A DNA stretch of 64,000 nt from Sugiyamaella lignohabitans (taxonomy: Eukaryota > Ascomycota > Dipodascomycetes > Dipodascales > Trichomonascaceae). Positions 1 through 64,000 of the stretch are shown here, one piece after another. Each line of letters starts with the position of its first letter. Position 1 is the first letter of the stretch. Under the pieces are notes generated by a model. The model saw only the letters and a list, made by a program, of their open reading frames with translations, did no database searches and was not told the DNA's origin. The stretch lies in contig NC_031674.1 of the NCBI RefSeq assembly GCF_001640025.1, positions 682,001-746,000 on the forward strand, in the 5' to 3' direction. A program made the position numbers and the translations under genes.

Positions 1-111
1 CGAATCAGACAGATAGTCCAGCTCGTCGTCCTTCAGGTGCGGTCGCTGCTTGAACTGCTTCCACCACGTAGCCAGAGAAGACTTTGAAGGGGGGGATGCA
101 GCCGATGCCAT
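1..111 (-). CDS. 5' end of a protein-coding gene, truncated by the window edge
   Basis: Thirty-seven codons are open from an ATG at 111 to the window edge. The peptide begins MASAASPPSKSSLATWWK and continues with a basic stretch and an acidic DDELDYLSDS. The sequence TWWKQFK followed by an acidic linker resembles the N-terminus of fungal Sac7/Bag7-type RhoGAPs, where it precedes a GIFGVPL motif, but that motif would lie outside the window, so the family is a guess. On this strand a CTAAC plus CAG acceptor-like signal (about 551-563) and a GTAAGT donor (1100-1105) could define a leader intron that would contain GC element E1. I am fairly sure this is a real N-terminus and unsure of its identity. 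Confidence 0.5.
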   Translation of the reverse strand, partial: MASAASPPSKSSLATWWKQFKQRPHLKDDELDYLSDS

Positions 112-655
112 GGTTGCTGTTCCTTCCTTCCTCTTCTTTCTACTTGTCTATTTATATTCTGGTGGTTCCTAACTGCTCTCACCTTGTCGTCGTGTTCGTC
201 TCGATACCAGCTGTCGCTCTACTATCGTTTGAGTCCTTTAATTGGTCTCACTTTGTTTCTCGTGATTCTCTCGTCGTTTCACCTCGTCTTGTCGCTTCTC
301 GTCGTTTCTCGTCTTATCGAATAACTCTATTCACAAGTTCAAATCAGCAGCCACTAAATGAGGCAGGTTTTGTGATGAGCAGTACTCGGATACAATCGCC
401 AGATTCCGCTGCCGTCGTCTACAATCGCGGCTCTGCGTCGTTCTGCTACCCTCCTATTCCAGTCCTATTCCAGTCCTGATACTGGTCCTGGTCTCAAGTC
501 GGATCGTCCTATCTTGAACTCCCGTATCTCACTGTGCCAAATCAGGCTCTCTGCACCAGTTAGTCTCTCTCCTATCCTCCCATCACTCTGACTACCACAA
601 ATTGAACACACACACAACATCTTCACTTCGCCACCGCCTCTGGGAGTGGGTGTTT

Positions 656-706
656 TGCCTCCGGCGGCCGGGCTCCGCCCGGACCCGTAGTGCTCGCTTC
701 GCGAGC
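656..706 (+). repeat. GC element E1 (divergent half copy)
   Basis: Starts TGCCTCCGGCGG. The first hairpin stem is CCGGGC/GCCCGG instead of the family's CTGGGGC/GCCCCAG, so both arms changed together. It ends in a GCTCGC-TTC-GCGAGC hairpin. Confidence 0.85.
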
Positions 707-1659
707 TTGTTTGGATTGTCGGCCAGAGACGTTGCTTCTTTATGTTCAATTTTCCAATATTCAGCTGTTCAGCCATTCGAACGGTGGAATGTTCATCTGT
801 TGCTTGCTTGTCCCAGTATCGAACATCTGTATCCTGTAGTCTGTAGTCTGTAGTCTTATTCGTACTATTGTGTGTTCTCTCTGTTCGTGTTTGTGTCTTC
901 TCTCTTCTCTCTTCTCGCTTCTCTCTTCAGTCTTCTCTCTCTCCTATTACCATCCAGAGTCGTAACATGAATGATGTTGTTACATTCACAGAAGAGAAAA
1001 ACAGACAGTGAGAGTAAGAACAGTGCTCGTCACTGGCCTCTCACCTGGCGAACCACACCCTCATATCGTTCTTGTCGTCCTTCTCCTCTCTTCTCTTTCA
1101 CTTACAATTTCGTAAAACAAATCGAAAATATCTTTCGAATGATATAGTTCCTTCGTCTTCTTCTGTTTCTTCGTATTATTATTATTATCTCTGTAGTTGT
1201 TGCTTCGTCGTAGCTATCAGTCTAATCACTGAATTAGTGTCTTGACTTTCTCACTTGATTAGTCCTTGTATGGTCGTTGTGATAGTTGCTAGGAATATTA
1301 CTCCTCTCCACTCTACTAAATCCACTGTCGAGTTCTTGTTTTGTCAGTCAGGTCGTTGGTTTGTTCGTACCTTCGTTCGTACGTACGTCGTTATCAGTAC
1401 CTACCGTCACTTATCACAAGGTCTGGCGAGTCCGTATATCACAGTCTTAGCAATTGTGTTTTGGATCTTCTGAAACTGGCTGGTCTAGAACAGACTGCAA
1501 TTGCACTCAATTTTCACGCTAATTCGCTTGGTTCTAAAAAACAATATATAGTAAATCTCTGCGTATTTCTGTCTCTTCTCCTGCACGGTCAAATTGTTCT
1601 AAATCTCAATTATGTACTAGTTCTTCTGCGGGCCTGCGTTAGCTGTACCTTCTAGCGAT

Positions 1660-1850
1660 GGTTCTTGCCGTTGCTGCTGCTGCTTCTGCTGCTTCTGCTG
1701 CTGCTGCCAGTGCTGCTGCCGGAGCTGCTCATGCTGCTGTTGTTTCTTCTTCTGTTTCTGTTTCTGCTGTTTGCTGCTCCTGCTCCTGCTGCCGCTCCTG
1801 CCCACTCCTGCTGCCGCTCTTGCGCACTCCTGCCGCCACTCTTGGGTCTG
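1660..1850. repeat. GCT/CTG trinucleotide-rich low-complexity block
   Basis: Imperfect GCT/CTG/TTC triplets. Both strands stay open and read as poly-Ala/Leu or poly-Gln, which follows from the repeat and is not evidence of a gene. Confidence 0.8.
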
Positions 1851-2702
1851 CTGCTCACCCCGGTCAGGCTGTTTGATACGCTCCCTGCCGGTTTGCTGCG
1901 TCTCGCCGACCCCCAATTTCCCCGGTAGGCTGGGTTCCCCCTGCACACCTGGCCGCAGCCTGTGGGTGGGCTCGCTATGGTCGAGCCTGCAGCCCGGCTG
2001 CGTGTTGCTGCTCATTGCAGTTGCGGTTCCTACGTTGCTCCAGAGATTCTAACACTGGCGGAGCCATCCGTGTGGATACGGCGGTTGCTGTGCAGCAGCC
2101 AGCCAGCGAGCCAGCGGAAGTGGCAAGGGGCCAGCAGGCAGGGAACCGCTCACCACCGGTGACTGCCCACTGCCCACTGCCCACTGCCTACCACTATCCA
2201 ATCGGCCCAACTACCTACTGCCTCTGCGTGTGCAGCCCAGCCGAGACTAAATAGACGGTGACGCCAGCTCCAGCAGCGGCCCGAGCTAAAAGGCCTGGTA
2301 ACCCCAGCAGCCGGCGCCGCTGAAACAGCCAGCAGGAAGCCAAGTTTTTCGCTTCGGCCACACCATCACTGCTGTAACACAACTAACAACCCTGTACAAC
2401 AACCCTGTACTATTGTACTATCTATAGAAATACAGTTGTCAACCCCCTTTCCTGATAAGCAAATAGAGTTTCTCCGCGAGCCCAGAACCAACCTGCCAAG
2501 GGATCACGCAATCATCAAACGGGGCCGCCTCCAACTATCAGGCATAGAGTTCCAATCCCCGACACAGCCAGTCACCCTGAATCACCGCCAGTCACCCCAA
2601 ACGGCCCTGGCCAATTGGGACGCCATGCGCACCAAAACAGACATGGCGATATGGACCTCGCCCGAACGGGGGCCACATGCACCCACCGCCCATGAGGGTA
2701 TA

Positions 2703-2715
2703 CCCCCCCCCCCCC
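2703..2715 (+). repeat. C13 homopolymer
   Basis: Thirteen consecutive C directly before GC element E2. Its length may be a sequencing or assembly uncertainty. Confidence 0.9.
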
Positions 2716-2716
2716 G

Positions 2717-2859
2717 TGCCTCCGGCGGCTGGGGCTCCGCCCCAGACCCTGGTTGCTCCTGCTTCGCAGGAGTTTTCTACTCAGGGGTGCCACACGCCCG
2801 ACTCGAGCGAAGCGAGAGGAGCCGGGGGGTCTGGGGCGCAGCCCCAGCCGCCGGAGGCA
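2717..2859. repeat. GC element E2 (inverted pair, B left, A right)
   Basis: The left half ends in the CTCCTGC-TTC-GCAGGAG hairpin. The right half is inverted and ends GGAGGCA. Hairpin loops are TCC (left) and TGC (right, read in element orientation). Confidence 0.95.
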
Positions 2860-3047
2860 GCACCTCCAAAACCGTTAGGCGGGGCCCACCTCGTCCCGTG
2901 GCGATTAATGCAGCCCCGTATTGCGTCGACGACGTGCGTGTACATACATGTGCATGCGCGTACATGCCTGTGCAGCGAGAGGCTCTGGCTCGACCGGGGT
3001 CTCGACGGGCCTGGGTCAGCCAGCAGGGGGCTTAGGGGACTGGGTGC

Positions 3048-3189
3048 TGCCTCCGGCGGCTGGGGCTCCGCCCCAGACCCTGGTGGCTCCTCTCGCTTCG
3101 CTCGAGTCGGGCCGTGTGGCACCCCGTAAGAATCTCCTGCTTCGCAAGAGCTACCAGGGTCTGGGGCGAAGCCCCAGCCGACGGAGGCA
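3048..3189. repeat. GC element E3 (inverted pair, A left, B right)
   Basis: The right-half hairpin is damaged (CAAGAG for CAGGAG) and the terminal arm reads GCCGACGGAGGCA. The stretch after the left half (GTGTGGCACCCC) recurs inverted inside E2, so the interior is also shared. Confidence 0.95.
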
Positions 3190-3294
3190 GTACCCCCCCC
3201 TCTCCTGGGTCCTGGTGGTGATGCTATAAATACCGCCCATGTTATAAAAATAGCACCATAGTCTGGCGTCACCGGACGCTGCAGGGTCCGGTCT

Positions 3295-3425
3295 TGCCTC
3301 CGGCGGCTGAGGCCGCGCCCCAGACCCCCGGCTCCTCTCGCTTCGTTCGAGTCGGGAACCCCCTGTCAACTCCTGCGAAGCAGGAGCAACCCGGGTCTGG
3401 GGCGGAGCCCCAGCCGCCGGAGGCA
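3295..3425. repeat. GC element E4 (inverted pair, A left, B right)
   Basis: The left first hairpin is altered (TGAGGCCGCGCCCCA). The right half is consensus-like. The spacer is shorter than in other A-B pairs. Confidence 0.95.
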
Positions 3426-3523
3426 CGCCACCCCCACTAGTGTGTGGTGGCACGGTACGATACTATAAATATATAGGGGAACTAAGAGTTGGTGAATAGG
3501 AGGAGGGGGTGGCGGGGCGGGGG

Positions 3524-6204
3524 TCAGCCCAGTTGGACGTAATTTCCCGGGAAAACGCCCTGGACGCCGTTGAGTTTGCCCGTCCACCAGCCGTTGGGGT
3601 CGGCTGTTCGTTGCACGATTTCGATGCGGTCGCCCGCGTGGATGGACAGGTCGCCGTGGGCCTGTGCTTCGTAGTCGTACAGCGCGGTACAGTACTCCAC
3701 AGGTGCTACAGGGCTCGCGGCCACGGGTGACACCGGTGATGGCGAGTATGCTGTGGGAACAGCTGCTGCTGCTGCCGCTGCTGCTGGTTGTCCATACACA
3801 GGTTGTGCTGCTGTTGCTGCTGGTTGACCATAAGCCGGTTGTTGACCATAACCAGCTGGTGCTGCTGCTGGTTGACCATAAGCCGGTTGTTGTCCGTAGC
3901 CAGCAGCAGCAGGGGCTCCAGGTGCTTGATATACATACTTCTCTTGAGGAGGTTGTTGTCCGTATCCCTGGTAGGGTGGAGGAACTCCTTCACTTCCAGC
4001 AGCTGCTGCTCCTGCTCCATAAGCTCCTGCTCCATAGGCACCAGCTCCAGCAGCAGCTCCAGCAGCACCAGCTTCAGTCTCTTTACCGTACTTCTTCTTG
4101 GTCAATTCGAGCTTGCTCTTGGCATGGCCCACTCGGAAATGCGTGATTCCAATGGCCTCGGCCTGTTCCTGGATATCGCCTCTCTTACGGTTGAACGACT
4201 CCTCAATGTCGGCAGTTAGGTCGAAATATGGGATCTTCATCTCCTCCATACGGTTGTACAATGTGTAGAAGATGTTGAGTTGCATGTAGTAAAACGATTG
4301 AAACAACGGACGGATGAACTCGGCCTCCAGCTCAAACAGCTTTGGTAGCTCTTCTTTCAACAGATTGTTGAAATAGTCGTACTCCTGTTTGGCGATCTCC
4401 ACATTGTTCTCTGCCGTATACATATTCTTCTCGTCCTTTATAGACCGTTCTTTCTTTCCCTGTAGTTTGGTAAGAGTGGCTGTATGACGGTCGAGATCCA
4501 ATTGTTTGTGGTCTCGTTTGACGCTCATTTTACGGATCGCTTTAATCACCTTCAAAAGCTCGTCGGCCGGAGCCACGATTCTCGTTTCAATCATCTCCAG
4601 CTCCGGTTTCAATGTCGCTTGCAATTCAAATACAACGTCTCGATACTGTTCACATGCTTGAATTCCCTCTGGATTACCCTCTGGACGCGTCGAGTTGGGG
4701 TCGCTCATTCGTCCTGAAATGGGTTTATAGATTTCTTCCACTGCTTTCGAAAATTCGATCTGATGCTTGAGCATACCGTTAACTGCCTCGGAATACTTGG
4801 TCGACTCGGCGTGCAGTTTCTTAGTCTCGTCTTCGAGCTCTTTGAACCGTCTCTCAGCGTCAATGTAAACGAGATCCTTGGTGTGTGTGCCAATGTTCAT
4901 CTTCTGTTTGAACGATTGGGGCGCCTGGTTCTTGTTAGTTCTGCTCGTTGCCGGTCTGCCTCCGGCGGCTGGGGCTGCGCCCCAGACCCCCTGGCTCCTC
5001 TCGCTTCGCTCGAGTCGGGCGTGGGGGTCCCGTCCTCGGGGTTTATTAGGTGGTCATGGTTGTTTGCTCGTGTCTTTCGGTCGGGTCTATTGGCTCCAGC
5101 TACTGATATTGTTGGATAACGTGACACAATGGCATTTCGATCTTTCGATAGCGAACGCTCCACCTAATGAATGTCTAGTAGATTCTCAACCAGAAAGTCA
5201 ATGGACTCTCCGGATAATTCAGAAGTAGATTCTCCAGTAGATTCTATACTGGACTCACTACATATTCACCAGCTGTGACAACCCAGTGGATACACTAGTG
5301 ATTCTCCAGTGTAGTTTCTATTAGTACTCCAGTAGATCCTCCAGCTGATGGTTCTCTAGTAGATTCTCTAGTAGGTTCTCCAGCAGGTGATACTCCAGTG
5401 GATTCTAATATATTCTCTAGTAGAATTCTCCAGAGAAATTCAGCTGACGACTCTCTAGTATAATCTGTCATAGCATCTCCAGTAGATTCTTCAGCTGGTG
5501 ATATTCCAGTAGATTCTTCAAATGACTGACTCTCTACTAGATTGCCCAATAGGTTCTCTACTATTCTTCAGATAATTCTTGTGCTGAAACACTCGGAGAT
5601 TCCCCAATGGATTCTCTAGTAGTTCAATATAGTTTTCTATCGAATCTCCCGCTGAGGGCCCTCCAATAGATTATCCATCAGATGAATTTCTAGTGGAATC
5701 TACTAGCATGTCTAGTAGACTCTCCTTTGGATTCTCTAATGAATTACCCAATGGAGAGATCTCTAATAAATTCTCGAGTACATTCTTTATTGTATCGATG
5801 GATATCGAGTAGATTCTCTGGTAAATTCTCCAGTACAAGAATCTCTAGTACATTCTTCAGTGGATTCTCCAGCTGGTGGATATCGAATAAATTCTCTAAC
5901 GGATCTTGTATTGGACTCTCTAGTAGTCTCTCTACTGAAAACTCAAGATTGAACTTCTGATACATTGTGCCATGTCTTAATCCCAACAATCACTGAGCCA
6001 GCAACCACCAGCTACCAGCCACCAGGCATCAGCAACCACCAACAACCCATCAACAACCGAAACAATCGAACCTCTTTCAATTCGGAAATCGTAGTTATTA
6101 AACCACGGGCCCCAATTGACTCAATCCCAACTGCAACCTCTCAAAACATCCACCTCGTAAATACTCACCCTCACGGCGGCCTTTGTAAAGCCTTTCCAAC
6201 TCAT
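3524..6204 (-). CDS. RVS167: Rvs167-type BAR-SH3 amphiphysin homologue
   Basis: Endocytic membrane-curvature protein acting with Rvs161 at cortical actin patches. Two exons are inferred: 6169-6204 ([12 protein letters not shown]) and 3524-4924 ([14 protein letters not shown] onward). The donor is AGG|GTGAGT; the acceptor is ACTAACAAGAACCAG|GCG, phase 0. The joined N-terminus matches the family pattern MSFKGFTKA-xx-RAPQSF, and the total of 478 aa is close to the S. cerevisiae length. A BAR domain spans roughly residues 15-260 ([24 protein letters not shown]), followed by an Ala/Gly/Pro/Gln/Tyr-rich linker with [10 protein letters not shown] repeats and a C-terminal SH3 ([23 protein letters not shown]). 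The 1,244-nt intron (4925-6168) is by far the longest in the window and holds GC element E5 and a decayed 15-bp minisatellite. A coding start at 4900 would lose the amphipathic N-terminus. Identity is certain; the tiny first exon is very likely. Confidence 0.92.
4957..5017 (+). repeat. GC element E5 (A half) in the RVS167 intron
   Basis: Near-consensus 61-bp A half with hairpin loop TGC, starting 32 nt upstream of the RVS167 acceptor in sequence terms. It is in opposite orientation to the gene. Confidence 0.95.
5165..5950. repeat. decayed 15-bp minisatellite inside the RVS167 intron
   Basis: About 800 bp of imperfect units related to CTCCAGTAGATTCT and CTCTAGTAGATTCT. Many spacings are multiples of five codons, so both strands show pseudo-pentapeptide reading frames ([13 protein letters not shown] on minus). 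Units are diverged and interspersed with unrelated bases. The block lies wholly inside the intron. Confidence 0.8.
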
Positions 6205-6504
6205 GTCGACGGGGCCGATGCTCGCGCTGATCAATAATAATAATCCAATTCAATTCAATTCCTGGGAAGTCTTTAACCTGTGTTTCACACGTCAGTCAAA
6301 CTCAATCTGGTCTGTTTGGTCTGGCTCGTGCCGGAAGTCTGCTCCTGGGTCGTGTACCTTCCAGTGCCCTTATCAACCAATGGTCGCAAGCTATCGTGAG
6401 TTTGTGTGGCTATCTGGCGCCTCCGTTGTTCACGAGATCCCGTCCCGAGCCGCTGCTGCGGCCCACTGCACAGCCGTTCGTCGGGGTTGGTTTGGGGGTC
6501 GGGT

Positions 6505-6646
6505 CTGCCTCCGGCGGCTGGGGCTCCGCCCCAGACCCTGGTGGCTCCTCTCGCTTCGCTCGAGTCGTTTTCGTCGATGGTCCCGGCCATCTCCTGCGAA
6601 GCAGGAGCTACCAGGGTCTGGGGCGGAGCCCCAGCCGCCGGAGGCA
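6505..6646. repeat. GC element E6 (full A-spacer-B pair) in the RVS167/bL36m divergent promoter
   Basis: The best full-length form: A half, a spacer TTTTCGTCGATGGTCCC plus six bases, then an inverted B half. Both first-hairpin loops are TCC. It lies between the RVS167 start (6204) and the bL36m start (6782). Confidence 0.95.
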
Positions 6647-6781
6647 CACCTCCATCCCCCGTCGGGAGCACCTGTCGGATAGTCACGTGACAGGATCAAT
6701 ATTTTTCATGTTGATGTTGATGGTGAAGATGAGCAGCAGCGGTGAGAAGAGTGAAGAGAGTGAAACAAACGACCGGTTAGA

Positions 6782-7295
6782 ATGTCCTTGTCGCTGATTT
6801 TCAGACGCTCTCTGAGCAGCTTGGCCCGGCCATTGATGGGTGCTATTAGCAGATCCGCTTTGGGCATGACCCGGGCGGGGTTGCTCGCCCAGCAGCCGGC
6901 CAGCTGGATGGTCCAGGCTCGCGGCATGAAAGTGAGAACCTCTGTCAAGAAATACTGTTCCGACTGCTACGTAAGTGTTTGGTGGTGTGGGTAGGCTGTT
7001 CGATTTGTGTCTCACAAGAGGCTCAGTGCGATATTTTTTTAAAAAATGAGCGTTTCATGAGCTCGTTTATACTTTGTTACTGAGTTTAATAGAGAAGAGA
7101 CTGGGGAGGACACGCCCGACTCGAGCGAAGCGAGAGGAGCAGCGGGGTCTGGGGCGGAGCCCCAGCCGCCGGAGGCAGAGAGGAGAGAGAAATAAAAGGA
7201 GCTTGCCTGCTAACAGAAAGTAGATTGTCAGAAGAAAGGGCAGAGTGTATGTTTACTGCAAGAGTAATAATAAGCACAAGCAGCGTCAAGGTTAA
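6782..7295 (+). CDS. RTC6: mitochondrial large-subunit ribosomal protein bL36m (Rtc6-like)
   Basis: Two exons are inferred: 6782-6970 and 7224-7295, joining to 86 aa. Exon 1 carries an arginine-rich mitochondrial presequence, then RGMKVRTSVKKYCSDCY. Exon 2 gives IVRRKGRVYVYCKSNNKHK and ends RQG. Together these form the bL36 zinc-ribbon with its CxxC and C...H ligands. The donor is TAC|GTAAGT; the acceptor is GCTAACAGAAAGTAG|ATT, phase 0. The AG directly after the branch sequence must be skipped because only the TAG keeps the frame. The 253-nt intron contains GC element E7. The frame left open without splicing would end after SDCYVSVWWCG and lose half of the zinc site. Converges on UTP10. Confidence 0.9.
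7117..7177 (-). repeat. GC element E7 (A half) in the bL36m intron
   Basis: 61-bp A half in inverted orientation, CGACTCGAGCG to GGAGGCA, 39 nt before the branch sequence. Hairpin loop TCC. Confidence 0.95.
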
Positions 7296-7556
7296 GACGG
7301 TTTATGGGAAATGTTTCTTGCGATGAAGACTTTAAGAGCTTTGATCTGGTTGAGTTTGAAATTTTGTGAACTCCGAAGACTTTGAAAGTTTTGACAACTC
7401 TGATAGCTTGGAACTTTGAAATTTGTAAATAGATGAGATATAAATATATTATTGTATATTATTTTTGGAGGGTGATGTGAGATGTGATAGTAGTTATAGA
7501 GTAAGAGGAAGAGCTGTGAACACAGTGTGGTTATGAGAGCTGTGAGAAGTGTACGT

Positions 7557-10500
7557 TTAAGAGAGGTATCTGTCGAGCGATTCTCCCAGGACCTCTTCAA
7601 TGGCAGGAACCAGGTTACGACGGACCTCGAGCTCAACTTGTTCTTCCTCGTCTTCGAGTAACTCGGCAATGAGGGGCACAAGTTGAGGCAGCATTGATAC
7701 CCACTCTTCACCAAGCTTGTTATAGAGACCATGGAGGGTCTTGATGGCCCAGATCTTTTCTTGGCTCGAACTTCCATTCTTCATATGAGAACAGACTCCT
7801 TCGTTAATGGCCTTGTGATGGTCTGGCGACGAGCATACTTCGGCCAGAGTGACAATGGCTTTGACCAGCAGGGCGCCGAGTCCGGACTCGATAGTGGGAA
7901 GCTGAGCCAGCAACGAAGCACTAATCTTGTCGAATCGTGCTTGTGACTGCCAGAACTCGTCGTTATCGTTCTGGAACGAGATGACAAGCGAATTGAGTAC
8001 GTTTCTTCTTAGCGACTCAGGTAACTCTTGTCGGGCCTTGGCACTGGAAGATGCGTACAATTCCAAGATTTCAGCAACTGGGTCGAGAATATAGCCATAG
8101 TAGCTGGTAACAATGGACTTCAAGCTTCCAAGTAGCTTGACAAGGAACTTGAAGAACACAATGCGCTTGGAAAAGTCCTTTGAGTTGTTGTCATCCATAC
8201 ACCATCTGACAATTCGAACAAACAAGGGTTGGAAGGTCTTGTCGTTGAGTTTCATAATGACTTTAATAGCACTGGAAACAGCCTTGGCTTCAATACGGTT
8301 GGTATCCTCCTTTCCATAGTTGCCTTGGCCTCGGACTTCAAATGCTTGCAACAAGAAGCCAATGATAATCGACGATTGTGACGAAACAACCTTCTTAGGA
8401 CTAACGTCAATAACCTTGTCAAGACTGTCAAGGAAAATGTTGATAGAGTCCATTCCATTGTCAACAGCATATTTCCAGGTACCAGTCAGGGCCGAGATTA
8501 CCTGCTTGTCTTCAATGTTGTTTCGGATAACATCCATCACACGAGTTCGGACATCAACAGTAGTGGCATTGCTAACAAGCACAAATTCGAAAACTTTCTT
8601 AACTGACGAGGTCATAAACGAGGGGATTCTCTTAACAAGACCAGATACAAGACCAAAAGTAGCCAATTGAATCAACTTTGCATCGTCCTTGTTTTCCAGA
8701 GCCAAGCTGGTTTCGAATCTCTTGAACACAACTGGTACGATCTTGCCAAACAAACCAATCATTCTTGCACCCAGAACAGTTGAGATACTGCTGGAGGCAG
8801 CAACAGCTGCAACAAATACCTTGATATCGCTGTTCAATAGTCCACGCTCACCAACAATAGCAGTCAATGCAGCGAGCAGCTCTTCAGGGCTCATTTGAGA
8901 GCCGAATTTGGCAATAATGACATCCAAGTCGTCAAGAACAAGCTGAATAATATGGGCATCTTCAGTAGATGACAGATAGTTTTTCAACAATGCAGTACAG
9001 TTGATAGCAGCCTTCACAGCATCTTCATCAGTGGACAACTCGACATCAAACTTGCTTTGCACAAGAGCCAAAAGATGGACCTTGACGTCAATATCTGAAC
9101 TAGCAAGTAACGACTCGACAACCTCCACAAAACTGCCCATAGGAAGCACCTCTAACATCTTGCCCAAGAAGTTGAAAATGTTCTCTGCGAGAGAAGGAAC
9201 GGCAGAAAGCTCGGTATTATCAGAAGTGGCCTTTCTTGTCTTCAAGAGTTGCTCGATAATCTCAGAACAAATATCCATGACGACAGCCTTGTCAGCTTCC
9301 TCTTTAAGAATTTGAGCTCTAAGTGATGGATACCCGCCAACAATGTCATCATCACCAAATACATTAGTCAAGAATTCGTACACATTAGCTTTGAGAGTGG
9401 CATTGTCAGTAACATTGGTACCATTGCCATTGGTGAGAGCTGTAAAGAGTTGACCACCTTCGCTGGGAGTCTCACCCTCTGTCAAAGGAATCGATTCCGA
9501 AACAGCAAGGAAGTTTCTGATAGCAGTGACTTGGTCAACTACAGTAAACGATCTTACAAAAGTAGTTCCAAATTGAACATACGACTTGAGGTCAGCCGAC
9601 TTTCTCTTAATCTTGGCCTCAGAATACTTGTTGCCAAACAAAATGAGCAACTTGTGAAGACTGGCCTCGGGCTTCAAGGTTCTAACAAGAGCACCAAACA
9701 GCTTGACTCTTCTGTGACGAGGGATATGAGCAAATGCCGCAACAAAACTGAGCAACAAGAACTCAATCTCTTCATTACTAGTTCCATTGTTGTTAGAAAC
9801 AAGAGCTGGGATAACTTGTGAAATGGTCTGTTGAATAACATGTGCAGAAAACTCATCGTCCTGTCTAACGGTGTTGGCACCCATGAATGTGAAAATAGGC
9901 ATAACACTATGGAGAACAACTTCAGGAGCAAGCTCAGCAAGACTAGCAACAAGCAACAGGAATCTGTTTTGAACCTGAGGACTCGATGAAGAGCGAATGC
10001 AAGACACAATAATGTCGACTCGGACAAGAGCAGAGTCTATTTTGGTGTGTCTTTGGTGCTTGAGTTGTTCAACAGCCGATATCATACAATTGGCCAACAG
10101 CTGTTCTGTGTAAAGAGATGGCAAGTTAGAATCAGCTCCTAAAGACAAGATTTCACCAAGAATAGTGAACAATTGAGACAATAGGGTCATGCAACTGGGT
10201 CCCTCTGACTTGTTCTTGTCAAGGAGCTCCAAAATAACTGTCAATTTACGCAAATGCTTTTCGGCAAAAGAGATGAGCTCGCTACCTCTGAACTTTTCTC
10301 TCGATGAGTTACTGCTTCTTCTTCGTCTCTTGGGAACAGCAGGAGATGCAGTACCACTTCTGGAACCAGAGCTATTAGCGGCAGCACTGTCTCTTTCCAA
10401 CTTGCAATCATCCAAAAGAGAAACAAAGTGAGGTGTGGTGATCTCAATGTTGTTTAAAACTTCCAAACTATCATAAGTTATCGATTCATCAACAGCAACA

Positions 10501-13120
10501 TCTGATAAGAATCTTAGCAGACCAAGTTGAGTATCTGGTTTCAAAGCAGCTGATTTCCACAGATAAACAAGTCTTTGGCCAGCCTTGTCACTCAAATTAG
10601 ACGAGGAGCGAATGGCTTGCTCCAAGAATGCGATTCCACTCTTTTCTCCAGACGACACAATACTGACAACAGCAGTCTCAAGCTTATCAAATGATACTCT
10701 CTCCTCCTCACAGATACTGACCCAAGTGTCTCGTTCGTCAATCCAAGACGTAAGCAAAGGAGTCAGAAGCTTAGAGGTAGAGCTGGACTTGGCCCACTTT
10801 CTCAAAATTTGCAGCAAGCTGACCTTCATTTGAGGAAGTTTCATTGACAGAACGTGACTAGTCAAAAAGGTAAGTAGAGGTTCTTGCAAAGACTTAAATT
10901 CCTTATCAGAAGCAACCTCTCCAATACGTTTGGAGATATAATCGGCATCCAAGTAGCACTCGTCAATATTAGGCAAAAGAACATCATTCAGCAAAACCTT
11001 GATGTTAGTTGATGTAAGCCATTTCACCTCTGAGCTCTGGTCTCCTTCACCATAAAGATTGTCTAAAGCCCAAACAGTGGGTTTCTTAATAGGATATCTG
11101 GTAGCCAAGCTGCGAATGATACTACTGGCACCTCGTCTAACCCGTTCCGACTCGTCGGAAAGAGCAACAAGCAAAAATGGGATAACAGCCTGATAGTCCA
11201 CAGAGGGATTTTCTTCTACAATGGCACTAAACAACTCCAAAGCACGAACTCTAGCAAGATTGGCATAAGCACCAGTCCATATTCTAACCAAAAATGATGG
11301 CTGTGATTCTGCATCAATCTGTAATGACTTGAGAATGTCGCTCTGAGAAGATTGCAATCCCAAGGTGAATAAATTAACCAGTTCCCGGAATTCCTTGTTA
11401 GTATCAAGAGACAAGAATGAAGCAACCTTTACTGGAGATCTGGACTTCAACTCCTCAGTCAGAGTCACAGTTGCAGTCAGCTCTTCAGCTTGAGTCATTT
11501 CGACATCGTCATCAACAGCAGCACTTTCTTCTTGACCTCTTACAAATGCAAATTTGGTTTGGATCGAGCTCTGAACGCCCAGTTCAAGTTGATCAAAGCT
11601 AACTCCGGCGTTGGCAAGTACCTCTTTGAAACCCTTGGCACCTTCCTCAGAACTAAGAACAAACTCAAACAAACTGACAAGTTGCTCCTTGACATTGGCA
11701 TCAGAAGCTTGAGTAGCAAGCTTGATACTGGCTCTTAACACAATATCAAGACCATGGCTGATACCAAACTTTCCACTGGCAAGCACTGATTGCACAAGGT
11801 AAATCTTTTCAGGAGAGTATTTCAAAACAGACAAAGCCCATCTGACAATAAACTGGCTAATATCATACTGCTCTGACAAAGCGTTAATCTCAGTGTCGAT
11901 AGCACGAATCTTCTCGATGGCATCCCAATCTTCCTTTTCAAACGGCTCTAAAGTGTCATCGAGTTTGACCAACTGAGTGATACAGGAGAAACCGCTCTTA
12001 ACTGAAGCACGAGACCAGTTGAGAATGATACTCTGAATGGCAGCACTCTTGACCTCTTTATTTAAACGGAACTGAGAGCCCAAAACAGCCAAAATAATGT
12101 ATGCAGCAGTTTGAGCATCAGGATCTTTCTTGAGCGAAATAGCATTGGAACAGTAGGGCAAAAATCTGCCAACAATCTCCTGATCATTAGCACCCGAGTC
12201 TTTCAAAGAAATCATAGTCCAAATGCTGGTAGAAGACCAGAACGCCAAAAGCCCGTGATAAGCTCTTCTAGCCACAATAACTCTACTGATATAAGTCTGA
12301 ACAACTTCACAAAGCTGAGAATCAGTGACCAAGGCACGAATAATCAGATCCTTAGAAGGGTTCTGAATATTAGCCTTGGAATTCTTCAAAAAGGTGAACA
12401 GAGGAGGCAAAGTGACGATATCCAGCACCCGGAGGAACACTGGTGTCGAGTAGTATGGCAAAATTGTCAAAAGCAGAATCTCCGCATTATGAGTGTGAAT
12501 CCTATCCTGTTAGTATCCTATCTTTCATCTCCTCTCATTCCTTCCCATCAAAAACTTACTGGAAACGACGAACCAGCCATTCCAAAGCCCTGATGGCAGG
12601 CTGCAAGTGGATTCTGGGGGCCAGCAGCGACAAAAAGTTGTCAATGGCCCTATTAAGCAGCTCATTCTGCTCCGTAGTCTATTCTCTGTTAGTCCTGGCC
12701 ACATAAAACGAGACACCGCCTCCAGCGGTTGGGGCTCAGCCCCAGACCCCGCTGTTCCCCGCTCCGCTCGAGTCGTTTCGTCCACGATCTCAGCCAACTC
12801 CTGCGAAGCAGGAGCAACGGGGTCTGGGGCGCAGCCCCAGCCGCCGGAGGCAGTCCAACACTCACCTGAACAGCTCTGTCGACCGTCACTGATGTCTCGG
12901 AAAAGAGACTGTCTTCGAAAATAGCAAAACCGCCATCGAGAATCTCCAGCTCGCGGAGCGCTTCCAGAGATGTGTTGTAGATAGTATCGTAGTCCTGTTC
13001 GGCAGCAACCCTGGGTTCGTAAATGAGAGAGACAGAATGCACTTTCTTTCTGCTTCTCTTGTCGATGATAGTGTCATTATTGGCACTGATAGCAGCCAAC
13101 TGGCTTGCTAATGACGACAT
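7557..13120 (-). CDS. UTP10: Utp10/HEATR1 U3 snoRNP (small-subunit processome) protein
   Basis: Nucleolar HEAT-repeat scaffold of the t-UTP complex, needed for rDNA transcription and early 18S rRNA processing. Three exons are inferred: 12866-13120, 12560-12678 and 7557-12501, totalling 1,772 aa (yeast Utp10 is about the same size). Exon 1 has the conserved MSSLASQLAAISANND start, SLIYEP and LFSETSVTVDRAVQ. Exon 2 has ALEWLVRRFQ. Exon 3 has LLLTILPYYSTPVFLRVLDIV, then helical repeats to a C-terminal HEAT region rich in EDEEEQVE. Donors are CAG|GTGAGT (phase 0) and TTCCA|GTAAGT (phase 2). Acceptors are ACTAACAGAGAATAG and ACTAACAGGATAG. Intron 1 (187 nt) is mostly GC element E8; intron 2 is 58 nt. 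A short Ser/Arg-rich insertion (PKRRRRSSNSSR) lies mid-protein. Identity is certain. Confidence 0.95.
12718..12852. repeat. GC element E8 (A-spacer-B pair) in UTP10 intron 1
   Basis: The left terminal arm is eroded by transition changes (CCTCCAGCGGTTGGGG for CCTCCGGCGGCTGGGG). The right half is near consensus. Without the element the intron would be about 52 nt. Confidence 0.95.
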
Positions 13121-13717
13121 CTTCTGGTGGGGATTTAGCAGTCTACAAGTTCTTTCGAAGTCTTCGGTTGATCATGAAAAAAATATACACGGCTGATCAG
13201 AATTTTTCAGATAATGCAGGGTACCGCCGATCAGAAGCAGGTCCATTCTCGTAGCCCTTCCCCTGGCAGCCGTACAAGTCCATATTATCTCTCCTGGTCT
13301 ATTATCCAAGTATTATTGGCTTGAGGTTTTTTATCGCGTTTTTTCGAGTCCACCAGACACCAACAGAACCCAATTGGCTCTTATTATTTGGCCTTATCTT
13401 TTGCAGATCGCTCTTTGAGGGGCTATTCTGCCTCCGGCGGCTGGGGCTCCGCCCCAGACCCCGTTGCTCCTGCTTCGCAGGAGTTTTCTCATGAGTTTTG
13501 ACATTTGATCCTGGAAGGAAGTTCAAATACGCTCAAGGTAGAGTATCAGCTGTCAGAATTAGAAGAGTCAATTGCCAGGATCGAAATCTTTTGGCAATCT
13601 TCGAACCTGATTGTTTGAATACTGTTACATTCAGAGTTTTATATAAATCGAATGACCAGCAGGGATTGTGAAACTTAACAGCTAAAACTTCAGAACTTAT
13701 TTGTTCTTATTATTTTC
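13121..13717. other. intergenic, UTP10 upstream region
   Basis: Contains GC element E9 and a TATA-like GTTTTATATAAATC at about 13636 ahead of the small ORF at 13718. Nothing else is recognised. Confidence 0.5.
13429..13483 (+). repeat. GC element E9 (B half)
   Basis: Consensus 55-bp B half: TGCCTCCGG to the CTCCTGC-TTC-GCAGGAG hairpin. The clearest single B copy. Confidence 0.95.
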
Positions 13718-13990
13718 ATGTTGTCTGCAATTATTTTGAACTGTACAGGATGCTCCGTACTTGTTCTCCTTCTACAAATGTTTGTTATATGTTTGTCTTA
13801 CTACACCTCTCATGTGATTGTTCTATTAATGCGATTGTCCTTGTTTTTTGTGCACTTATTTAGCCAATTGAGAAAGTCATTCCTGGGTGGGTTGAGGAGC
13901 TCCTCATCATATCTTACAAGTCAGGTTCAAGGACGGAAAAAGACTTCCGAAATGCAAAACACACCGGCATCTCAGACACCAATAAAATAA
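13718..13990 (+). CDS. hypothetical 90-aa hydrophobic protein
   Basis: An ATG-initiated frame of 90 codons begins MLSAIILNCTGCSVLVLLL. The first half is strongly hydrophobic and could form two membrane segments (about residues 3-27 and 33-50). The second half is Ser/Lys/Arg-rich (RSSSSYLTSQVQGRKK). A TATA-like box lies about 80 bp upstream. I do not recognise a family, and AT-rich intergenic DNA can produce frames like this by chance. It has no intron signals. Confidence 0.25.
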   Translation: MLSAIILNCTGCSVLVLLLQMFVICLSYYTSHVIVLLMRLSLFFVHLFSQLRKSFLGGLRSSSSYLTSQVQGRKKTSEMQNTPASQTPIK

Positions 13991-14341
13991 AATATTTTCA
14001 TACTGGCTTGCGATGACTGAGACAGACTGTGGCGATCGTTTCCGAATAAACTGTTTTGCTGGCAATCAGTTTTCCAGCTAATGTCAGGTGTAAGTGGATT
14101 AATTTGAATCAGCAATGCATTCATGGACGGCGCCACCAGCACTGCCTAGAGCCGTTTGAAGAGATAAGAACTTTCACCGATGCCAAGATGCTATGCTTAA
14201 TTGCGGGTGCATGCGATAGGTGACAAATATTAATGTTTTTCCTAATTATTTTTTTTTCCGATTTCACATTTACTGATTTTTTCTTAGGATAGTCTCTGCT
14301 TTTACCTGATATCTTGGGTTGATCTGGTGAACTTTTTTAAA

Positions 14342-15679
14342 ATGCCCGACTTGTCAGAATCAAGCGAGTTTATGCGAATGCAGACTGAATCTGCTCGTCC
14401 TGGATCTAGTTCGCAGGCAGGACATGTGCCTGGTACCTATAACAAGTCATTGAAGTCAATTGCATCGAACAACGGCAATGGATCAAGTACAGCTGTTGAT
14501 TCAGTTGGTGGATTTGAAGGACTTGAACATCGTCAAATAAGATCCAATGATATTGAGCTCGAGTCTGCTCCACGGTACGCCAGCGAAAGTGATCCTTATA
14601 GTCTGTCATCCGGTCTAAAGACCAAATCTGAGTTGAAACGAATTCGATCGAATGAAGATGGCAAATCCAGATCTGTGGGTCGCAAGCTTCAGCAATTCTA
14701 CGAGTCGCAGAATGAGCAAATCGAAATGCTTCTGAAGCCGGTAGAGGATCACCGGGCTGAAGCAAAACAGGCTGAAGGTGATAATCAGTTGAAATATAGA
14801 ATCGCTGTTTATGGTTCTTTTGCGGCCAATATTATCCTGGCAGCTCTACAAATTTACGGAGCTGCATCTTCTGGCTCTCTGTCGCTTATCACCACAATGG
14901 CAGACGCTATTTTTGATCCCATGTCAAACATCACTCTAATTCTTGCTAATAGAGCCGTCAATCATGTGGACAGTCGACGATTCCCGTCTGGAAAAGCTCG
15001 TATCGAGACAGTAGGTAACATCACTTTCTGTTTTCTTATGAGTGCTGTAGGAGCAATTATTATAGTTCTTTCGGCTCGAGACATTGCTGGTGGAAATTCC
15101 GAAGAGACCAAGAAATTCCATCTTCCATCAGTAATTGCTGTAGCAGTGGCCTTTTGTACAAAGTTTGCACTATGGCTCTATTGTTGGGCGCTCAAAGATA
15201 CATACAGCCAGGTCAATATTCTGTGGCAGGACCATCGAAACGACTTGTTCATCAATGGTTTTGGTATTCTCACTTCAGTAGCTGGTTCTAAACTAAGATG
15301 GTGGATTGATCCCATGGGTGCTATCATCCTGTCAGTCTTTATTGACATCGTCTGGCTGCGTACTGCAACCCAGGAATTCCTCCTGCTCATTGGTCAGACT
15401 GCTGATAACAGCATCCAGCAACTCATAACATATCTGGCTGTCACTCATAGTCCGGAAATTGACCAGGTCGATACCGTTCGTGTGTACCACTCTGGTCCAC
15501 GACTAATTGCCGAGGTAGATGTTGTCATGAACGAGAACATGACTCTAAAAGAAACCCACGATATCGCAGAAGCGCTTCAATTCAAGCTCGAGAGCCTTCC
15601 TGATGTAGAACGAGCCTACGTCCATGTCGACTATGAAACCAGTCACAAACCCGAACACTTTCTCAAAAAAGAACTGTAA
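14342..15679 (+). CDS. cation diffusion facilitator, manganese (DxxxD) type
   Basis: Membrane cation/proton antiporter. The start is the ATG at 14342 (MPDLSESSEF), giving 445 aa; an in-frame GTG 15 nt upstream is not a plausible start. The N-terminal ~150 residues are a Ser-rich cytosolic tail. The transmembrane domain follows (YGSFAANIILAALQIYGA onward), with metal-site motifs DAIFD (about residues 188-192) and DHRND (about 297-301). Both are DxxxD, the signature of the Mn-CDF subfamily (plant MTP8-11 and fungal Mn-CDFs) rather than the HxxxD of zinc transporters. The soluble C-terminal domain is present (TVRVYHSGPRLIAEVDVVM, LPDVERAYVHVDYE). Mn specificity and a Golgi, vacuolar or ER location are inferred. 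No intron. Confidence 0.88.
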   Translation: MPDLSESSEFMRMQTESARPGSSSQAGHVPGTYNKSLKSIASNNGNGSSTAVDSVGGFEGLEHRQIRSNDIELESAPRYASESDPYSLSSGLKTKSELKRIRSNEDGKSRSVGRKLQQFYESQNEQIEMLLKPVEDHRAEAKQAEGDNQLKYRIAVYGSFAANIILAALQIYGAASSGSLSLITTMADAIFDPMSNITLILANRAVNHVDSRRFPSGKARIETVGNITFCFLMSAVGAIIIVLSARDIAGGNSEETKKFHLPSVIAVAVAFCTKFALWLYCWALKDTYSQVNILWQDHRNDLFINGFGILTSVAGSKLRWWIDPMGAIILSVFIDIVWLRTATQEFLLLIGQTADNSIQQLITYLAVTHSPEIDQVDTVRVYHSGPRLIAEVDVVMNENMTLKETHDIAEALQFKLESLPDVERAYVHVDYETSHKPEHFLKKEL

Positions 15680-16185
15680 TATATTCCCTGTACATTAAGT
15701 TCTATTGCCAGTAGGGGCCTCCGGCGGCTGGGGCGCCGCCCCAGACCTCGTTGCTCCTATTTCGCAGGAGATTTATGGACCTGTAGATTTTTTCTAGACC
15801 CGGGAAATTAACTATCGACCCCTGTATCTCAGCAAGCATTAATATTGTGGATGTAAGGGTAAGCCTGTATATTATATGGGGTTTGATAAGGGATCGGCAG
15901 GACCCTGTTATGCCGATCTCTGGTTTGTGGTTGATGCCTTTTATAGAAACCTCGCATATTAGTCATTATTTTATTAATAATTCTCCGTTCTCATATTCGG
16001 AATAGAAGGAGAGAGCAATTTTTTGCGTGTAAAACTAGTAATATATCTTTAGTTATCTCCAGACCCTAACATCTAATAGAGAGTCATCATTTGCAGATCA
16101 AACGTTATCAACGGGAGATATTGGTTTTGACTGCAGCATCATAAATAAACGACTTTGACGAGAGTTGGTGACAGGAGATGGCGAA
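15680..16185. other. intergenic, CDF 3' flank and ATG11 promoter
   Basis: GC element E10 lies 36 bp after the CDF stop. The rest is AT-rich promoter DNA with no ORF. Confidence 0.5.
15716..15770 (+). repeat. GC element E10 (diverged B half)
   Basis: Starts GGCCTCCGG. Hairpin loop GCC with an intact GGGGC/GCCCC stem; the second hairpin is mutated (CTCCTATTTCGCAGGAG). Confidence 0.9.
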
Positions 16186-16201
16186 ATGGGTGGTAGTGTG
16201 A
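16178..16201 (+). promoter_or_regulatory. 7-codon uORF overlapping the ATG11 start
   Basis: ATG GCG AAA TGG GTG GTA GTG TGA starts 8 nt before the inferred ATG11 start codon, in another frame, and ends inside exon 1. If the leader includes it, ribosomes must leak past it to reach the ATG11 start. Confidence 0.4.
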
Positions 16202-19200
16202 TAACGGTTTGCAATGCGCTGACCGGCGATGTCATTACTGGTGACCCCGATAGGTTCATTAGGTAGGTAGACCTGAAATTAGTTCTGATGGCGGTGGCAA
16301 CTGCCGAGGTTCATACCCGGAGGCAATGGCTGTCTGCCATCGTAATCTGCCATTGTAGTCTGTTTGTTGGATTGATCTGATGCTTGATTACACTGGATGT
16401 GTTAGTGTGGGTTGGTGAGAGAGAGTATCTAACAATGTTTTAGTTTGGAGTCTTTTAAAGAATGGATCAAGGAGACCCAGGGGGTGTCGGAGGAGTACCA
16501 ACTGCTTTTAACTGCTCGAGGCATGACTCAGCTTAAACTAGAAGCAATTGCTGATGGTCAGGAAGTTTTTTTGTTCGACAAGTCATTAATATCACCAGGT
16601 GCAAAAACCTATGCGGAAAACGGGTTGGTTGGAAAAGAAGATCGAGGGCCTCCATTAGCCCTCCCACCTCGACCAGCTGTAAATACAACAAGCAGTTTAT
16701 CTGATCGATTCATGACTCATTCGGATTGGACTCAGAAATGCCTTTTGGTTGGTAAGGACTGTGGAAACAGAGTGAATGAGCTTCACATGTCTATAAATAT
16801 CATCAAACGTGGTCTCAAGACGTCCCTAGAGCATATGATGCGACACTCTCAGGGATTGAAGAAATCGTTTGATTCGAAAGTCGATTTTGCTGTTGATCTG
16901 GATCAGAACATGCAAGCTACTGGCGAATGGGAAGTGTATTTGGAAAAGGTCAAGAAAATTGAACTTCTTCCTGCATTTAGAGAACAAGGTGAGGGTCGGG
17001 ACCGACTTTCTTCGTGGATAGATGAATCTGTGATACGGAAAGCTAATAAGCAATGTAGTGAATTCGACCAAAAAATACAAAACAACATCTCTCATTTAGT
17101 CAAGGTGGTAAATGAAGTGATTGAACGAAGCACTCGTCTTGAACAAGATGCAATGGCTATGGCATCTAAAGATGCTGAAAGTGATGTACCAGCAGAAGCG
17201 ACTTCTCGTCATGTTCGAGAGTTGTTACAGGACTTGACTGCTCTTGCAAATAAGATCCAACGTGATTCCGAGTCTATCGGAGGAGTTTCCGAGCAGACTG
17301 CCGTTCGGATCGAAAACCTCCACAAACGAGAGTTTTTTCCTCAGATAGAGGCGACTGTGAATGAACTAATTGGTATACACGAGGAGTGGCAGAAAGCCAA
17401 AGTTAAATGCCAAAACCTGGCTATTGGATATTTATCCACACTATCGCATATCCAGTACGATACTAGTATGGTACGACCTGAACTACAGAAGCTTACAATG
17501 TTGTTACAAACAACTGAAGATTTACGTGCGACAGTAGCTCAGGTTATTGACCTGCCCTTTTTATATGGTGCCCTAATTATTGAAACGGTGAGGCGAAACC
17601 ATTGGACTGGTTACATTCGTGAAAACGTGTCTCAGACAGCTGAATCTCTTGCTACCAAGAGATTAGATGAGATAAAAAGAAGGAAGAAATGGAAAAACCA
17701 TTATGGCAAGATATTGCCCAAGGTAGTAGATATTATTAACGAGGACATTGCCGAGATTGAGGTTAATTTCGTTAGTGGGGAGGTGAATGGTGATGGCGAT
17801 GCTTCAAGCACTGATTCTGATCAAGTACAGGCATATATTAAACTTTTAACGAGTCTTGGTCTGAGAGAGGCCGCCGAAGAACTGGAACAAGAACATCAGA
17901 GTATGTTAAGCCAACTGGAATCGGACATTGCTGATAAGAACTTGGCCAAACTAGAAACTACTAAACAGTCTGATCATCACACTGACACATCTTCCCCTGC
18001 AAAAGTTTTCAAGTCGGGTACACTTGCTGAAGCTTATACAGATGAAAATGCGGCCTTGACGGCTAAACTAAAGGGATACGAGTCTCGAATTCGTATCCTA
18101 GAAGACCTTCTTCATAAACAGCAGTTTCGCGGTGAATCCACTCGAAGCGAAGCCAATCGCAGATCTGCCTCGCGGGATAAAAGCCATAGTCCAGGCTCTC
18201 CCCGTATGATTGAGAGACTGCATTTCCTCGAGACCCAAAAGTCGAATGATTCGAAAATAATTGCCCAACTCGAACAGGAGAAACGAGAGCTGGCGGAGTC
18301 TCTGTCCGCAAAAGAGCTGGCTCTGAAGGATGTCATGACTGTCAAGTCTGATTTATTAGCTAATATGCTTTCACAGGAAACAGAATTTATCCAGGAACGC
18401 AAAGCGCATCATGAAGAGGTCAACGAACTGAAGAGTCGGATAGACGAGTTGGAGCTCGATCTTGACAGAGCAGATGAGAAACTCCAGCTAGAAAACGACC
18501 AGCTTCGGGAGGAGGTCGATTCGTATAAAGAAAAGATTGAACAGCTCGAACAGGAGAATTCTAATCTTAAACAGCAAGAAGAGAAGCTTCATAAGAAAAT
18601 TGAATACTATGATACACGGACGCGTGATCTTTCACAACGGTTGTTCACTGGATTCAAACGCAGCTGTGAAGTTCTCGAATCAATGGGATTACAAGTTACC
18701 AAGGAAATGGATGGCAATCTGATAACTTTCAAGGTGAACAGAGTGCGAGGTCTTGGCCGCCGGTCCAGTGCCGCCAGAAGCGAGATATTAGAACAGTCTC
18801 TTGAGGAAAATGGTAACGGAAACATGGTATCCAATCCCACACTCAACGAAGCCACTCCTGAAGACCTGAGAGTGTTGTACTGGATGGACGGTGAACCAGA
18901 CGAAGAAAGATACCGCGAATTTATCAATGAGATTTATATTGACTATGATATTTTCCGAGATAGTGCCTGTAAACGATTACGAGATGTCGAACACCTCGCC
19001 CGAAAACTCCAGAAAGAGTCGAAACATTTGCGAGAACGCAAAACCCAGATCGAAGAAGAACTGCAATCGCGTCTTTCACTGCGCTCGTTCAAAGTTGGCG
19101 ACCTCGCACTTTTCCTCCCCACTCGTGATCCGACCCGAGTCCCTAATCCCTGGGCTGCATTTAACGTCAATGCCCCTCACTACTTCCTCAAACAAGAAGA

Positions 19201-19360
19201 TTCGCACCAGCTGTCCAATCGAGAATACCTCGTGGGCCGCATAACTCACATTGAAGAGAGGGTAGTTAACAAATCCCTAGACAACGATGAGGACAACCCC
19301 TTCGATCTAAGTGACGGACTGCGGTGGTATCTCCTAGACGCTGTTCCTGCTGAATGGTAA
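16186..19360 (+). CDS. ATG11: Atg11, selective-autophagy scaffold
   Basis: Coiled-coil scaffold that links cargo receptors to the phagophore assembly site and binds Atg1, Atg9 and Atg29-Atg31. Two exons are inferred: 16186-16262 (MGGSVITVCNALTGDV, then ITGDPDRFI) and 16444-19360, joining to 997 aa. The donor is ATTAG|GTAGGT and the acceptor TCTAACAATGTTTTAG|T, phase 2, restoring DPDRFISLESFKEW. The first exon supplies the ubiquitin-like N-terminal strand typical of the family. The middle is helical with long coiled coils (about residues 540-760). The C-terminal Atg11 domain is clear (GDLALFLPTRDP, NPWAAFNVNAPHYFL, YLVGRITHIEERVV, LRWYLLDAVPAEW). A short uORF overlaps the start. Starting at the exon-2 TTG or a later ATG would drop the conserved N-terminus. 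Confidence 0.9.
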
Positions 19361-21367
19361 GCATAGCTATTATGTCATTTTATATGTATAGCACTTAATA
19401 CACTAATTTGCATTATTATCACCTGGTCCTGCCTCCGGCGGCTGGGGCTCCGCCCCAGACCCCGTGGCTCCTCTCGCTTCGCTCCAGTCGGTCATCGGGG
19501 TGCCTAACACTAGGCGGTATTACGTGTTTCATATAGCCCGTCAATTCTGGCTATACAGAGTGGATCTGGAGATATTCGTTGTCAACCTCCTTGACACTGC
19601 TCTATTCCTGCTGTTTCAGAAAGTTACCCCTGATATTACCGCATCGGGTTAGCAACTCAGGGGGTCATCGCTTACCGGTATATGCATCTCAATATTATAT
19701 AGACATGCGAAGTGAGATACTGGGAGTGTTTTGGACGAAGCGTCTGCAGGTGACCATTCCAGGAAAATGCTTTTCCTGACCTCACCTTAGAAAGAGTCGA
19801 CTGAACTTGATTTGGCTTTACTTGCGGACATCCCTACTTTGTTGCCAATATTGTATATACACCTCACCATCTTCCTTTCCACCCAACAGTAATAGATATA
19901 GTTCTATGCCTATCGAAATACTGGCTCAGCTATCAAAGATATTTTTCCTATTGAGAAGATCGAATGGTTCTAATTGCACTTTCCCGTGCCATGGACCTCA
20001 GGTGGTGACACCTGCTAACTTTTTATGGCATAGCTCCCCTGGGGGTCATTTGGGCATTTATATGAGTTTGCCATAATATGGACCATTTAGATCAGGGTCG
20101 GGAATCGTTTCTAATGTAACAACACATATTAATTGAACAAGGAGCACAATTTGCAAATAGGCCAGTCTATTTTGTTAGTCTAGCATGTTCTATGTGTTTA
20201 ATGATTGTTACGCCCTATGTCAAGCGTGCACAGACATTGTCTTCTCATCTTTTTTTCAGTCAAGACACCATTGGCAGCGATGGATCATGATGAGTGAATG
20301 ACCCACATGCTGGCCCTCAATCGACAATCCTCGATATAAGTAAGAGGCTTCTGGTTACATTCGTGATGTAGTATGTCCGGCTTCTGTTGTGTTGAATTAG
20401 TTACAAGTTATCTGCAGGGATGCCTCCCGCCAAGGAACTTGACTGACTGAGTTATAAACTATACAGAAATCTCTTAATATGGTTTCCGATTTAGAATCTA
20501 CCTTCAAGGACTGGGACCCCGATCTCGAAGTCAACTTATCCCAAATAGTAACACGCGCGAGGCATGTAGATAGCACTTAGGCAGCGACAGATGCTACCAC
20601 ATGTCACAAGCTGAAATTATCTTCACTACCGAAATGCTGCTGCATAATTCATTCTGGGCTGTTACAAAGGGCGTCACCGGTAGATAGCCAATGTTCTCTA
20701 TTGGCAATATCAGGAGCCAGTGTGATGTCACCTATACCCTTGAATGTGATACAGCAAATTGGTCAACTTGGCACTTGCCAATACCAGAATTACCAGTGGT
20801 TTACTGGGTCTACTATGTTTACTTGGTTTATTTCGTTTTCTATGAATAGCCTGTCAAGCCTGCTACCCCAAAAGACCCCTAAGACTCCATTTGTGATAAC
20901 CTGCTTCCGCCCATTCGCGGAACTCGGGCGTCGTAGGGGTCCTCGGCTCTTCTCAAGAGGGCATCACTGACAGACAGGATTTATTTTCAGCTGTCTTCAG
21001 AGGTACAACCTGGTAACTATATCATTTCTACTACATGTCTCGAATTAATTTTCCACACTCAACGGTAGCCTAAACCTGAGATCTGAGTACTGAAATCTAT
21101 AGCCACCAGCTATAGAGTCGGTAACTACTACTACACTTTACTTCCGTCTCTACTACTACAGCTAATTCACTTCCAGTTACGGGCATTGGGAGTTTTGGCA
21201 GGAGATCGGTCAGGCTGCAAGTCGTCGCCCACCCAACGGGCCGGCTGGGATGCTTTTCAGCGGTTGCTGCTGCTGCTGCTGCCTCAGTCAGTTACCATTC
21301 AGTTGTGTTTTGTTTCTTGATCCAACCTAACACATCTGCTGTTGCTGTCGATTTAAACCACTGTACC
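19361..21367. other. gene-free 2-kb stretch
   Basis: GC element E11 lies 70 bp after the ATG11 stop. A perfect hairpin CAGGAAAA-TGC-TTTTCCTG sits near 19760-19778. A 33-codon ATG frame (20479-20580, MVSDLESTFKDWDPDLE) has ordinary composition but no context. I recognise no gene; the end is the KES1 promoter. Confidence 0.5.
19430..19490 (+). repeat. GC element E11 (A half)
   Basis: 61-bp A half, loop TCC, one change in the second hairpin (CTCCAG for CTCGAG). Confidence 0.95.
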
Positions 21368-22744
21368 ATGTCTGAAAACAAAGTTCCAGCTGTAAGTACT
21401 TGACTGGGGGACGAGACCACTGGGGGGGAGAGAGAGACAGTGCCTCCGGCGGCTGGGGCGCTGCCCCAGACCCCGTTGTGCTCGCTTCGCGAGCTCCTGA
21501 GACCCTGGAGGGACCCTCCGACGCTCGACTCGAGCGAAGCGAGAGGAGCTACGGGGTCTGGGGCAGCGCCCCAGCCGCCGGAGGCAGGCCGACCCGTTTC
21601 CTAACCAATTCAGAACCAGTCATCTTCGTGGACTGCTTTTCTTAAAAGTATTGCCTCGTTCAATGGAGATCTGGCGTCATTGACTGCCCCTCCTTTTATT
21701 TTATCTCCGGTATCTTTGGTTGAATATTCGCAGTTCTGGTACGCCAATAATGAGCTTTTCACTGCTGCGTCCAAAGAACAAGATCCTGCCAAGCGTATGG
21801 TCCTGGTGCTCAAGTGGTTTATTGGCACTTTAAGAGGTCAGTACTGCTCGCGAAATGAAAAACTCGGATCTGAAAAGAAACCTTTGAACCCTTTCTTGGG
21901 TGAATTGTTTGTTGGGAAGTGGGCTGGTGATGCTGAGTCTGGTGAGACTGTTCTTGCTAGTGAACAGGTCAGTCACCATCCTCCTATCACCGGCTACAGT
22001 ATATGGAACGACAAGCATGGAGTGTATTTGAATGGTTACAACGGAATGAAGGCCCGTATCGCTACTACTACCATTTCAGTCAAACAGAATGGCCATGCTA
22101 CATACTACTTAAAGGCGTTTGACGAGACGTATATCATTTCTCTGCCGGCTCTTCATATCGAGGGAATCCTGTTTGGAGCTCCCTATGTTGAATTAGAGGG
22201 CAAGTCGTTTATCCACGGCTCGTCTGGTTACAGCGTGTCGATCGAGTACACTGGAAAGGGATACTTTTCAGGTAAGAAGAACTCGTTCAAGGCTAAAATC
22301 TACAAGGGCTCGGAAGATGCTGCTTTATACAGAGTATCTGGACAATGGAGCGAATCCAGCAAGATCAAGGATGAGAAGACCGGAGTCGAGACTCCATTCT
22401 TGGACTCGCTCAAAATCACTTCTGAGTCATTGCAAGTCAAGCCCGAGGCCGAGCAGTCCGAGCTCGAGTCGAGACGTGCCTGGTCAAAGGTGGCTGCTGC
22501 TATCAGAGAAGGCGACTATGAACTGATCCACCAGGAAAAGAGCAAGATCGAGAACGATCAACGTGAACTGCGAAAGACCGAGCAAGCCGAGGGCAAGACC
22601 TGGCCATCCAAATGGTTTGAAGAAGTGCCCGTCAGCAACGCTCCCGAGGTCTACCTCACCCTGTCAAAGGCCGCTGGTGTCGAGCCCGAGACCACCTGGA
22701 CCTTTGTTAGATCCAAGTTTGACGCCGCCGACGTCAAGCCCTAG
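21368..22744 (+). CDS. KES1: oxysterol-binding protein, Kes1/Osh4 type
   Basis: Cytosolic lipid-transfer protein exchanging sterol and PI4P between membranes. Two exons are inferred: 21368-21391 (MSENKVPA) and 21614-22744 (NQSSSWTAFLKSIASFNGDL onward), 384 aa. The donor is GCT|GTAAGT and the acceptor CTAACCAATTCAG|AAC, phase 0. The short-form ORD has no PH domain. It shows the lid helix, the GSEKKPLNPFLGELFVGKW block, the OSBP signature EQVSHHPP (residues 125-132), GYFSGKKNSFKA and the C-terminal ESRRAWSKV region. Colinearity with yeast Osh4 is close throughout. The 222-nt intron is mostly GC element E12. Identity as Kes1/Osh4-like is secure. Confidence 0.93.
21441..21586. repeat. GC element E12 (inverted pair) in the KES1 intron
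   Basis: The left half ends in a GCTCGC-TTC-GCGAGC hairpin; the right half is an inverted A. Both first-hairpin loops are GCT, a variant shared by the two arms and not seen in other copies. This points to pairing-driven correction or recent duplication of an arm. Confidence 0.95.
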
Positions 22745-22817
22745 ACACCCGTGCCTGCTACTAATACCGGTTATATAATGAAACTACTACATCCCCCTGA
22801 ATATTCCGGGTGAGTGC

Positions 22818-22955
22818 GCCTCCGGCGGCTGGGGCTGCGCCCCAGACCCCGCGGCTCCTCTCGCTGCGCTCGAGTCGTTGCGTCGGCGGTCCCGATCATC
22901 TCCTGCGAAGCAGGAGCAACCAGGGTCTGGGGCGGAGCCCCAGCCGTCGGAGGCA
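22818..22955. repeat. GC element E13 (A-spacer-B pair)
   Basis: 74 bp after the KES1 stop. Spacer begins TTGCGTCGGCGGTCCC, homologous to the E6 and E22 spacers. Loops are TGC (left) and TCC (right). Confidence 0.95.
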
Positions 22956-24164
22956 GACTCCCAAATGCGTTTAAAGCCCGTTTGGAGCGGTGAGTGTGGT
23001 CGGTTGAGTGTGGTTTATGTAGTTCTTATCTGGGGATCGTATATGCAGCGGGATGCACGATAAGGCGATAGACCGTTGAAGAGAAACGGGTATATTCAGG
23101 GGTCAGATGAAAATAAAAGTGAAAAATTAGATGAACAGGTCTGTTGGCAACAGTGGCGTCATAAAACAACACCCAGAGTAGAGAGTGGAGCAGCGACAAG
23201 GACCGAGTCACATGGCGACTAAATTCAAGTTCACAGGCTTCAGGGTCGCTAGACATCGAATCTGCAGTATTCACGCGACTAGACCTACGGTAAGGGACAA
23301 CAAGAGCCTCAGAGATCTAATAATTATTAACTATTTCAGGCCCTAGTGACAGGCTACAGTCTACAGACTGTAGAAAAAAAGCTACGGATCACTGGATTTA
23401 ATTACAGCATATTATTTATTGTCTACACAGTAACAACTGCAGGGTACAATACAGACTGGATACTGACTCTGGACACTAACTACAAAGTACTGGAGTAACT
23501 GAGTGCTATCTACCGACTGATTATACGAGCATACCCCAACTGCCCGATCGAAAACATGCTTTCATCACCCACAACAGGCTGTCTGCAGATAAGCTTGACC
23601 AGCAGGAGTTGTCTGAGAATGTAGAGCCAGCAGCAGCAGCAGCATCAGCAGCATCAGCATTCCACAGAGAGAGTACCACACCAGCAAACTCACCAAGAGA
23701 GAAACTCGCAGGGTAAGTGGTGGTAAGTTATTTTATAATGGCACAGCTACAGCTACAGCTACAGGTTCTATAGGAAGGAGTATGTGCAGTAGTGTAATAA
23801 TAGTCTGCCATCAGCGATTTGGCCCGCTAATGCACTCAACTGAAGAAATAGAGCCATGAATCGGGAAATCGAGGCTCCATTCTGCACGAGCGGGACTATT
23901 TTTTTATTGTTTTATATCTCAGTTAGTTCAATTCCAATCCACAAGCATAGTAGCACAGCGGCACCGACACCGTTATTGGCAGTTCGCAGTTTACAGGCGA
24001 CAGCGACGAGCTGCTACCCGAACCACTGCCATACTAATCAATCTATTTGCCGAGAACTGCAACAGAAATGTACCAAAACAGTACCAGAACTACAGCAGAA
24101 ATGGGCCAAAACGGTACCAACACAGCTCCATACTACAGGAAACATGGTACTTGCTCATGTAACA

Positions 24165-24235
24165 GCATCAGCGGCAGCAGCAGCAGCAGCATCGACAGCA
24201 GCAGCAGTAGCAGCAGCAGCAGTTGAAAAAGGAGT
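24165..24235. repeat. CAG/GCA trinucleotide block
   Basis: Imperfect CAG/GCA triplets interrupted by TCA and GTA. This makes the surrounding frames Ala- or Gln-rich. Confidence 0.85.
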
Positions 24236-24514
24236 AGTATCAGCAGCAGTCGCACCAATAGCGGTAGTAGTCGCGTCAGACCTCCTGTAGCAGCAAGTGC
24301 CGTGTCTCCTTAGCAACAACAACAACAGCAGCAGCAGCAGCATCAGCAGCAGAAGCACCAGCGGCAGCAGAACCGCGGGTAGCAAACATAGCACGAATCG
24401 CGCCTTTAGCGGTCACAGCAGCCCTCACACACCCAGACCCAGACACACAGGCCCGAAAACGGCCCCAAATGGCCCCACCACCCAAATAACACCCGCACCG
24501 CTGGCGGGCTGGCA

Positions 24515-24715
24515 TGCCTCCGGCGGCTGGGGCTATGCCCCAGACGCCGTGGCTCCTCTCGCTACGCTCGAGTCGGTTGCTAGGACCCTGGAGAGCCAAT
24601 CCACCGACCAATTGATCCATTACACCCTCCAAACACCGGGGAAAACCCCACGCCCGACTCGAGCGAAGCGAGAGGAGCCACGGGGTCTGGGGCGGAGCCC
24701 CAGCCGCCGGAGGCA
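24515..24715. repeat. GC element E14 (inverted A-A pair)
   Basis: The longest pair in the window (201 bp). Loops are TAT (left) and TCC (right) with intact stems. The inner sequence next to the right half (GGCGTGGGG, read inward) also occurs beside E5. Confidence 0.95.
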
Positions 24716-25415
24716 CTACCCCAGCACCCCAAGCAGCGCGCCGCACAGGTTGGGAGTTGGCTACTGTACATCATGGCATGGGCGTATATCAAGGAACCCG
24801 GCAAATCAGTTGCAGGGAAACAGCCATCACCCACGGCGACGGCCGTATATCCACACTTTAAAAACAGTGGCATATCCACCACTGTAAAGTTCCCACTGTT
24901 TTTTCTATTACTACACCAACTACACTACAACCACAGTGAGCTGTAGAGTATACACAACTAATAACTGAGCCCTGCAAAAAATATTATCGAGGTAAGTACA
25001 AGAATGAAGTGTGAACATCAGCACCTGGATACATAATACCAAGTAGACAGTGGGTACACAGTCAATACAACAACAGCAATTGCACTTGAACAAGACTGAA
25101 GATTTTTTAAGAACAAGGACCAGACAGCATTTTTGCTGTTTGTTGTTGTACACATAGTGACTAGGAGTTTTTTTTGTTGTTTGGTTGTTTGAACTGCCAA
25201 AGACACGACTTTATTCTATATCTTAGTCGGATTATGATATTGTTGTGGTTAATTGGTTTAATAATCATATGAGAAAACTCTTTTATTGGTCGAATTGACA
25301 CGGTTTTTTATTTCTGGTCAAGATGGATGTGTGGTTGGAGGTCTGGGTTACTGTCTAGTTTAGTTAGACAGTAATGGCGACTGAACACCACCAGACTGTT
25401 CATTGATGTAATCGC

Positions 25416-25441
25416 TGCTGCTGTTGTTGTTGTTGTTGTTA
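25416..25441 (+). repeat. GCTGTT/GTT microsatellite
   Basis: Short run of GCT then GTT triplets in non-coding DNA. Confidence 0.85.
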
Positions 25442-26737
25442 GCTGGTACAAATATATACTACTGTCTACTTAGAATTGGGAGCTAGTTTTGGGTGGTGTT
25501 GTCGAGACGGAAATGAGAGAAGTCAAACTGGTGAAATTGGGGTTGCAGTTTACAATTGGAATCTGGTGTTACTTGGTTTGTGGATATATGTTATACCTTT
25601 GAGTTGCTCGCTTTGCAATACGAAAGTATTATTGCTATTATTATTACGACTGGAACAGCCGACTCGTGCTTTCTGATTGTAATTGGGGATATTGATACCA
25701 CTATTAGGACTGCGTTTGAAACTGCATCACATACAGTCGTTACTCGTTCACTATCAATTGTCACTGAACAACAGTGAACTGAACAAGTACTCAAACTATT
25801 AATTACCCTATATTATTTCTATCTGTCTATTTGCCCACTGGTTCAACAGACTCAATTGAAATATACCGGGCATTATCTAATTATCTATTCGACCATTCGA
25901 CAGCTTTTCTGTTCGATAAGTCAACACACACACAAAACAAGACTGGTTACGCGTTATCAGCTCAGCTGTAGCCAGGACGACTAGGACTATCAGGAACAGC
26001 AGTATATCTGACCGTTGACAGTCGCGTCAACACGGCAGGATGCCGCAATCTTATTGCATACACTATATAGTGTAGAAACAATGGCAGTGGAATACCAGAA
26101 CTCTACTCGAAGAACAAGTATAGTACTTCGCTTCGACGAACAGCAGCAGCAGCAGCAGCATTGATTTTCAAGGGCCTAATTTGGGGGTATGGCCTTAGAC
26201 CCCATTTTTGGCTCCCCAAAGTGGGTTAGACGATCATTTCCAATCATGGCATTGGAAAACTCCCAACCGATTGCAGCTGGTGTTCTCTGATGTACAGACA
26301 GCAGTGTTTGATTTAGCACGTTAGCTCACTAAACGAGCTTGCATTTTTTACTACAAGCTTACGAATACCCACGCCCACGCCCACACTGGTGCTGGTGCTG
26401 CTACAGCTATCACTGCAAATTCCTATTGCCCCCACTCTGATATCGATTACTCGATACAATCATAGCATACCATTCATTCACAGCCATTACATTCCACAAA
26501 CCAGATAACAGTACCATACCAGATTCACTTGTGCATACTACAGAATGATCGATACGATGATTATGGTATAAATTTACGTGATGAAATGTCACATGACAAT
26601 AATGTCGTGGTACTTCGGTTATCCATGTATAATCAGTACTTGGCAGAATCTCAGAACAAGTCTCGTGACATCCCCCAGAAACGCAATGCTGTCGCGCACC
26701 AACCCCTGACCAACTGTTCTATCACACTCCCGACGCC

Positions 26738-26798
26738 CGACTCGAGCGTAGCGAGAGGAGCAGTGGGGTCTGGGGCGCAGCCCCAGCCGCCGGAGGCA
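26738..26798 (-). repeat. GC element E15 (A half) upstream of NHP6
   Basis: 61-bp inverted A half, loop TGC, ending 43 bp before the NHP6 start codon. One substitution in the second hairpin (GAGCGTAGCGAG). Confidence 0.95.
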
Positions 26799-26841
26799 CA
26801 CCCCCTCCCCCAGTGTATAACAGTCACTAACAGAGCCAAAG

Positions 26842-27147
26842 ATGCCCAAGGAACCCGGTAGACGTCGTACTAAGGAGGAGATCCGCAAGAAGAAGAAGGA
26901 CCCCAACGCTCCTAAGCGTGCCTTGTCGGCTTATATGTACTTTGCCAACGAGAACAGAGACAATATCAAGAACGAGAACCCCGATATCTCGTTCGGCCAA
27001 ATTGGTAAGGTTCTCGGAGAACAATGGAAGGCTTTGACTGACGCCGAGAAGGTGCCCTACGAGGCCAAGGCTACTCAGGACAAGAAGCGTTACGAAGAAG
27101 AAAAGGCAGCCTACCAGGCCAGCAAAGCCCAAGAGTACTCTGAATAA
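26842..27147 (+). CDS. NHP6: Nhp6-type HMG-box chromatin protein
   Basis: Small non-sequence-specific HMG-box protein that bends DNA and assists FACT and transcription initiation. 101 aa with a basic N-terminal arm ([19 protein letters not shown]) and a single HMG box ([19 protein letters not shown], then [16 protein letters not shown]) that fills the rest, as in yeast Nhp6A/B. The ATG lies 10 nt after a CTAAC, in a context (AGAGCCAAAG|ATG) that could be a leader-intron acceptor. GC element E15 lies just upstream. The C-terminal YSE end is short and acidic. Confidence 0.95.
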
Positions 27148-27875
27148 AAGAAAGCAATCAATCAATAATCGATGGATCAAGCAACCAATCCCGTCGGCCG
27201 CCACTTGCTCCGCCAGGTGGGTGTTGATATTTGATTGTTGTTTATAACTTTTTTATTACTATCTTGCTATTTGTTGTTGTTGCTAATGTTTGTCAAATGA
27301 TATTGGAGTCAAACTGCGGGTTGTTTTTTTCTTAACGGTTTTTATTACTTTTTATTATTATTATTGTGGTTAGTCTTGTTTTATTTTAATGTTAAATGTT
27401 CCAATTGAAGCTTGACTTTTTGGTGTGTCTGCCTCCGGCGGCTGGGGCTCTGCCCCAGACCCCGTGGCTCCTCTCGCTGCGCTCGAGTCGGGTTCGATCG
27501 GGTGAGGGCTTCGCTGGGTGGTGTAGAATAAAAACGGGGATAGCTGGAACGAAACGTGATAGTATCTTGACCAGGGTCATTTACTAGTGAACAGGTTCGT
27601 TACAGCAGAATTAGAGCTGAGGAAGATGGAGAAGACTACAGAATTCATAACAGATAACAGCATTGGTATTATATTGTGTGAGCAATTACAGTGGTGTCTA
27701 ACTAAGAAGGAGCTATAATAGTAAATGAGCAACGTCTCTGTACCACTCTGCACCATTCAAAGGAGGACACTTAAGAGTCGGCTTCATCAGAAATAGCGGG
27801 AGCAGAGAGATGGTTCAAGGGCCGACTCAATTGTCAGACCGATAGCACAACAGATAAAAATAAAAACAATGTTAA
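27148..27875. other. intergenic between convergent NHP6 and the ubiquitin protease
   Basis: T-rich NHP6 3' flank, then GC element E16. No gene seen. Confidence 0.5.
27430..27490 (+). repeat. GC element E16 (A half)
   Basis: 61-bp A half with hairpin loop TCT and an intact GGGGC/GCCCC stem. Confidence 0.95.
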
Positions 27876-30395
27876 TTATGTAAGTCTTTCATAGAAGAGG
27901 AGATATGCACCCGATTCTTCGCGGAGAACTTCTTTAGTAGTACACTCCCATACCTTGTCATCACTGACCTTCCACCATTCGTGGTGACTTGGCGGCGAGA
28001 CGTTTTGTTGTACAGAGAGGAGGGTGGGCGTTGGCGAGCGTGTTGGGGTTGTCGGAGCCGTGAAGACTGGGCGTTTTGTTCCATTCAAGGTAGCCGCTGA
28101 CAGCGGAACAGCACGAATTGCGTCAAGACTAATTTCTGCTGAAGCAAATTCGCTGATTGACACACTTGCTGGAGATGGCATCGACCGGTCTGCTGGATAT
28201 GGCAGGGGAATTGCTGATGGTGGAGGTGAGAGCGCCGGAGATGAAGGTGTATCAGCAGTCAGTCGAAGAGGAGCTGATGCCGCGGATACCCCAGAAATGG
28301 ATGATGATGCGCTGGATAACGTCACATTATCAGATGCAAGTGAAGGAGCAGGTGATTGAGAGTCCCCAGTGGTTGCCGAGGATGAGAATGCAGTTTCAGG
28401 GATTGACGAAGATGGTGTCGTTATCGTTGTCAATGGAGATGATGGTGTCGTGGACATCGTGTAGTTCGTGATCTCAGTAGCAGATGATTTAGTGGTGATG
28501 GACGACGAGGCTCCAGAGCTTGAATTGGATGAATTCATTGAAGCAATAGTAGGCGACGAGGCCACTGGAGTCGCTGTAGCCGTAGGCACTGCGGCCGTAC
28601 CTCCATAGTTACCATTAATGGCACCAGTGGCCAAGTCTAGACGAGGAGACGAATTAGCACTTATCGTACCAGCGGTGCTAGCTGTTGTAGCAAGTTGTCT
28701 AGGTGTTGGAGTGGCTGATTGAGCAGTTCCAGTTCCAGTCCCAGATCCTTGAAATGATGACACAGACGGTGTCTGCTGTTTGTGAAGTCGCAGTCCCTTT
28801 TTAATTTCTCGATCCTTTTCATCCTCATCCAACATTTGTAGAATATCACGCCATGTATCTAAATTCTTACGCCTGAAACACTCATAGTGGCCCATCTGAT
28901 GGGTACCTTTGTGACGAATCATGGCCATGAGCTTGTATCTTATAATGTTTCCAGTTTCATTCTCTGTTAACTCGATAAACTCTTTGGTAGATACCTTGCA
29001 CGAATTACGCGATGCACCAAACCCACCGTATATAGATCGTGATAGATGAATAGCCAATACATCAGGAAGCCTATGGAATCTAGTCGACTTGGCTATTGGG
29101 CTAACAATGTTCTTCGGTAGTTTGTCTTCCAACTCAGATGGAAGCTTCGAGGGATCAGATAAGTATTGTTTGAACTGGTCGCCATTTTTCATCATACTCG
29201 CATGCTTAAGTCGACACAGTTGACATCCGTAGTCTTGGATATACTCAGGACTTGATAATCCGTCAAGCAAATCCGTTAGTTGTGCAGACTTTTTCTGTGG
29301 TACCATCAATGAAAGCACTAAAAATGCAGATGGGGTGGCTGGTGGAGAGTATCCACATCGCGAACATGTGATTCGGTCGATTGTGGATCCTGAAAATGCA
29401 AACGACTTGGGTGCTTCTTGCTCACTTTCCAACTCGGCATCCTCAAGTGGTGATGGGTGAGAGGCTGCAATGTTACCCCATATAGACTGTTTCTCGGTTC
29501 GTGACCGTGATTCTTTGACTATTTTGTCGTACTCATTCTCAAGTGTCTCAAGGATAAGGTGGAGCAGTTCATGTGCATCATGCTGGTTGCGAGATATACG
29601 AGACTTGTATATTTTTTCAAGCACGCCAAGGAATGTCCATGGTGACAGAGTCTTAGGAACCAGAATAGGTTCATTTAACTCTTTAATTATTCTCAATAAT
29701 GCATTTGATAGTAGAGGCGTCAGTGTTTGTGCGTTTGATGCAGGCATACTGGCTCCATACCCTCCAGACGGCGACTTTGGTGTGACAGCAGTCGCAATTT
29801 GGGCAGATGGTGTTGTAGGTCTTGTTGGAATATCAGTTGTAGCACCAGAGTTATTGGTATTAGTTTTAGCAGAGGATGCTGGAGTAGCGGTACCACCAGC
29901 AGCCGGAGAATCAGCAATTGCTACAGCAGGTTGTGAGTCGGGTGTCTGAGGAAGACTTTTCTCAGTCGAGCTTGCCAACTTTCTTTTCTCGGCAGTCGTA
30001 TTTCCTGGCACAGATGTTCCTGGTACAGACATCCTCACAGCATCTGGATTACTAAGTGCTATAGCGGCAGCGTTGAGCTGCAGCAAATAGTCCACCAGCC
30101 CCGGAACAGCTGCCAGAGCTTGAATATTCGAATTAGCAAAACAGTCATTGGCTCGGTTGGTTAAACCCACTGTGTACTTGCCGGATTTTTTCTTCCTTCT
30201 GAGGACATTCATTTTATGGCCTCGCTTTCCCCCAAAGATTGGTACAACTAAGCTCAATGGATTCCAGGTATCGATTTGTTCGTATAAACTAGGGAGCAAA
30301 ATGTAAGCAAGGCTTCCAATTCCAAATAAATATATCAGCGACTTTGTCCAGTGTTGAACATCAGGTGCTGTAGATGTGTACAAAGAGTGGGTCAT
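27876..30395 (-). CDS. membrane-anchored ubiquitin-specific protease (Ubp1/Ubp16/USP30-like)
   Basis: Deubiquitinating cysteine protease of the USP (C19) family. The start is the ATG at 30395 (MTHSLYTSTAPDVQHW), giving 839 aa. A transmembrane segment (about residues 19-37, SLIYLFGIGSLAYILLPSL) near the N-terminus is followed by basic residues, the layout of organelle-anchored Ubp1/Ubp16/USP30. The Cys box reads GLTNRANDCFANSNIQAL with catalytic Cys at about residue 85. It has ANDC where most USPs have GNTC, as in some Ubp16-like proteins. Zinc-ribbon cysteines (CSRCGYSP, CQLCRLKH) are present. The His box GHYECFRR (His about 503) is separated from the final WWKVSDDKVWECT by about 290 residues of Ser/Thr/Ala-rich low complexity. 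Ubp1 (ER) versus Ubp16 (mitochondrial surface) cannot be settled here. No intron. Confidence 0.82.
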   Translation of the reverse strand: MTHSLYTSTAPDVQHWTKSLIYLFGIGSLAYILLPSLYEQIDTWNPLSLVVPIFGGKRGHKMNVLRRKKKSGKYTVGLTNRANDCFANSNIQALAAVPGLVDYLLQLNAAAIALSNPDAVRMSVPGTSVPGNTTAEKRKLASSTEKSLPQTPDSQPAVAIADSPAAGGTATPASSAKTNTNNSGATTDIPTRPTTPSAQIATAVTPKSPSGGYGASMPASNAQTLTPLLSNALLRIIKELNEPILVPKTLSPWTFLGVLEKIYKSRISRNQHDAHELLHLILETLENEYDKIVKESRSRTEKQSIWGNIAASHPSPLEDAELESEQEAPKSFAFSGSTIDRITCSRCGYSPPATPSAFLVLSLMVPQKKSAQLTDLLDGLSSPEYIQDYGCQLCRLKHASMMKNGDQFKQYLSDPSKLPSELEDKLPKNIVSPIAKSTRFHRLPDVLAIHLSRSIYGGFGASRNSCKVSTKEFIELTENETGNIIRYKLMAMIRHKGTHQMGHYECFRRKNLDTWRDILQMLDEDEKDREIKKGLRLHKQQTPSVSSFQGSGTGTGTAQSATPTPRQLATTASTAGTISANSSPRLDLATGAINGNYGGTAAVPTATATPVASSPTIASMNSSNSSSGASSSITTKSSATEITNYTMSTTPSSPLTTITTPSSSIPETAFSSSATTGDSQSPAPSLASDNVTLSSASSSISGVSAASAPLRLTADTPSSPALSPPPSAIPLPYPADRSMPSPASVSISEFASAEISLDAIRAVPLSAATLNGTKRPVFTAPTTPTRSPTPTLLSVQQNVSPPSHHEWWKVSDDKVWECTTKEVLREESGAYLLFYERLT

Positions 30396-31752
30396 ATAGT
30401 CCACCAGGTCGTTATCTGATATCTACCTCTAATACCCCGCACTATCAAAAAAACCCCAATCCAATATATATGATCCAAAATACAAACTGATAACACTTTC
30501 AGGCAGCAATGTAAACAGAAAACGTGTTATTACTACGGCAATCAGCCAAATAATCCAATGAATGAAGTTCTAATTATCACAACTTTAGCCAAAAATACGA
30601 GCCAGTGAACCAAGCGCCGTGGAAAATTCGTGCCGTAGATGACAAGATAATAAATCAAGAGTCAAGTCAATTCGATATCAGTAATAATCTTTTAGGAAAA
30701 AAGAAGCTAATTATAGTCAGGATTTAATTTGGACCCAAGGAAACGTAATTAGAAATACCGGTTAAAGGTAATTGTCCGGTGCACCAGTGTCAGATAAACG
30801 AGGCCAGATATTTGATTTCCGCAGTACTGCCGACGCTTTTTTGTTCTTATTAGTGGATTGTCGTACACCGAGTCTAAAGTTGGACTCAAGTTACCAATCA
30901 AGTGCAAAAGTGTAATATAAATGGATTCCCAGACTATCCGAAATGTTTGGTCTTCATCAGATCACTTTTCCGATTTCTGTTCAATCTAACCTAATCACTA
31001 ACATAGTTAAGCTAAGTCTAAGTCTAAGGTTCCCAAGATCTTCAGCCGCGATTACGCCCGACCCCACGGCTCATCTGAGAGCCCTAACCCAAGACATGGG
31101 GTAACCGTATTTCCACTGCCAAAATTTGAACAAACCGGTCTCAGAACTGCTGTTTCCTGTTGCACCCAGATGGAAGTCCTGACACTGGTGGCTGAGCCCA
31201 AGACCGGTTGGCCTTGCTTCACAGGAGAGAAGGTGGTTTCGTAAAGTTCCCATAGTGATCCGATCCGAGGAACTGTTTGATAGACCGAGATCCACAAGAA
31301 ACTAAAAGAACTGACCAGCCAAGTGTAGATATGAACAGCTGGTACCGTGTGAATTGAGTGTGGGGAGCCGGAGATGCTGCGAGGAGTGAACATGCAGGGT
31401 CCTCAACGGTTGTTAAATGGACCCTGCCGATGCGACGCAGGAGCAGGAGCCGCCGAGCGGCTAGCGCGAATCAGATGCAGCTGATTATTATACGATATAG
31501 ATCTGACTGTCGGCCTGTTCATTCATTTTACAGGGGGTGAATTCTTGTGACTTATTTTCGGACTTCCAGATCTATGAGGTTGTTGATGAAAACCTGTATA
31601 TAGAGATTTCTGCCACGTCTCCGACTGCTGCTTGCTCAGCATTTTAAACTTCTCATAAAAAAAACGCATTCAAGACCCTATCTTGCCTCCCCTCGACTCG
31701 ACCAGGTCCATTCCCTTCGCATTTTCCTCAAAATCAAAAAGACTTTCTCGAG
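30396..31752. other. intergenic, divergent promoter region
   Basis: No supported gene between the protease and the cytochrome b5 gene. The stretch 31050-31460 is GC-richer and opens frames of about 100 codons on both strands with no recognisable motif. It contains no intact GC element, only scattered fragments such as GCGACGCAGGAGCAGGAG. Confidence 0.5.
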
Positions 31753-32476
31753 ATGTCAGAACAGCCACAGCTGGGTCCTCCGCCTGACCGCAAAAAAATG
31801 CTGGCACCACCACCTGGCAACGCCCAGTCCACACTCTTCCCCAGCATAAACTCGGCCCAACGAGCATCAGGCTCACGAGCTATCAGCGGTCCTCAACCAG
31901 CGGCCGCGGCTCGTCGTAAAAAAGTAGCCCTCCAACCAGGCCACTCGGCGCTTGACTGGGCCAATCTTCGAAATTCGGGGGCTAATCTCAGGGTAGGTAC
32001 CTGTTCGCCTCCGGCGGCTGGGGCTGCGCCCCAGACCCCGCTGCTCCTCTCGCTGCGCTCGAGTCGGGTTTCGGGCGTCCCCTTTAAAGGTTCTCGGGGT
32101 CTTTCTGATGCCTCGGGTGACGACTCGAGCGGAGCGAGAGGAGCTACGGGGTCTGGGGCGGAGCCTCAGCCGACGGAGGCACACTCCCCAGTCCCGTATA
32201 GTGATACTAACAGGTTTTCAGGGAGTTGATACACCGCAGTTGTTGCGGGTTTCTCGTGAAGAACTCGCCAAGCACAATACTCGTGAAGATGCATGGACGG
32301 CTTTGGGAGGAAAGGTGTATAATCTGACTCCGTATGTGTCGTTTCACCCGGGTGGTGAGCGTGATGTGATGCGGTGTGCTGGAAAGGATGGCACCAGGCT
32401 CTTCCAGTCGACCCACGCTTGGGTGAACTACGAGCACATGCTCGACAAGTGCCTGGTGGGGTTCTATATCCCATAA
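31753..32476 (+). CDS. IRC21: cytochrome b5-domain protein, Irc21-like
   Basis: Haem-binding electron carrier of the Irc21 group. Two exons are inferred: 31753-31992 and 32222-32476, joining to 164 aa. The donor is AGG|GTAGGT and the acceptor ACTAACAGGTTTTCAG|GGA, phase 0. The N-terminal ~60 residues are Pro/Ala-rich and disordered, followed by PGHSALDWANLRNSG, the conserved linker of Irc21 proteins. The b5 fold is in exon 2, with axial histidines in FHPGG (His122) and THAWVN (His145). There is no C-terminal membrane anchor. The 229-nt intron consists mainly of GC element E17. The Irc21 assignment rests on the linker plus the b5 domain and is good. Confidence 0.88.
32007..32181. repeat. GC element E17 (inverted A-A pair) in the IRC21 intron
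   Basis: Starts 14 nt after the donor site. Loops are TGC and TCC, with small changes in the right terminal arm (CAGCCGACGGAGGCA). Subtracting it leaves a 54-nt intron. Confidence 0.95.
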
Positions 32477-32666
32477 TTGCATGAGCCCTCTGATAAAGGG
32501 ACAAAATCTGATAGAATCGAATCATAGAAAGCTGATATGTTTTGCGTTCGAGCTACATCTTACTTCAAGTGAGACCAGTTGAGATTTCTTATTTGGCAGG
32601 GCTGCCAAAAACATTTAGCTGAGATGCCTTGAACCACCCCCGTAACCGTTTGACGGTCCTAGCCAT

Positions 32667-32721
32667 CTCCTGCGAAGCAGGAGCTACGGGGTCTGGGGCA
32701 GAGCCCCAGCCGCCGGAGGCA
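32667..32721 (-). repeat. GC element E18 (B half, remnant of an A-B pair)
   Basis: Inverted B half, loop TCT. The preceding bases TTTGACGGTCCTAGCCAT match the A-B spacer of E6 and E22, so the A half was probably lost. Confidence 0.93.
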
Positions 32722-33580
32722 TGGAGTCAGTCGTTCTGTTAAATGGCTTCACGACTGTAGATTTAGTTGTACTTAATATGAAGCTATACCAGTTGACTAT
32801 GAGTATCAGTGATGGAGGTATGAGGTGCACTCCCAGAGTAATTATCTGGCGTGCCCTGAGCAGAGCTCTTTTATAACAGAACAGAGGACTGGAATCATTG
32901 GCTGAGTGGGTAGTATAAAAATAATTCATTACTAAAGAGAAATACAACAAGTGATACAAACAAAAGTAGGTCAGCTTTGGGCCTGTTCAAGGTTCCTCAG
33001 TCATTTCCAGAGTGGTGAGTCCGTTTCCCGTGGTTCCCAGTTCTCAAGTGTGGTTGGGGGTCAACGTTACCATTTCGTATCAAGTGTGCATGGCTCGGGG
33101 TGCCAATGTAGTGGTAAAGCTTCTGCTATAAGCTGGTTCCAGAGACCTTTCTGAATGAGACCTCAGCGAAGCAAGATCGCGAAGATATGTCTGTCAAAAA
33201 GAAATCTGAAACTAGCCGATAGTCGAAGAAGCTATTCCTATTGTGTGTCTGCCGAGGAGGTGCCAGCACAATAAGAATACCATAAAATCAAACGGTAAAG
33301 TCGAAGTGGAGGAATGGCAGCCTTCAAGCGCCTGGTCCAAGTGGTTTCGAGTAAGATGACCAACCATAATTGAGTAGAATGGGAGAACATAATTTGGAAT
33401 CCGGATAATCGATGATGTTGTGATGACATGAGGAACCCAGGAACAAAGTGTGATAGGAATGACCGTTGATTAAAGAAGAAATCGAAGTTCATCATTGTAG
33501 GTGTGGTATTGTCTTCTGGCGTTATTTCCAAGAGCTCTTCTTCTCTCTCTCTTTCTAGTTGGGGTAGGGTCGTATCTCAA

Positions 33581-33892
33581 TCAATCATAAACTTTGATAG
33601 TAAGTTTATCGTGATACAGGGCAGCTCCAATACGATATTTAACCGATTTGATTGCAAACAGAAACTTCAGATCTTCAGTGACTTGATGATAGAGTCGGTT
33701 TTCAAAGTCTTTGTCGTCAGTAGTGGGGAGATTGTCGCAAAGTTCGTTTCCAAGCTGGTTGAAGCCTTCTAGCCATCTGACCATGTTGTTGCCGATGTGA
33801 ACGTTACACTTGTACTCATGTTGAGTCTCATCCTTCTTGGTGTACTCCCACACTACTCTATTAGTGTCTAATATAATAATACTACATTTTTT
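33581..33892 (-). pseudogene. possible C-terminal exon or gene relic, unidentified
   Basis: About 104 codons are open, ending at a stop at 33581. The first ATG is only at about 33784 (NNMVRWLEGFNQLGNEL). The composition looks protein-like (EYKCNVHIGNN, ENRLYHQVTEDLKFLFAIK, ALYHDKLTIKVYD) and not like a repeat. An in-frame stop lies just upstream, so it would have to be a terminal exon or a decayed fragment. An ACTAATAG sequence at its 5' side is a weak acceptor candidate, but I found no matching upstream exon. Family unknown. Confidence 0.25.
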
Positions 33893-34143
33893 TTAATTCT
33901 TGGACTATGATAACATGGATGGTCAGTGTATAAATCATGACAGCTGGGGCAGTGACTACCCGAAGAGTTCAACAGAGTCGTTGAGTTACAAGAAATTTCG
34001 TGAGTTTCCCTCGCAGCATATACCCGAGTGAGAACTGTTAAAGTCATAGAAAAAGCCCTGATTGCATCGCAAATTCACGAGCCTGACAAAGACAGCCTAC
34101 AAACACTTGCTGGAAAGAGCCAAGGTGGACGATAGCTGGCAAT

Positions 34144-34199
34144 CTCCTGCGAAGCAGAAGTAACCAGGGCCTGGGGTGGAGCCCCAGGCACCGGAGGCA
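34144..34199 (-). repeat. GC element E19 (decayed B half)
   Basis: Recognisable but mutated in the hairpin (CTCCTGCGAAGCAGAAG), the first stem (GGGGTGGAGCCCC) and the terminal arm. Apparently an old copy. Confidence 0.85.
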
Positions 34200-34652
34200 G
34201 GACACCATCCACCAGCGACCACCCCACCAACAATACCCCTGGATTACCCCTGGATCCAGGGCCGGATCGGCGATGAGGGGCAGCAGACGCTAGTAACCAG
34301 CCGGGCTAGGGGTATGCGCCGAGACGACGGACAGGGGCAAGGAACACGCGAGCCAAAGTCTAAAAGTGCAGGACCAGGATATACGCAGCGCCGGATCGAG
34401 AGTTTTGCCTGAAACGGGAACAGTATGGAAAGACCGGCGAGTCGCGTGCCTGGCCGGGGCTAGCGGTTCTAGCGGGGCACATCAGCGGGGGGTTTAGCGG
34501 GGTTCAAGGAGATAATAAAACAGGAACCCTCTCAGAGGGGACAGGCCGTCAACCGGGCTATCGAATCTCTGAACCGGTAATTGCAAATGTGCCGCGGAGC
34601 AGAATGCATGTGACGAAATGGGCTGATGCCAGATCTCGCTGCTGGACCGGCA

Positions 34653-34824
34653 TGCCTCCGGCGGCTGGGGCTCCGCCCCAGACCCTGGTTGCTCCTGCTT
34701 CGCAGGAGAGTTGCTGGCTTGAGGGGGAGAGGGAGGAGTCGACTCGAGCGGAGCGGGAGGAGTCGACTCGAGCGGAGCGAGAGGAGCAGCGGGGTCTGGG
34801 GCAGAGCCCCAGCCGCCGGAGGCA
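34653..34824. repeat. GC element E20 (pair, B left, A right with internal duplication)
   Basis: The inner part of the right A half (GACTCGAGCGGAGCG plus GAGGAG) is present twice in tandem. Loops are TCC and TCT. Confidence 0.95.
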
Positions 34825-35028
34825 CGGTCTCCCCGGTGAGTGAGTGAATCTGTCGGGTTGGATCAGATCTGCCTGCCAGCCAGCAGCCAGCGGCCAACAG
34901 CCAGCCAAGGCGTATCGGAATATTATGTATGCAGGAAGCAAGAAAGAAGAAAGAAAGAACGAGAGAACGAAAGACGAAGAACAGAACTGACTGGAGGTCA
35001 GGCCGATATCGGAGTTACCCCCCCTGAA

Positions 35029-35089
35029 CGACTCGAGCGAAGCGAGAGGAGCAGCGGGGTCTGGGGTGGAGCCCCAGCCGCCGGAGGTT
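35029..35089 (-). repeat. GC element E21 (A half)
   Basis: Inverted 61-bp A half with a broken first stem (GGGGTGGAGCCCC) and terminal GGAGGTT in place of GGAGGCA. Confidence 0.93.
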
Positions 35090-35460
35090 GGCCCCACCTC
35101 CCCGCGACCCCTCCCCCTCGCCCGTTTGTTCGACCCTAGTCCCGACCGGCACAGATCACACGATGGGCCATTCGCAGCTCGCATCTCCAGGGTTAGGGTA
35201 GAGTGGCGGGCGGAGGAGGATGGCAGGGTATCCAGCCGGGCCTGGTGGAGAAGAGTGGGTAGTGGAGCGAGTTGGGAAGAAAAGCAGTGAAAAAATCAAT
35301 CGTCCATTACATTCCATTTACACTACGCAATACAACAGCATACTTTGACCATACGTTTCGGTTTTCACAGAGACGACCAAGTTTTTTCTTGATTCGACAG
35401 ACGAAAGAGGAAATTAGTGGCCGGCACTACGGACGACGAGAATCAGAGTGTATATTTTTC

Positions 35461-35810
35461 GTGAGTGAGTCTGGATTAAGTACCGCCCACGTATTATATA
35501 TACACAAAGACGACGACGGACGACGTTTGGACGCTGGTGACGAGGACGAGGACGAGGATCAATCAGGGTGAATCGGTAGTTTGAGTACAAAATCGTTCTC
35601 ATTCATAGCCATTCATTGATTCGAGACAGGAAAAAAATTCTTTGCTGGATTTTTATTGTTATTTCGGTATAGGCAGACGCAATTCATATTTGTGAACAAG
35701 ATCTGGTACGAGACATAAATCAAATTTTTTTGTTTTTGTTTCATACTTTTTTTTTTTTCACTAATTGTTTCTCTATATTATCTAACAAATCTAACAAAAG
35801 AATTTGCTAG
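35461..35810 (+). other. candidate 5'-leader intron of DEF1
   Basis: A GTGAGT donor (35461), a long T-rich tract (35735-35760), two CTAAC sequences and a CTAG acceptor (35810) precede the DEF1 ATG by about 170 nt. The last CTAAC-to-AG distance (15 nt) is slightly longer than in the coding introns. Confidence 0.35.
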
Positions 35811-35981
35811 CAAACTTTCTTTTGGACTTTTATTCGGATTTTGGTGTGATTGTTTTTCATTTGTTTGAGAGGTTCATCATTATCTACTAGTACAATTGAC
35901 TGGTTTCGATATCATCATTAAGATCTCGTTATATTTATTCACATAACACAACACACATAGTCACTACACAGGACATCAATA

Positions 35982-38456
35982 ATGTCGTCAAAGAAATACA
36001 CATCGGCGTTAACCACCTTAAGGGAGCTATTTCCTGATTGGAAGGACGATGATTTACTAGCAGTTCTCGAAGAAACTTCAGGAGACATTGAACAAAGTGT
36101 TAGTCTAATTGCAGAGGGTCATGTTTCACAATGGGGTCAAGTAAAGAAGAAGACCAGAGAGAGTACTAGAGGTAAATCAAAGGGTCCTGCTAATGCAGAC
36201 GGTAAAGAGTCCAATACCACCAGTGCACATCGTCATAATGGTTCTGCTGCCAGTCATGGTCATGGCAGCAGCACTCATGGTTCCAATAATACTGGTACTG
36301 GTGCTCCTAGAGGTCAAAGAAGTGAAAGAGGTCGTAGTAGAGCTCCAAAGAGAGTCAATGGAAGTACTCATACTCATACTAATGCCAATTCTACCACTTC
36401 TTCTGCCGCTGCTACTGCTAATAATAATAATACTTCAGATGCTACCAGTACTCCTGCTGCTTGGGAAACTGATGCTGCTGGCGTTCCTGCTGGTTCTGCC
36501 GTTGCTGCTGCCTCGATTGCTGCTAGTAATGCTTCATCCACTTCTACTACTGATTCTACTGCTGCTACCACAAATTCCAGCACCAGCGAGTCTGCTCCTA
36601 GCGCTCCTAAAACAAGATCATGGGCTGATGCTCTTTCTAAAAAATCCACTACTGCTCCTGTAGCAGCCAAGAGACAATCACAACCACAACAACATCAACA
36701 ACAAGAGCGGGCTGCTCAAAAGCCTCAGCCATCTGCATCGGCTGATATTGACAACACCACCACCACTACTACTACTACTTCTTCTTCTCTACCAGAATCT
36801 AATACTGCTGCTACTAGTACTCCTGCTGCTGCTGCCACTGCTGCCAGCACTGAAACTACTGCTCCTGTATCCAACTCAGCACCTACTGCTGTTCCTGCAT
36901 TACCAGTTGCCCCTCAAAAGCTTTCATGGGCTGCTATTGCCAAACCAAAAGAAGAAAAGAAGCCTGCTCCTGCTGCTCCTGTAGCCTCTACTGCTACTAC
37001 CAATGCTTCACCTGCCTCTGCTGCTGCCAGCGAAACTCCTGTTGCTGCTGCCACTTCCACTGAGACCACTACTCAACCAGAACAAACTGAAGCTTTCACT
37101 CAAGAGCCTGCTGCCGAGACTGTATCTGAGCCAATCCCAGTCTCCATTCCTCCAGGACTCGAGTCCAAGCCTGAACCTGCTGTTCCTGCTGCTACTTCTA
37201 ACACTGCTTCTACTGGAGCTGCTGCTGCCGCTGCTCCTAGAAGAGTCACTCAAGAAGTTCCAGTTATCCTTCCTGGTTCCGTCAGTAGAACTGTTGACCG
37301 TGTGGGTGTTCAATTTGGAAGTCTTGATTTGAACGAGCAAACCCCTGCTACTGAGTCTGCTTCTCAAACTGCTCAACCTGCTCAACAACAAGCTCAAGCT
37401 CAACAACAACAGCAACAACAGCAAATTGCTTCTGAGACCGCTAACTCGTCTGCTACTAGCACTGCTCCTGCTGGCATTCCTGAACAAGGTCAAACTGCCG
37501 GTGCCGCTGCTGCTGCCCAACCTGCATACTACGGATACGGACAAACTCAAGCTCAAACTGCTGGTTCAGTTCAACAAAAACCTTACGAAAACGCTTATTC
37601 GCAAAACCACTACGTTTATCCTGGTACCCACCCAGGCTCTCACCCTGGTTTTGCTACTGGCTACTCTGTCCCCACTGATTATCAATCTCCTTATGGAGCT
37701 GGTGTTAGTGACCAGAGAAACAGTTATAACAACTACTACTATCAGCAACAAGCGGCTGCTGCTGGTCAACAACAACCTGGTTTGACCGGTAACCAACAGC
37801 AAACTCAATCGCAACACAATGGATCTCTTGATTCGTCTCGTTACGGAACCAGTGCTGGAGCTACTGGTGCTGAGGCCGGTGCTAACTCTGCAGTTGCTGG
37901 AGGTGCTGGTGTTGCCCAATCGTCGAACGCTAACTCTCCAGCCTCTGTTGCCGCTGGTGTTTACCAACAACCTTCGATGAATCCATACTACATGTCGCCA
38001 GCTTACGCTGCTTACTATTACCAGACCTACGGATACAACCAACAGGCGGCTCTTGCTGCCCAATACGGCTCGCCCGCTGGTCCCCAAAAGGGATTCTTTA
38101 ACCAGCAACAGAGCTACTATGACTACCGTCAACCTGGTGTCGGCGGACAGGTGCAAGGACAACAAGGACAAAGCCAACAGCAAGCTCAAGGTCAACAGCA
38201 AGGTCAATCCCAGGGTCAACAACAGCAGCAATCCCAGGCCCAGGGTCAAACCAGCCAAGCCGGCGGTTTAACTGGAATCTCGGACTTCTTGCAAAGAGAG
38301 GACACATCCAAGCAGACCCCTGGCTCACCCCAGCAACACCAAGCCGGCCTGCCCCAACAACCCCAGTACCCTGTCCAACAGAACCTGTACAGCTACGCTG
38401 GATACGGCCAATACTCGGGCCAACAGGGCCAACGCCAGGGATGGGGCTACAACTAA
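35982..38456 (+). CDS. DEF1: Def1-like CUE-domain, glutamine-rich protein
   Basis: Homologue of RNA polymerase II degradation factor Def1, which recruits ubiquitin ligase to stalled polymerase and is proteolytically activated on stress. 824 aa. The N-terminal CUE domain (about residues 5-50) is diagnostic: LTTLRELFPDWKDDDLLAV, then ISQSV-like EQSVSLIAEG and QWGQVKKK. The rest is disordered: Ala/Ser/Thr-rich to about residue 420 with two SWA(D/A)A blocks (RSWADALSKK, LSWAAIAKP), then Gln/Tyr/Gly-rich repeats to a GQRQGWGYN end. The polyQ tail matches the family's activation domain. Triplet-rich DNA in the coding region (GCT, ACT, CAA) opens long frames on the other strand, which are not genes. 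Identity is good because the CUE start and Q-rich tail occur together. Confidence 0.87.
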   Translation: MSSKKYTSALTTLRELFPDWKDDDLLAVLEETSGDIEQSVSLIAEGHVSQWGQVKKKTRESTRGKSKGPANADGKESNTTSAHRHNGSAASHGHGSSTHGSNNTGTGAPRGQRSERGRSRAPKRVNGSTHTHTNANSTTSSAAATANNNNTSDATSTPAAWETDAAGVPAGSAVAAASIAASNASSTSTTDSTAATTNSSTSESAPSAPKTRSWADALSKKSTTAPVAAKRQSQPQQHQQQERAAQKPQPSASADIDNTTTTTTTTSSSLPESNTAATSTPAAAATAASTETTAPVSNSAPTAVPALPVAPQKLSWAAIAKPKEEKKPAPAAPVASTATTNASPASAAASETPVAAATSTETTTQPEQTEAFTQEPAAETVSEPIPVSIPPGLESKPEPAVPAATSNTASTGAAAAAAPRRVTQEVPVILPGSVSRTVDRVGVQFGSLDLNEQTPATESASQTAQPAQQQAQAQQQQQQQQIASETANSSATSTAPAGIPEQGQTAGAAAAAQPAYYGYGQTQAQTAGSVQQKPYENAYSQNHYVYPGTHPGSHPGFATGYSVPTDYQSPYGAGVSDQRNSYNNYYYQQQAAAAGQQQPGLTGNQQQTQSQHNGSLDSSRYGTSAGATGAEAGANSAVAGGAGVAQSSNANSPASVAAGVYQQPSMNPYYMSPAYAAYYYQTYGYNQQAALAAQYGSPAGPQKGFFNQQQSYYDYRQPGVGGQVQGQQGQSQQQAQGQQQGQSQGQQQQQSQAQGQTSQAGGLTGISDFLQREDTSKQTPGSPQQHQAGLPQQPQYPVQQNLYSYAGYGQYSGQQGQRQGWGYN

Positions 38457-38791
38457 GCGCTGACCTACTGCCGACAAGTGTTTGAGAGACGTTTTATTTT
38501 TTTCTCTCTCTCCCTCGTTTTCTCGTATATTGTATCAAGGGACCTCCTGTAGATATATCTACTTTGTATTATGAATATGAACTAACTCGATCCCCCTACT
38601 TTGACGGGGCCCTGTGCCTCCGGCGGCTGGGGCTCCGCCCCAGACCCTGGTTGCTCCTCTCGCTTCGCTCGAGTCGTTTCGTCGGCGGTCCAAGCAACTC
38701 CTGCGAAGCAGGAGCTACGGGGTCTGGGGCGGAGCCCCAGCTGCCGGAGGCATTGTGTCTTTCCAGGAGTTTATTATATATATCGTAGACA
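38457..38791. other. intergenic between convergent DEF1 and CPA1
   Basis: DEF1 3' flank followed by GC element E22, 40 bp from the CPA1 stop. Confidence 0.5.
38615..38752. repeat. GC element E22 (A-spacer-B pair)
   Basis: Near-consensus full-length element: A half, spacer TTTCGTCGGCGGTCC plus six bases, inverted B half, both loops TCC. One change in the right arm (CAGCTGCCGGAGGCA). Confidence 0.96.
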
Positions 38792-40135
38792 TTAAGCTTG
38801 GGGGTTGATCTCGACGCCGACACGCTCCTTGGGAAGGATGTCGACGAAGAGGGGAGAGGGCGCAGCGTTGACGAGTCCTTGGGCCGACTTCTTTTGCTTG
38901 AAGGCTTGGATGTCAGCGAGGTACTTGTCGAAGAGGAAGGCCGAGTCAAGAGGACCGCCCTTAGCCTCAGGGTGGAATTGGGTCGAGAAGATGGGACGTG
39001 ATTCGTGGATCATACCCTCGTTACTCTGATCATTCAAGTTGATGAAGTAAGGCTTGAATTCAGAGGGGAGAGTGGCGACATCGACAGCGTAACCGTGGTT
39101 TTGCGAGGTGATGTGACACTTGCCAGTCATCAGATCAAGGGCTGGAATGTTGTGGGCACGGTTACCGTACTTGAGTTTGATGGTCTTACCACCAGCAGCA
39201 AGTGCCAGCAATTGGTGACCCAAACAGATACCAAAGATAGGACCGTCGTAGGTCTCCATGGTCTTCTTCAGGTTGTAAACGGTCGAAGAACAGTGGGTTG
39301 GGTCTCCAGGACCGTTGGAAATGAAGATTCCGTCAAAGTGGTGCGAGATCTTGTGAATAGGATAGTCATAAGGGAACACAGTGATTGAGGCACCACGAGA
39401 AACGAGCGATCTCAAAATGTTCTCCTTGACACCACAGTCGATAACAGCAACGTGGATATTCTCTTGGCCAGGGATGGTGGCAGCAGGAACGTGGAATGGC
39501 TGTTTGGTAGAAACCTTGTGCACAAGGTTGATGGCACCAGGATCCATAAAAGCCTCGTCCTCATCAGCATCGTACTCCTCACCAACAGTGATTCTGGCCA
39601 AAGAGGAACCTTGTTCACGGAGATAGGTCACAATTGAACGAGTATCAACGCCAGTGATAGCAGCAACTCCTTCTCTCTTACACCAGTCACCAAGAGACTC
39701 GACAGCAGTCCAGTGACTGTATTGCATAGCAGCATCGGCAACAACAACACCGATACATTGACAGTGAGGAGACTCAAAGTACTTGAGAAGTCCAAACTCG
39801 TCTCTAGCAGTGGATGAAGGAACTCCGTAGTTACCAATCAAGGGCTGAGTGAAAACAAGAATCTGACCACGGTACGAAGGATCGGTCATGGACTCAGGAT
39901 ATCCAACCATACCAGTGGAGAAAACGGCCTCACCAGAAATATTGGTGTTGGCACCAAACGATTTGCCGTGGAAAACTGGTCCGTCACGGATAGTGAAAGT
40001 GGCTCTGTCGAGATCAGAACGAGAATTGAAAAGAGCTGTGTTGACTGTCGAGTATGACTTCGAGCTCAAACGGGCCAATGGCGAAGCATTGAGCTTCAAA
40101 CCGGCAGAGACAGATTTAGACAGGGTGCGAAGCAT
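38792..40135 (-). CDS. CPA1: arginine-specific carbamoyl-phosphate synthase small subunit, mitochondrial
   Basis: Glutamine amidotransferase subunit supplying ammonia to the CPA2 synthase in arginine biosynthesis. 447 aa. The first ~30 residues ([16 protein letters not shown]) are basic and Ser-rich with no acidic residue, a mitochondrial presequence as in Neurospora Arg-2 and unlike cytosolic S. cerevisiae Cpa1. The CPSase small-chain N-domain follows ([23 protein letters not shown]). The class-I GATase has its nucleophile Cys304 in GICLGHQLL and His388/Glu390 in [15 protein letters not shown] is present. The leader carries a spliced arginine attenuator uORF (40263-40798) ending 127 nt before this ATG, plus TGACTCA and TGAGTCA sites. 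No intron in the coding region itself. Converges on DEF1. Confidence 0.96.
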
Positions 40136-40199
40136 TGTGAATTAAATTGGTGCAAAATGTGAGTGAGAACGTGAAAAATAATAAAAAATAAAAATAAAA

Positions 40200-40206
40200 T
40201 GACTCA
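40200..40206 (+). promoter_or_regulatory. Gcn4-type site TGACTCA in the CPA1 leader
   Basis: Exact match to the Gcn4/AP-1 core, between the uORF stop and the CPA1 ATG. Its place inside the transcribed leader is unusual for an activator site, so function is uncertain. Confidence 0.4.
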
Positions 40207-40262
40207 AGTCAGTGAATGGTTAAAAATAAAGAGCAATTGACAATGAAGGTGCGCTGAAAGGC

Positions 40263-40798
40263 TCAATATTGGTTGGTCTTCCAGATGTGATCTGTTCTGT
40301 TAGTACTGATTCTAGAGTATGTTCCCGGCAATGAGCTGTGACATTAAAACGGGCATCGAATATCGTCAGGAGAACAATCCCATCAGATACTGATCAGAGT
40401 ATGATGAGCATACTGGATACTGTGTATCTCCTCGAATCCTTCTCCAAAATCTGAGTCTTGGACTGCTCACAAGACCAAATCCAGCGTCAGGCTCTCGTGG
40501 ACGTCGAAATGTGTGTGTGTGCTTACCAGATAGATAGTCCTGCCAATGTTAGTATCAATATCACCAGACACTTATGATCCAGAAGATAACAGAAATCGAT
40601 GGAAAAACCTATCGCAAATGAGATGCAGTCCGAACCTTCAAACCACACACCACAAAAATAAACCTCTGCCGACTATTACACGATTTCGTGATTCGTTAAG
40701 ATAGCGACATGGACAGATCAGTGAGTCACTGATAAGCCACTGGCCATTCAATCGGATCGGGAACTTACTTGACAGGTGAAGATCGAAACAACTTTCAT
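40263..40798 (-). CDS. arginine attenuator peptide uORF of CPA1, spliced from three exons
   Basis: Leader peptide that stalls ribosomes when arginine is high and so lowers CPA1 translation. Three exons are inferred: 40769-40798 (MKVVSIFTCQ), a 13-nt microexon 40527-40539 (DYLS plus one base) and 40263-40291 (completing D, then HIWKTNQY and stop). Total 23 aa. Donors are CAA|GTAAGT and CTG|GTAAGC. Acceptors are ACTAACATTGGCAG and ACTAACAGAACAG. The product aligns residue for residue with the fungal AAP core (FTCQDYLS-DHIWK; QDYISDHIWK in S. cerevisiae). The Asp whose change to Asn abolishes regulation in Neurospora and yeast is the first codon of the microexon. Introns are 229 and 235 nt. Stop-to-CPA1-ATG distance is 127 nt. 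Such an exact family match by chance splicing is very unlikely. Confidence 0.9.
40732..40738 (+). promoter_or_regulatory. Gcn4-type site TGAGTCA near the CPA1 attenuator
   Basis: Exact Gcn4/AP-1 core, inside the first leader intron as I place it, 59 nt downstream (in gene direction) of the uORF ATG. Confidence 0.4.
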
Positions 40799-41029
40799 CC
40801 GAAGATTCGAAAAACGAAAATCTCAAATTAATATACGCAGTCGGCAACCTGTGTATACGAAAGCTTTGTAGCAAGGGAAGAGGAAAAGATAAGAAAAAAT
40901 CTGTGACCCAAAAAATGCGTCAACACACCTGCATCCTACCCTTGCCGCTGAAAAATTATTGGCGATAACGCCGCGCTGATACCCTCACGATCCGCCAGCC
41001 ACCGGTACCGGACATTGTGGACGGGGGTC

Positions 41030-41091
41030 TGCCTCCGGCGGCTGGGGCTCCGCCCCAGACCCTGGTTGCTCCTCTCGCTTCGCTCGAGTCG
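41030..41091 (+). repeat. GC element E23 (A half) upstream of CPA1
   Basis: A half with loop TCC and one extra base before the second hairpin, about 230 bp upstream of the attenuator ATG. Confidence 0.95.
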
Positions 41092-42508
41092 TTAGCGGGG
41101 GTGTTTGAGCGGTAGGGACTAGTATAAAAAGTCACTTGAGTGGCTGTCAGAGGGCTACCAGAGGATGAAAAGTCCTTCTATGTTGATCTATTGTTGCATA
41201 TAAAAACATTGATTATTAAAGAGAAATTACTTAGTTATAAATAAATTAGCTAATGGAATGGGGTATAAAGAAGATATAAATCTACAAACCGATTTGGTCA
41301 ATGGGTAATGCCAGATGTGCCATAATCGAATGACCTTACAGGTGGGTAACAGAAACACATCCAAACTTACAGGCGGGCATGACAGCACATGCTAAATATC
41401 TACAAATGTTAGTACATGGTCCCAGAGTATGCTGGGTACAAAGCAACAAACAGATCAAAAAAAGAGTCAGTGTAACTATGACATAAAATGTTCATTACGA
41501 AAAACGAGCCCCGAAATCCCCAAGACGGAGAAACTAGGACTCAAAGCCTCTCTTGGAGGTCGTTCGGTAAACTAAAAATTTATCCTCATTCTCAAGAAGT
41601 CTCACATTTGTTGCTTTGTACTTGTAGTGTACTGGAACAACTTACATATCGACTGGTATTTGAACACAAGATACCGACGAAGTGAAAAAGATGTGATCTA
41701 CTGTGGAAGAAATTTATGTGCTTTTATACTCATCTGCAGCCTGGTAGGTGACCACGCAAAATCTACCATTTATACGCTCCGACCTACTGTTTGTCGATAT
41801 ATTCTACGCCTGAGATAGTTTTCGAATTATGATTAAGAAAGAGCACACTTTCAAGTTGGAAGACCATTCAATCTAGGTGGGAAGTATGTAATATATCAAG
41901 GATCATTCTAACGTTAGTAGTGTGTATCTACTAGTTTCGTATGCCGAGTCGGCTATAGAAAAGTAACCTGATCAAGACTTAGGTCGCCAGTGAATACCCG
42001 AACAATCGACATTTATTTCAAGCTCAACGACACTCAGTATCTGTACTTAATTGGTCTTTGAGTTGGGAATTGGCCTTCTTTCCGTCTTGATATGAGCACT
42101 CGCAAGTCTAAACCCCTCTCGTTTGAATGCTGAGGATCCCTACATTCCAAGATAGAATCTAATTAGTAATATTATACAGAATTGCCTATTATTTGTGGGC
42201 ATATGCCATGATTATGTAAAATAAATAAAGAAGCCACGAGCCAAATTGCCATGGACTTAATAGCGGATGTGCATCACACATCCTAGCCTGAAGCGGTGAA
42301 GTCAGGGGAACGTGCATGAACCCCACATGAGATCCTGGGGAGGAATCTTCTGAGACCCGACCATGGAATCTGGCCTCAGATGAAACAAAAAACACATCCG
42401 CGAAGCTGTCTGATTCCCTCCTAAAAACGACTCGAGCGAAGCGAGAGGAGCAGTGGGGTCTGGGGCGCAGCCCCAGCCGCCGGAGGCAGAGCCGCCCCGT
42501 ACAGCAAC
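41092..42508. other. intergenic between CPA1 upstream and DUS4 3' end
   Basis: Frames are at most 68 codons and not protein-like. A GC-richer segment (42255-42385) contains a perfect 7-bp hairpin GGATGTG-CATCA-CACATCC and further pairings; see the findings. GC element E24 lies at the DUS4 end. Confidence 0.5.
42428..42488 (-). repeat. GC element E24 (A half) at the DUS4 3' end
   Basis: 61-bp inverted A half, loop TGC, only 20 bp beyond the DUS4 stop codon, so probably within its 3' UTR. Confidence 0.95.
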
Positions 42509-43600
42509 CTAGGAAGCCAGGTGAACAGATGCTAAATCAGAGGCGAGGTTTAGCGATGCATTTTCGTTGAGTTCGTTGTCGAGTTCTCGTTCGTGATAAG
42601 TAGATTTCCAGGGGAATTCAACCCGCTCGCCAAAACCGGGTTCGCCTCTTCGTTTTAGATCGAAGCGTGCATCAAACCAGTCTAGGAGTTCGGGTAGGTT
42701 GTTGCTCTCGTTCAGGCTTCGTTTCTGCTTCCGAGTGAACTCGAGCTCAACCATTTCTGAGAAGTGATGCTGAGTAAGACGGAATGGCAGGCCATAACTG
42801 GTGACATAGTCCCAGAAAAGCTCGATGGCTCCCCATGGGGTCTTATTATAGCCACTGAATAGAGCAGGGTTGGCAAGAATACCTCTGGCAGACATTACAC
42901 CGTCCACACCCGTTAATTCGACAATCTTATTAACGTCGTCCATAGTAAATGCGTCACCATTTGCAACAACAGGACATTTTACAGATTCCTTGATCAGCTT
43001 TATAGCTTCCCAATTAGCTGGTTCACTCGACCGCTGAGTCTTGCGTCGTCCATGTACAGTAATATAATCAGCACCAGCATCTTCAACCAATCTCGCAAAT
43101 CGTACTGTCTCCTGAAGATCACTATGAATACGGATCTTGACTTCTACACAGAACTCAGGGCCACAGGTGGCCTTGACAGCTCGGACCATTGATGCTACTC
43201 TCTCAGGATCGGTCATTAAAGCTGCACCAATGCCTTCTCGTACTTGTTCTTTAATTGGACATCCACAGTTGAGACCAATACCGTCGGTATATGGCATAAT
43301 CATTTTAGCGGCCCGTGCTAGATCAACCTCATTATTGGCACCAAATTGCACTATGAGTGGAGTATCAGCTTCATTAGTTGAAAAATCCGTAATACGAGCA
43401 TTCTGGTTTCTCACAAACTCTCTTGCAAGCATCATCGGCGAATATACAATGTCAACATTATACTCCCTCACAAGAGCTCGGAAAGGCAATTTTGAATACC
43501 GTACCATAGGCCCACTAATATGGGCCACTCGCCCTTCTTTTTTACATCTTTCTATGACTCGAAGCGGATGGTTCTCCTTTTTTCGTTTTAAGGACTCCAT
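42509..43600 (-). CDS. DUS4: tRNA-dihydrouridine synthase Dus4
   Basis: FMN- and NADPH-dependent enzyme that reduces uridine in the D-loop of cytoplasmic tRNAs (Dus4 makes D20a and D20b). 363 aa, close to the yeast length. The TIM-barrel motifs are complete: ISGPMVRYSKLPFR, YSPMM, LIVQFGANN, GIGLNCGCP with catalytic Cys114, EVKIRIH, ADYITVHGR and VVANGDAFTMDDV, then GVMSARGILANPALF. The order and the MVRYSKLPFR start fit Dus4 rather than Dus1-3. The ATG at 43600 follows no in-frame upstream ATG and gives a family-like N-terminus. No intron. GC element E24 lies just beyond the stop. Confidence 0.94.
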   Translation of the reverse strand: MESLKRKKENHPLRVIERCKKEGRVAHISGPMVRYSKLPFRALVREYNVDIVYSPMMLAREFVRNQNARITDFSTNEADTPLIVQFGANNEVDLARAAKMIMPYTDGIGLNCGCPIKEQVREGIGAALMTDPERVASMVRAVKATCGPEFCVEVKIRIHSDLQETVRFARLVEDAGADYITVHGRRKTQRSSEPANWEAIKLIKESVKCPVVANGDAFTMDDVNKIVELTGVDGVMSARGILANPALFSGYNKTPWGAIELFWDYVTSYGLPFRLTQHHFSEMVELEFTRKQKRSLNESNNLPELLDWFDARFDLKRRGEPGFGERVEFPWKSTYHERELDNELNENASLNLASDLASVHLAS

Positions 43601-44284
43601 AACAACCGTATCTGGTGCAATATCGTTCTATTCTCCAGTTGCCTGCCGATGTTGACCACCCTTTGCAAAAATTTCATATCAAGCCAGTTGCGTCGATCTG
43701 CCAAAAGATTAGATAGTAATGGTCACGTGAATCCAAACCAGGCAGTCTCTTCTCAACCTATCTGAACATTATTATATTTTACATATATAATTATGACATT
43801 ATTGTTTCGGTTCGTTTGGAGTAGGACTGTAGTCTTAATTCTATACATAGACACATAGTGAGCTCATTTCCTATGAATTTCAACCTATCCCAGATCGTTG
43901 GGTAGTGGTAAAATTATATCACGAGCAATACACTCCTGACTCTTGCATCTTATATATCTGATATGTCTAAAAATATATAATTTCCGGATGGATTCCCTAT
44001 ATTGAACAAATCTTCGCAACTCGCCGAAAATATAACTAAGCTAAATTAACCCCATGGCCCGTAATGAAGCCAATCAGTCATCTGATACATGATGACATAG
44101 ATCACATGATTTCAGTCATCTCCAGTAGCAAGCGTTGACGCAAAACCCCTACAAGAGCTTATCGCACTACATAATCGCGGTACGATTTAATGATTGCCTT
44201 TATAAGCCTGCTTTTCTATTATATAATTTTGGCCACCATACATGAGAGGTTTTAGATCCAATCCCATATTCTGATAGATAAAAT
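43601..44284. other. divergent promoter between DUS4 and ATG9
   Basis: 684 bp, AT-rich, no ORF and no GC element. Nothing specific recognised. Confidence 0.5.
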
Positions 44285-47200
44285 ATGCCATCGTTAAACA
44301 ATGGCTCGATAATTGGAAGCATATTTGGAAAAGGTACTGTGTACGAAAGTCTAGATAACTCCGAAGACGACAACTTATACAATCTACAACTACATATTGA
44401 TGACAACCAGACGACAACGCCGCTGGGCGGTGGTGTTGGAATTGATCCCAGGGCGCAAGATCCAAGACATGACTCTGAATACAACACTTCTGGCAATGGT
44501 GGTTTAGCAATTGGATCTGTTACTGAAACAGGACGAAGTGGCAGACGCGATTCGGCGAGAAATCAACCACTCATGAACTCAGATGACAGTGACGAAAGTG
44601 ACGACGATGATGGTCCATCTGATGATATCCTAACTGAACGACGAAATATTTATGAATCGGCGATTTCTTCGCCACCCCATGTGAATCATGGTACAAGATT
44701 GCACCCGAACTATCACCACACAGATAATGTGTCAGATGAAGTTCAAGAAGATGGTGATAACGAGATTCCCCAGTCGCTCATGGTTGAACCGACTGCCAAG
44801 ACTACAGTTTCCTCAGGAGCTACTCTTGGAAGTACTGCTAACCATGGTACGGTAGTGAAAGGAGGACATGGTGGTAGCGACATCAGCGCCATAAACAGCA
44901 ACACCACTCTACATCAGATGTCATCACCAAAACAAGCACGTCGCATCTTCTCTGCCAATGATCTCGGGGACCAACCTTCCGCTCGATTTGGATCGCCAAA
45001 CCATACACACAGAAGGAGTCCACTTGCAATGGCTAGTGGTCACGGTCCTCCCAGTTCCGTGCTCCCGCTATACAAAACTGATCTAAAAGGCAATAACTTA
45101 TCGGCATCGAGCTGGTCCGCAGCAAAGTCCACACACAATCTCATGATAGATCCTAAAGAAAGGGCTAAATGGAAATGGGCCAACGTCGAAAATCTCGATA
45201 TATTCCTTCAAGAAGTAAGTACCGGATCGCCCTAACATTCGACTTGCGCGCAGCGAAAGGAGCAGCGGGGTCTGGAGCGGAGCCCCAGCCGCTGGAGGCA
45301 GAGTCTGTAACAGAACATACTAACTGTCAGGTCTATTCATATTTTCTTGGGAACGGTATCTACTGTATTCTGTTGACACGGTTCCTCAATATGGTCACGG
45401 TTATGTTCGTAGTAGGATTCGCGACATATCTTACATCGTGTATTGACTACTCTATTCTGGGAAGAAGCACGAAACTGAGCCAGATTCAGAAAGATAGGTG
45501 CATTGCAAACATGGGGTTTTTCCATAAGTTTTTGCTGTGGCTGTTTGTTCTCTTCTGGTTCATGAAGCTGTTTCAGTATGCCACTCAAGTGAGGCGATTG
45601 ATCGATCTTCGCGACTTTTATTTTTATATGCTGGGAATCTCAGACAGTGAGATGCAGACCATTTCGTGGAAAAAGGTTGTGGAGAAGATTGAGCTGTTGA
45701 AGAACCAAAATTTGGGGACTTCTGGTAAAGCTGCCACTAAAGGAAGCGCCATTAACTCGCGACAGAAGCTGGATAAACATTCAATTGCCAATCGAATCAT
45801 GCGCAAGGAGAACTACCTAGTTGCCATGATCAATAAAGACATACTTGACCTTCGTGTGCCACTACCATTTCTCCGCAAGAAGCAGTTTTTCACCAGGACT
45901 TTAGAATGGAACTTGAGTCTATGCATTATGGATTACGCATTCAACGAGCAGGGAGAGCTGAGACCGATTTTTCTTCGTGAGTCTCAGAGAAGGTTACTCT
46001 CTGATGGACTAAGAAGAAGGTTCTTGTTTGCGGGAATAATGAACATTTTATGTGCTCCTTTTATTATTGCATACCTTACACTGCTGTACTTTTTCCGATA
46101 CTTCAATGAGTACCATCGTGATCCCAGTGCTATTGGCACTAGGCAGTATACGCCGTTAGCAGAATGGAAAATGCGTGAGTTGAATGAACTGTCTCATTTG
46201 TTCCAGAATAGACTCAATATGAGTTATCCTGCCGCTTCGAGATATATCAACCAGTTTCCGAGAGAAAAAACGGTCTCTGTGCTGAGGTTTGTAGCGTTTG
46301 TATGTGGCTCTTTTGCTGCTGTCTTGGGTATAATCTCACTTGTCGACCCCGAATTGTTCTTAGGATTTGAGATAACCAAGGATCGCACAGTGCTCTTTTA
46401 CATTGGAATTTTTGGTAGTATTGTCGCTATTAGCCGGAGCATGATTCCTGACGAAACATTGGTGTTTGATCCTGTGACAAGCATGATGTACGTGGCTGAG
46501 TTCACTCATTACTTACCGAAAGAATGGGAGGGAAGGCTTCATTCCGATTCTGTCAAGGCCGAATTTGCAGCTATGTATGATTTGAAAATCATGATCATCT
46601 TGAACGAATTGGCTAGTGTCATCATTGCTCCATTCATTTTGTGGTTCTCGCTTCCCAATAGCTGTGATAGGATTATTGATTTTTTCCGTGAATTCTCAGT
46701 ACATGTCGATGGACTGGGTTATGTCTGTAGTTTTGCTATGTTCAATTTTGACAGGGTTCAGAAAAAAAATGGAGTAAGTATCGGGTATACCCATGGCGGT
46801 TTTTACCGGCTGAGACAAGGTGACTAACGGATTTGTAGACTTCATCATTGGACGCTTTGAGAAGCAATTATATGGATACAACAGATGGAAAGATGCTCAA
46901 GTCCTATTTAACATTTATGGATATGTATGGGGACGGCGAGCAAAACGCTTACCTGGCCCGACGTCATTATCAAAAACAACAGAGCCAAAGTCATCAACAC
47001 CCACCTCACCATCAGGCTCCACATCAACACCAATTTGGTAGTTTTTACCAACAAGGTAATTCGTTCAATGGCAAAAACAACAGGGATCATTTCCAGGATA
47101 TGGAGCAGAGTGTCATGGGCAAATTCAACCGTCTTCAAAATAGCATCTTGGGTCCCCGTGGTGGGCCCAATGGTGGTGTTAGTTTCAGAAACAATGCTGG

Positions 47201-47411
47201 TCTGGCATCAGGATTAGACGAGTCAATTGTTAGAACTACCGTAGCTACTAACGCAGCTCATAAACTGGATGAAGGCGATGAGTCATTTGAGTTGGCATTA
47301 GAGCCAACGGAAAGGACTGATGTTGAAGCTTCGGACTTAGGAGATGGCGGTGTCTTGGGATTACTTAATCAGTTCTATAAGCAAACAGAGACTGATACTC
47401 GTAGGATATGA
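44285..47411 (+). CDS. ATG9: Atg9, autophagy lipid scramblase
   Basis: Multi-spanning trimeric scramblase of Golgi-derived vesicles that seed the autophagosome. Three exons are inferred: 44285-45214, 45331-46773 and 46839-47411, joining to 981 aa. Donors are GAA|GTAAGT and GGA|GTAAGT. Acceptors are ACTAACTGTCAG|GTC and ACTAACGGATTTGTAG|ACT, both phase 0. The acidic, Ser-rich N-terminal tail runs to about residue 290, then WKWANVENLDIFLQE joins VYSYFLGNGIYCILLTRFL. The core includes LVAMINKDILDLRVPLP, the long FNEQGELRPIFL stretch and PLAEWKMRELNELSHLF, then the hairpin and C-terminal membrane segments. Exon 3 adds SYLTFMDMYGD and a His/Gln-rich tail. Reading through intron 1 instead adds a GC-element peptide with no family match. 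GC element E25 lies in intron 1. Confidence 0.95.
45240..45300 (-). repeat. GC element E25 (decayed A half) in ATG9 intron 1
   Basis: 61 bp, several substitutions (GACTTGCGCGCAGCGAAAGG, CTGGAGCGGAGCCCC, GCTGGAGGCA). It makes up more than half of the 116-nt intron; 55 nt would remain without it. Confidence 0.92.
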
Positions 47412-47548
47412 TAAGTGAGTGGTTAAGAAAATGCATACGATTTCATGTTTTTGTTTATTTCAAATTTCAATTAACATTAAATAATGATCATAATAATATA
47501 TAGATATATTTACATACAGATGCTAGGGGGAAGCAATTGAATGGGAAT

Positions 47549-50047
47549 CTAGTGTTTTCTCTTCCGAGCTTGCTTTTCCCGTTCGTATTTATTTTTTTCT
47601 GCGCCTTCTTCTGTTTGAATAGTTCTCTCCAAACGAGCCAACTTCTCATGATACTCTTTGTCAGTTTGTCTCTTGGTTTTGATCTTCTCTCTAGCGATAA
47701 AGGCATTGTCACGACGCAGATCTCTAAGAGCACCTTTCCTCTCCTTCTTAAGTTCGGCACGAAGCTTATTACCCTCGTTACGTTCTCTGTCAGGATCGTA
47801 CGACTTCTTGTCAACATTGTAGTTCTCTTCGAACTTGGGTGCAAATGTTTGAATAGGAAGGGGTCTGTGGCTTTGTAATGTCAATGGCACACGTTCTTTG
47901 GTTGAAATGGCTATTAGCTTTTCAAGCTTTGATCTTGTAGATGCCACCAAGGGGTGGATATCGCCGTGAACTTCAAGAAGTTTCGTAATAGGGCCAAAAA
48001 TTTCAATGTATGCTAGCTTGTCCCTCCACAGGTTGCTGGCAGTAGAGATAGTGTCCAAAGAATGCAGGAATATTCTTTCAAGAAGATTATCACGGGGTTC
48101 AACAAAGTCGAGTAATTTTAGGGTACCATCAAGACCTTTCAATGCTTTGATATCAAGGTCAAAGTGAAAATCAGAATCCTCAACAAATATGTCTAATGTC
48201 TCTGCCACGTCTTTGGCACCTTCACTACTAGTAGACAGAGTCAGTAAACGCTGCAAGAATAATGGAATTTCTGGAATGTAACGTTGAGAGATTCTCTGAT
48301 ATGCTAAAAGAGTGTCACAGATAAAGATATTGGTTAATAAATCCTTAGCAGAGCGAAGTGGACTCTGTGATAGATGTTGGGCTAAAACAAGTGTAGCAGA
48401 TGTAACCACAAGGTGGAAATGGTCTGAGGTGGAGAATACTAGACCAATCAGAGTGAACAGTAGAACATCGGCTGGAGCAACAGTTGAATCCCCTAATCGA
48501 GTAGCAGTGAGCTTCTCATTTACCTGTAAGATCTGTTCACGGCAGAAATCAGTCAGCACCTCTACATGGCTAGTGGTCAACGTTTTGAGCTGTTCCACCA
48601 TTTTAGTGAAAACTTGAGGATAATTACTTGTGTAATTAGGCTTTTGTAGAAATTCAAACAGAACAGTTGTAAAAACGCCGAGTTTCTGTTTGTTTCCAAC
48701 CGCTTTACTTGGATGGTATAGATCGAGAATTCGTTCTATAACTTTAGGATATTCACTGGAAGAAGTTTGCTGATTCAAAATTGATTCCAAATCATCAATG
48801 GTCTCTGGGCATGTATATTGTGGTTTGGATTCTGATACTTTGCGCCTTTTGCTAGGTTGCGAAAGTTCAGACTCGGCCTCTTCGTCGTCTTCGTCGAGGA
48901 ACTCGCCCTCGTCACTACCATCGATATTATCTCCATCGGAAACATAATCATCACTGAAATTTCTAACATCAAGGCCAAACTCAGCAGCATCATTGACATC
49001 TTCATCACCTTCGCCTTCATCCTCCTCTCCACTACCTGAGTCACTAGTATGGCCAATATCATCATCATCGTCATTATAAATTTCACCATCCATTCTAGCC
49101 AAACGGTCCTGTTCCAGTTTGCGAGTTTTCTCGGCTTTTTCCTTAGCCAACTCCTCTTCAGTTTTGGTTCTATCAGTAGGCTGGGCTCTTCTATCAAAAG
49201 CCATTTCCCTAACTCTCTGTTCATACTCTTCATCTCTTTCTGCAGATTCAGCTTTTGGCACAGTGTGCTTACGATCATATGCATTAAGGTCCTCAAGAAG
49301 TTCGTCTAGGTTCTCCTGTGCATCGAGCTCATCGATAATATGCAAATCCTCTTCTTTGGCTTGTTGACGTTCATATTTGTACATCTTGGACTTGGCGATA
49401 ATCTCTTGCATAACCTCCTTCTTCGATTTCGGAGCTGAGCTTTCTCCTTCCTCTTCTTCATTGCCATTAACCATCATCATTCTTCGTTTTCTAATAATTT
49501 CTTTAGTCTCTTCATCGTCCTCATCCACTCCTAAGTCGTCCTGCTCAAAATCATCTGTCAAAGAGAGTGACTGGCCGTAATGTGTCAGAGTATCGTCTTC
49601 ACCATCATCATCTTCCAAGTTGAAGAGTGATTCCTTTCTTGAAGCCAGTCCAGTCAACTTTTCACGAGTAAATCTCGCCAACATTTTCTCTTCAGGAGTC
49701 ATATTCGCATCATTTTCACCAAATCTTCGGTCGATAATACCACCGGCCTTGTTTTTCTTGGCCATAACTTCATAAGCACGACGTCTGTTTTCTTCGCCAA
49801 CTTGTTTGCTAATACCAGGCTTTCCTTGAGCTCCTTGTATAGTTCGTCCAATTACATCCACCTTTTGTTTTGTGACTTTAACATCAAACGGATTGAAGGC
49901 TTCTCGAATACTTTGAATAGCCTTGTCTCTATCTTTTCGGTCATGGCTTGAATTGGGTCTCTTTCCCTTTTTACCGGTATTTGTTTGACCTAATAGACCA
50001 TTAGCTTTTAAGCTAGCCTTGAGCTGCTTAAGCTGTGATCCTGCCAT
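47549..50047 (-). CDS. NOP14: Nop14, small-subunit processome component
   Basis: Nucleolar protein needed for 18S rRNA maturation and 40S assembly; partners include Emg1 and Noc4. The start is the ATG at 50047 (MAGSQLKQLKASLKANGL), matching the family start, and gives 832 aa. Family blocks include NPFDVKVTKQK, GKPGISKQVGEENRR and MTPEEKMLARFTREK. A long acidic stretch in the middle (EEDEGEGDEDVND and neighbours) leads to the helical C-terminal Nop14 domain, with a basic tail (EREKQARKRKH). No intron. It ends 137 bp from the ATG9 stop in convergent arrangement. Together with UTP10 this is the second t-UTP/SSU-processome gene in the window. Confidence 0.95.
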   Translation of the reverse strand: MAGSQLKQLKASLKANGLLGQTNTGKKGKRPNSSHDRKDRDKAIQSIREAFNPFDVKVTKQKVDVIGRTIQGAQGKPGISKQVGEENRRRAYEVMAKKNKAGGIIDRRFGENDANMTPEEKMLARFTREKLTGLASRKESLFNLEDDDGEDDTLTHYGQSLSLTDDFEQDDLGVDEDDEETKEIIRKRRMMMVNGNEEEEGESSAPKSKKEVMQEIIAKSKMYKYERQQAKEEDLHIIDELDAQENLDELLEDLNAYDRKHTVPKAESAERDEEYEQRVREMAFDRRAQPTDRTKTEEELAKEKAEKTRKLEQDRLARMDGEIYNDDDDDIGHTSDSGSGEEDEGEGDEDVNDAAEFGLDVRNFSDDYVSDGDNIDGSDEGEFLDEDDEEAESELSQPSKRRKVSESKPQYTCPETIDDLESILNQQTSSSEYPKVIERILDLYHPSKAVGNKQKLGVFTTVLFEFLQKPNYTSNYPQVFTKMVEQLKTLTTSHVEVLTDFCREQILQVNEKLTATRLGDSTVAPADVLLFTLIGLVFSTSDHFHLVVTSATLVLAQHLSQSPLRSAKDLLTNIFICDTLLAYQRISQRYIPEIPLFLQRLLTLSTSSEGAKDVAETLDIFVEDSDFHFDLDIKALKGLDGTLKLLDFVEPRDNLLERIFLHSLDTISTASNLWRDKLAYIEIFGPITKLLEVHGDIHPLVASTRSKLEKLIAISTKERVPLTLQSHRPLPIQTFAPKFEENYNVDKKSYDPDRERNEGNKLRAELKKERKGALRDLRRDNAFIAREKIKTKRQTDKEYHEKLARLERTIQTEEGAEKNKYEREKQARKRKH

Positions 50048-50325
50048 TTTTGCCTTGTAAATTTGGGCTTTCAAAAAGGTCGGACAGCTGTTACAGAATA
50101 AAAGATGAAAATTTCAAGTATCGCTCTGAGCTGCATATGGTGAAGCTGATCTTAAAAAATTTGGTCGATCCTTCCTTAACCAGAAGGAAATATCCTAACC
50201 TCTGTTATGGTCACGTGCAGCAGGGTTCAATCTTATATTTCGGGTTCCTGTTAACTATTTATCTGAAAATTGAGAAATAAAAGCCTCATGAATCAATAAA
50301 TTAAAATGCTATTATTATGCTGTAA

Positions 50326-53300
50326 TTATATAAATAAGTTGTCGATACATGTCGACATTTGGAAACATTCTGCTTCCGTAGCCTGGCTGAACCAAGATAA
50401 AATGCGGATTTCATCTGGACTGTCCCGAATAATTTCCATAAATAATTCTCGATCAGAGTCCGACTTGTATGCTTGAAAGTATAATTGGCAAAATGTGAGA
50501 ATTGCCATTTTTGCTGACGTTTTATGCTAAAATTATGTTAGATTTAATGCCTTACTGGGGAGAGACCGTCAAAAAAACTTACCGAATAATCCTTAAACGT
50601 CAATGTTGCAGTTCGAGTGCCTTGCTTGAACGTTATAATAGGAATATCTCCCTGCCAGCTGAAACTTGTCAAGAATACTCGTAATCTGGTCATAAAGTTC
50701 CGAGTCGTTGTCGATGAAATTTCGGTTGGCTTTTCAAAAGTTGGTCCTACTGAAATTTTAGAAGGATTGTATATTTGAACTAGGAGCCAAAATGCAAATG
50801 CAAGATTTTGAGTAATAATAGTCGGTGCTGGAAAAGTGCTGGGTCCATTTTTAATGGAGGACTTTGCTTCAAACATTACGTTCAAAGAGTCGAAAAGATT
50901 CTGGATAATCCGCCAAAAATTGTAAGACTCAACGTTGTAGCCTACTATATCTGCTAATCTCATGCCCTGGGCAAATAATATTTCGTATCTGTCTAGCTGT
51001 AGCTCGTCTGGTGGAACCATATCTACCTCCTTCGTAAGTACCTTGTGTATCGTCTGTAAAATGATAGGGAGGAAAAATATGGCCACAGGAGATGAATCAA
51101 CGAGTGAAAAGAACGAGCTAGCAAACTGACTAGTAACAAATTTCCAGGTATGTATATTGCCGGAGTTCACTTCCTCACTTGCTACTCGGCTGATCACTTC
51201 TTCGAATTTGGTTCCTTCATCGTTTAACAGCGATGACTCAAAGAAGTTAACAAGATAAACCCCCAGTTCATCCGGACTGGATCTAAACCAAGTCTTAGAA
51301 CTAGCGATTTCCATGGCCAAAGGATCAGCAAGTTCAAAATTCGACAAGTCTCTGAACCACGATAGTGACTCTGTTTTGAAGCTAGGGAAATAATCCGAGA
51401 CATAGCGAAGGACCTTGGTCATGAATGCGGCGTATGGTCCTTCTAACTCCTTTCCTTTCACCAGCTAAAGTTTATCGTTAGACTACCATTGCAAAATAGC
51501 TAAGGTTCTTGATTTGAATGATTACCTACCTCATATTGCTGCTTCCCTGATTCCAATAAGACAGTTAAATATCTGTTGGCCTCGTTTCTATCGATAAGTG
51601 ACAGCTGGGAAATTATATCTAAAGAGTTAGAATGGCATTTTCATCAGTACAATTGCAGATCTGAAACTTACGCTTAATTAATTCTGCTCTGTAGAATTTC
51701 AATGTTGATTGATCGAAACTGGCCACTTTATCAAACCCAGATAACCAAACTACCTCCGGCGCTAGACGTCGAATAATGTTGAGATACATAAACTCATAGA
51801 CAATGTCGGCAACAGTGAGATACACGAAAAGACGTTCCAAGAACTTTCCTCTGTACTGTCCAAATACTGAAGAGCGTGCCAGAATATGAGATAACAAGAC
51901 AGGCTCAAATCTTTCCTTTTTAGACGATTGAGCAAACCCATCCCATGAGTATATAGTGAACAAGAACCATTCCCACCGCTATATATTTGTTAGTGACATC
52001 AATTAATTCCCGGAAGTATGGAGAATACTTACAATAGCTCGAGTTTTACTGACTACAAATGCAGCTATTGAAACCCAGGTTTCAACACACTCTAAGATTA
52101 GCGAATTGTCATAGGTGGATCCCGGTTCAAAACACTTGCCAAGAAATTTGAAGAAGCTGACTAGTAATGAGCTTCGAAATGGGTGAACCTGGCATTCGTT
52201 GATCCTCGTAATATCCATGGCACTGTCTTCATCGGTATCCATTGAGTCCAGCTCAAGCAAATTCAGTATACAATATTCACTTGAATGCATATAGTGCTTA
52301 ATCAGGATGAGAACCTTGGATACTACATGGGCTGGGATGCCATCGAGCAATAAAATTGTTCCACATGCTAATATTGTTAGTTCTATAAATTGAAGACCCT
52401 TTCAAGGAATTTGTCTATACTTACAAGGAGTTAGAAGATTCATCCACTGACGGGATTTCGAAATCACCGCTTGGTTGGAAACCAGTTTGTCTATGGAAAC
52501 TACCGCTTTCTCAAAGAACTTTTGATAAGTTACTACGTTCTGGTAATCAAGTTCTCGTTCGAGGTTTGAGGTGTATCTTCCCGTTTTTCGTGTATCTTTC
52601 AGGGCACTGTCCACAATCTCTGCGAACCATTTCATAGTGTCATCGAGGTCCATATCTTGCTCAAGCAGGAGTTTCGTCACCACAAACCATGCCTCTAAAC
52701 TTAGATTTCTCGCTAATATGTGCGATTGTTCTAGCACTATGAATGATCTGAAATGATCAATGGTGGGACGAGTGCTAGGACGACCATATTTGAATTGGAC
52801 CAACAAGAGTGAATACTGGTTACCCAGTGCGTCTAAATCTGTAACCTTTAGTCCTGATGACATAGGGTACAAGCGACCATTGAGAGGAGTGAGGATACCA
52901 ATGAATTTTCTGAGCCTATTATCGTCACCCTGGAAAAAGCATATTGTCCAAGCTACAAGCTTTAAGAAGATATTATATGCAGAGTCGGTGGTCACGACTT
53001 CAGTGAAATTTCCATTCGACAAAAACGGCGATAATCCAGAGGGAACGGAGGGTTCAATGTTTGAAAATCTTCGGCCAGCAAAAAATTTGTAAATAGAAAT
53101 GCACAATGCAGGATTGTTTTCCCATTTCCAATCTGTTGCCAATTTCAAGCACCGAACTAAAAATACTCGCTGGTAGGGAATGGCCAACGTTTGCTGCCCA
53201 GGGCTATCGAAAGTTGTCAATGTCAGACCTTGCAATATGTTTACTAACTTCCAGTTTGATTGCAGTGTTAACTTTGGAAGCTTATATACTGCCGAAAATA

Positions 53301-56300
53301 TGAAAACTGAATGCCACACACGTTCCACTGAGTCTAAATCTTCGGGATTACGCAAGAGCTGGGGAAGTGTAATGACACTGTTCAACATATCATAAAATCC
53401 ATCGCCTTTGACTTCATTGTCCAAAACATGGATAGCGATATAAATTATTTCCAGAATATAGCTTGTCCTGGTAATAACTCTATTCGACGTGCTTCTGTGT
53501 GATCTCATGATATTGCTCACCTCAGGTAGAAAGTTACTTACTATAAGTTGCACCAGCTTGCCTCCAAGGTTCCTGATGGCATTAGAATGACTATACATAG
53601 TAGTTGGGTCTGTCTTGAGCAAATCCTTTAGCCGGTGAAGGAGAAGCAGGCATAGGGAAGCGGTGGTAAATGTAAGTTGGGCAAACTCTGAAGAGGCGGT
53701 ACTCATTTTTGTATTGGCAAAGGGTCTAGACCATACATCCAAAATATCAGCTACCAGCCCTAGAGTTAACCTAGAAAGTTCCTTGACAAAGTCCTGGTCG
53801 TAACTAGGTGAATTTCCGTCAGAAACAAGTGGTAGAACAAAGAGGAAAAACTCATAGACATCTAGAGAGTAGTCTTTAGATGCTACCTCAGGAGAGAGGC
53901 AGTCTTCGATCCAAATATGAAATCTATTGTATGCTTCTGATATTTTTGGAATTCTCAATCCATGGTCTTCAACTTTAGCCTCAACGAGTCCTATGCCATT
54001 GCCTAGAAAAATAGCATCCCTCTTAGACCCCAAAGGCCTCTGTACTACACAATTGTAGACAATAGTATCAGTGGCAAAAACCACATCATGAGCAAATGGT
54101 TGGACGTCGAATTGATATGAGTAAAACCTTCGGCCCTGAAAGGGGCGATTGGGTACTGCATCCATTGACGACAAATGGGGAGCACCTACAAGGGATGTTA
54201 TTGGCTGCAGGTGGTCCATGTCACCCACAAGCTGTGTATCATCGTATTCCGTTCTCCTCTGCGGTGGCCGTAGGATTTGCTTCTTGCTCTTATATTCTCG
54301 TGTAACACGGTTGTTTTCCACTTCAGGTCTAGAGGATGCAAAAGAAAGTGACGAATTTGAGTGGGTTCTTGGGAGATTTTCATGCCGGAGAGGATACATT
54401 GGACGCATTCCAGGCGATATTGACTGTAATGGGGATAAAGCTGGGTATTGCTTTGGTCTTACGCTATTCATAGGCTTGGCTACCGAATATTCTCCGCTCT
54501 CAATTTCAATGATGGTGGTTCTAAACTGGGGAGATTTCGACTGATAGTAGGAATTTCCCCGAGAAACCACAGATAAACTTGGGTTCTTCTTTGTAAGCAG
54601 TTGAGTAGGCAACTTTCTCCTGGGCTTACTCTGTTCCTTTCTTTCTCGAACAGATGTAGGAGCAGTCCTGTAATTGTTATCACTACGAACACTCTGATGG
54701 TGCTGTCGCACATTGCTATAGGAACCAAGTTTGTTTGTTTGTCTTAAACGACCCCTCTTCCACCGCTTCAGTGTTTTGAGTTCTGGGTGCGACTCGTCGC
54801 CATCATTGATAACAATATATTTGTGAGTCGGAGAATCCAAGCGTTGTTCATGAGCCTTCAAAAGAGCACTTCTCTGTGCAATCAGTGAAAACCTTGGCAT
54901 ATTATTACGTTCGGTAGAAGTAGAATTATCAATGAGATCAACAATGCTCATTTGCTGAGTAGTAGAATTCTGACTTTGCCTGGCCTCAGCTGTCACTTTG
55001 GAATTATGATGCCCTTGGGGCCGTCTCTTAGTCGATTTACCAGTGATCCTTGTCTGGTGGTTTGTGTGTCTAACACTGCCCCTAGGCCTTTTATGCTTAT
55101 ATCTTGTATCTTTTGAATTACCGTCTATTGTTGACTGAGCGAGCCTTTTCCTGGGTCTAGTTTGAGGATTCCTGGACGATCCGCCCTTGGAAGGACCATT
55201 CATTGTGTCAATATGGTCATCCTCCATGTCAGAAGGGTCGACTAAGTCGTCCAAAGGCTCGAATTGGCCCGGCAGGCCGAAGTCATCGTCCGACGAGATT
55301 AGTATTGGGCGGTGATTATTATCGACTGAATCTGTTCGTATAGGGGATGCAAGAACAGGTGGCGTTAAGGACGGTGCTTTAGGTGTGGTCCGGGTATATG
55401 CAGGAGGGGAAGCTGTCCGAGAAGACGTGAATCCAAAAGGAGCAGGCGACAATGGCCTTTGAGTGGAGTTTCCTATCTTTTTTCTCGCGACACCCTTATG
55501 ATTATTCTCGGTGCTTGAATTAGTCTTCTTCTTGTTTGTTTTGTTCTTGTTTTGATGCTGCAGAGTATAATCAATAGTAATAAATGATGGTGGAAGAACA
55601 CCACGCACCTTCTTTTTCAGGAGCTCTATTTCAGAAGCCAGCTCTGGTTCTGATTCGGAATCTGATTCGCCACTGTCTGAACTTGAGTTAAATTTCGAGC
55701 TATCTGCCGAGTCTGTACCTGAATTTGGTCTTGAATGCGATTCTGTCTCAGGGCGTGCTATAGTCTTGAATAGTTGTCTGCGGCGACGTTGTTTGGCGAG
55801 CAAAATGCGATCAATGGCTTCATCCTCAGAGCTTGCAGCTGAACTTCCTTGAGAAAATGCATTGGCATATAGGTGTTCGTCGGGATCTAAAGCTTTTAGT
55901 TTTGCGGCTCGGCCTTTAGTAGTTTTGGAAGGCAGGGAAACTGGTGGAATAGGTGAAGATGGGGGAGGAGAAGAAAAGGTTGTACCAAAGGTCTCGTTAT
56001 TCTCCTCGTATGCAATATCTTCAGAATTCATATCATCGCCCATGCTTTCTGGATATAGTTGAGACTGAGATGGCGTCTCTTGCTGGGAACTTGAATTCTG
56101 TGGCAGTTGTGGATCTGGGCCGGATGATTTACCTTGACTTGGAACGACAACTGGCCTTATACCTCTACTCTTTAAAGATCTACGATAAAGCTCATACTCT
56201 AATGTATAAGGGTGTAGTTGCAAGACTGTCCGCTGACGAAGACTTCTACCACTTCTAGCCTCGACGATGGCAACAGCATTAACTATTTCATTTTCTTCCA

Positions 56301-56736
56301 GAGAAGTTTGAGCGGTATGTGGATGTTCAGTAGATAAACCGTCAGACGTACTACTTTCAGCAGATATAGTGGTTGTAATGCTGGAGTCAGGAATTATTGG
56401 TAATTGAGGTTGCTCTCTATCTTCTTGGGATCCTGGTGGAAGATCAATTTTGTTTTGAGTAGCGGATTCCCTACTTGACTGTGGTTTTCGAGCAAGTTCG
56501 ATATTTGCTCCAGACTCGAAACCATTTCCAGATAATTCTTCGAGTAGCAGGTCGCTCTGTTGTTGAACATCGGCGTTTAGTCGTTGATTCTCGGACTGTA
56601 CCTCATTTGTCAAAGGTATTCTGGAGTTGTGATCCAGTTCATAATCAGGGGGCTCGTACGCGGTCAGTGACCGAGTTATTACTTCGTCATACAGAGACCC
56701 CTCTGAGTCCGATATATAACCATCTTCTAGCGGCAT
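50326..56736 (-). CDS. MMS22: MMS22/Mus7 family genome-stability protein
   Basis: Large adaptor of the Rtt101-Mms1 (Cul4-like) ubiquitin ligase pathway that protects stalled replication forks. Six exons are inferred: 52425-56736, 52033-52367, 51672-51978, 51530-51618, 50583-51464 and 50326-50526, total 2,041 aa. Introns are short (57, 54, 53, 65 and 56 nt), each with (A/T)CTAAC and a nearby AG. The N-terminal ~900 residues are disordered and Ser/Arg-rich with SDSEGS-type acidic patches. The Mus7/Mms22 domain starts near RRFYSYQFDVQPFAHDVVF, then TDTIVYNCVVQRPLG, and continues helical to the C-terminus (FRSFIVLEQSHILARNLS). All reading frames join without stops. Length is near S. pombe Mus7 and longer than budding-yeast Mms22. 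Family is likely; the symbol follows the family. Confidence 0.82.
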
Positions 56737-57687
56737 GCTTTACATTTGTGGCTACTGTTCAAAAAAAAATTAAACATAAACAAATGCCTGATCATTGGTA
56801 TAATTCACATCATGCAGGAGCTTAATAACGGTGCGCGTTCACGTCGCGTTCGAAGCGGCGTGTAAATTTACGCCGCCGCTGGTGTGGCTGGTTCCTGATC
56901 AAGGAAACTCAGGGGAAGTATTGCATCGCGCTCAAATATCAGATATAATGAGTCCAGGACACCAGTTGCTGTCCATATATTGACCATATGGAACCTATAC
57001 CCTGACTTAAATGAATAATTAAATAATTTAGCACAAAAATTTACTACATAATCGGTTGATATATTACCTTTGATGGCTCTAATTGGCCGCTATAAGTTCT
57101 CTCTCTATAAGCTAAGACTCTGACCGTCCTTGCTAGTTCCTTCCATATATCTCGAGACAAATCTATCTAATGCTAGTTTCACAAAATAAAGTTGGAACAG
57201 CTGGCTTTGACAAGTATTCGCTTATGTGTGTCCAAGGTAGTTCCCATATGTATAATGATTGACAGATGATTCTGGTAATCTTAGTGTGGCTTACAGTGCA
57301 TGAGGTAAGATTAACAGCAGCCAATAAAGATGCGTCTAATTTCAAATCAACCAATAAACGCACGTCTATTAAACTCATTGCACTTCCCAACTTGGATGGT
57401 GGCTGACTGATCGGGCGAGTCACCTGACCATTTGTGGCTTGGAGCGGAAATAGCTCGAAGGTTATTGGATAATACAGCTGATTAAACAGACTGCATTTGG
57501 AGATAAGATCTAAACATGATTAATATAAATAGCTGGATCTGCCCGTCATGAGATTATTTTTGAAATCATTAATCATTAATAGTTGAACAATAAACAACAA
57601 TCTACTTCACTAGTGTTAAGGGATTATTTCCATATTAAAGCGACTTTGTCTACTACATCTCTCAAACAAACTACTACTACCACTAAA
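56737..57687. other. divergent promoter, MMS22 and Cys-rich gene
   Basis: No ORF of note and no GC element. The right end has a TATA-like GATTAATATAAATAG (about 57518) upstream of the Cys-rich gene, which suggests an inducible promoter. Confidence 0.5.
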
Positions 57688-57921
57688 ATGACCTGTTGCG
57701 GAAAATCATCTACTTGTATCTGTGCTCAAGAAGCCAGATGTTCTTGTGGCCAACAACCAGCTCAAGCTTGCAACTGTAGCCGTGCTGCCACTGAAAACAG
57801 TGTTTCTGGTCAAACCTGTTCTTGTGGAAAGAGACAAGCCAATGCTTGTACTTGTTCTAGATCGAAGCAAGAGAACTCTGGTCTCTTAGAGGGCGAGGTT
57901 GACTTTACCAACATGAAATAA
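57688..57921 (+). CDS. small cysteine-rich, metallothionein-like protein
   Basis: 77 aa starting at the ATG at 57688 (MTCCGKSSTCICAQEARC). It contains 12 cysteines, all in the first 56 residues: one CC pair followed by five CxC pairs (10/12, 18/20, 28/30, 44/46, 54/56). Two halves repeat: CSCGQQPAQACNCSR and CSCGKRQANACTCSR. The C-terminal ~20 residues lack Cys. This looks like a conserved fungal family of short Cys-rich proteins (MTCCGK start). Metal binding is inferred from the CxC pattern. A TATA-like element lies about 165 bp upstream. The frame stays open upstream of this ATG but without another ATG and with a different composition. Confidence 0.8.
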   Translation: MTCCGKSSTCICAQEARCSCGQQPAQACNCSRAATENSVSGQTCSCGKRQANACTCSRSKQENSGLLEGEVDFTNMK

Positions 57922-59158
57922 ATCTGAGTTCGGCATTTTAAACTAAGTTTACCTCAGTTGTAAGCAGCTGATCCGGGTTGTGTTATCGCTTGCTTTTTAG
58001 CACTTATTTATTTATTATTAGATGTTTTGCACATTGTTATTACTATTTATTACTATGTTGTAAATAATATACTACAAATTCAAAAATTAACTAGCCAAAG
58101 GGTGCAAACCAACTGTCACTACGATAACGATAAGATTATGCTACCAGGAACTTCTTAGTGTATAGCCGGCTAATCTCTTATCACACATTATCTCACATCA
58201 GAGATTACGCAAGGACCAGCTGATAGGACCCTGCAGATGAATTGAAACACGTGACTAACAGTTTTGACGGGATTGAATAAAAATATTGAAAAACGAAAGA
58301 AAAGTCGAAGACTTGAAGAAAGAGGAACATCCTGGATTCCAGACGTAACGACTCGAGCGAAGCGAGAGGAGCAGCGGGGTCTGGGGCGGAGCCCCAGCCG
58401 CCGGAGGCAGCCATCAGCAGTCGTTGTTCCGACGTGACCCAATCTGTTTCCCGCTTTACGTAAACTTTTAAATCCATCACCGGACTCCATTTAGATTTTG
58501 GTTTCAGAAATAGATAAAACCGAAAGGTGGCTGAGCTGGAATCGGAGTTAAGACGACAGGAGATGATGCGAGATCAGCGTTGAGATGCGTTTTTAACTAA
58601 CGGCGCATCGGCGTTAAAGCATTCTATGCGGCGATTCTATGCGTCGGAAGGTATGTTGCTGATTCGGTCCCGAGGCCGACATGGGTGGCCAATTTGAGTT
58701 TGGTCGATATAAGAGGCCGTCAACCCCGGCGACTGTTTGCTGTTTTTTCTTTATTTTAAATATATTTCCACATCAGATCATCTGGAAGGAGTTTTAGGAA
58801 GAGTTTGTCCGTTTTTTATTGCCTATTGTTTACAGTTGAGGTTGGTAGTATTGGTACTTGGATCAGGATCACTCGTATTAGTACTCGGATCAACAGACAG
58901 TAATTATTGTTTACATTGACATCCACTCTCACATCGGTTCGAGCTGTCACTGGAACATTTATAAGAGCAGCATCTGAACTCAGATACTCTAGCTCCGCAA
59001 TATCGGCAGTTCCAGTTAGATCGGTTCGATCCTCATTTTCTCACGTAACAAGTGCTCCATCACCGGCATACTCGCACTCATACCAAGCATATCAACTGGG
59101 ATATAGCACCCAACAATCACTGCAAAGCTATCCTTATTACTCCAATTCACCGGAAATC
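57922..59158. other. intergenic and possible leader of the CLD1-like gene
   Basis: Holds GC element E26. The last 255 nt (58904-59158) are open in the frame of the CLD1-like protein and encode a presequence-like peptide without an ATG. A sequence ATGCGGCGATTCTATGCG followed by GTATGT (about 58627) is a conceivable first exon, but no CTAAC acceptor follows it. Confidence 0.5.
58349..58409 (-). repeat. GC element E26 (A half)
   Basis: Consensus 61-bp inverted A half, loop TCC. Confidence 0.96.
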
Positions 59159-60592
59159 ATGGCAGAAGTACAACAAGCACCTGCTTCCGCTGCTATCAAC
59201 GAGCCCTCGTCGGCAACACAGACGAAATCTGGGGGTCGATCGGTTACTACCGGCGCAGTTAAAAAAGAAAGACATGTTCTGACGTATAGAGAATCATTCT
59301 CACAATGGTTGAAAGCTCCATCACACGAAGAAGCAGAGAGAAACGTACTTAGTTTATTGGATTTTTTCCCCGAGTCAGATGGAAAACGAGTTGCTAAAGT
59401 CAATAAAGTGGATATTGGCAATAAGCTACATATTAATGAGTTTGAAATCGTCAACGTGGAGAAACCAGACGATGTGACAGAAGCAGGTTCTGAATATTCA
59501 AAGAACCTCGTTGTTCTGCATGGATACGGTGCTGGTTTGGCATTGTTTTATAGAAATTTCGCAGAATGGAGTTCTATAAAAGGCTCACGAACAATGGCGC
59601 TTGATTTGCTGGGATTCGGCAGATCTTCGCGACCAAAGTTTTCAATTGCAACTAAAGATGTCAGTGCGCGCGACGAAAATGGCCGGTTTAAGGTTGTTGT
59701 TGAGACCGAGAACTGGTTTATTGACGCTCTAGAGAAATGGCGAATCGCCAAAAACCTCGATAAGTTTACACTCATGGGTCATTCGATGGGTGGATATCTC
59801 GCTGCTGCGTATGCATTCAAATATCCATCGCGTGTTGAACGTCTAATCATGGTCTCGCCAGCTGGCGTTGAGCGTGGATATACACCAGAACTCGATAATG
59901 TGCGACTGTTTGGCGGCAACTCGACTGACTCTCTACCAAAACAATCTGCTAAAAACAAGCCCTCATCCAGTAGACAGAGTAGCGACGCCCCCCATATCGA
60001 CGAAGAAGTATCTGTGTCTCAGTCAGATATCACACATCACCATCATAATGAACTACACCCCTCTGATTCACATTCATCTCTCGTCAACGAAGCATCTACT
60101 AGTAACAGGAAACTTCCCAACTGGTTTATGTATCTCTGGAACCGTAACATCAGTCCGTTTGTGCTTTTAAGAAGTGCTGCTATATTTGCTCCTCGAATGA
60201 CGTCCAACTGGACCAGTAGACGTTTCAGCGATGTTTCAGAAAAAGAGAGAGATATCATGCATATGTACGCATATAAGACATTTACAGCACCTGGATCTGG
60301 AGAATACGGACTCACAAGACTGTTGGCAGCCGGAGCTGTAGCTCGAGAACCGCTGGTAGACAGGGTAGTTAAGGGTCTGAAATGCCCTTCTGTGTGGATA
60401 TATGGCGAAAACGATTGGATGAATGTTCATGCTGGCGAAGAAGCGGTGCTCCGACTGAATAAACTGGGCACTTCTTCAGCTGCCAACGCCAAATCCCATG
60501 TAATTGACTACGCTGGTCACCATGTGTATCTCGACAACCCCTCTGATTTTGACCGAGTTGTTGTTGATTTCCTCAAAACTACAAACCATTAA
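59159..60592 (+). CDS. CLD1: alpha/beta-hydrolase of the Cld1/ABHD4-ABHD5 family
   Basis: Probable phospholipase or acyltransferase. Yeast Cld1 deacylates cardiolipin in mitochondria; close relatives (Ict1, Ecm18, CGI-58) acylate lysophosphatidate. From the first ATG (59159) the protein has 477 aa. It shows the oxyanion-loop region VVLHGYGAGLALFYRN, GFGRSSRP, the nucleophile elbow GHSMGG (Ser209), SPAGVERG, the late acid in IYGENDWMN, and AGHHVYLDNP, which holds the catalytic His and the HxxxxD motif. A low-complexity insert of about 60 residues lies after the elbow. The frame continues 84 codons upstream without ATG and with a strong mitochondrial-presequence character, so a non-AUG start or hidden exon is possible. 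Which of Cld1/Ict1/Ecm18 it equals is unsure. Confidence 0.82.
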   Translation: MAEVQQAPASAAINEPSSATQTKSGGRSVTTGAVKKERHVLTYRESFSQWLKAPSHEEAERNVLSLLDFFPESDGKRVAKVNKVDIGNKLHINEFEIVNVEKPDDVTEAGSEYSKNLVVLHGYGAGLALFYRNFAEWSSIKGSRTMALDLLGFGRSSRPKFSIATKDVSARDENGRFKVVVETENWFIDALEKWRIAKNLDKFTLMGHSMGGYLAAAYAFKYPSRVERLIMVSPAGVERGYTPELDNVRLFGGNSTDSLPKQSAKNKPSSSRQSSDAPHIDEEVSVSQSDITHHHHNELHPSDSHSSLVNEASTSNRKLPNWFMYLWNRNISPFVLLRSAAIFAPRMTSNWTSRRFSDVSEKERDIMHMYAYKTFTAPGSGEYGLTRLLAAGAVAREPLVDRVVKGLKCPSVWIYGENDWMNVHAGEEAVLRLNKLGTSSAANAKSHVIDYAGHHVYLDNPSDFDRVVVDFLKTTNH

Positions 60593-60912
60593 TTTATTAC
60601 TAGAAATAGATCATTATTTAATTTTTATTTGGCCGGATTTGCCTCCGGCGGCTGGGGCTCCGCCCCAGACCCCGTAGCTCGCTTCGCTCGGTTATATGGA
60701 GTGTTCACAGCTTGGAAATTACCCCTGAGAATGCAGGTTTTGGATGCGGGAGTGTGATCCGAACTGCAAGACCCCCACTTAGCCGACGGCGGCTTCACGT
60801 GGAAATATGTCATTGACGTGGGGTCGTGAGGCGCCTATCATCTTATCTTCCTCGAATAGTGTTAGGTTTAGTATCATCTTCTCGATCAATTCAATTTGAC
60901 ACCTTCAATTGT
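60593..60912. other. intergenic, CLD1-like 3' flank and SDR promoter
   Basis: GC element E27 lies 47 bp after the CLD1-like stop. No gene. Confidence 0.5.
60640..60690 (+). repeat. GC element E27 (shortened A half)
   Basis: A half lacking a few bases before the second hairpin and cut short after GCTTCGCTCG. Loop TCC. Confidence 0.93.
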
Positions 60913-62052
60913 ATGAAATTTTCAGTTTCTTCTTTTGTTTTCAAATCTTTAACATCGACTCTTGCTCGTAACTCAATTCGTAAAATGTCTTCGTACGGAT
61001 CTTCTGCTGGTTCCAGAATCGCTGGCAAGACTGTTCTTATTACCGGTGCTTCTGCTGGTATCGGCGAGGCCACTGCTTATGAGCTGGCTGAAGCTTCTGG
61101 TGGTGATATCCGTCTGATCTTGTCTGCTCGTAGAGTTGAAAATTTGAGCAAGATCAGTAAGGATTTGGAAGCTAAGTACCCCAAGGTTAAGGTTCTTCCT
61201 TTGGCTCTCGATGTTTCTAAATACAAGGAAATCCCCCAATGGGTCAAAGACATTCCCCAAGAATGGTCCAATGTTGATGTTCTCATCAACAATGCGTAAG
61301 TTATGAAGCGATAGCACCATTTTCGTTATTAATTAGTGTTTCTTCTATGGAATTGTTCTTAGTGAGAAGGAAACTAGGACTGTCAGTGCTAACGGTTATA
61401 GCGGTATGGTTCATGGAAACGACAAGGTTGGTGATATTGCCCCAGAGGATATTGATATCATGTACCACACCAATGTTTTGGGTTTAATAACTCTTACCCA
61501 GCAATTCATTCCCAAATTCAGGGCTCAAGGACATGGTGATGTTATCAACATCGGTTCTATTGCTGGTAGAGACCCCTATCCCGGTGGTGCTATCTACTGC
61601 TCCACCAAGGCTGCTTTACGTTCGTTCACCGAGACATTGAGAAAGGAGACCATTGACACCAGAATTCGTGTTATTGAAATTCAACCTGGTGCCGTCGAGA
61701 CTGAATTCTCAAGTAAGTTGCGCAATTAGCGTTCCAATTGACAGCGCTTTCAAATTAAAGCTGAACTAACATCATACAGTTGTCAGAAACCGTGGTGACA
61801 AGGCCAAGGCCGATGCAGTCTATGCTGGAACCACTCCTCTCGTCGCTCAAGACATTGCTGAAGTTATTGTTTTCACTCGTAAGTAATCACCGAAATTTGG
61901 TTATCTCCATTGCTTGTACAAGCTCCTCAGTCGTTGTCAGACAGACATGTTCTAACTAAGCAGTTACTCGTAAGCAAAATACTGTCATTGCCGAGACACT
62001 TGTGTTCCCCAGCCACCAGGCAAGTGCTTTCCATGTTCACAAAAGAACCTAG
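60913..62052 (+). CDS. YMR226C: NADP-dependent short-chain dehydrogenase, YMR226C-like
   Basis: Classical SDR; the yeast relative is an NADP-dependent 3-hydroxy-acid/serine dehydrogenase. Four exons are inferred: 60913-61295, 61402-61712, 61780-61878 and 61964-62052. Donors are GC|GTAAGT, TCAA|GTAAGT and ACTC|GTAAGT. Acceptors are GCTAACGGTTATAG, ACTAACATCATACAG and TCTAACTAAGCAG. The joined product has TGASAGIG (cofactor), the NNAG junction split by intron 1, [19 protein letters not shown] with catalytic Ser-Tyr-Lys, VETEFS, and a [15 protein letters not shown] end matching YMR226C closely. From the ATG at 60985 (MSSYGSSAG) it is 269 aa. From the ATG at 60913 it is 293 aa with a basic [20 protein letters not shown] extension resembling a mitochondrial presequence. 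Confidence 0.93.
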
Positions 62053-62157
62053 GAGCTGTAGTCACCTGTACATACTAAGAAAAAGATACTGTGTGCGACA
62101 TTTCCAATCATTACATACAATCCATACATAGCCAGCTTTGTTGCGACCAACGAGCTC

Positions 62158-62218
62158 CGACTCGAGCGAAGCGAGAGGAGCCACGGGGTCTGGGGCAGAG
62201 CCCCAGCCGCCGGAGGCA
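62158..62218 (-). repeat. GC element E28 (A half) between convergent genes
   Basis: 61-bp inverted A half with loop TCT, between the SDR stop (62052) and the dioxygenase stop (62276). Confidence 0.95.
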
Positions 62219-62275
62219 GACCAATCGAAGACTCGTAGAAGACACCATAAGAAATAAGTTAATTAGTTAGATAAG

Positions 62276-63268
62276 CTAGTCAAATTTAGCCACACGGTGG
62301 AGGGCGAGGTTTTCAAGAAGAGGAGTGTCTGAGTAACTGAACAGATAGGCTTGTTCGTCGTCCGAGTGATTGAAGTGTTGGAATTTTACCCAACTTGGGA
62401 TACAAAAGGTATCATGCTGGTTCCAAATGAGTTTCTGTTCCTGTTCATTGTGGTTTACAACGGTGTATCCCTTGCCGGAGTACACGTGAACAATGAAAGA
62501 GCTGCTCTCTTGTCTCAATGGAGAAGAAGAAGAGGGACTGATTCTCTCAGCCTGAGCGCCAATGATAGTGGACAAGTGCTTCCCTTGCTTTCCCTTGACT
62601 TTCGAGACATAGTTATAAATAGCGTGAGACGATGAACTGCTGTCCAAAGTCTTCTGAACTTCGGCCCAAGGATACTTGATGGGCGAATCTCCAACTTCGG
62701 GAGTACTTGGATAACGCTTTTCGGCGTATCCTTCAGCAAAGTTTACAGGAATGGATTGAAACATGGGCAAATCAAGACCATCGAGCCAGATCATAGGACC
62801 CTCGCCTTCTTTACCGTGATCATGCCACTCCCATCTTGGAGTCAGAATCACGTCTCCACGTTCCATGTACAGTTTCTTGCCCTCTACAGCGGTGAAGCCG
62901 CCGGAGCCTTCAATAATAAATCTCAAGGCAAATGCCTGATGCCTGTGAGCTGGAGCAGTCTCTCCAGGATTGATAAGTTGTAATCCAGCATAAAGAGTGT
63001 CAGTGGTTTGAGGAGCTGTCAAAGCAGGGTTAATCAGCATCAAAACCCGTCTTTCTGCTTCATGTTCATTTACCACTCGACCAGATTCTAGAAGAAGAGG
63101 TCTTAATTCCTTGTAATTCCAGACATTGGGGATGGCTTTGGGCTGAGGGACTGGTGGTACCATAGCCGACATGACCGTCCACAAGGGCTCGACATTATGA
63201 GGGGGGAGTGAGTCGATAAGCTTCGATTGCTGTTGCGATCTTTCAGTTGAAGTACTAGTAGGTGTCAT
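62276..63268 (-). CDS. GDX1: gentisate 1,2-dioxygenase
   Basis: Fe(II)-dependent ring-cleaving cupin enzyme that opens gentisate to maleylpyruvate. 330 aa. The conserved N-terminal block is present (EPLWTVMSAMVPPVPQPKA, then WNYKELRPLL, EAERRVLML). The first cupin has APAHRHQAFALRFIIEG with ligand histidines 108 and 110, GDVILTPRWEWHDHG with histidines 149/151, and WLDGLDLP. The C-terminal cupin is weaker (HVYSGKGYTVV, WNQHDTFCIPSW). It is divergent from an FAH-family gene, the arrangement expected for successive steps of gentisate breakdown. The 390-bp shared promoter contains three CGG-N9-CCG palindromes. The symbol follows the Candida parapsilosis gene name and is by homology only. Confidence 0.92.
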   Translation of the reverse strand: MTPTSTSTERSQQQSKLIDSLPPHNVEPLWTVMSAMVPPVPQPKAIPNVWNYKELRPLLLESGRVVNEHEAERRVLMLINPALTAPQTTDTLYAGLQLINPGETAPAHRHQAFALRFIIEGSGGFTAVEGKKLYMERGDVILTPRWEWHDHGKEGEGPMIWLDGLDLPMFQSIPVNFAEGYAEKRYPSTPEVGDSPIKYPWAEVQKTLDSSSSSHAIYNYVSKVKGKQGKHLSTIIGAQAERISPSSSSPLRQESSSFIVHVYSGKGYTVVNHNEQEQKLIWNQHDTFCIPSWVKFQHFNHSDDEQAYLFSYSDTPLLENLALHRVAKFD

Positions 63269-63427
63269 TTTGTAGCGATATATAATTCAATATGATTTGG
63301 TTAGTATCAAGAATTATAATATTTTAAATATCTGATTCATTTATATACTTTTGCTCATCACGAATGTCAGAATTCTCCGGCCGGTGTCGGGTTCTGTATT
63401 AGCAAAATAATTTCTTTTTCAACAAAG

Positions 63428-63446
63428 TTCGGCTCAGAGTGCCGAA
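63428..63446. promoter_or_regulatory. zinc-cluster-type palindrome 1, TTCGG-N9-CCGAA
   Basis: Perfect five-base inverted arms around a 9-nt spacer. Confidence 0.7.
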
Positions 63447-63481
63447 TTGCGGGGTGGTGCATGAGTTGACGCATCCCGCAC

Positions 63482-63499
63482 TCGGGATATCTATCCGAA
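63482..63499. promoter_or_regulatory. zinc-cluster-type palindrome 2, CGG-N9-CCG
   Basis: TCGG arm, 9-nt spacer GATATCTAT, CCGA arm. The outermost base pair of the five-base arm is lost on one side. Confidence 0.65.
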
Positions 63500-63524
63500 C
63501 AGGATGATTGAACCGCCAGTAAAG

Positions 63525-63543
63525 TTCGGATCTCCAATCCGAA
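63525..63543. promoter_or_regulatory. zinc-cluster-type palindrome 3, TTCGG-N9-CCGAA
   Basis: Perfect five-base inverted arms around a 9-nt spacer ATCTCCAAT. Confidence 0.7.
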
Positions 63544-63545
63544 TT

Positions 63546-63550
<5 letters not shown>

Positions 63551-63576
<26 letters not shown>
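63551..63576. repeat. (AT)13 microsatellite
   Basis: Thirteen AT units directly downstream of the third palindrome, about 80 bp before the hydrolase start codon. Confidence 0.95.
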
Positions 63577-63581
<5 letters not shown>

Positions 63582-63658
63582 AAGTATTAATTAAAAAAAA
63601 TAAACAATTGTATTAGAAACAAAAACACTACAGTTTTAAAACATTAGAGAACATCAAA

Positions 63659-64000
63659 ATGGTTGCTTGGAAGAGACTTATTAGATTTGTAGCTACTGAC
63701 GGCAAAGTGTACCGCGGTGAGCCCATTATTTCTGAAAATCAAGACCTTGGAAAATTGGCCGAGGACGGTACAAAGTTGAGTGCCAAGTTGATCAAGGGTG
63801 ATGATATATTTTCAGAAGATACTGTGGTAACGAACGAGGTTCTTGAAGTTTCCAAGCTTCTTGGACCCCTTGCTCCTACCGACGTCCCTATTGTCAAATG
63901 TGTTGGTTTGAACTATATGAAGCACATCCAAGAGGGTGGAAGAACGCCTCCTCCTTATCCATCAATCTTTTACAAGCCAAACTTTGCCGTTGCCGACCAC
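63659..64000 (+). CDS. fumarylacetoacetate-hydrolase family protein, probably fumarylpyruvate hydrolase (partial)
   Basis: 114 codons are open from the ATG at 63659 to the window end. The start MVAWKRLIRFVATDGKVYRG is typical of eukaryotic FAH-domain enzymes, and the N-terminal core motif is present (VPIVKCVGLNYMKHIQEGG, then PPPYPSIFYKPNFAV). The metal ligands and catalytic Glu-His region further on are outside the window. Fumarylpyruvate hydrolysis to fumarate and pyruvate is the last step of the gentisate route, so the divergent dioxygenase next door supports that role. From sequence alone it could also be an acylpyruvase of the FAHD1 type. Confidence 0.82.
   Translation, partial: MVAWKRLIRFVATDGKVYRGEPIISENQDLGKLAEDGTKLSAKLIKGDDIFSEDTVVTNEVLEVSKLLGPLAPTDVPIVKCVGLNYMKHIQEGGRTPPPYPSIFYKPNFAVADH

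Follow-up and report, generated by a model that had tools for sequence, protein, structure and literature searches.

A palindromic double-hairpin repeat family in a yeast nucleus shares its core with bacterial repeats

REP, BIME and REPIN sequences are described as short extragenic imperfect palindromes, for which a non-autonomous mobile unit has been proposed; like the repeats analyzed here, they are extragenic and reach high copy numbers, and their inverted doublets, separated by a short spacer, fold as a single hairpin (PMC3116915). CGTC-tagged REPs, as their description has it, are found mostly in Alphaproteobacteria, are predominantly head-to-head dimers, lack a dedicated transposase and in many repeats have the tag changed to CCTC; in the fold of the present core, CCTC sits just before the bulged stem. 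However, nearly all stems of CGTC-tagged REPs start with A-T pairs and most have a CCA-like tail, neither of which applies to the present core, and no nuclear occurrence is mentioned in the portions of the literature consulted (PMC3733652). Palindromic GC clusters in the mitochondria of yeasts, as well as double-hairpin elements and RHE in other mitochondria, are reported to share with the present family GC-rich hairpins, double hairpins, merging of units, sporadic occurrence and an unknown mover (PMC4478555, PMC2800124); for one GC cluster, GC42, a putative AG target duplication is given in these sources. The present family differs from them in being nuclear, in comprising about 7,000 units and in that no target duplication was seen. 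The parts of the open literature consulted do not describe any nuclear family of REP-like or double-hairpin repeats.

The window, i.e. the whole 64-kb stretch of DNA that was analyzed, is nuclear budding-yeast DNA with nuclear genes all around. Between positions 656 and 62218, it contains 39 half-units at 28 loci (11 inverted pairs and 17 singles), numbers identical to those given in an earlier note on this DNA. Each half-unit is 55-62 bp long and has two hairpins: TGCCTCCGGCGG is followed by the first hairpin (in most units, 7 bp of stem and a loop of 3 bases), ACCC(C), and a second hairpin whose sequence varies. The earlier note had recognized two half types, A and B; we distinguished at least five types of second hairpin (A, B, C, E and F). 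Stem variants changed on both strands occur in both hairpins. Exact matches in the window numbered 28 for TGCCTCCGGCGG (15 on the + strand and 13 on the − strand; expected 0.00, 100 shuffles) and 33 for GGGGCNNNGCCCC (expected 0.02). A mismatch-tolerant search of the window yielded 40 matches, of which 39 were kept; the match at 4531-4575, which is without a hairpin and lies within a BAR-SH3 ORF, was rejected as a half-unit. Across the whole window there was no Rfam match at gathering score, and in a lax scan of positions 2600-6800 and seven bacterial loci the elements matched below gathering score only, mostly to microRNA hairpins; no tRNA genes were found in the window with a bacterial-code search.

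In the inverted pairs, the TGCC ends face outward. Pairs of the A(+)/B(−) kind are located at 3048-3189 (142 bp), 3295-3425 (131 bp), 6506-6646 (141 bp), 12717-12852 (136 bp), 22817-22955 (139 bp) and 38615-38752 (138 bp), and B(+)/A(−) pairs at 2717-2859 (143 bp) and 34653-34824 (172 bp); the remaining pairs are C(+)/A(−) at 21441-21586 (146 bp) and A/A at 24515-24715 (201 bp, with a long middle) and 32006-32181 (176 bp). Single A half-units occur on the + strand at 4957-5017, 19430-19490, 27430-27490 and 41030-41091, and on the − strand at 7117-7177, 26738-26798, 35029-35089 (diverged), 42428-42488, 45240-45300, 58349-58409 and 62158-62218. Single B half-units are found at 13429-13483 and 15716-15770 on the + strand and at 32667-32721 and 34144-34199 (diverged) on the − strand, and on the + strand there are also a single C with the variant first stem CCGGGC/GCCCGG (656-706) and a single E (60640-60690). 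The pair at 6506-6646 forms a single long hairpin when folded, both as RNA with flanks (z = −16.7) and as DNA (z = −16.4). Folded alone as RNA, one single B was more stable than its shuffles (z = −3.7), and one single A had z = −0.9, with 39 of 200 shuffles at least as stable.

The family is spread over the genome. The exact core occurs 5,143 times in the 15.93-Mb yeast genome of four contigs (reversed-pattern control, 0) and therefore about 7,000 half-units are expected genome-wide; thus, the nuclear, non-coding double-hairpin family of the earlier note is borne out and extends beyond the contig on which it was noticed. One 62-base sequence, represented in the window by 27430-27491, recurs without any change at 34 or more sites distributed over all four contigs (40 of 1,263 candidates scored). 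Unit density ranges from 0 to 2.6 per kb across 10-kb stretches. Local spread of copies was considered and set aside: the cluster at C1:200-260 kb is uniform in loop type, but outside it, neighbors within 5 kb share loops only slightly more commonly (0.41-0.47 vs. 0.35). Tandem duplication of a unit together with its 5' flank was considered as the copying step and rejected, as the flank was shared at 0.6 or more in only 2 of 23 tandem neighbors.

Pairing was examined in yeast stretches, 8 of 50 of which were dropped before counting due to overlap with others. Unit pairs 100-160 bp apart were in the +− orientation in 52 of 58 cases, and units were much sparser in ORFs of at least 150 aa (0.33 per kb) than in gaps (1.65-1.83 per kb), so that inverted extragenic doublets are over-represented, as in REP/REPINs. 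The commonest pair, A-spacer-B, is 136-146 bp long in 50 of the 61 examples, in line with the unit of about 140 bp proposed in the earlier note. Among 52 aligned A-B elements, mean identity to the consensus was 0.96 in the arms and 0.67 in the spacer; the spacers have position-specific sequence common to copies (0.437 vs. 0.298 when shuffled), and a shared loop is more frequent between the partners of a pair (0.72, n = 58) than between other copies (0.39). The A-spacer-B pair is inherited as one unit. Conservation of A units was equal in pairs (n = 48) and singles (n = 49; p = 0.88), so that a derivation of the singles from A-B pairs is not supported for A; for B units, singles (n = 19) were slightly worse conserved than paired units (n = 41; p = 0.17), and the single B at 32667-32721 indeed retains A-B spacer sequence, as had been noted.

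Target-site duplications, proposed as a check in the earlier note, were not found: none of 66 yeast pairs had one of 5 bp or longer at offsets of 0-2 bp, and a wide scan of 92 yeast pairs gave no consistent duplication of 2-11 bp (the best signals, z of about 4 among thousands of tests, are at chance level). The 14 bases beyond each yeast element end are G-rich by composition and hardly by sequence. No empty sites were found in the duplicated segments of yeast sequence examined, and no transposition event or pair of empty and occupied sites was seen. Elements overlap nine small ORFs of 100-208 aa, none of which had a Pfam match at E = 0.01; as far as tested, it thus holds that no copy overlaps a coding exon. 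For the colonization of introns, also named in the earlier note, the analysis gave one clear case: the A half-unit at 45240-45300 lies inside a 116-nt ATG9 intron (45215-45330, with GTAAGT, TACTAAC and CAG). This copy looks like an insertion, given that the intron minus the copy would be 55 nt long.

The earlier interpretation stands in part and missed the bacterial likeness of the core. Hairpins of this kind occur in Desulfovibrio, which prompted a search for the skeleton of the core in bacteria. The core of GCCTCCGGCGG, a C-hairpin-G and ACCCC is common to the yeast units and bacterial repeats, nearly letter for letter. The bacterial hosts belong mostly to the Alphaproteobacteria (one genome has 217 copies) and also include Solidesulfovibrio and relatives (among the 120 bacterial stretches, L156 is from a Solidesulfovibrio isolate). 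Counts of bacterial flanks, gap densities, stem variants and tags refer to 80 of 120 loci (L054-L133); the pairing count and the 5-bp duplication test were repeated on all 120. Of the close bacterial neighbors in all 120 loci, 52 of 53 were inversely paired, and no 5-bp target duplication was found in 34 pairs from the 80 loci or in 52 pairs from all 120. In the bacterial units, the outer flank is rich in A and G on one side, whereas that on the opposite side is rich in T and C. The GTAG tag was present anywhere in the unit or its edge in 5 of 118 bacterial and 31 of 322 yeast units, and the CGTC tag, counted likewise, in 4 of 118 and 26 of 322. Searches of plasmid and phage collections with one yeast pair and one bacterial pair gave no match, and the yeast A-type second hairpin was found in none of the viral contigs.

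As to origin, we see an even chance that the cores of yeast and bacteria became alike by converging on a hairpin of high stability, bulged or triplex, with neither shared descent nor transfer: bacterial loops differ from those of yeast (many are GNRA, and the others often consist of 3-4 different bases), none of the bacterial units inspected showed a second hairpin of the yeast type, the repeats occur sporadically among bacteria (1 of 289 and 2 of 198 genomes), and a different GC-rich triplex motif is reported to recur in more than 260 bacterial genomes, its origin being unclear (PMC4666352). However, GCCTCCGGCGG and the order of the parts are identical in yeast and bacteria, a purine-rich 5' (outer) flank is present in both, and for the 29 fixed letters of the bacterial search pattern, chance alone would give about 0.002 occurrences in 257 Gb, a crude estimate that assumes independent bases at 65% GC and ignores selection for hairpins. 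The bolder reading, which we advance only tentatively as a possibility, is that one palindromic family (GCCTCCGGCGG-hairpin-ACCCC, with purine-rich outer flank and inverted pairing) inhabits several bacterial groups and a eukaryotic nucleus and has moved between domains, multiplying in that nucleus to approximately 7,000 units with no transposase of its own and driven in both domains by enzymes of replication or repair acting on folded DNA.

The order GGGG..GGGG..CCCC in the core fits an intrastrand triplex. The described triplex motif likewise has a GC-rich hairpin with a third purine strand and is dispersed over distant bacteria, but its sequence differs and the published survey concerns prokaryotes only (PMC4666352); the present core, moreover, allows a short triad run only and has inverted pairs and a conserved 11-base arm. 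Stems start with CTGGGG, CCGGGG, CCAA and similar sequences, and the flank after the stem with ACCC, AACC or AATC. In the loci of G338, a genome from the phylum of a Deltaproteobacteria MAG, which we take to be a Desulfovibrio/Solidesulfovibrio-type bacterium, the flank covaries with the stem (CCAA with AA in 3 of 3 cases, CCAAA with AAT in 1 of 1); in these few bacterial units, the covariation fits what would be expected of a third strand. Among the yeast units with a 4-G stem, 98 of 254 have a flank of only three C.

With respect to mechanism, we consider it reasonably probable that this is a non-coding palindromic mobile family of the yeast nucleus that works like bacterial REP/REPIN elements. 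Copies would spread by a copy-type reaction, linked to ssDNA or replication, in which the unit is recognized in its folded state and becomes joined to new sites with no target duplication, the mode of movement thought to apply to bacterial REPINs; the enzyme would act in trans or come from the replication and repair of the host, and an intrastrand triplex of the core may be what the machinery recognizes. The bacterial repeats with the same core would be elements of the same kind. Nevertheless, the yeast family fails some of the tests that define REP/REPINs: no RAYT/Y1 was found, and its singlets are conserved equally to doublets, whereas in REPINs doublets are the more conserved. It also differs from them in being nuclear and in having two hairpins per half and units of 55-62 bp. 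A REPIN-like mechanism also leaves the purine tract unaccounted for. In the search for a partner transposase, which the earlier note had also proposed, the Y1 (RAYT) domain PF01797 was detected in neither the yeast genome nor any of six bacterial hosts, most of them MAGs (control genomes matched), and no MULE domain was found; the searches for hAT and Helitron were uninformative, as their controls were silent. Thus, in these searches, no enzyme that moves the yeast or the bacterial form was found.

An RNA-mediated, SINE-like origin of copies, in which a resident retroelement would provide the enzyme that reverse-transcribes hairpin transcripts, seems to us unlikely. The yeast genome has 14 RVT_1 matches, several within long open frames, RNA of the A-B pair folds with extreme stability, and movement by way of RNA is a published proposal for the GC clusters of mitochondria (PMC4478555); against this, there is no target duplication, both ends are alike with no A-tail standing out in the flanks, and the window gave no Rfam match at gathering score. 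Selection for a host function, as a terminator, an mRNA 3' structure or a chromatin signal, is in our judgment quite improbable. The A/G and T/C flanks of the bacterial units resemble a bidirectional terminator, and in the 80 loci the density of units is 1.40 per kb in convergent and 1.41 in tandem gaps, higher than the 0.78 of divergent ones. In yeast, with ORFs of at least 100 aa, convergent gaps are somewhat denser (2.05 per kb vs. 1.24 in tandem and 1.57 in divergent gaps), but with ORFs of at least 150 aa the kinds of gap are nearly equal (1.83, 1.78 and 1.65); the trend changes with the ORF cut-off and therefore depends on the gene caller, and a terminator role in yeast is not supported with one caller and shows a weak trend with another. 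The swings in density between 10-kb stretches, and a copy number that we judge excessive for such sites, also speak against host function. The conventional MITE, a MITE-like mechanism having been among those named in the earlier note, i.e. a non-autonomous cut-and-paste element with the A and B arms as TIRs for a transposase of a known superfamily, is very improbable: the A-B pairs are non-coding, about 140 bp and fixed in length, with about 44 bp of paired inverted ends, but no duplication of at least 5 bp accompanies any of the 66 pairs nor a consistent one the 92 of the wide scan, the many single half-units are equally conserved, and no partner transposase was found in the searches for Y1 and MULE domains.

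Should the likeness to bacteria be due to descent, a selfish palindrome of very small size would have crossed between domains; should it be due to convergence, one folded DNA shape would have been amplified repeatedly. In either case, the yeast host would allow genetics to be applied to the spread of palindromic repeats that are without a transposase.

Within the window, TGCCTCCGGCGG has 28 exact matches (0.00 expected) and GGGGCNNNGCCCC has 33 (0.02 expected), and a tolerant search (40 matches, of which one was false) yielded 39 half-units, arranged as 11 inverted pairs and 17 singles; the earlier note, made from the sequence alone, had arrived at the same 39 half-copies at 28 loci, paired and single. 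The genome-wide search proposed there, covering all 15,932,016 bases on four contigs (the window is C2:682001-746000), identified 2,572 forward and 2,571 reverse copies of the core TGCCTCCGGCGGCTGGGGCNNNGCCCCAG and 0 matches to the reversed control pattern; a strict A-type pattern matched 1,440 times on the forward and 1,457 times on the reverse strand (control, 0). The elements are not limited to one contig, given that, with 40 of 1,263 candidates scored, an identical 62-base A sequence was found in at least 34 places on all four contigs. In 264 kb of sampled sequence, tolerant and exact searches returned 250 vs. 181 matches, from which about 7,100 half-units per genome, roughly 0.4 Mb, can be extrapolated, on a sample in which stretches were partly picked for high density and a few tolerant matches are doubtful. 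Density per 10-kb stretch varies from 0 to 2.6 units per kb, the top value (GC 0.58) being at C1:5840001-5850000 (L042), ~80 kb from the contig end. A dense patch at C1:200001-260000 (L031-L036; 0.9-1.7 units per kb) has nearly always TCC as its first loop, which differs in other regions.

Among 328 matches in 43 yeast stretches, 322 had full context, and the type counts (A, 173; B, 88; C, 28; E, 12; F, 7; unclassified, 14) favour A because stretches L001-L030 were fetched with an A query. The types are separated by the second hairpin, whose stem is CTCCTGC/GCAGGAG in B, GCTCGC/GCGAGC in C and GCTCCGC/GCGGAGC in F, with both strands changed across the three; of the 207 units that could be parsed, 196 have CTGGGGC as their first stem and 8 have CCGGGC. 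When unit pairs 100-160 bp apart were compared by orientation (window and L031-L050, n = 58), 52 were +-, and ++, -- and -+ were represented by 2 each. A-B combinations make up 61 of the 93 yeast inverted pairs, 50 of them 136-146 bp long; the nine A-A pairs are longer (172-212 bp).

Across 52 aligned A-B elements, mean identity is 0.957 in the A arm (53 of 61 positions at or above 0.95), 0.964 in the B arm (49 of 56) and 0.674 in the spacer. Spacer positions are nonetheless shared beyond composition (0.437 vs. 0.298), which argues that A, spacer and B are inherited together. Divergence is no greater in single than in paired A units (p = 0.88; for B, p = 0.17), and thus singles are not simply decayed pairs. 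The ~140-bp A-spacer-B unit envisaged in the earlier note is borne out by these lengths and spacer positions, whereas its reading of singles as derivatives is not, as far as A is concerned. For the A-B unit at 6506 a single hairpin is predicted, both as RNA including 14 bases of flank per side (z = -16.7) and as DNA (z = -16.4); folded alone, one B single was more stable than its shuffles (z = -3.7) and one A single was not (z = -0.9).

With a simple ORF caller, density per kb was 1.83 in convergent, 1.78 in tandem and 1.65 in divergent gaps and 0.33 within ORFs of at least 150 aa (2.05, 1.24, 1.57 and 0.54, respectively, for ORFs of at least 100 aa). Genes in the window include Utp10, whose near-full-length frame aligns with solved yeast structures, ATG9, ATG11, Nop14, Mus7/MMS22, the CPSase small chain, Dus and others. 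The 116-nt ATG9 intron (45215-45330; GTAAGT, TACTAAC and CAG, splice sites read by eye) holds a reverse A unit, minus which it would be 55 nt; both exon frames are preserved across it, exon 1 ends in what we take to be an ATG9-like motif, and the post-intron part aligns with solved ATG9. Elsewhere in the window, short imperfect tandem repeats around GATTCTCCAGTAGATTCTCTAGTA adjoin elements (5158-5896), and triplet stretches rich in CTG/CAG lie at 1659-1869, 24133-24400 and 36382-36547.

Outside yeast, a scan of viral contigs identified TGCCTCCGGCGGCTGGGGC-(5 bases)-GCCCCAGACCCC on two contigs of high GC, both with reading frames of phage-head type; on one of them it forms a 128-bp inverted pair. 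Prokaryotic genomes matched GCCTCCGGCGGCTGGGGCN{3,8}GCCCCAGACCC in at least 120 stretches; judged by record title, 118 of the 120 listed belong to Acetobacteraceae/Roseococcus, Sphingomonadales/Polymorphobacter or other Alphaproteobacteria, and the other two to a Deltaproteobacteria MAG and Solidesulfovibrio aerotolerans. With a leading T, seven hosts had 58, 13 and, in five cases, 1-2 copies; without it, the richest genome had 217 and 288 other members of its class had 0. A looser skeleton matched 17 viral-contig stretches, including both high-GC contigs, and 2 of 198 genomes in the phylum to which the Deltaproteobacteria MAG belongs; one of these two has 15 copies, which vary in the stem and keep the arm. 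Close neighbours (60-160 bp) at the 120 listed bacterial loci are +- in 52 of 53 cases. Loops of 3-4 bases are frequent in the bacterial units, and many loops are GNRA. The bacterial consensus is partly set by the search pattern itself. At L132:6207-6270 and L091:74-118, both bacterial, the GCCTCCGGCGG arm and ~10 flanking bases stand in 2-3 tandem copies before a full unit.

The outer flank of yeast units is G-rich from -14 to -3 (0.34-0.63 G; 248 units), mirrored as C on the right side of pairs. What the flanks share is base composition and hardly any sequence (identity over positions -14 to -4, 0.340 vs. 0.330 ± 0.001 when shuffled); in one predicted fold, the G-rich flank pairs with GCCTC of the arm. 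The bacterial 5' flank is purine-rich (70-88% per position over the last 13 bases; 132 units, first 80 loci), with 40-93% in 15 units from the Deltaproteobacteria MAG phylum and a less clear 36-89% in 19 other viral-contig units. Complementarity between the left and the right flank is slightly higher than composition predicts (z = 2.6 for yeast, 2.0 for bacteria).

Of the known systems, intrastrand triplex motifs (PMC4666352) share with the core the order GGGG-hinge-GGGG-loop-CCCC on one strand. In a few bacterial units the flank covaries with the stem, as would be expected of a third strand, but among the 254 yeast units whose stem has four G, the flank of 98 has just three C. CGTC-type REPs (PMC3733652) are mostly alphaproteobacterial, mostly head-to-head and without a dedicated transposase. 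The core here may or may not belong with them: ahead of its bulged stem it has CCTC, a known variant of their tag, but it shows neither the A-T pairs at the stem foot nor the CCA tail.

As to origin, convergence could account for the likeness of yeast and bacterial repeats, a reading on which we are evenly divided; relation by shared descent or transfer is possible, though rather doubtful. No yeast-type second hairpin was seen in bacterial units. In G338, from the MAG's phylum, several units (L174, L176, L178-L180, L183) have behind them another hairpin of a different kind, which ends CAGCCCT, and so a double-hairpin layout is present there too.

The yeast units are dispersed, structured, pair-wise and without duplications, and have apparently multiplied recently. 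Target-site duplications, which the earlier note advised looking for, did not appear: 66 yeast and 34 bacterial pairs had none of at least 5 bp at offsets of 0-2 bp, and 92 yeast and 34 bacterial pairs had no consistent one of 2-11 bp over a wide offset range. In the search for a partner transposase, also advised there, Y1, that of REPINs, was found neither in the yeast genome nor in six bacterial hosts (mostly MAGs, possibly incomplete). The yeast genome has 14 reverse-transcriptase matches (e.g. C3:656590, C3:703545, C1:3056215), three of equal score, with 1,145-aa open frames, perhaps young, resident retroelements. The units would be mobile, the folded unit may be what is recognised, and a trans-acting or host enzyme would move it. 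By analogy, the family may work like REPIN/BIME or a mitochondrial GC cluster, and we claim membership in neither; short palindromic repeats of this sort were not to be expected in a yeast nucleus, nor was their counterpart in bacteria.
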